IMG/VR virus record: IMGVR_UViG_3300020442_004040
Span: 1-25,429 of that record
From: a virus
Length of the DNA stretch: 25,429 nt
Reading direction: 5' to 3' (one strand)
Shown here: piece by piece, positions 1-25,429 of the stretch
Position numbering within the stretch: position 1 is the first letter of the stretch
Layout: each line of letters starts with the position of its first letter
Notes under the pieces: model-generated
What the model was told of the DNA's origin: nothing
Seen by the model: the letters and a program-made list of their open reading frames with translations, nothing else
Database searches by the model: none
Program-made: the position numbers and the translations under genes

Positions 1-1
1 T

Positions 2-3000
2 CTTGTAGCACCAACATATACGATTAGAGGTAACAGTGGTGAAGATGCAGAAATAAGTCTTGAAATTGATAATGCAGGACAAGTCATCACTGCAACAGTG
101 TTGAACCAAGGGCAAAATTACGAAGCTGATACTACTATTGAAGTAAGGAAATTTTCTGCACTTGTTAAAGCTGACGAAAGTATAAATGGTAAATGGGCTA
201 TATACGAAAGATTAAGTGATACAAGTACTTGGAATAGGATAAAAAGCCAAGCATACAACACAACATTATATTGGGATTATGTCGATTGGTATGATACAGG
301 TGCAAGTGCTACTACAGAAATTGATCATCTCATAGATTATTCTTATCAATTAGATGCTTTAAATGATGTAATTGGAGATGTAGTAAAAATTAGTAGTATA
401 GGAACAGGTGGTTGGTTGCTATTACAAAAAATAGACGATCAAGTTACAACTGATTATACTGTAAATTATAAAACAATTGGCAGACAGGATGGCACTATAC
501 AATTTAAGCGTGGATTATACGATGTGACTGCTAATCTAAACGGATTTGATACAATTAGTTTTGATGTGCAATTTTATGATGCTACACCTACAGTCGAACA
601 GCGTAGAATACTTGAAGTTATAAGAGATGATATATTTACTGTTGAACTTGAAAAAGAATATAATCAACTATTTTTTGCAAGTATTAGATATGCGTTTAGT
701 GAACAACCTTATATAGATTGGGCATTTAAGACAAGTTTTGTAAAAGCACAGCATAATGTTGGATCTTTGAGGGAAGATATTACATTTAACAATGATAATT
801 TACCTAGCTATGAAGATTATTTAGAAGAAGTAAAACCTTTTAAGACTAAATTACGTGAATATCTTTCAAGTTACGAAAAAATAGAGCCAACTAATACAGT
901 AGTAACGGACTTTGATTTAGCTCCCAGATATATTGAAGGTAGAGGTATACAACCTCATCCATCACAAGTGTTACAAGATATGATAGTTGGTACTGAAAGT
1001 GATATTACAACATATCCTTACAAACATTGGTTAGATAATGCAAGTTACGAAATAAAATCTGTAAACATTTATGATGGAGGTACAAAATATAATGAACCTC
1101 CGGTAATTACAGCAGTAGGTGGTGGAGGTACCGGAGCTAAGTTTAAGAGTTATTTAGGAGTCAACGGAAAAATTGTAAAAGTTGATGTAATAAATCCAGG
1201 TAGTGGATATATTAGTGCTCCAGTACTTGATATAAACGGAAGTAACCCAGAAGGCATTGATGCACGTATAAGTGCAGTAATTGGTCATGAGACAGTTAGG
1301 AGTTTCACCACTCGTGTTAAGTTTGATAGAATAAGTTCAAGTTACATAATTACAAAACTTGATGAAACAGAAAACTTTATAGGTACAGGTAGTAATTATG
1401 TATATGATCTAAAATGGCCTATAGATGTTAAACCAGCAAACCTAAAAATTACTGTTGGTGGTATTGAATTGCTTTCAAGTGAGTATACATATACAAATTT
1501 ACAAGACAATACAAAATCATACGTTAGATTTAAAGGAAGAATTACTTTAGATACTCCACCTGCAAATACAAAAGCCGTAGTAATTCAATACAAAAAAGAT
1601 CCAGATCTTTTAGTTGCACAAGATAGAGTAAATTTACTTTATGATCCAACAACAGGTATGCTTGGTAAAGATCTTGCTCAAGTAATGGATGGTGTAGATT
1701 ATGGTGGTGTTGAAGTAAAAAGTTTTGGTTTTGAAAATCAAGGTGGTTTTGATGCCGAAGCATGGTTTACAGGTAAGTGGGACACATATGATGAAACATA
1801 CGAAGATGAAGTATTTAGGTTTGATGGTAGCACTACGCAAATTGGATTATCAAAAGCTCTAGAAAATGGCGTTGAATACAATGTATATAAAAATAATGTG
1901 CGTATTGATGATCCTAATTGGGACGGTAGTACGGCAATTACTAATACAAATGCAATAATGGAAACACTTGTAGGTGATGGTGTAACTACAATATTGTATT
2001 TGGATTCTTATAATATTAGAGTTGCAGACGGCGATACACTTGTAATACGCAAAAAAACAAGTGATGGTAGCTTCCTAGCTGATCCGGCAGGATATGACAC
2101 ACTAATAGAAGGCGGTGATTTTCCTTATGCAACAGCAAGTGGTTTGGCCGCTGAAGATATATCAGTTGACGGTGACGGATTTGTTACTCCTACAACATCA
2201 AAAGGACCTGAAGAAATAATCCCAGGACAAGTTTTGGATACAGTTGACATCCAAGTATTTGAAAGACCTACAGGTGGTGCAAGTAATATACGTAGCTATA
2301 ATTACATTGGTGATGGAAGTACTAAAACTTTCTTGATTGATCAAAATGTTGCATTTAATGATAATATATTTGTAAAAATTGGTGCTGAAATAAAAACAAA
2401 AGAAGATTATACATTTTCTAAAGATAGGAAAAATTTAATATTTGATGTAGCACCTAATGCAAACTCAAAGATAAACATAATTACTTTGGATGTTTCCGGA
2501 ACAAATGTACTTGATTTTGGAACATTTGTTGGAGATGGAAGTAGTATTGATTTCCTTACAAATGTAAGGTGGACTGAAAACATGACTCATTATGCAACTG
2601 TTGATGGTGTAAATCAAGATACAGTTTTGATAAAAAGTGATGATAGTGCCCACGATTTACCAGGAAATGTTGTAGTACGTTTTGCCACTCCTGTTGCTAA
2701 TGATAAGATAATAAATTTTGGTATATTTGAAGGAACTATTAAAAATTATAGTTCGGTACAAATAGATCAATTTATTGGAGATGGCACTTCGTTAACATTT
2801 ACTTTAGAAACTACACCTTTCAGTAGCACACCTAGTCAACATAACACTATTGTTAAAGTTAACAATACAATATTAACAGCAGGATATAGCCAGCATTTTG
2901 CTGTATCAGATGTTAGGGAATATAGATTAGATCTTTGGCAAGTACCGTTAGGAACATTTAACCATCAAGATTTATTAGTATACTTGAATGATATAGAACT

Positions 3001-4306
3001 TTCATATGGTGCTCAATGGAATTATGTAAGTGCCGGTGAATTTGATAGTTCTTTGAGAGATGAAAATGGTGATATTATTTTAGATCAACAAGCAGGTTCT
3101 ACTATAACTTTACTTCCTGGTGTAGGAAAAACAGGCGACACACTTAGAGTATATGCTATCAAAGACGGACAATATGCATATGGTTATTGGGATAGCGAAG
3201 GTGAATTTGTTAGTACTCCTGGAACAATTTATATGGACAATGTATACGAGTCAAGTGACATCATTACTGTTTACACATTTACTAACGATAAATCTCAGGG
3301 TATAGAAAGACAAGAGTTTGATGTAGTAGAAAGAACGAAAATAACTGTAGGTTCTGAAAACTGGTATCAGCTACGTCATTTACGTAATGGATTAATTGAA
3401 TTACGTAAACCTGCAACTGATGCACAATATGTTTGGATAGCTAAGAATGGAACGCTTCTCACTCCAAGTGTTGATTATTATGTTACTGATAATAAAAAAT
3501 ATGTAAAAATAGTTTATGACCTAGATGAAAATGATACAATAGATATAATACATTTTTCTGAAACACCATTACAACAAAAATTTGGATGGCGTCAATTTAA
3601 AGATATATTAAATAGAACACATTACAAACGTCTAACTGGTAAAGAAGACGTAGTGTTAGTAAGGGATTTATATCCGTGGGATAAAACTATTGAAGTAGAA
3701 AATGGTGACAGATTACCAGCGCCTGGGGCAAATCCAGATACACCTAGCATTATTTTTATTGAAGGCGAACGTATTGAATATTTTGTTAGAGATGGTAATA
3801 CACTGAAACAACTTCGTAGGGCTACACTTGGCACCGGCGCTAAAGATGTATATAAAGAAGGTACTGAAATTTATCATCAAGGCATAGATCAAAATATGCC
3901 ATACAAAGATGAAACGATTACTCTTACACTAGACGGTGATGGTACGTCTACAGACTTTGAGTTAGATTGGACACCCAATAGTGTAAACGAATTTGAAGTG
4001 TTTGTTGCAGGCAAAAGGTTAAGAAAAAATTCTATTGATAGTTATCAGTTTGAAACTGTTGACGGAAATGGAAATACTGTAAGTGCACCGCAAATGGATT
4101 CTCCAGAAGGTGATCAAACACTACCACCAGAATTTACTGTTACAGGCACAACACTTACTATTACTGAGCCTGCACCAGAAAATGCAAAAGTAATAATAAT
4201 CAGAAAGCAAGGAAGAATTTGGAGTGACCCAGGAACACAGCTAAGTAAAGCAGAAGGAAATATTGCACGTTTCTTAAGAAATTCAACAACTGACTTGCCG
4301 CGATAA
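2..4306 (+). CDS. Giant virion structural protein (tail fibre/baseplate-like), 5'-partial
   Basis: The reading frame is open from base 2, so the gene begins left of the window. The GTG at 98 is internal: residues encoded before it continue the same domain style. About 1,434 residues are visible. The protein is a mosaic of beta-rich modules. Two copies of a 'G-x-I...V-x-N-x-G-x-x-Y' unit lie near 78-150 and 1165-1260. GDG(S/T)xxxF-type repeats lie near 1970, 2305, 2523, 2773 and 3930, each followed by a strand-rich stretch like those in phage fibres. Near 3590-3890 is a FGWRQFKDILNRTHYKRL segment followed by an 'IFIEGERIEYF...LRRATLGTG' block, which I recognise from virion proteins of marine T4-like phages. 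No signal peptide or membrane segment is visible. It probably forms part of the tail fibre or baseplate periphery. The exact T4 counterpart is unknown. It is followed after 19 nt by the next structural gene. Confidence 0.82.
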   Translation, partial: LVAPTYTIRGNSGEDAEISLEIDNAGQVITATVLNQGQNYEADTTIEVRKFSALVKADESINGKWAIYERLSDTSTWNRIKSQAYNTTLYWDYVDWYDTGASATTEIDHLIDYSYQLDALNDVIGDVVKISSIGTGGWLLLQKIDDQVTTDYTVNYKTIGRQDGTIQFKRGLYDVTANLNGFDTISFDVQFYDATPTVEQRRILEVIRDDIFTVELEKEYNQLFFASIRYAFSEQPYIDWAFKTSFVKAQHNVGSLREDITFNNDNLPSYEDYLEEVKPFKTKLREYLSSYEKIEPTNTVVTDFDLAPRYIEGRGIQPHPSQVLQDMIVGTESDITTYPYKHWLDNASYEIKSVNIYDGGTKYNEPPVITAVGGGGTGAKFKSYLGVNGKIVKVDVINPGSGYISAPVLDINGSNPEGIDARISAVIGHETVRSFTTRVKFDRISSSYIITKLDETENFIGTGSNYVYDLKWPIDVKPANLKITVGGIELLSSEYTYTNLQDNTKSYVRFKGRITLDTPPANTKAVVIQYKKDPDLLVAQDRVNLLYDPTTGMLGKDLAQVMDGVDYGGVEVKSFGFENQGGFDAEAWFTGKWDTYDETYEDEVFRFDGSTTQIGLSKALENGVEYNVYKNNVRIDDPNWDGSTAITNTNAIMETLVGDGVTTILYLDSYNIRVADGDTLVIRKKTSDGSFLADPAGYDTLIEGGDFPYATASGLAAEDISVDGDGFVTPTTSKGPEEIIPGQVLDTVDIQVFERPTGGASNIRSYNYIGDGSTKTFLIDQNVAFNDNIFVKIGAEIKTKEDYTFSKDRKNLIFDVAPNANSKINIITLDVSGTNVLDFGTFVGDGSSIDFLTNVRWTENMTHYATVDGVNQDTVLIKSDDSAHDLPGNVVVRFATPVANDKIINFGIFEGTIKNYSSVQIDQFIGDGTSLTFTLETTPFSSTPSQHNTIVKVNNTILTAGYSQHFAVSDVREYRLDLWQVPLGTFNHQDLLVYLNDIELSYGAQWNYVSAGEFDSSLRDENGDIILDQQAGSTITLLPGVGKTGDTLRVYAIKDGQYAYGYWDSEGEFVSTPGTIYMDNVYESSDIITVYTFTNDKSQGIERQEFDVVERTKITVGSENWYQLRHLRNGLIELRKPATDAQYVWIAKNGTLLTPSVDYYVTDNKKYVKIVYDLDENDTIDIIHFSETPLQQKFGWRQFKDILNRTHYKRLTGKEDVVLVRDLYPWDKTIEVENGDRLPAPGANPDTPSIIFIEGERIEYFVRDGNTLKQLRRATLGTGAKDVYKEGTEIYHQGIDQNMPYKDETITLTLDGDGTSTDFELDWTPNSVNEFEVFVAGKRLRKNSIDSYQFETVDGNGNTVSAPQMDSPEGDQTLPPEFTVTGTTLTITEPAPENAKVIIIRKQGRIWSDPGTQLSKAEGNIARFLRNSTTDLPR

Positions 4307-4309
4307 ATA
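4302..4309 (+). promoter_or_regulatory. Possible T4-type late promoter (GATAAATA)
   Basis: GATAAATACAT lies across the stop codon of the giant structural gene and is one base from the T4 late consensus TATAAATA. The same 11-base string recurs before the gene at 8913. With T4 geometry, transcription would start near 4315, leaving only about 11 nt of leader including the AGGA ribosome site (4315-4318), which is tight. The call rests on motif and placement only. Confidence 0.4.
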
Positions 4310-4325
4310 CATGTAGGAAAACAAA

Positions 4326-4940
4326 ATGACAGATAAAATAAACGAACATCAAGGTGTATACATACAAGGACATATTAAAATCCATGATCCTGAAAGTGGA
4401 GAAGTTCTTGTAGATAAACGTAATGCTATTCATTACGAAAACATTAGTTTGTCACTTGCAGAAAGTATAGGAAATAGCGGTACAGGCTGGATACATGAAA
4501 TGGCATTTGGTAACGGTGGTACTAGTGTAGATCCTACAGGCATTATCACATATCTTACTCCAAATAGCACAGGTACAAACGCAAGTCTTTATAATCAAAC
4601 TTTTACAAAAATTGTTGATGACCGTAGCGTGTCTAATGTCGATCCTGTACGTAATAAAATAGAAACCCGCCATGTCAGTGGCACAAACTATACAGATGTC
4701 CTTGTTACATGTTTACTTGACTATGGTGAACCTGCAGGACAAGACGCTTTTGACACAGCAACAGATCAAAATTCGTTATATGTTTTTGATGAGCTTGGAC
4801 TTAAGGCTTATGCTGAAGACGGAAATGGTAGATTACTAACTCATGTGGTATTCCATCCAGTGCAAAAAAGTTTAAACAGACTTGTGCAAATAGATTATAC
4901 TGTTAGGGTTCAAAGTTTAACTGGATTTAACGAGGGATAA
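4326..4940 (+). CDS. Conserved phage structural-type protein, 204 aa
   Basis: The start at 4326 is supported by AGGA at 4315-4318. The protein begins with a polar segment followed by 'GHIKIHDPESGEVLVDKRNAI', then a Gly/Ser/Thr-rich middle with 'EMAFGNGGTSVDPTG', and ends with a beta-type segment (QIDYTVRVQSLTGF). The 'FGNGGTSVDP' type of sequence occurs in small proteins beside tail-fibre genes of marine T4-like phages, so a tail or baseplate accessory role is likely, but I cannot name the protein. It lies in the structural operon, 19 nt after the giant protein and 3 nt before the first fibre paralog. No enzymatic motif, transmembrane helix or signal peptide is visible. A fibre assembly or attachment factor is an alternative. 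Confidence 0.6.
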   Translation: MTDKINEHQGVYIQGHIKIHDPESGEVLVDKRNAIHYENISLSLAESIGNSGTGWIHEMAFGNGGTSVDPTGIITYLTPNSTGTNASLYNQTFTKIVDDRSVSNVDPVRNKIETRHVSGTNYTDVLVTCLLDYGEPAGQDAFDTATDQNSLYVFDELGLKAYAEDGNGRLLTHVVFHPVQKSLNRLVQIDYTVRVQSLTGFNEG

Positions 4941-4943
4941 TAA

Positions 4944-6965
4944 ATGGCTTATACTATTGCATACACAGACCAAGCCAATAAAGGCACTATTACCATTGAG
5001 GATAATACGCTTAACACAGTCACTGATTTAAAAATTCCTGGTAGAAACACAACAGCATACGGAACAGCAATATCAGAAAACTTCTTGCACTTATTAGAAA
5101 ATTTTGCAAGTGCTACTGAACCTTCAAATCCTGTTGAAGGGCAGTTATGGTATGATAGTACTCCAGGAAAAGAACAACTTAAAGTATATAATTTACCTGA
5201 CTGGGTACCGGTGGGCGGCATTATTAGAGGCACAACCGAACCTGAAGCAGCAAACAGCCAAATTGGCGATTTATGGACAGATACTGATAATCAACAACTT
5301 TATTTGTTTACTGGATCTGGTTGGATTTTAGTTGGTCCTACTTTTAGTGATGGACTAAACACTGGTCCTATTCCTGTAACTGTAACTGGAACAGATAATC
5401 TTACTTATAGTATTGTACAGATAGAAGTGAATGCCCAACCTGTGGCTATAATTTCTACAGACGAATTTGTGCCAAAGACTGTGATACCTGGATTTACAAC
5501 AATAAAACCTGGCATTACATTAAGCACAAGAGATGTAACAGGTGATGGAGCGGCTAAGTTTTATGGCACAGCTGAAAAAGCTGAATCTTTGATTGTTAAT
5601 AATGTAAATGTAAGTGCAGGTAATTTTTTAAGAAGTGATGTTGTGAGTACAACATTAAACGCACTAAATGTTCAAAATAATGCAGGTATAAATTACGGTA
5701 TTAATTCAGAAATGAATATCGGTATTGAAGGAAATGCAGGTATTATTCAACACCAGGTTGCAGGATCAAATATTGACATGCGTGTCAGAAATGCTGGGAC
5801 ATCAAAAACAGTAGTAAGGGTTGATAGTGATCTAAAGGTTGGTATTAACAATGAAGCACCTGAAGAAGCATTAGATGTTACAGGAAATGTGCAATCTAGT
5901 GGTGTCTTAAAAATTAATGATGTGACCGATGCAACAACAATAGGTACTGGTAGTGCTATTATAAAAGGTGGTGTGGGTATTGCAAAAAATTTATTTGTCG
6001 GCGGGCTAACAGAACTAGAAAATACTTTAACTAGTCGCAATATAGAACCAGATCAAAGTAATGTTAGAAATATTGGAGCGGCTCTTAACAAGTACAAAAC
6101 AATTTATGCCACTACATTTATTGGTAATTTGACAGGTAACGTTAGCGGTACTGTTTCTGGTAGAGCAGGTAGTGCAGACAAACTTACAAGTTCAACAACA
6201 TTTAGACTCACAGGAGATGTCAGTGCAGAAGATTTTGTATTTGATGGACAAGTAGGCGGCAGTACAAAAACATTTACTACTAGTATAAGCAATACTATTG
6301 TTTCAAATAAACAAAATATCACAGAGACACAAGTTGATGATGAATTCCTATTAAACAGAACCACAGGCGATACTGGTTTAAAAAAGGTATCAAGACGAAA
6401 TTTACTAAAGGCAGTTGCAGTTAATCCGCCAGGCGTAGTTGTGCCTTATGCAGGCGCCGCAACACCTACAGGTTGGTTGTTGTGTGATGGAAGCGAATAT
6501 GTAATTGCTGAATACCAACAACTTTTTGATGCTATAGGATATACTTTTAAAGACACTCCGGAAACTGGTAAATTTGCTGTGCCTGATTTACGAGGTAGAT
6601 TTCCTTTAGGTTTGGATAATATGAACGGAGTAAGTGCAAATAGAGTTACTAGTAACTCTGCTGACTCATTAGGCGGATCAGGGGGTACAGAAACAAAAAC
6701 AATTTCAATACAAAATTTACCAGAACATGAACACGATCTTCGTTCTCCATCAGGAGAACAGTTTTTTGCTGTGCGAGAAATTAATACTGGAGATACAGTA
6801 CCTAGCGGAGCTCAAAGATCAACTTTTGATGTTGCATCACAACAAAATAGTCAACGCTTGTTAACAAGTGGTGGTGTGCTAGATGGAGGGAACGGAGATC
6901 CATTAGATGTAATGAATCCTTTCTTATCAATGAAGTACATCATTTATACAGGTAGGAATTCATAA
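4944..6965 (+). CDS. Tail fibre-like protein with C-terminal tail-collar domain (fibre paralog 1)
   Basis: A 673-aa fibre-like protein. Residues 1-130 form a module shared with the next two genes: 'AYTIAYTDQ', then 'GRNTTAYGTAISENFLHLLENF', 'GQLWYDS' and 'GDLWTDTDNQQLYLF...VGP'. The middle is low-complexity and beta-rich, with 'ALDVTGNVQSSG' and 'NLTGNVSGTVSG' units typical of phage fibre shafts. From about residue 492 (window about 6420) comes a phage tail-collar domain: 'PPGVVVPYAGAATPTGWLLCDG', then 'YQQLFDAIGYTF', 'FAVPDLRGRFPLGLD' and a GG-rich loop before 'ISIQNLPEHEHD'. The order matches the Tail Collar family (PF07484 type). GAGG (4932-4935) precedes the ATG. The last base of the stop codon is shared with the next ATG (TAATG). 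The likely role is host recognition at the distal tail; the receptor is unknown. Confidence 0.82.
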   Translation: MAYTIAYTDQANKGTITIEDNTLNTVTDLKIPGRNTTAYGTAISENFLHLLENFASATEPSNPVEGQLWYDSTPGKEQLKVYNLPDWVPVGGIIRGTTEPEAANSQIGDLWTDTDNQQLYLFTGSGWILVGPTFSDGLNTGPIPVTVTGTDNLTYSIVQIEVNAQPVAIISTDEFVPKTVIPGFTTIKPGITLSTRDVTGDGAAKFYGTAEKAESLIVNNVNVSAGNFLRSDVVSTTLNALNVQNNAGINYGINSEMNIGIEGNAGIIQHQVAGSNIDMRVRNAGTSKTVVRVDSDLKVGINNEAPEEALDVTGNVQSSGVLKINDVTDATTIGTGSAIIKGGVGIAKNLFVGGLTELENTLTSRNIEPDQSNVRNIGAALNKYKTIYATTFIGNLTGNVSGTVSGRAGSADKLTSSTTFRLTGDVSAEDFVFDGQVGGSTKTFTTSISNTIVSNKQNITETQVDDEFLLNRTTGDTGLKKVSRRNLLKAVAVNPPGVVVPYAGAATPTGWLLCDGSEYVIAEYQQLFDAIGYTFKDTPETGKFAVPDLRGRFPLGLDNMNGVSANRVTSNSADSLGGSGGTETKTISIQNLPEHEHDLRSPSGEQFFAVREINTGDTVPSGAQRSTFDVASQQNSQRLLTSGGVLDGGNGDPLDVMNPFLSMKYIIYTGRNS

Positions 6966-8881
6966 TGAGTTATATTTTAAATAAAACCGACGGTACACTT
7001 TTAGTTACACTTGTAGATGGCGCTATAGATACAACAAGCACAGATATAACTTTAGTTGGAAGAAATTATAAAGGGTTTGGAGAATTTATAAATGAAAATT
7101 ATATCAAACTTTTAGAAAATTTTTCTAGTTCAAGTGCACCTACAAATCCTCTCAAAGGACAAATTTGGTATGATACAGCTGATGCAAGGTTAAAACTTTT
7201 TAATGGAAGTGATTGGAAAGTTGCTGGCGGTCCAATTGTAAGTAATCAAGAACCAAATAATATGGTTGCAGGAGATCTTTGGATCGATGATGCAAAAAAT
7301 AGATTATATTTTTATGATGGTACTGATTTGGTTCTTGTAGGACCTATGTATACACAAAGACAAGGAAAAACAGGATTTGAAGCAGACAGTATTGTTGATG
7401 ACGGAAACGTAACAAGAACTGTGTTAAAATTATTTGTTGGAGGCGTACTTGCAGGGGTCCATTCACGTGTAGAATTTCGTCCTGGCAATAATTTTGAAAT
7501 ACAAGGATATCCTGTTGATCCGGATGATACACAAACACCACAACGCCAATTAATTAAAGTTGGTTTCAATCCTGTAAATCCTACAGATCAAACTTACAAA
7601 TATCATGGTACAGCAGCAACAGCAGATGCACTAGTTGACGGAAGCGGTACAAAATACGACTTTACAAAATTCGTAGCAACAACAGGAAACCAGAATATGA
7701 CTGGTAGTCTGTTTGTTAAAAATAGTGGCGGACTTGCAATTGGTGTAGGCGATAGTAGATATCATACTATTAAAGTTGATGGTGTAACAACAGTATTTGA
7801 AAACCAACAAGGCGGTTCGGATATAGACTTTAGAATAAGAGTAGGCAACTCAACACAGAGTGCTTTGTACATAGACAGTACCAATCAAAATCTTGGATTT
7901 TTTAATCAAAGTCCTACCGCCGCTTTAGATGTTACAGGTGACGGTAAAGTAAGTGGAAATTTTGAAGTAGGAGGCAACTTAACTGTTACTGGATCAACAC
8001 TTGCATTTGATGTGTCAAAGTTTAGCATTGAAGGAAAAACTTTAGATCTTGCTATTCCAAGCGATAGTACACTCCCTTCTGATGCCGCAGTAGATGGAGG
8101 CGGAATACAGTTAGGAAGTTCTTCTGGGTCTAAAGATATCTTATGGCGCAGTGCAACATCAGCTTGGACATTTAACCAAAATATAAATTTACAAGATACA
8201 GATACTATAGGAAGTCCTGGCTTTTACATTAAAGGTGCAGCCAAACTTACAGAAAATGAACTGCACAATACAGTTACACTTGCAACAGGATTAACAAGAG
8301 TTGGAACACTTACTGTATTAGACGTTGATAATATTAACATAGATGGAAATACTGTAACTTCAAGTGCAGGGTTAAATTTTACAACAAGTGGTGATATAGT
8401 TGTCAATTCTCAAAAGATTACAGGTGTGGCAACACCAACTGCTGATAGCCATGTTGCAACAAAAGGTTATACAGATAATGCAATTGAAACTGAACCATTA
8501 ATTTTTAGTTTAGACATTACAGGCTTGACAGGACCAAATTTACCGGGAATTGGCTCTGGACCTGTAGATGATGTTATTGCAATACTTGCGGCGATGTATA
8601 CAGCAGGTACTAAAACTCTTACAAATGGCGCAAAAGCTGTGATACATGCTGTTGACTATAGTTCAGCATCAGTGTCTGGTATTGATATTACTGCGGCTAT
8701 GAGTAAATCTACTGTTTCTGTAGATAAAAATAATGTAGTTAATGCACAATCCGTTGTACAAGATGTGACATTTACTACTGCAAGCGGTAACGCTACACTA
8801 ACTCCAAATAGATACACAATGGTGTTTACTGTATCAGGCGGAGTATGGACGCATACAAGCACAACAACATATACACCATAG
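6965..8881 (+). CDS. Tail fibre-like protein (fibre paralog 2)
   Basis: A 638-aa fibre-like protein. Its first 130 or so residues match paralog 1 in motif order: 'LVGRNYKGFGEFINENYIKLLENF', 'PLKGQIWYD', 'LKLFNGSDWKV', 'GDLWIDDAKNRLYFYDGTD', 'VGPMY'. The central part has 'GGSDIDFRIRVGNSTQSALYI' and 'AALDVTGDGKVSGNFEVGGNLTV', common fibre-shaft units. Near residues 495-510, 'KITGVATPTADSHVATKGYTD' is a unit often seen at the shaft-to-tip transition of phage fibres. The C-terminus is Ser/Thr-rich with repeated beta strands and lacks the collar domain of its left neighbour. It is translationally coupled to paralog 1 through TAATG. The probable role is a fibre or fibre-adaptor subunit. No chaperone or enzymatic motif was seen. 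Confidence 0.78.
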   Translation: MSYILNKTDGTLLVTLVDGAIDTTSTDITLVGRNYKGFGEFINENYIKLLENFSSSSAPTNPLKGQIWYDTADARLKLFNGSDWKVAGGPIVSNQEPNNMVAGDLWIDDAKNRLYFYDGTDLVLVGPMYTQRQGKTGFEADSIVDDGNVTRTVLKLFVGGVLAGVHSRVEFRPGNNFEIQGYPVDPDDTQTPQRQLIKVGFNPVNPTDQTYKYHGTAATADALVDGSGTKYDFTKFVATTGNQNMTGSLFVKNSGGLAIGVGDSRYHTIKVDGVTTVFENQQGGSDIDFRIRVGNSTQSALYIDSTNQNLGFFNQSPTAALDVTGDGKVSGNFEVGGNLTVTGSTLAFDVSKFSIEGKTLDLAIPSDSTLPSDAAVDGGGIQLGSSSGSKDILWRSATSAWTFNQNINLQDTDTIGSPGFYIKGAAKLTENELHNTVTLATGLTRVGTLTVLDVDNINIDGNTVTSSAGLNFTTSGDIVVNSQKITGVATPTADSHVATKGYTDNAIETEPLIFSLDITGLTGPNLPGIGSGPVDDVIAILAAMYTAGTKTLTNGAKAVIHAVDYSSASVSGIDITAAMSKSTVSVDKNNVVNAQSVVQDVTFTTASGNATLTPNRYTMVFTVSGGVWTHTSTTTYTP

Positions 8882-8889
8882 GATAAATA
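8882..8889 (+). promoter_or_regulatory. Probable T4-type late promoter (GATAAATA)
   Basis: GATAAATACAT starts directly after the TAG stop of fibre paralog 2 and is identical over 11 bases to the motif at 4302. T4-like geometry would place the transcription start near 8895, giving a leader of about 18 nt that contains AGGGG (8899-8903) before the ATG at 8913. Placement and spacing fit a gp55-type late promoter. Confidence 0.5.
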
Positions 8890-8912
8890 CATTGTATTAG
8901 GGGTTATAAGAC

Positions 8913-10412
8913 ATGGCATATACTATAAACAGATATAACAACGCAACATTAAGTACTGTAGAAGATGGTACTTTAGATCAAACCACAGACCTAAAATTAG
9001 TTGGTAAAAACTATGCAGGTTATGGAGAAATACAAAATGAAAATTTTGTGTTTTTGCTAGAAAACTTTAGTGGCGCAAACGCTCCGCCTAAAGCAATATC
9101 AGGACAAATGTGGTTTGATAGCGGAAATTCAAAATTAAAATTTTACGACGGAACAAAATGGCGTACCACAGGTGGTGCTGAAGTCAGTTCAACTGCCCCT
9201 ACTGGCTTAAAAGCAGGTGACTTTTGGTGGGATACTGGTAATGAACAACTATATGCTTATAACGGAACAGATTTTATTTTAGTAGGGCCTCAAGATGCTG
9301 GTTCAGGCATTACACAAATGCAATCAAAGACTGTGCGTGATGATGGCGGAACAAATAGATCAATTATTGCAGCCACAGTGAATGATGAAGTGATATTCAC
9401 TATAAGTGCTATACAGTTTACAATAGATAGCACAGACGCTGAAAATGCCATTACAGGATTTGATGTAATTAGAAGAGGCTTGACTCTTAAAAATACACAA
9501 AACAGTACAGACGGTGTCACTACAACAGCTCATAGATTCCATGGCACAGCTACAAATTCAGAAAAATTAGGCGGAGTAGATGCGGCAAATTTTGTACAAA
9601 CAGGATCTGCTTCATTTAGTTCATTAACAAGTTTTGCTGATGTTGGAATAGCTATTGGTGATTCAAGTGATTTAAAAATTAAAATTATTAATGATAATGA
9701 AGGAAGCATTGCAAACGATGTAGGTAAGGTTATTAAATTAAGTGCTAAACCTTTAAGCGGCACAACACAAAATATTTTACGTGTGCAAGCTGATGCAACT
9801 CTAGCAGTTCTTCCAGGACTTGATGCAGATGGGGTATCTATTAACACAGTGACACTAGGTGCATCAACAGCGGCATTTAGTAATGTGTATGCAACTACTT
9901 TTACAGGTACAGCTACACAAGCAAACACAGTAAGAGTAGATGGTGCAAGTTATCGTGAAGCTTCTGTTTCGACTACATTAGCAAATACACTTGTATGTAG
10001 AGATTCAAGTGGAAACGTAACTGCAAATTTATTTAATGGTGTTGCAACAAGTTCACGTTTTGCTGACCTTGCTGAAAAATACACAACTGGTGATATTGAT
10101 TTGTTACCAGGTACAGCGGTTGCAGTAGGCGGCGATGCTGAAGTAAGAGAGGCAAAAGCAAGTGACATTTGTATAGGAGTTGTTTCAACTGATCCAGGAT
10201 TAATGATGAACAGTGAAGCAGATGGCCAATATATTGCTCTTAAAGGTAGAGTACCTGTTAGAGTAAAAGGTGTGGTCGAAAAAGGACAAGCCATTTATGC
10301 ATGGGCAGATGGAATTTGTTCAACAATACAAACAACTGCGATGGTAGGCATAGCATTAGAATCAAGTGATGATGATTCGGATAAGCTAATCGAATGTGTG
10401 CTTAAGGTATAA
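8913..10412 (+). CDS. Tail fibre-like protein with ADLAEKY-type C-terminal domain (fibre paralog 3)
   Basis: A 499-aa fibre-like protein and the third copy of the shared N-terminal module: 'LVGKNYAGYGEIQNENFVFLLENF', 'AISGQMWFD', 'LKFYDGTKWR', 'GDFWWDTGNEQLYAYNGTDFILVGP'. A Thr/Ala-rich shaft follows. From about residue 381 (window about 10055) comes a distinct C-terminal domain: 'RFADLAEKYTTGD', 'LLPGTAVAVGGDAEV', 'IGVVSTDPGLMMNS', 'ALKGRVPVRVKGVVEKGQAIYAW'. Such ends are widespread on marine phage fibre proteins; some related phage C-termini act as self-cleaving or assembly domains, but that activity is only a possibility here. The ribosome site is AGGGG at 8899-8903. The stop codon overlaps the TATAAATA at 10408. 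Confidence 0.78.
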   Translation: MAYTINRYNNATLSTVEDGTLDQTTDLKLVGKNYAGYGEIQNENFVFLLENFSGANAPPKAISGQMWFDSGNSKLKFYDGTKWRTTGGAEVSSTAPTGLKAGDFWWDTGNEQLYAYNGTDFILVGPQDAGSGITQMQSKTVRDDGGTNRSIIAATVNDEVIFTISAIQFTIDSTDAENAITGFDVIRRGLTLKNTQNSTDGVTTTAHRFHGTATNSEKLGGVDAANFVQTGSASFSSLTSFADVGIAIGDSSDLKIKIINDNEGSIANDVGKVIKLSAKPLSGTTQNILRVQADATLAVLPGLDADGVSINTVTLGASTAAFSNVYATTFTGTATQANTVRVDGASYREASVSTTLANTLVCRDSSGNVTANLFNGVATSSRFADLAEKYTTGDIDLLPGTAVAVGGDAEVREAKASDICIGVVSTDPGLMMNSEADGQYIALKGRVPVRVKGVVEKGQAIYAWADGICSTIQTTAMVGIALESSDDDSDKLIECVLKV

Positions 10413-10415
10413 ATA
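10408..10415 (+). promoter_or_regulatory. Probable T4-type late promoter (TATAAATA)
   Basis: An exact TATAAATA spans the stop codon of fibre paralog 3. Transcription would begin near 10421, giving a leader of about 67 nt for the structural gene at 10488. It is the best match to the late consensus that I found in the window. Confidence 0.5.
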
Positions 10416-10436
10416 TACGTAGTTAATAAAAAAATG

Positions 10437-10465
10437 TTGACAAAAAGTATTTTATGTACTATAAT
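10437..10465 (+). promoter_or_regulatory. Consensus sigma70-type promoter before the 10488 gene
   Basis: TTGACA (10437-10442) and TATAAT (10460-10465) are both exact consensus hexamers separated by exactly 17 bases. The ATG lies 22 nt after the -10 box, with AGGAG at 10476-10480. Such a promoter would be read by the host housekeeping holoenzyme. It lies just downstream of the late-type motif at 10408. Confidence 0.8.
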
Positions 10466-10487
10466 AAGGCAACATAGGAGATTTTGA

Positions 10488-11330
10488 ATGCCAGTCCAAA
10501 ATGCAACAATTACAGCAAACGACTATAATACAGTACAAAGTAGAATCAATACAATTATGAATACTGATTATGGGCAGTCGTTGTTAAGTAGTCAAGTTGC
10601 AGTAGGCGATGTAATTACTGATGATCAATTAGATAATCTAAGGACTGATATTACAAAAGCGTTTGCTCATCAACAAGGTTCTAATCCAACCATGCCAGAT
10701 GTTGATGCTGGAGACCTTATACTTGCATCTCATCTAAATGATTACGCAACCACGATGACTACCGTTGAAACAAATAAATTTTTAATCGGAAACGGACAGT
10801 TTTCAATTGAGGCTGGTATATCAAGTAGTAGAACTACAGCATGGAACGGAACAGTTGAGCATAGAGCACTTGTATCTTTTGGATCAGATCTTGCTCGTAC
10901 ACAGTTTTTTAATGCTGGCGGTCAAATAAGATTTACTGCAAGCCAGTCTGGAGGATCAAGTTCAATTAATGTTGACTGGCGTAATATGTTGTCTAACATG
11001 GGTACTATAATTTTTAATTATACTGAAACAACATCAACAGGTTCAGGTACAGGAACATCTATTGGACAACAAGATTTGACAGGAAGTTACCAACAAATAT
11101 TCCAAAAAGCTGGATCAGGTGTATATGCGGCTAATGACTACATAATTCAAGCTAGAAATCAGTCAGGTGCAATACAGTTTAGAATATATTTTCAAGACGA
11201 CAAAGGTACAAATCCTCAATATGATGAAGATGTAACTGGAACACTAACAAGTAATATTCAGCATCTAAGAGCGTCTGGTTCTAATGTTTCATTGCCTGCT
11301 CCAACTTATACAAATCAAGCCACACTTTAA
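10488..11330 (+). CDS. Structural/fibre-like protein, 280 aa
   Basis: AGGAG at 10476-10480 fixes the start. The N-terminal 90 residues are helical and polar ('ITANDYNTVQSRINTIM', 'DDQLDNLRTDITKAF', 'GDLILASHLNDYATTM'), resembling the particle-attachment ends of some marine phage virion proteins. The remainder is Gly/Ser/Thr-rich and beta-like, with 'GGQIRFTASQSGG' and 'NMGTIIFNYTETTS', a layout seen in virion proteins with a receptor-facing jelly-roll-like tip. It does not share the N-terminal module of the three upstream fibre paralogs. It has its own promoter region carrying both late-type and sigma70-type elements, so it may be expressed at more than one stage. A virion fibre or tip role is likely. 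No enzyme motif was seen. Confidence 0.65.
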   Translation: MPVQNATITANDYNTVQSRINTIMNTDYGQSLLSSQVAVGDVITDDQLDNLRTDITKAFAHQQGSNPTMPDVDAGDLILASHLNDYATTMTTVETNKFLIGNGQFSIEAGISSSRTTAWNGTVEHRALVSFGSDLARTQFFNAGGQIRFTASQSGGSSSINVDWRNMLSNMGTIIFNYTETTSTGSGTGTSIGQQDLTGSYQQIFQKAGSGVYAANDYIIQARNQSGAIQFRIYFQDDKGTNPQYDEDVTGTLTSNIQHLRASGSNVSLPAPTYTNQATL

Positions 11331-11341
11331 CCAATAAATTC

Positions 11342-11370
11342 TTGACTTTTATCAGTGCTTGTTATATAAT
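11342..11370 (+). promoter_or_regulatory. Near-consensus sigma70-type promoter of the + strand accessory operon
   Basis: TTGACT (11342-11347; one mismatch) and TATAAT (11365-11370; exact) are separated by 17 bases. The ATG at 11390 follows 19 nt after the -10 box, with AGGAG at 11379-11383. It sits in the 59-nt gap between the last structural gene and the accessory operon and would drive the genes from 11390 to 17456. I saw no hairpin terminator in this gap. Confidence 0.78.
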
Positions 11371-11389
11371 AGCACTATAGGAGAATCAA

Positions 11390-11734
11390 ATGGAATCACA
11401 ATTAGAAAAAGCATTAGAATTTGCCAATTATTCGCAAACTTTGCAAAACCAAAAAAATATTCTTTATAAGCAATACCAAGATAGATGTTATCATTATGTT
11501 GATGGTTGTGCATTTGAAGTTACTCCAGAACTGATTTCATTTTGTAATTTTATGTTGGAAAAGGGCAAGCCATTAGTATTGCTAGATAGTAACAATACTC
11601 CTATGGAAGTTGAAGATGCACAAAAATTTATTGACGATATTGTAGATGTATATGTGCAAAGTACAAATAGATATCTTATAAAATATCAAAACTTCAAAAA
11701 CGATAAGACTGTCGAAGGACTATTAGATCTATGA
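11390..11734 (+). CDS. Unknown protein, first gene of the + strand accessory operon
   Basis: A 114-aa acidic, Tyr/Asn/Gln-rich protein that I do not recognise. A ribosome site (AGGAG, 11379-11383) and a near-consensus promoter directly upstream support it as a real gene. It looks mostly helical: 'QLEKALEFANYSQTLQNQKNIL' near the N-terminus and 'VEDAQKFIDDIVDVYVQSTNRY' near residues 80-101, with a short central 'KPLVLLDSNNTPMEV' strand region. There is no signal peptide, membrane segment or metal-binding motif. Its stop overlaps the next start by 4 nt (ATGA at 11731-11734), linking it translationally to the tandem glycosyltransferase-like pair. A small accessory or adaptor protein is possible, but the function is unknown. 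Confidence 0.72.
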   Translation: MESQLEKALEFANYSQTLQNQKNILYKQYQDRCYHYVDGCAFEVTPELISFCNFMLEKGKPLVLLDSNNTPMEVEDAQKFIDDIVDVYVQSTNRYLIKYQNFKNDKTVEGLLDL

Positions 11735-12570
11735 CCAAAGGTGTCTTGCTTTTTGCCAACAACAACGAACAAGTTGATTATGTAAAACAAGCGATTTTTT
11801 GTGCAAAACGTGTAAAAAAGTATACAAACTTAGATGTAACACTTGTTACGGATAGTTCCGAACAATTAGAACAATATAAATTTTACACAAAATACATAGA
11901 TAAAATTATTACAGTTCCCAAAGCAATTGAAAGCCAACAAAAAAAGTTTTTTGACGGCGAGTCATACATTTATGCCACTTGGAAAAATTTTTCTAGAACT
12001 ACTTGTTATGATATCACTCCTTATGATCAAACACTTGTAATAGATACAGATTTTATTTTAGGCAGTTCATCTATATTAAAATGTTTTGATACTCCGCATG
12101 ATTTTCTTATTAACAGATATGCTTTTGATCTCAATACAACAAGAGACAACACTCCAGAACTCTTAGTAAGCAATACAAGTATTCCTATGTATTGGGCTAC
12201 TGTATTTTATTTTATAAAAACAGAGAGAACAAAAATATTGTTTGACCTTATAGGATTTATAAAAGACAATTGGAGTTTTTACAGCATAATATATAATTTT
12301 ATTTCAAAAAAATACAGGAATGATTTTGCATTTAGTATTGCTATGCACATTCTGGCTAATCATAAAACAATAGATTGGCCTAAAGTTATACCCACACTTT
12401 ATATGATGACAGATAGAGATGTACTTTTGGATATTAATGATACAAGAATGTCTATGTTGTTACAAAAAGACAAAGATTATATACCAGCTAGTATAGATGG
12501 TTCTGACGTTCACATTATGAATAAGTTTAGCTTGGATAGACATATTGATAAGGATTTCGCAAATGAATAA
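11731..12570 (+). CDS. GT-A-type glycosyltransferase-like protein (tandem copy 1)
   Basis: A 279-aa protein whose N-terminus, 'KGVLLFANNNEQVDYVKQAIFCA', begins a Rossmann-like half, followed by 'DVTLVTDSSEQ' (35-45). 'YDQTLVIDTDFIL' carries a D105-x-D107 motif at the end of a hydrophobic strand. This is the usual position of the metal and nucleotide-sugar binding DxD in GT-A glycosyltransferases. It is a diverged tandem copy of the next gene, which shares N-x-x-x-x-DYVKQA near residues 11-21. It starts at the ATGA overlap with the gene before it and overlaps the next by 8 nt. The predicted role is sugar transfer from an activated donor in the cytoplasm; donor and acceptor are unknown. The C-terminal half is Ile/Phe/Tyr-rich without recognisable motifs. 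Confidence 0.72.
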   Translation: MTKGVLLFANNNEQVDYVKQAIFCAKRVKKYTNLDVTLVTDSSEQLEQYKFYTKYIDKIITVPKAIESQQKKFFDGESYIYATWKNFSRTTCYDITPYDQTLVIDTDFILGSSSILKCFDTPHDFLINRYAFDLNTTRDNTPELLVSNTSIPMYWATVFYFIKTERTKILFDLIGFIKDNWSFYSIIYNFISKKYRNDFAFSIAMHILANHKTIDWPKVIPTLYMMTDRDVLLDINDTRMSMLLQKDKDYIPASIDGSDVHIMNKFSLDRHIDKDFANE

Positions 12571-13363
12571 AGGATTTTGTATACTTGCAGAAAATAATTA
12601 CAAAACAGATTATGTAAAACAAGCATATGCTTTAGCCCTTAGTATACATAAGCATAACAAAGAAAATATTAGTATAATTACAGATGACATTGTTCCTGAT
12701 CAGTATAAACATGTATTTGACAATATTATTCCTATTCCTTGGGGCAATCTTGCTAAAAATAGTGATTGGAAGATAGAAAATAGATGGAAATTATATCATT
12801 TATCTCCTTATGAACATACCATTGTTATGGATGCTGATATGCTTATATTAGAAAACATTAAAGAATGGTGGTATAAATGTTTTAATCATGCTATTGCATT
12901 TACAACAGATGTTACTACATATAAAGGCGATATTGTTACAAGTAATTACTATAGGAAAACATTTGTAGCAAATGATTTGCCTAATTTGTACAGTGGACTT
13001 TACTATTTTAAAAAATGTAGTGTGGCAAAAGAATTTTTTACACTTGTAGAAATTATATCTAAGAATTGGCAAATTTTTTACAAACAGTTTGCTCCAAAGA
13101 ACGCACAAACTTGGCAAAGTTTTGACCTTAATTGTGCTATTGCATACAAATTATTAAATTTGCCTAACATAAAGACTCCGTTAAGTTTTATTCATATGAA
13201 ACCACATGTACAACATTGGGATAATGTACCAATAAAATGGACAGATTACTTAGATGTGCATATTGACGAAGAAATATATTTAGGCAATTTTACACAAAAA
13301 GGTGTGTTACATTATGTAGAGGATGAATTTTTGACAGATGAACTGTTGGAGTATTTAAAATAA
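12563..13363 (+). CDS. GT-A-type glycosyltransferase-like protein (tandem copy 2)
   Basis: The best start is the ATG at 12563, preceded by AAGGA and overlapping the upstream stop by 8 nt (ATGAATAA). An in-frame TTG at 12545 would add six residues with no support. This gives 266 aa. 'KGFCILAENNYKTDYVKQAYALA' aligns with copy 1. 'NISIITDD' follows, and 'YEHTIVMDADMLILE' carries D90-A-D92, equivalent to D105-T-D107 of copy 1. Further on, 'LYSGLYYFKKC' and 'WQSFDLNCAIAY' resemble the acceptor-side loops of GT8/GT-A-like enzymes. It is probably a soluble glycosyltransferase acting with its neighbour, perhaps on a different acceptor or donor. The stop overlaps the next start by 1 nt (TAATG). Confidence 0.74.
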   Translation: MNKGFCILAENNYKTDYVKQAYALALSIHKHNKENISIITDDIVPDQYKHVFDNIIPIPWGNLAKNSDWKIENRWKLYHLSPYEHTIVMDADMLILENIKEWWYKCFNHAIAFTTDVTTYKGDIVTSNYYRKTFVANDLPNLYSGLYYFKKCSVAKEFFTLVEIISKNWQIFYKQFAPKNAQTWQSFDLNCAIAYKLLNLPNIKTPLSFIHMKPHVQHWDNVPIKWTDYLDVHIDEEIYLGNFTQKGVLHYVEDEFLTDELLEYLK

Positions 13364-13875
13364 TGTTATATGTAGGTTTTAACAGTGAAGGAGTGATTCA
13401 CAAAATTACAAACGAGCCTGACAATAATTTACAATACTTAGAAATAAGTGCTGAAATGTATTCAAAATTTGCAGAGTCAATTGAAAATATAGATGACTAT
13501 ACGGTTGTGAAAAAAGATGATTATGTTTTAGAAAAAAAAGATAAACAATATAGTGTTACATCAAATGTGTTTACTATTCCTAAAATACATCAATTTAAAC
13601 CTAATAGTATTTTTATTGTGCAAAATCCAAAAAACAAAACGTTTGGCATAAAACATACATTTACTGAAACATTTCCAGCATCTCAAACTTTCAAGCAGTT
13701 TTTTGTTACTAATGTAAATAATGCAAATAAATTATTGTGTACACTTGATTGTAAGTTTGAAGATTTTTTTGAAAACACATATACATTTGACTCTCCTTAC
13801 TTTGATGATTGTAAAATTATTACTAAACCTGACATACAAAGTTATTATCATTTTGTAGGAGAAACAGTTGGCTAA
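13363..13875 (+). CDS. Unknown protein, 170 aa
   Basis: I do not recognise this protein. GGAG (13348-13351) and the TAATG overlap with the preceding gene support the start. The N-terminal 30 residues ('MLYVGFNSEGVIHKITNEP') read as beta hairpins, residues 30-65 are acidic and polar, and the remainder is Phe/Thr/Asn-rich with 'FGIKHTFTETFPASQTFKQFF'. There are no membrane helices, Cys clusters or catalytic signatures. Its last 8 nt overlap the start of the next gene, and its codons 165-167 supply that gene's ribosome site. Position within a run of glycosyltransferase-like genes suggests a helper role in the same pathway, but this is context only. Confidence 0.7.
   Translation: MLYVGFNSEGVIHKITNEPDNNLQYLEISAEMYSKFAESIENIDDYTVVKKDDYVLEKKDKQYSVTSNVFTIPKIHQFKPNSIFIVQNPKNKTFGIKHTFTETFPASQTFKQFFVTNVNNANKLLCTLDCKFEDFFENTYTFDSPYFDDCKIITKPDIQSYYHFVGETVG
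13857..13870 (+). promoter_or_regulatory. Shine-Dalgarno plus TTG start codon for the 13868 gene
   Basis: AGGAG at 13857-13861 lies 6 nt before TTG at 13868-13870, an ideal spacing. No ATG or GTG near this point gives an intact conserved N-terminus; the shared 'VFLSY' strand begins about 11 residues in. The site lies inside the upstream gene. Confidence 0.72.
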
Positions 13876-14752
13876 CATTAAAGTTTTAGATTGCGATATT
13901 GTTTTTCTTTCATATGATGAACCTAATGCAGAAAAAAATTATGCAGATCTACTGACAAAAGTTCCTTATGCAAAGCGAGTACATGGTGTAGAAGGAAGTG
14001 ATGCGGCACACAAAGCCTGTGCAGATATATCAGAAACCAAACACTTTGTAACTGTAGATGGGGATACTGTAATTGATTCTAACTTTTTATCTGTAGTTTT
14101 AGATCTAGATGAATTAGGTGTAGACGATGACTACCAGTTTAGTTGGTGTGGTAACATTGATGTAAATGGACTAAAATACGGAAACGGAAGTTTAAAAATG
14201 TGGACCAAGGATTTTGTTAAAAACATGCGTACACATGAAAATACAGACGGATCAGACGATACACAGATAGAGTTTTGTTATTTTGACAACTACTATCAAC
14301 TTAATGAAAACTATTCTACGAGTATTATAAGTTCGACACCGCATCAGGCTTGGAGAGCAGGTTTTAGAGAAGGTGTTAAGATGTCTTTAAACAGGGGTGC
14401 AAAGGTTGAGGATATTTCAAAAGACACATGGTGGCAAAATTATAATAGACTACTTGTTTGGTTAAACGTTGGTGCAGATGTTTATAACGGACTATACACT
14501 ATTATGGGAGCGAGAGATGGTTGCCAAAAAATACTAGCTACCGACTGGGACCATTCTGTAACAAGAGATTTTAAATGGCTTAATGAATATTGGGATAAAA
14601 TTAAACATCATTCTGTAGAAGAAAAAATTGCCGAGTATGGCGAAATATTACAAGAACAAGGATTACCTATAAGTAAAGTTGCATTAGATGCGGAACAAAG
14701 TAAATTCTTTAAAACTGTATATGATCAACCTGTGAGAAGAATAAAAAGATGA
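13868..14752 (+). CDS. DGD-motif glycosyltransferase-like protein (paralog A)
   Basis: A 294-aa protein with a TTG start placed by an ideal AGGAG site. The N-terminal half reads 'DCDIVFLSYDEPNAEKNYADLL', then 'PYAKRVHGVEGSDAAHKACA', then 'HFVTVDGDTVID' with D64-G-D66. This strand-loop-acidic layout is that of GT-A/GT2-like nucleotide-diphospho-sugar transferases. Later comes 'WCGNIDVNGLKYGNGSLKMW', then 'HQAWRAGFREGVKMSLNRG', both also present in the gene at 16151. The two paralogs flank a radical SAM gene. It overlaps the previous gene by 8 nt and the next by 4 nt (ATGA). The predicted role is transfer or recognition of a sugar; substrate unknown. The 'WRAxFREGxK' block is not one I can tie to a known function. 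Confidence 0.68.
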   Translation: MANIKVLDCDIVFLSYDEPNAEKNYADLLTKVPYAKRVHGVEGSDAAHKACADISETKHFVTVDGDTVIDSNFLSVVLDLDELGVDDDYQFSWCGNIDVNGLKYGNGSLKMWTKDFVKNMRTHENTDGSDDTQIEFCYFDNYYQLNENYSTSIISSTPHQAWRAGFREGVKMSLNRGAKVEDISKDTWWQNYNRLLVWLNVGADVYNGLYTIMGARDGCQKILATDWDHSVTRDFKWLNEYWDKIKHHSVEEKIAEYGEILQEQGLPISKVALDAEQSKFFKTVYDQPVRRIKR

Positions 14753-16158
14753 AAAAAACTAGGAAGAGTTTACCAACTGGATTTGATCCACATGATTCGA
14801 ACAATATGCAAGAATTAAAAAACACGCTGGATTTAAAAGGTCCTGGATTTTGTCTTGCTAAATGGACCCAAGTAACCACTCATCTTGGAAGCGGAATTAC
14901 ACATAGTTGTCATCATGTTGGTGCCCACAAAATTAAACTTAATGAAATAGAAAAAGATCCTGGAGCATTACACAACACCGAATTTAAAAAAGAACGTAGA
15001 CGAGAAATGCTTAACGGTGAACGTCCTGTCGAATGTGATTATTGTTGGCGTATTGAGGATAACAGCGATCATTTTAGTGATAGAGTAACTAAAAGCATAT
15101 CATCTTGGAGTTATCCTTATTTGAATGATATTATTAATACAGATGGAACTGAAAATATATATCCTAAATATGTTGAAGTAAGTTTTAGCAATGTATGTAA
15201 TTTTAAATGTGCATATTGCGGACCAGCGTTTAGTAGTAAATGGACCGAAGAAGTAAAAGAGAAGGGTACATATGAATTTACAGATTATAAGGGCAACAAA
15301 AGAGAATTTGGATTTATTGATCCAAATGAGGTACAGTATTTAGAAAGAGAGCATAATCCCTATATAGAAGCTTTTTGGAAATGGTTTCCAGAAGCAGTCA
15401 AACACATGCATGTATTTAGAATTACTGGCGGAGAACCATTACTAAGCAAGCATACAATGACAGTAATAGATTACTTACTTGAAAATCCACAACCTAATCT
15501 TGAATTTGCAATCAATACAAATGCATGTCCTCCTGATAAAATTTGGAAAGAGTTTATTAAAAAAATTAACAAACTTAATAAACAAAAAGCAATAAAAAAT
15601 TTAACACTATATACAAGTTCCGAATCACATGATAAACAAAATGACTATACAAGATACGGAATGAACTACAATTTATGGCTTAAAAATATTAAAAGTATTG
15701 TTTTACATACTCCAAACGTAAAATTAAGTATTATGTGTGCAGTAAATTTGTTAAGTGTAGAGTCTCTTTATAAACTAATACATGATATAAATGTACTTAG
15801 AGAAAATATACACAGGCATAAATTACTTGAAAAAGATATAACTATGGATTTTGCATATGTACGCAATCCTAAATTTCTAGATATAAGACTAGCTCCACGA
15901 GAATTATTAGATGAATGTTTTAATAGAGCAATAGATATTGTACCTGATTCTAGACCAATTGAAAGAAAAAAGTTGAGAAGGATTTATGATAGTGTTGTGC
16001 ATCTTCAAGATATGGCAGACGAAAAAGAATTAGAACTTACTAGATATAATTTTATGGAATTCATATATGAGTACGACAAAAGAAAACAAACTAATTTTAA
16101 TGAAACATTTCCATTATTGTCTAAACATGCAAATGGATGGATTTTTGTAAATGTTTGA
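14749..16158 (+). CDS. Radical SAM protein with N-terminal auxiliary Cys cluster ('twitch'-type)
   Basis: A 469-aa radical SAM enzyme. The canonical CX3CX2C is C150-C154-C157 in 'SNVCNFKCAYCGP', followed by the SAM-binding 'RITGGEPLL' (GGEP at 227-230) and 'FAINTNAC'. Ahead of the core, C35, C54, C96 and C99 ('CHHVGAHK' to 'CDYCWRIED', with a 'RREMLNGERPVECDYC' block between) form a likely second Fe-S site, an arrangement resembling a SPASM/twitch domain placed N-terminal. Radical SAM enzymes cleave SAM to a 5'-deoxyadenosyl radical; the substrate (sugar, peptide or other) cannot be read here. The gene is coupled by ATGA to its left neighbour and by an 8-nt overlap to its right, and is flanked by the two DGD-motif paralogs. 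Confidence 0.88.
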   Translation: MKKTRKSLPTGFDPHDSNNMQELKNTLDLKGPGFCLAKWTQVTTHLGSGITHSCHHVGAHKIKLNEIEKDPGALHNTEFKKERRREMLNGERPVECDYCWRIEDNSDHFSDRVTKSISSWSYPYLNDIINTDGTENIYPKYVEVSFSNVCNFKCAYCGPAFSSKWTEEVKEKGTYEFTDYKGNKREFGFIDPNEVQYLEREHNPYIEAFWKWFPEAVKHMHVFRITGGEPLLSKHTMTVIDYLLENPQPNLEFAINTNACPPDKIWKEFIKKINKLNKQKAIKNLTLYTSSESHDKQNDYTRYGMNYNLWLKNIKSIVLHTPNVKLSIMCAVNLLSVESLYKLIHDINVLRENIHRHKLLEKDITMDFAYVRNPKFLDIRLAPRELLDECFNRAIDIVPDSRPIERKKLRRIYDSVVHLQDMADEKELELTRYNFMEFIYEYDKRKQTNFNETFPLLSKHANGWIFVNV

Positions 16159-16813
16159 TGTGGTTTTTATAAGTTATAAAGAAAAAGACTGTGAAAAAAG
16201 ATTTGTAAAGTTAAAACAACAAATACCTTTCATAAAACGTGTTCACGGAGTAAAAGGTATACATGCCGCACATAAACAAGCCGCAAAAATTAGCGATACA
16301 AGTATGTTCTATGTTATAGACGGAGATGCAGATCTTATAGATACATTTAAATTTGATGAGAATCTTTGTGTATCCTATGATACTGTATACGTATGGAAAA
16401 GTATTAACCCCATAAATAATTTAGTGTATGGATACGGAGGATTAAAATTACTTCCAAAAAAACTTGTATTAGATATTGATGCATCTAAACCAGATATGAC
16501 AACTAGTATAAGCAAAAATTTTATACCTATGGATATTATAAGTAACATTACAGCATTTAATACAGATCCGTTTAACACTTGGCGTAGTGCATTTAGAGAA
16601 TGTGCAAAATTAGCAAGTAAAACCATTGAAAGGCAGGACACAGATGAAACAGATGAACGACTTAAAACTTGGACAACCGTGGGACACGATAGACCATTTG
16701 GCAAATACGCTTTGGCAGGCGCTACCGCTGGTATGGAGTTTGGCCTTTCTAGGGGGTCTGATCTTCGGTTAATAAACGATTTTGATTGGTTAAAGGAAAA
16801 ATTTAATGGGTAG
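16151..16813 (+). CDS. DGD-motif glycosyltransferase-like protein (paralog B)
   Basis: A 220-aa shorter relative of the 13868 protein. 'FDVVFISYKEKDCEKRF' matches its 'IVFLSYDEPNAEKNY'. 'PFIKRVHGVKGIHAAHKQAA' matches 'PYAKRVHGVEGSDAAHKACA'. 'FYVIDGDADLID' (D57-G-D59) matches 'FVTVDGDTVID'. The downstream 'WKSINPINNLVYGYGGLKLL' and 'FNTWRSAFRECAKLA' blocks are also shared. It lacks some of the C-terminal part of paralog A. It is probably a glycosyltransferase-like or sugar-binding enzyme of the same pathway, with the pair arising by duplication and now separated by the radical SAM gene. It starts with an 8-nt overlap (ATGTTTGA) and ends with another (ATGGGTAG). Confidence 0.68.
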   Translation: MFDVVFISYKEKDCEKRFVKLKQQIPFIKRVHGVKGIHAAHKQAAKISDTSMFYVIDGDADLIDTFKFDENLCVSYDTVYVWKSINPINNLVYGYGGLKLLPKKLVLDIDASKPDMTTSISKNFIPMDIISNITAFNTDPFNTWRSAFRECAKLASKTIERQDTDETDERLKTWTTVGHDRPFGKYALAGATAGMEFGLSRGSDLRLINDFDWLKEKFNG

Positions 16814-17456
16814 ATTACTTGCATTTGGATGTAGCCATACTTATGGCGAAGGATTATCTGATTGTGCAAACTACAAAATTCAAAAACAAGAGCGTAGAGC
16901 AGATAGAGCTAGTCAATATGCTTGGCCTGCAATACTAGGAAAAAAATTAGATAAACAGGTCATAAATTTTGGCCGGCCAGGCTGCTCTAATCGATTTATA
17001 GCAAACTCTATTTTAAATACTGATATAAAACAAGACGATCTTGTAATTGTATTATGGACTGCTGGACATAATAGAACAACAATTTTTAAATCTTTCGATA
17101 TGGACGATATTAGCCTAGTTCTTCCTACTAAAACAGATAAAATATCGAAAGTTTATTACAAATATATTCATCAGTACTATAATAGCTTTTTAGAATCAAT
17201 AGAATACATAAATTTAGCAAACTCAATGTGTAGTGTACCAATATTTAATTTTAAGGCTATAGATGTAAGAGATAAAACAACATGGCCGGATACCTTACCA
17301 GATATTGAATTTGACTATCCTAAATGGAATAAAGTTAATCTTATTGAACAATCTTTATATCATATAGATTTTGCGACCGATGATCATCATCCTGGACCAG
17401 AATCTCAAAAATTAATAGCTAGTGACATACTAGAGAGAATTAAACTTGCCCACTAA
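16806..17456 (+). CDS. SGNH/GDSL-type hydrolase-like protein
   Basis: A 216-aa protein. AAAGGA at 16792-16797 precedes the ATG by 8 nt. SGNH blocks appear in order. Block I is 'LLAFGCSHTYGEGL' with Ser10 as nucleophile. Block II is 'NFGRPGCSN' with Gly56/59. Block III is 'LWTAGHNR' (84-90), a variant of GxND. Block V is 'DDHHPGPES' with Asp192 and His195. Together these complete the Ser-Asp-His set. The family includes acyl esterases and O-acetylhydrolases acting on glycans; a role in de-acylating or acyl-tailoring the product of this cluster is an inference. No signal peptide is present, so it should act in the cytoplasm or on the virion. It is the last gene of the + strand operon and overlaps the opposing methyltransferase gene by 27 nt. 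Confidence 0.78.
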   Translation: MGRLLAFGCSHTYGEGLSDCANYKIQKQERRADRASQYAWPAILGKKLDKQVINFGRPGCSNRFIANSILNTDIKQDDLVIVLWTAGHNRTTIFKSFDMDDISLVLPTKTDKISKVYYKYIHQYYNSFLESIEYINLANSMCSVPIFNFKAIDVRDKTTWPDTLPDIEFDYPKWNKVNLIEQSLYHIDFATDDHHPGPESQKLIASDILERIKLAH

Positions 17457-18278
17457 CATATATCGTGTACCTCTTGTATCTTTAATTTCTTCTCTAAATA
17501 CAACTTTCACACCTTCGGGCAATTGATCTTCAAATTCATCTATACTATTGACACAGTTGATATGTCCTTCGATACCAAACATATTGTTTGACTGTAATGC
17601 AAATATCATACCTGGCCACCAATATTTCCATTCTTTCATAGGGCTCATATGTTCGCATGAAGTGTTAATTATTACATTAATTTTTTCATAGTCTTTTGCT
17701 ATACTTTTTTCAAATACATCTCCAACAGCCCATTTTACATTTTCTAAATTAGGAAAAAACATATTTTTACCTATTTTTATTGCTTGTTCATCAATGTCAA
17801 TAGGCCAAATTTCATTTACCTTATCGTGTAATAAAGGTAAAAGTATACTTGCGTACCAGCTACCTAGTATAGCAACATTACTATCTTCAGTTATATACTG
17901 GTCTAAATTTTTTATAAGTGTTTTTTTAGCAAGAACTTGGTTATTACTAAAAGAATCACAAATTGTTTTTTGCAATTCAGGTAAGTGTTTTATTGCCTTC
18001 AGGACATTAAATAACAGAGTAGTATCTATATCTTTGTTAATAAGTTCTATTGTAAGTGTATAGAAGTTTACAAAATCATTGTCATTAAGAGATCTAATAA
18101 TACCATCGTAATTTTTTTGCAAATTTGATAATGATTGTGCTTTGTCAATTAATATACTTGGAGTTTTTTCAGGATTATTTTTTATGACAGTAAGTATATC
18201 ATACAAACTAGTAATATCATATGCTTTTTTTATTCCTACAATATTTTTTATGTAGTCAAAGTTTTCTCTATCAATCAT
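17430..18278 (-). CDS. Class I SAM-dependent methyltransferase-like protein
   Basis: A 282-aa protein. The first 125 residues are a helical N-terminal region without recognised motifs. The second half carries a class I methyltransferase fold: motif I 'VAILGSWYASILLPLL' (135-150, with GxW in place of the usual GxGxG), an acidic strand end 'IWPIDIDEQAI' with Asp161/163, 'VKWAVGDVFE', then 'INVIINTSCEHM' (201-211) in the motif IV position, followed by 'WKYWWPGMIFALQ'. It is likely to methylate an O or N atom of the cluster's product or a macromolecule; target unknown. It is last in the - strand operon. Its start overlaps the carbamoyltransferase stop by 8 nt (ATGATTGA), indicating co-translation. 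The loss of a glycine-rich loop makes exact SAM use less certain. Confidence 0.72.
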   Translation of the reverse strand: MIDRENFDYIKNIVGIKKAYDITSLYDILTVIKNNPEKTPSILIDKAQSLSNLQKNYDGIIRSLNDNDFVNFYTLTIELINKDIDTTLLFNVLKAIKHLPELQKTICDSFSNNQVLAKKTLIKNLDQYITEDSNVAILGSWYASILLPLLHDKVNEIWPIDIDEQAIKIGKNMFFPNLENVKWAVGDVFEKSIAKDYEKINVIINTSCEHMSPMKEWKYWWPGMIFALQSNNMFGIEGHINCVNSIDEFEDQLPEGVKVVFREEIKDTRGTRYMLVGKFNSL

Positions 18279-19785
18279 ACTGTTTACTCACTATATAATT
18301 GTCAATTACAAGCATAGTCAATGCATTTTTTTTGAAAGTGTTTACCGCATCTTGAGGTGTTTCTACAATAGGTTCTTGACAATTGAAACTTGTATTAAGA
18401 AGCATTGGAATGCCTGTTAGGTCATAAAATGCTTTAATCACATCATAGTATTTAGGATTGAAATCTTTTGTTACAGTTTGTATTCTTGCAGTGCCGTCAA
18501 CATGTGTAACACCGGGAATAGCATCGCTTTTTACAGGCATAATCCTACTCATGTAAGGACTAGGTTGGTTTGTATCAAAATAATCCTGATAGTGTTCTTC
18601 TAATACACTAGGAGCAAAAGGTCTAAAATCTTCCCTAAGTTTGATTGTATTGTTTATTGTATTTTTAATGTAATCAGCTCTTGGGTCTGCAAGGATACTT
18701 CTATTGCCTAACGCTCTGTTACCGCTTTCGCTACAACCTTGATACCAACCTACTATACCACCATTATCGATAGTAATTGCAACTTGCCTACAGATTTCGT
18801 CAAATGATTCTTTTTTCCAATTCAAGCCTTCAAATATAGTTTCATCCACTTCGTGCTTTTTTCCAGCATATACAGTTGGAATATGTATATTATTATTTTG
18901 TGTGTAATCGGCATGCATGTACGTACCGAGTGCTTGTCCTTCATCACCAGCGGCCGGCGGAACATGTACATTGGTATAATGTTTAGTAAACTCTTCGTTC
19001 ATATATCCATTGTAGGCAACACCACCTGCAATACAAATATTTTCACATGTTTTGAGAGGCAACACATATTTTTTAATTAGATCAATTGTGTATTTTTGTA
19101 ATGTAAATGCAATATCTTCTCTAGCAGTCTTTTCTAACACATCTCGACTGCCTTTTGGTAATTTATGATTAGGATCTTTTAGATATCTATGAACCATCTC
19201 ATACACATCAAAACTAAATTTTCCATAGCCAGCCAGTCCCATAGTTTTTCCTGCACCTAAATAACCAAAACCTAAATCTTGGCTTAGCCTATTCCATAAG
19301 CCTCCTATACTTACTTTATCACTTATGTTATGTATAACACCATCTTTGTCTACGAATACACAATTAAACTGCCAACCTCTTCCATCAATAGCTAAAATAT
19401 CGCTTTGTTTGTATCCACTACTAAGATATGCGTAAGCCGCATGACTTTGATGATGATCAATATAATAATACGTGTCTGTTTTATAATATTCCCATAATGA
19501 TCGAGGATGAAAATTTAGAAAATCTGTGTCTGGCAAAGTTTCTTGCAAATAATCCAAAACAAATTCTTGCCCTAAATTACTTACAGTAAATGCAAAAAGT
19601 TTATCTTTATCAACATATGCTGGTTCTATGTAATCTTTGTAAAATATTCTACTAGGTGTAGGATCGTGCGGATTTTCTCTGTTAAGATTGTGTTTTTCTC
19701 TAGTATACCTTTCAGCAAGGTAATGTACTTTGCCGTCATACGTATTGTGATCGTGAATGTTTATAGCTACTGAAAAAATATTCAT
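18271..19785 (-). CDS. NodU/CmcH-family O-carbamoyltransferase
   Basis: A 504-aa protein. The two family domains are readable. The N-terminal Kae1-like part has 'YIDHHQSHAAYAYLSSGY' (metal ligands around His111, His112, His115), 'ILAIDGRGW', 'LGAGKTMGLAGYG' (177-188) and 'ICIAGGVAYNGYMNEEF' (250-266) with 'PPAAGDEGQALG'. The C-terminal YrdC-like part has 'GWYQGCSESGNRALGNRSI' with 'LADPR', 'KLREDFRPFAPSVLEE' and 'GIPMLLNTSFN'. Family members use carbamoyl phosphate and ATP to carbamoylate a hydroxyl on a sugar or natural product. The segment usually written GPRALG reads GNRALG here. At 504 aa it is somewhat shorter than many relatives (about 550-600 aa). It lies 1 nt after the radical SAM gene and overlaps the methyltransferase by 8 nt. 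Acceptor unknown. Confidence 0.9.
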   Translation of the reverse strand: MNIFSVAINIHDHNTYDGKVHYLAERYTREKHNLNRENPHDPTPSRIFYKDYIEPAYVDKDKLFAFTVSNLGQEFVLDYLQETLPDTDFLNFHPRSLWEYYKTDTYYYIDHHQSHAAYAYLSSGYKQSDILAIDGRGWQFNCVFVDKDGVIHNISDKVSIGGLWNRLSQDLGFGYLGAGKTMGLAGYGKFSFDVYEMVHRYLKDPNHKLPKGSRDVLEKTAREDIAFTLQKYTIDLIKKYVLPLKTCENICIAGGVAYNGYMNEEFTKHYTNVHVPPAAGDEGQALGTYMHADYTQNNNIHIPTVYAGKKHEVDETIFEGLNWKKESFDEICRQVAITIDNGGIVGWYQGCSESGNRALGNRSILADPRADYIKNTINNTIKLREDFRPFAPSVLEEHYQDYFDTNQPSPYMSRIMPVKSDAIPGVTHVDGTARIQTVTKDFNPKYYDVIKAFYDLTGIPMLLNTSFNCQEPIVETPQDAVNTFKKNALTMLVIDNYIVSKQYD

Positions 19786-19786
19786 T

Positions 19787-20641
19787 TTAGTCCATTATAT
19801 CTAAAAGATTCATTTCGTTTGATAATATACCAACAATTTCGTCTCTACGCATTTTAGGCCTTTTGGGTATTATATCCATACAACGTGTACAATATTCTTC
19901 AAATTCAAAAAGTTCATAATTCATCATTTTTTCTATATTTTCTTTTGTTACATCAAACTGTCTAGATCCATTAATTACTTTACGACTACAGTGCCGTATT
20001 TTTTGTATTTCAAAATCAAATACTGGAACCTGTGGAAACTTTGCACACACACGTCTATCAAGTTCTGGTGCTTGTACAAGTTCATGATCACTAAAGAAAT
20101 CAGGTGAACGTGAATTGTATTCCTTAAATTCTGTGTTCTTATGATCTATATGACTAAGGTCATGTTTATCTCGGTAATTAAAATATCCAGGTGTTTCGAT
20201 AATCAAATTGTAATTATTTAAATCGTTAGGTTCAAACCATTCGTAATTTCCTAACTTTTCAATTCTATCTTCGTAAAAATCAAGTATTAAATGTTCGATG
20301 TAAATAATTTCTGGATCTTCAAGAACGTGCGGATAAAATTTTCTCACCAAACTGTTGGATAGCACTTGGATGACAAGATTTTCGTGTTTTTTTATTTCGG
20401 CTATGACTTCATCTAAATTTTTTATTAGTCCAGGTTCGCCTCCTAACAAACAAATGCGTGTTTTGTATGGACTAAGTCCGTCAAGTATTGTTCTCAGAAA
20501 ATCCATGTCAACATGCAAATTACGCATTTCTAAAGTCCATGCGGTGCAGTAGTGGCAACTCTTGTTACAACTTTTACTAAGGTAAAAGTCAACAGTTCTG
20601 TATTCTGACCCTTTAAGATCTTCTAAAGTTTTAATTGACAT
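19787..20641 (-). CDS. Radical SAM protein with C-terminal Cys cluster
   Basis: A 284-aa protein. CX3CX2C is C25-C29-C32 in 'LSKSCNKSCHYCTAW', very near the N-terminus. 'RICLLGGEPGLI' follows (GGEP at 67-70), then 'IQVLSNSLV'. Four C-terminal cysteines (C199, C218, C251, C254; 'RVCAKFP', 'RHCSRKV', 'EEYCTRCMD') suggest a truncated SPASM-like auxiliary Fe-S site. This domain order is the reverse of the other two radical SAM proteins, whose extra Cys lie before the core. It is the first gene behind the internal promoter at 20667-20695, with a weak AAAGAG ribosome site, and is followed after 1 nt by the carbamoyltransferase. The substrate is unknown; coupling suggests it modifies the same intermediate that is carbamoylated. 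Confidence 0.86.
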   Translation of the reverse strand: MSIKTLEDLKGSEYRTVDFYLSKSCNKSCHYCTAWTLEMRNLHVDMDFLRTILDGLSPYKTRICLLGGEPGLIKNLDEVIAEIKKHENLVIQVLSNSLVRKFYPHVLEDPEIIYIEHLILDFYEDRIEKLGNYEWFEPNDLNNYNLIIETPGYFNYRDKHDLSHIDHKNTEFKEYNSRSPDFFSDHELVQAPELDRRVCAKFPQVPVFDFEIQKIRHCSRKVINGSRQFDVTKENIEKMMNYELFEFEEYCTRCMDIIPKRPKMRRDEIVGILSNEMNLLDIMD

Positions 20642-20666
20642 CTGCGTACTCTTTACTTTTGTGTTT

Positions 20667-20695
20667 ATTATACATTAATTACTTCAGTTAGTCAA
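20667..20695 (-). promoter_or_regulatory. Near-consensus sigma70-type promoter inside the - strand operon
   Basis: Read on the - strand, TTGACT (20690-20695; one mismatch) and TATAAT (20667-20672; exact) are 17 bases apart. The start codon of the radical SAM gene (20641) lies 25 nt beyond the -10 box. The -35 box overlaps the end of the upstream nitroreductase-like gene. It would drive the radical SAM, carbamoyltransferase and methyltransferase genes as a separate unit. Confidence 0.78.
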
Positions 20696-21406
20696 GCTCA
20701 ATCCGTTTAAAAAACATTGCATATTTTTTTTAAAACTATAAAATTTCCATTTTTCATCTAAGGCTCCGGTCCTATAGTCTTCTGGAACTTCAGCGTTAGT
20801 TGTTTCTGCATGTAAAAGTCTATCTATGCTAGGATTGTCTACCCCTACTCCAACAAGTAGTTTTGATTTACTTTTAGTATTTAAAATTTCTGAAACCGGA
20901 TCAGGATTAAATGCAGAACAAATACCAGTTTTGTATCCTAATAGGCCAGCGGTTAAAATTAATTCTCCTACAGAAATACCTATAGAATAGTTTTTTTGTT
21001 CTTCTAGAACTATCTTACTAAAATCGTCATCTGCTTTTGCTTTGTGATGGGTTGCTCCTCTAGCATTTCCCTCTGCTTCAGTATATACAAACAAAACATC
21101 AGCAAGTATTTGTGAATTTTTTAGTGCTTGATTCTCGTATAGCCATTCTTCAGTTTTACCTTCTGCTAATGCTTTTTTTGCGCCTAACGTAAATTTTTTT
21201 GTGTTATCATAAATTTGCCTAATAATTTTTGGCTCTGTATATACGTGTACAGAAAAATGTGTTTCGTTTTGTTTTGAAGGAGAATTCGTAGCGGCATAAA
21301 TTAATAAATTTAAATGTTCTTTGCTTACATGCTTAGTTAAATCATAATTCCGTTGGGCTCGTTGTGAGGAATCTATTGCACTTTTAATTGCATCTAAATC
21401 TATCAT
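20684..21406 (-). CDS. Nitroreductase-family flavoprotein-like protein (tandem copy 2)
   Basis: A 240-aa protein. The N-terminus has 'SSQRAQRNYDLTKHVSKE' (Arg16, Arg19, Tyr21), then 'LLIYAATNSPSKQN' (35-47), the usual FMN-phosphate region and loop of nitroreductase-fold proteins. 'YSIGISVGELILTAGLLGYKTGIC' (140-163) is the conserved helix and turn, and 'LLVGVGVDNP' (183-191) precedes the C-terminal flavin-contacting stretch. The family reduces or dehydrogenates small substrates with FMN and NAD(P)H, and includes natural-product azoline oxidases and flavin-destroying enzymes. It overlaps the other nitroreductase-like gene by 4 nt (ATGA), suggesting equal synthesis and perhaps a heterodimer. 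The stop lies within 10 nt of the internal promoter -35 box. Substrate unknown. Confidence 0.74.
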   Translation of the reverse strand: MIDLDAIKSAIDSSQRAQRNYDLTKHVSKEHLNLLIYAATNSPSKQNETHFSVHVYTEPKIIRQIYDNTKKFTLGAKKALAEGKTEEWLYENQALKNSQILADVLFVYTEAEGNARGATHHKAKADDDFSKIVLEEQKNYSIGISVGELILTAGLLGYKTGICSAFNPDPVSEILNTKSKSKLLVGVGVDNPSIDRLLHAETTNAEVPEDYRTGALDEKWKFYSFKKNMQCFLNGLSLTN

Positions 21407-22095
21407 TTTAAAAACTTTACAATATCTTCAAATGCAGGCTTAGTATCTTCTAATTCAATTCCTTTTACGGTATCTTGTCTATACACTAAACCTTTACCAG
21501 CAGTCATTATCAGCATTACAGTAGGATCTCTGCCGTCAATCAGACCAGAGATACGCCATTTATCAGAAGGAGTTGGAAAACAAAGCGTATGTGATATATC
21601 TATGCCTTCAGATAAACATATGCTTGCAAAGTTACCTGCAAACATACCTACTTCTATTGCACTGTTTTTAAAAAAAGACATAGGATTCTTAGAATCTGTC
21701 TGCTCAAACGTTCTGCCATTGTCTATAGCTTGTTGTTGCCAAGGATTAAATTTATTAGCTATCCTCTGCGAAAAAATAATTATATAAGGTGCACTTTTTA
21801 TATTATGAAATTGAGGTAATGTATTAGTTTTTGTATACCTTTCTTCAAAAAATTCATCTAATGGTTGTTTACTATCGAGTGATCTCTCATGAGCCAAACA
21901 AAGATCGTATAATATTAATTTCCAATGTTCTTGTTCGGGGCCTAATACTGTGACCCTATATGGCATAAAATTATTTTTGCTTGGAGTAGCTTTCCAAGCA
22001 CGTTCTAGTATATCTACCATTACCTTCTTTTTGATAGGTTTTGTAGTATCATATTCCTTTACATACCTATATGCATTTAGAAATTTATCTATCAT
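21403..22095 (-). CDS. Nitroreductase-family-like protein (tandem copy 1)
   Basis: A 230-aa protein. AAGGAAT (22101-22107 on the - strand) lies 5 nt before the start. 'AYRYVKEYDTTKPI' at the N-terminus and 'AWKATPSKNNFMPYRVTVLG' (33-52) match the family's Arg-rich start and (S/T)PSxxN loop; the neighbour has SPSKQN at the same place. 'AIEVGMFAGNFASICLSEGIDISHTLCFP' occupies the conserved helix position, followed by 'TVMLIMTAGKG'. The fold is likely a nitroreductase-type flavoprotein, but the N-terminal arginine pattern is weaker than in copy 2, so one of the pair may be structural or substrate-binding. It is followed by copy 2 with a 4-nt overlap. Reaction unknown. Confidence 0.68.
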   Translation of the reverse strand: MIDKFLNAYRYVKEYDTTKPIKKKVMVDILERAWKATPSKNNFMPYRVTVLGPEQEHWKLILYDLCLAHERSLDSKQPLDEFFEERYTKTNTLPQFHNIKSAPYIIIFSQRIANKFNPWQQQAIDNGRTFEQTDSKNPMSFFKNSAIEVGMFAGNFASICLSEGIDISHTLCFPTPSDKWRISGLIDGRDPTVMLIMTAGKGLVYRQDTVKGIELEDTKPAFEDIVKFLK

Positions 22096-22105
22096 TTCTT
22101 ATTCC

Positions 22106-22693
22106 TTACGTAGACATATACTGAAATTTAAAATTGTTTTTTTTAAGATCTAATTCTGTAAATCTTACTTTGACATCTATTTTATTCCATAGATTGTTTT
22201 TCTTTACAAATTCATAAACTTCTGCAAATGCTTTTTGACTTCTATCATGGCTACCTATTCCGGGCATCATTACATCATCGCACAAAGGCAAATATAATTG
22301 ACAATAAAAACCTCTGTTTGCAAACTGACTCATAGAAAGATTACTACTATGCAAGACACACCCAGATGTGTTAGTACCGCCAAAAATTACTGTAGTTCGT
22401 TCAGGTTCTAGTTTGAAACCATTTTCTCTCAGTTGTTTTTCAAACATTCTAAATGTCTTATCTTTTTCCGAAAAGTACCATTTCCATCCTCTATCGTATG
22501 TTGCTTGGTGATGTAGATCTTTGCTTGTTTGGCTGTATATCAGTGTAGAGACAATTATATTTTTGTCTCTACATACATAAGAATCATTAACTATATCTTG
22601 AAAAGCATATGTTCTATATTTGTGTGCAAAATCGTCAGATAACCCACGATGACCATCCATGTCCATTAAAAAAATTAATGTATTTTTTTCCAT
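22106..22693 (-). CDS. Isochorismatase-like cysteine hydrolase-fold protein
   Basis: A 195-aa protein. Three catalytic features of the isochorismatase-like family appear in order. Asp11 lies in 'TLIFLMDMDGHRGLSDDF'. A lysine at 77 or 79 lies in 'FSEKDKTFRMFEKQLRENG'. Cys112 lies in 'VIFGGTNTSGCVLHSSNLS', followed by 'FANRGFYCQLYLPLCDD', the usual RG-strand-Asp segment. Family members hydrolyse vinyl ethers, amides (nicotinamidase) or carbamoyl groups through a Cys-Asp-Lys triad. Length fits. The start directly follows the radical SAM stop (TAAATG), with AGGAT 9-10 nt upstream. It may hydrolyse an amide or carbamoyl intermediate of this pathway; that is inference. The Asp region departs from the common DMQxDF form. 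Confidence 0.66.
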   Translation of the reverse strand: MEKNTLIFLMDMDGHRGLSDDFAHKYRTYAFQDIVNDSYVCRDKNIIVSTLIYSQTSKDLHHQATYDRGWKWYFSEKDKTFRMFEKQLRENGFKLEPERTTVIFGGTNTSGCVLHSSNLSMSQFANRGFYCQLYLPLCDDVMMPGIGSHDRSQKAFAEVYEFVKKNNLWNKIDVKVRFTELDLKKNNFKFQYMST

Positions 22694-24169
22694 TTATAGT
22701 ATATCCTGATAAGAACGCTCTTCTTGCTTTTTTGCTTTTCTATCCCAAGATTCATATAATCTCTTTTTTTGTTTAGTAAGAGGTCTTGGAATATAATATT
22801 CTCTCAATTCAGGAAATACGTCAAATAGGTGGCTTTCCCATTTTGTGCCTTCATAAAATTTATCAGCTGTAAGTAGATATTCAAAAATATCTTGTATGTC
22901 TATATCCGGATCTCGCGGCATTTCTAAGGCCGCGATAATGTCTGGCCAATCTTGATATTTTGGTATCAGCTTATCTTTTAATTTTTTTGGAAGATTGTTA
23001 GGACGTAGATGTTTTGGAGTATCAACATGAGCCCAATTAAGCTGGTTTATGATAGGATTTTCTTTACACCAGTCTACAACTTCATAGAATCTTAACACAC
23101 TAAGGAATGAAACTAGACCGTTAAAGTCTATTACTACATTAGGATATTTTTTACAATACTCTATATTTTCTAAAACTTTATTCCAAACAGTCCTTCTACG
23201 CATATATTCAATCACTGGACCAATTCCATCTACTGATGCAACAATAGTTACACGTTGAAAGTGCGGAATATATTTAAAAAGGTTATGTTTTCCTGCTTTG
23301 GTCTCTGTCAAATTTGTTTGATACTTAATTCTTATTTTATCAGCGTGTCCAGTTTCAATTAAAGCATCAAGCATTTCATAATGCTTTTTCATAATTAAAG
23401 GTTCACCTCCAATTATTTTTATACTTTTGATGTATTGTGCGATTTCAATAATTTGTTCAGTTATGCCTTTTGTTTTATCTTTCATTACGTGATCAAAGTA
23501 TTTTTTTCGATCTTCATTTATTTGTCCAAAGATTTTATCACTGTATACACCTTTATCTGCTACATTTAATCTTGTTGTAGAGTTTGCATGTTGACACATA
23601 TAACAATCTAAATTACATTCAGAACCATAAATTTTTAATTGGACTTCGTAAATTCTTTCTTTCTTCATTTCAAATTTACCAGTGTCTTTATATCTAGTGA
23701 CTTGCCGTTCTATCTTGTCCCAAAATTTTGGATCATTTGTATGTATTTTCATACAATTGGTTCTTCTTGAACGCCCATATCTTTCTTCATCGGACCTACA
23801 TCTTTTGCAATACTTGTCTACACTTTGTAGGTTAGATCCTGGAGTAGTCATCTCTTTACGTAGACTATTCATATATTCACTGTTTTCCATCCATTCTTTT
23901 AATGGTACTTCTTCAACGTCAACTCCGGACGGCGCACCAAAACAACATGCACCGTATTGGCCATCTATTTCTGAATAAATTTGTGTGAATGGAATAGTGC
24001 AAAAATAAATGTCTTTGTTTTTTGCCTGTTGTACTATAGATCCTTCTTTTTCTGCTATTTCAGACCCTTCTTCACTCATCTTTTGCCACCAGGCTTCTGT
24101 ATTGACATTTCCAGGACTAGACTCGTCACCTGGTCCACCTTTTGTTAAATGTTCTGGTAAGTCTTTCAT
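22694..24169 (-). CDS. Radical SAM protein with N-terminal Cys pairs
   Basis: The best start is ATG at 24169 (491 aa), which forms an ATGA overlap with the stop of the QueC-like gene and has an AGAGGAAAAAG site just upstream. An ATG at 24193 would add eight basic residues and use no clear site. The CX3CX2C is C185-C189-C192 in 'YGSECNLDCYMCQHANS', with 'IKIIGGEPLIM' (GGEP 254-257) and 'VTIVASVDGIG' following. Before the core, C57, C75/C76, C121 and C124 ('GACCFGAP', 'KYCKRCRSD') are candidate ligands for a second cluster, as in the 14749 protein, though the two are clearly diverged. The charged C-terminal tail is Lys/Arg/Glu-rich. Co-translation with the PP-loop enzyme suggests consecutive steps. 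Substrate unknown. Confidence 0.85.
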   Translation of the reverse strand: MKDLPEHLTKGGPGDESSPGNVNTEAWWQKMSEEGSEIAEKEGSIVQQAKNKDIYFCTIPFTQIYSEIDGQYGACCFGAPSGVDVEEVPLKEWMENSEYMNSLRKEMTTPGSNLQSVDKYCKRCRSDEERYGRSRRTNCMKIHTNDPKFWDKIERQVTRYKDTGKFEMKKERIYEVQLKIYGSECNLDCYMCQHANSTTRLNVADKGVYSDKIFGQINEDRKKYFDHVMKDKTKGITEQIIEIAQYIKSIKIIGGEPLIMKKHYEMLDALIETGHADKIRIKYQTNLTETKAGKHNLFKYIPHFQRVTIVASVDGIGPVIEYMRRRTVWNKVLENIEYCKKYPNVVIDFNGLVSFLSVLRFYEVVDWCKENPIINQLNWAHVDTPKHLRPNNLPKKLKDKLIPKYQDWPDIIAALEMPRDPDIDIQDIFEYLLTADKFYEGTKWESHLFDVFPELREYYIPRPLTKQKKRLYESWDRKAKKQEERSYQDIL

Positions 24170-24942
24170 GCTACTTCTTTTTCCTCTTCCCATTCCAAAT
24201 CAAATGCCCACTTTCTTTCATGACACCAAAAGCATTGATGACATTCCACAGTAAAGTTGCGTGTTTGCCTTGCAGTACCAACACAGGACCTTGTAATTGG
24301 AAATAGTGTTTCCATTAAATTGTTTTCTTTGTATACACCTGCAACAAATTTTTTGTCTACATTAATGTATGCTTGATATATATTTAACCATTTATCTTTT
24401 TGATACGTTCTGTATTCTTGAATTGTAGGAAGTTCTTTGTCTCTTCTTCGTTCTGCTTTTTCAAAAAATCCTAACTGTTTCATATCTTCTGTAGGAGGAT
24501 TTCTAGTCATTCCGTCTAATCTAACAGCACCAGGATGTTTTTTCATTAAGTTCCAGTTAATTGTATCTACTTGTATAATTTTAGAAACTTGTGTTCTACG
24601 CATACCTGTGAACTGTTTATATTTTTTTATTACTTTGTCCACTTGTTTATTAGTAACAAAATCTTCTGTTCTATCGTTGAAGTCAAATATTTGTATATCT
24701 TTAATATTATTATTTGGAAATTCTTTTTTAATAAAATCTACAATCATAACAGCCGCATCAGCATCTTTGGGAGCATTTAAGTCCCTACAAGTTACTGGTA
24801 TAATTTCTATTTCTGGAAAATGTTTTGTTACAAGATATAAAAGTGATGCAGAGTCGGCACCTCCTGATAATGATATTGTTGCTGTTTCTGGTTTCTCGTC
24901 AGCAAATAGGTCTATTGTTTGTCCACCGTGTGTAATTTTCAT
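24166..24942 (-). CDS. QueC-like PP-loop ATPase with C-terminal zinc-type Cys cluster
   Basis: A 258-aa protein. 'ATISLSGGADSASLLYLV' (SGGxDS at 26-31) is the PP-loop of N-type ATP pyrophosphatases, which activate a carboxyl, carbonyl or related group by adenylation. The C-terminus reads 'PITRSCVG' (C220), then 'VECHQCFWCHERKWAF' (C234, C237, C240), matching the C-xn-CxxCxxC zinc site and following Arg of the QueC (7-cyano-7-deazaguanine synthase) family. It is longer than typical QueC. No QueD, QueE or QueF partner is visible, so a different product is likely; QueC-like proteins also occur in Qat and CBASS-associated defence loci. AGGAG (24949-24953) overlaps the stop of the upstream aminotransferase. 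Sugar-amidating PP-loop enzymes are an alternative. Confidence 0.78.
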   Translation of the reverse strand: MKITHGGQTIDLFADEKPETATISLSGGADSASLLYLVTKHFPEIEIIPVTCRDLNAPKDADAAVMIVDFIKKEFPNNNIKDIQIFDFNDRTEDFVTNKQVDKVIKKYKQFTGMRRTQVSKIIQVDTINWNLMKKHPGAVRLDGMTRNPPTEDMKQLGFFEKAERRRDKELPTIQEYRTYQKDKWLNIYQAYINVDKKFVAGVYKENNLMETLFPITRSCVGTARQTRNFTVECHQCFWCHERKWAFDLEWEEEKEVA

Positions 24943-24948
24943 ACTGTG

Positions 24949-24953
24949 CTCCT
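24949..24953 (-). promoter_or_regulatory. Shine-Dalgarno of the QueC-like gene overlapping the upstream stop codon
   Basis: AGGAG read on the - strand lies 6 nt before the ATG at 24942 and includes two bases of the TAG stop of the aminotransferase gene, so ribosomes finishing that gene would clear the site for the next one. Confidence 0.65.
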
Positions 24954-25429
24954 ATGTATCAGTTGTACTTATTGTATCTTTTACTGTATCTATAATAGTA
25001 TTGATTTCTTCGTCAGTCAACCACGCATGTATTGGCAAGGATAACACAGTGTCAGATGCAAGATTTGATTGTATACATTCATCTTTACGCATATTCATAT
25101 TATTATACATACTGTTTTTTGATAAAGGTATCTCATAGTGTATACTCGCTTTTAATGCATTTTTTAAAAGTTTTCGTGTATCTTTGTCTTTAGTACGGAT
25201 TACATATTTGTGGTAATTATGGTTTAATCCGTTACCATTGGTTTGTAGAACTAATGGCAAGTCAGCAAATGCTTTGTCGTATATTTTTGCAATCTCTTGT
25301 CTGCGTAATTTATTTTCTGTATGAAACTTTAAACGCTGTTTGATAATCATTCCGTTGAGTACATACATTCTGCTGTTGTATCCTAGTCTACTGAAATCTT
25401 TGTCTTTACCGTGTCTTCGAATCATTTTT
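24952..25429 (-). CDS. DegT/DnrJ/EryC1-type aminotransferase, C-terminal part (5' end beyond window)
   Basis: Only the C-terminal 158 or so residues are in view. The ATG at 25425 is an internal methionine of 'MIRRHGKDKDFSRLGYNSRM', which matches the DegT-family 'RxHG...GxNxRM' block that follows the PLP-lysine region by about 25 residues. 'VLNGMIIKQRL', 'RRQEIAKIYDKAF', 'HNYHKYVIRTKDKDTRKLL' and 'ALKASIHYEIPLSKN' are the usual conserved steps to the C-terminus. The family transfers an amino group from glutamate to a keto-sugar or keto-cyclitol using PLP, typically in nucleotide-sugar pathways. The PLP lysine itself lies outside the window. It is the first visible gene of the - strand operon and carries a promoter for the following genes inside its 3' end. 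Confidence 0.85.
   Translation of the reverse strand, partial: KMIRRHGKDKDFSRLGYNSRMYVLNGMIIKQRLKFHTENKLRRQEIAKIYDKAFADLPLVLQTNGNGLNHNYHKYVIRTKDKDTRKLLKNALKASIHYEIPLSKNSMYNNMNMRKDECIQSNLASDTVLSLPIHAWLTDEEINTIIDTVKDTISTTDT
24992..25020 (-). promoter_or_regulatory. Possible sigma70-type promoter within the aminotransferase 3' end
   Basis: On the - strand, TTGACT (25015-25020) and TATTAT (24992-24997) are 17 bases apart, one mismatch each. The start codon at 24942 lies about 50 nt beyond the -10 box. Because it lies in coding DNA it could be chance, but spacing and orientation match the other three promoters. Confidence 0.45.

Follow-up and report, generated by a model that had tools for sequence, protein, structure and literature searches.

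A phage-restricted operon beside tail-fibre genes in a viral contig combines a constant frame with an exchangeable slot

Pelagimyophages carry a host recognition cluster (HRC) in which tail-fibre genes are accompanied by glycosyltransferases and radical SAM cassettes (Zaragoza-Solas 2020; PMC7029224). We analysed a viral stretch of 25,429 nucleotides (the window; IMGVR_UViG_3300020442_004040, positions 1 to 25,429), in which tail-fibre and glycosyltransferase genes lie together, as in the definition of the HRC. The two loci are alike in their T4-like marine phage setting, hypervariable island, tail fibres, GT8 genes and radical SAM cassettes, but the part of PMC7029224 considered here mentions the radical SAM cassettes only briefly and does not describe the frame running from DegT through the radical SAM gene g17 to a carbamoyltransferase, the slot within it, or the ability of the two arms to occur apart. 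Other T4-like phages too are exceptionally rich in radical SAM genes, with 12 in an environmental genome (PMC5332604) and 11-12 in the Campylobacter phages CP220 and CPt10, the former with an interchangeable module (PMC2853527); unlike the window, none of these has been described with a DegT-carbamoyltransferase frame, and the CP220 clusters pair with an amidinotransferase.

A closer likeness is seen in the isolate Mosig EXVC030M, which carries the core operon (Mosig_00082-00093) beside fibre and VrlC genes: a GT-B glycosyltransferase, a radical SAM protein (family cl4), a twitch protein (cl5), an SGNH protein, DegT, g17, the carbamoyltransferase and a methyltransferase, in the same order. Mosig differs from the window in an empty slot between DegT and g17, a GT24/68/31 set, and a second arm with 2OG, desaturase and aminotransferase genes. 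The HRC site lies between VrlC and gp14; VrlC adjoins the operon in Mosig, and in the window the contig ends. The locus type is partly known already as the pelagimyophage HRC with radical SAM cassettes (PMC7029224, as far as considered here), and the statement of an earlier note on this DNA that no such system had been described was too strong, given that cluster and the core operon of Mosig. The window is best explained as part of a marine T4-like phage host-recognition island. The Gp23 capsid family occurs in 8 of 19 long records that hold relatives of window genes, Mosig included, and synteny of g1-g6 suggests a T4-like identity for the window itself. Relatives were collected by similarity to the window proteins and viewed within 10-kb flanks; all are environmental contigs except one isolate.

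The genes of interest occupy positions 11390-25428, with g7-g14 on the plus strand converging on g15-g23 on the minus strand, downstream of the tail-fibre type genes g4-g6 (6965..11330, +). Among the latter, g5 (8913-10412, +) has a Peptidase_G2/IMC-like C-terminus and matches a PHROG tail fibre and Pfam Peptidase_G2. Both arms are tightly packed, as the earlier note had observed. All seven plus-arm junctions overlap, by 1-8 nt, while three of the eight minus-arm junctions overlap, four lie within 0-10 nt, and one has a 42-nt gap adjoining a promoter-like site. The earlier note took this coupling as an argument for one pathway, but the arms converge and differ in distribution, and packing is no proof of it.

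The plus arm is preceded by a near-consensus promoter-like site, TTGACT-N17-TATAAT (11342..11370, +), and an 11-12/12 match is found upstream of 8 of 13 distinct g7 relatives versus 0 of 13 shuffles. The arm opens with g7 (11390..11734, +), which encodes 114 aa of unassigned function with no Pfam or PHROG match. The paralogues g8 (11731..12570, +) and g9 (12545..13363, +; likely start ATG 12566) encode GT8/glycogenin-like glycosyltransferases, with a profile match to PDB glycogenin (E about 2e-5) and an invariant DxD. Four glycosyltransferase-like proteins had been claimed, and g8 and g9 account for two of them. The other two, the paralogues g11 (13868..14752, +) and g13 (16151..16813, +), find no Pfam or PDB match, and their GT8 assignment was dropped because their profile lacks similarity to that of g8/g9; on the invariant DxD-like D64/D66 of the g11 alignment they are no more than putative glycosyltransferases. 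The product of g10 (13363..13875, +) has no family match in Pfam/PHROG searches. An N-terminal-twitch radical SAM protein with CxxxCxxC at residue 150 is encoded by g12 (14749..16158, +), scoring 304.8 bits against NF033640 (N_Twi_rSAM; cut-off 170). The last gene, g14 (16806..17456, +), encodes an SGNH/GDSL-type hydrolase, as previously read, with GxS (GCS) and DxxH (DDHH) motifs, although the Pfam Lipase_GDSL match (E 6.5e-4) falls below the cut-off and makes the support weaker.

The contig end cuts the minus arm, which represents the downstream part of an operon restricted to phages. The frame of this operon has the order GT-B, split twitch and radical SAM, DegT, slot, radical SAM g17, carbamoyltransferase and methyltransferase. 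The window retains only the C-terminal part of the DegT/DnrJ/EryC1 aminotransferase that had been predicted (g23, 24952..25428, -; Pfam DegT E 2.2e-20). The PLP lysine K182, invariant in 16 full-length g23 relatives, lies in the half that the window copy lacks, and profile matches include QdtB, WbpE, and perosamine and 2-deoxy-scyllo-inosose aminotransferases. The assignment of g16 (18271..19785, -) as a NodU/TobZ-type O-carbamoyltransferase is confirmed by both Carbam_trans Pfam domains (4e-64 and 1e-17) and by the HHxxH motif, present as HHQSH; its best PDB matches are small-molecule O-carbamoyltransferases of the NovN, GdmN and TobZ types. For g15 (17430..18278, -), the suggested methyltransferase persists as a SAM-methyltransferase-like Rossmann protein, with Rossmann, MJ0882 and spermidine-synthase matches in Pfam and profile searches that reach only weak E values (about 0.001-0.01). 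At the head of the operon, cl7 is a predicted GT-B enzyme (pLDDT 93; PimA Z 15.3), modelled from an alignment without the Mosig row. The cl5 protein is probably the split twitch counterpart of the g21 N-terminus: it stands in the right place, the hhalign match is weak (15.6%), and the reading is kept because NF033640 matches at positions 4-81 and a SPASM match lies below threshold.

The frame gene g17 (19787..20641, -) encodes a short radical SAM protein that scores below the NF033640 cut-off, unlike g12 and g21, and its alignment contains four further invariant cysteines (C199, C218, C251 and C254). Pfam places g12, g17 and g21 above cut-off, in agreement with the three radical SAM proteins counted earlier. 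All carriers of g17 found are phage contigs. Among 84,980 species genomes scanned, three matches were obtained, all in phage contigs inside MAGs, arguing against a bacterial origin or counterpart; the scan is pattern-based, and weak homologues can escape it. A second near-consensus TTGACT-N17-TATAAT site (20667..20695, -), the one adjoining the 42-nt gap, precedes g17, and 11-12/12 matches occur in 10 of 59 distinct g17 relatives versus 1 of 59 shuffles. The T4-type late promoter TATAAATA was rejected, with one site, below expectation.

The slot of the window holds five genes. The two nitroreductase-like proteins recognised previously, g18 (20684..21406, -; Pfam 8.4e-12) and g19 (21403..22095, -; Pfam 5.2e-7), both exceed the Pfam cut-off. 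The isochorismatase/cysteine-hydrolase fold ascribed to g20 (22106..22693, -) is not detected by Pfam but is borne out by an AlphaFold model (pLDDT 87) with structure matches of isochorismatase fold (best Z 13.0, 157 residues, 3.3 A); in the alignment C112 is invariant, and the Asp column of the Asp-Lys-Cys triad varies. The N-terminal-twitch radical SAM protein g21 (22694..24193, -) scores 293.6 bits against NF033640 (cut-off 170). The PP-loop ATP-dependent enzyme g22 (24166..24942, -) has a C-terminal Cys motif, C220...C234xxC237xxC240, and its SGGxDS PP-loop motif is invariant in 17 sequences. The QueC-like part of its earlier description is limited to the PP-loop: the QueC Pfam match covers only 32 residues, exactly at the gathering score, and profile matches are to ThiI, NAD synthetase and GMP synthetase (8.5e-4 and weaker). 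A queuosine/7-deazaguanine role was rejected because the partners QueD and QueF have no match within the window in Pfam/PHROG searches.

The results show that the frame is largely constant while the slot is exchanged. Among 30 non-redundant relatives with enough flank, the carbamoyltransferase is found in 30, DegT in 29, the methyltransferase in 27, radical SAM cl4 in 26, GT-B in 25 and twitch cl5 in 24. Nearly all of these genes lie on one strand, the methyltransferase in the 27 relatives included, and the carbamoyltransferase directly follows g17 in 28 of the 30. Across 48 non-redundant loci, the slot between DegT and g17 has 27 distinct contents of 0-7 genes, and 122 of its 132 genes are of the nitroreductase, PP-loop, radical SAM/twitch or g20 types. 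Slot content is identical in only 4 of 62 pairs whose g17 proteins are at least 85% identical. In L095 and L096 the g17-g16-g15 unit runs in the opposite orientation with respect to DegT and the slot but is retained in the locus.

The two arms are separable. The fibre-linked plus-arm block (g7-g13) is present in at least 599 viral contigs, as judged by g11 relatives; among the 80 closest of these loci, g5 is syntenic in 61, g6 in 57, g7 has a homologue in 49, and g10 is found in only 3. Only 5 of the 80 carry g16 or g17, and promoter-like sites are found separately for each arm; we therefore rejected one pathway across both arms. The plus arm often occurs without the minus arm, which itself consists of the frame and exchangeable cassettes that are also found elsewhere. 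A tie to the fibre region is seen in 45 of 53 non-redundant g17 loci, which contain plus-arm genes or GT24/68/31 genes of the Mosig type as well. The earlier note had proposed that scattering of these genes in related phages would count against it, and the outcome is divided: the frame genes are strongly clustered, while the plus arm and the tailoring genes can occur apart. Its broader description, of phage accessory genes clustered next to the tail fibres and coding for radical SAM, amination, carbamoylation and glycosyl-transfer steps, fits the gene families. An Fe-S carrier was rejected as a general partner, being present in only 3 of 19 records.

On balance, we favour the tailoring of a nucleotide sugar or aminocyclitol-like compound, with an exchangeable slot, followed by glycosyl transfer to a fibre or surface. 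The closest enzymatic analogy is aminoglycoside tailoring of the BtrS/BtrN/TobZ type, which likewise combines DegT amination, twitch-type radical SAM chemistry and O-carbamoylation of amino sugars or cyclitols, and profile matches include a 2-deoxy-scyllo-inosose aminotransferase, BtrN (weak, E 0.03) and TobZ. This is an analogy rather than membership, since no 2-deoxy-scyllo-inosose synthase was recognised and the genes are phage-encoded. The sugar reading is strengthened by neighbouring UDP-glucose dehydrogenase, epimerase, GT-B and GT8 genes: UDP-glucose dehydrogenase is found in 14 loci, Mosig has epimerase and GT8 genes, and in HTVC008M the carbamoyltransferase, PP-loop and UDP-glucose dehydrogenase genes adjoin. 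Neither a nucleotidyltransferase nor a 4,6-dehydratase is in the window, indicating that the sugar precursor would come from elsewhere. The order of the reactions, the identity of the substrate as a sugar and the acceptor are inferred as follows. A keto-sugar or cyclitol would arise through phage or host NDP-sugar dehydrogenases, or through dehydrogenation by the radical SAM enzymes themselves, as by BtrN in butirosin biosynthesis, and DegT would aminate it. The slot enzymes (nitroreductases, PP-loop enzyme, twitch radical SAM protein and amidohydrolase-fold g20) would then modify the product differently in each phage, g16 would O-carbamoylate and g15 methylate it, and the operon-head GT-B and/or the plus-arm glycosyltransferases would attach it.

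We think a fibre or baseplate protein is a more likely acceptor than host LPS. The same operon could instead alter the host surface (LPS O-chain) to keep other phages out, a role proposed for the glycosyltransferases of pelagimyophages; the part of PMC7029224 considered here infers O-chain modification from GT8 abundance, and the window has the GT8-type g8 and g9. The glycosyltransferase genes are located in the fibre block, however, and the window and the conserved neighbours examined yielded no recognisable flippase, polymerase or lipid-linked transferase, making this alternative unlikely. Twitch/SPASM radical SAM proteins, nitroreductases and PP-loop enzymes also work on peptides and other small molecules. 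The module could accordingly modify a peptide or protein, RiPP-like or on a fibre side-chain, rather than a sugar: several twitch/SPASM radical SAM enzymes, a PP-loop enzyme and nitroreductases are encoded, with 2OG/Asp-Arg-hydroxylase neighbours, and such enzymes are frequent in peptide maturation. We consider it improbable, as the frame genes GT-B and DegT suit sugars or cyclitols better and the recurrent families include no conserved short precursor gene, in a list of ORFs of at least 60 aa that a very short precursor could escape. It is very unlikely that the carbamoyltransferase serves DNA hypermodification to 5-carbamoyloxymethylcytosine. A phage carbamoyltransferase with 5hmC-carbamoylating activity has been published (MetaGPA, PMC8670742), and cl7 is similar to GT-B enzymes that include T4 alpha-glucosyltransferase; the operon lies with fibre genes, however, and the hydroxymethylase PF00303 occurs in only 1 of 19 records, being missing from the other 18 and absent from the operon-bearing 261-kb and 145-kb records and Mosig, so that 5hmC modification is not supported. 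Least probable of all is a viperin-like g17 in antiviral or superinfection-exclusion nucleotide chemistry: viperin models are its best NCBIfam and PADLOC matches (2.3e-7 and 9e-11), but the match is limited to the radical SAM core (residues 16-97), its 30.2 bits fall below the curated cut-off of 180, g17 has the four extra invariant cysteines, and no kinase partner was seen.

Returning to sugar-type tailoring, the locus may represent a phage-only combinatorial pathway in which a fixed amination, radical SAM and carbamoylation frame with a swappable slot makes a lineage-specific glycan or non-sugar small molecule as a variable tail-fibre decoration, a reading that we hold as possible rather than probable. 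If it is right, abundant ocean phages vary their chemical decoration by swapping enzyme cassettes in a fixed slot, in parallel with bacterial O-antigens and tailored antibiotics, and the locus offers radical SAM, PP-loop and nitroreductase enzymes, as yet uncharacterised, that probably share a substrate. The cultured phage Mosig carries the core, making the proposal testable there. Combinatorial decoration of this kind would tie small-molecule chemistry to the recognition of receptors or the evasion of hosts.

The 25,429 bases of the window are the complete IMG/VR record. Tail- and fibre-type genes g1-g6 (2-11330) are followed by a plus-strand arm (g7-g14) and a minus-strand arm (g15-g23), whose converging ends share 27 nt (17430-17456). 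Because relatives including L074, L075, L076, and L153 share this convergent layout, it is no assembly artefact of the window record. Most enzyme families assigned in the earlier note are confirmed, except that g11 and g13, called glycosyltransferase-like there, have no recognisable glycosyltransferase match in Pfam, in the PDB, or to the profile of the GT8-like g8/g9, and that g23, called a DegT aminotransferase, is only the C-terminal part of one, since the contig ends there. Pfam does not detect the cysteine-hydrolase fold proposed for g20, and the predicted model (pLDDT 87) bears it out with an isochorismatase-type fold (VIA-align Z 13.0, 157 residues).

In clustered ORFs from 150 relative loci, the operon extends upstream of DegT, past the contig end, with the ORF clusters cl7 (~285 aa), cl4, and cl5 (~115 aa). 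The first has no match by sequence; its model (pLDDT 93) predicts a GT-B glycosyltransferase, matching PimA (Z 15.3, 247 residues, 3.7 A) and, at lower rank, BshA, HepE, SenB, and T4 AGT. cl4 is a radical SAM core and cl5 is cysteine-rich. cl5 matches the NF033640 (N_Twi_rSAM) model in the latter's N-terminal twitch region and, weakly, SPASM, so the pair look like a split counterpart of g12 and g21, where twitch and radical SAM parts are fused; hhalign support for this reading is weak.

Around the radical SAM gene g17, a constant frame encloses an exchangeable slot. Thirty non-redundant g17 loci extend 8 kb or more upstream and 4 kb or more downstream; all 30 encode the carbamoyltransferase, 29 DegT, 27 the methyltransferase, 26 cl4, 25 the GT-B enzyme, and 24 cl5. 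The slot between DegT and g17 holds 0-7 genes, with 27 different contents among 48 non-redundant loci, where 122 of 132 slot genes are of nitroreductase (NTR), PP-loop (PP), radical SAM/twitch (rSAM), or g20 types. Of 62 pairs sharing 85% or more identity in g17, only 4 agree in slot content. No two slots match among the window and the three relatives nearest to it (g17 identity 83-91%): PP-rSAM-g20-NTR-NTR in the window, four NTR in L074, PP-rSAM-NTR-g20-rSAM in L075, and PP-rSAM-NTR-g20-PP-NTR in L076. Some other T4-like phages have slot cassettes but lack the frame genes, as in L036, where rSAM-NTR-g20-rSAM (6581-13372 of a 170-kb record) has virion genes (gp23-like, tail-tube-like) on one side and a helicase-like gene on the other. 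L095 and L096 have the g17-g16-g15 unit flipped with respect to DegT and the slot, yet neither part has left the locus.

Arrays of several N_Twi_rSAM paralogues follow the core on the opposite strand in L104 (15007-20369) and L137; up to 8 radical SAM genes surround one g17 locus, and the L207 record has 14 NF033640 matches. N_Twi_rSAM genes scoring over the cut-off are few or absent in the records of more distant g17 loci (L141, L149, L139), of which that of L139 alone encodes thymidylate-synthase family proteins. In L013, g17 is followed by two carbamoyltransferase ORFs in a row, through duplication or a frameshift, and in several loci a B12-binding radical SAM protein (L079, 14114-15568) lies close to the operon.

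The plus arm is a distinct unit. Among the closest 80 of at least 599 viral contigs matching g11, the fibre genes g5 and g6 occur in 61 and 57, g8 in 73, g9 in 75, and g13 in 67, and g16 or g17 in only 5. Choosing loci by g11 similarity favours kin of the window and, if it distorts the separation at all, makes it look smaller. L075 has three tandem SGNH hydrolase paralogues (13302-15345), the window one (g14). Near-consensus promoter-like sites precede g7 (11342-11370; 8 of 13 relatives versus 0 of 13 shuffles) and g17 (20695-20667; 10 of 59 versus 1 of 59). A perfect TTGACA-N17-TATAAT lies before g6 in the fibre region (10437-10465).

Of 19 long records with relatives of window genes, 8, including Mosig EXVC030M, carry T4-type Gp23. 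Among 50,697 phage records, Mosig is the only isolate with g17; its core operon has VrlC/fibre genes on one side and a second arm on the other. In a pattern-based scan of 84,980 species genomes, g17 appears only in three phage contigs binned into MAGs. All three (L233, L234, L235, from MAGs of Pelagibacter, Rhodobiaceae, and gammaproteobacteria) look like phage DNA and carry the core operon, with fibre/VrlC homologues on L234 and L235. HTVC008M has a cousin set of glycosyltransferase, methyltransferase, carbamoyltransferase, PP-loop gene, and UDP-glucose dehydrogenase. This PP-loop gene (L152, NC_020484.1, 16454-17227), annotated as NAD synthetase, lies next to the carbamoyltransferase; it fits the PP-loop profile of g22 (9.9e-6) and is possibly misannotated.

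Radical SAM-rich T4-like phages are already published (PMC5332604, PMC2853527), as is the host recognition cluster that combines glycosyltransferases with cassettes of radical SAM genes (PMC7029224). The largely open-access literature searched yielded no account of the DegT-slot-g17-carbamoyltransferase frame.

Full-length DegT relatives keep the PLP lysine, and by profile they match aminotransferases acting on nucleotide sugars and cyclitols; g16 is similar to O-carbamoyltransferases from the aminocoumarin, ansamycin, and aminoglycoside pathways. In g17, the radical SAM motif is accompanied by invariant C199, C218, C251, and C254. BtrN, a twitch-type dehydrogenase that acts together with a DegT enzyme in the butirosin pathway, has a similar C-terminal pattern; in sequence, g17 matches it weakly (E 0.03). 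Nucleotide sugars are indicated by UDP-glucose dehydrogenase in 14 loci and by an epimerase in Mosig. From these resemblances and nucleotide-sugar genes, we propose that oxidation, amination, variable tailoring, carbamoylation, methylation, and glycosyl transfer would follow one another; this order, the substrate, and the acceptor are what we infer. Host LPS (PMC7029224) is a serious rival as acceptor. Synteny with fibre genes, and the lack of recognised export machinery in the window and the conserved neighbours examined, favour a fibre or baseplate protein; virion-protein glycosylation by phage-encoded enzymes is known in mycobacteriophages (cited in PMC12363180).
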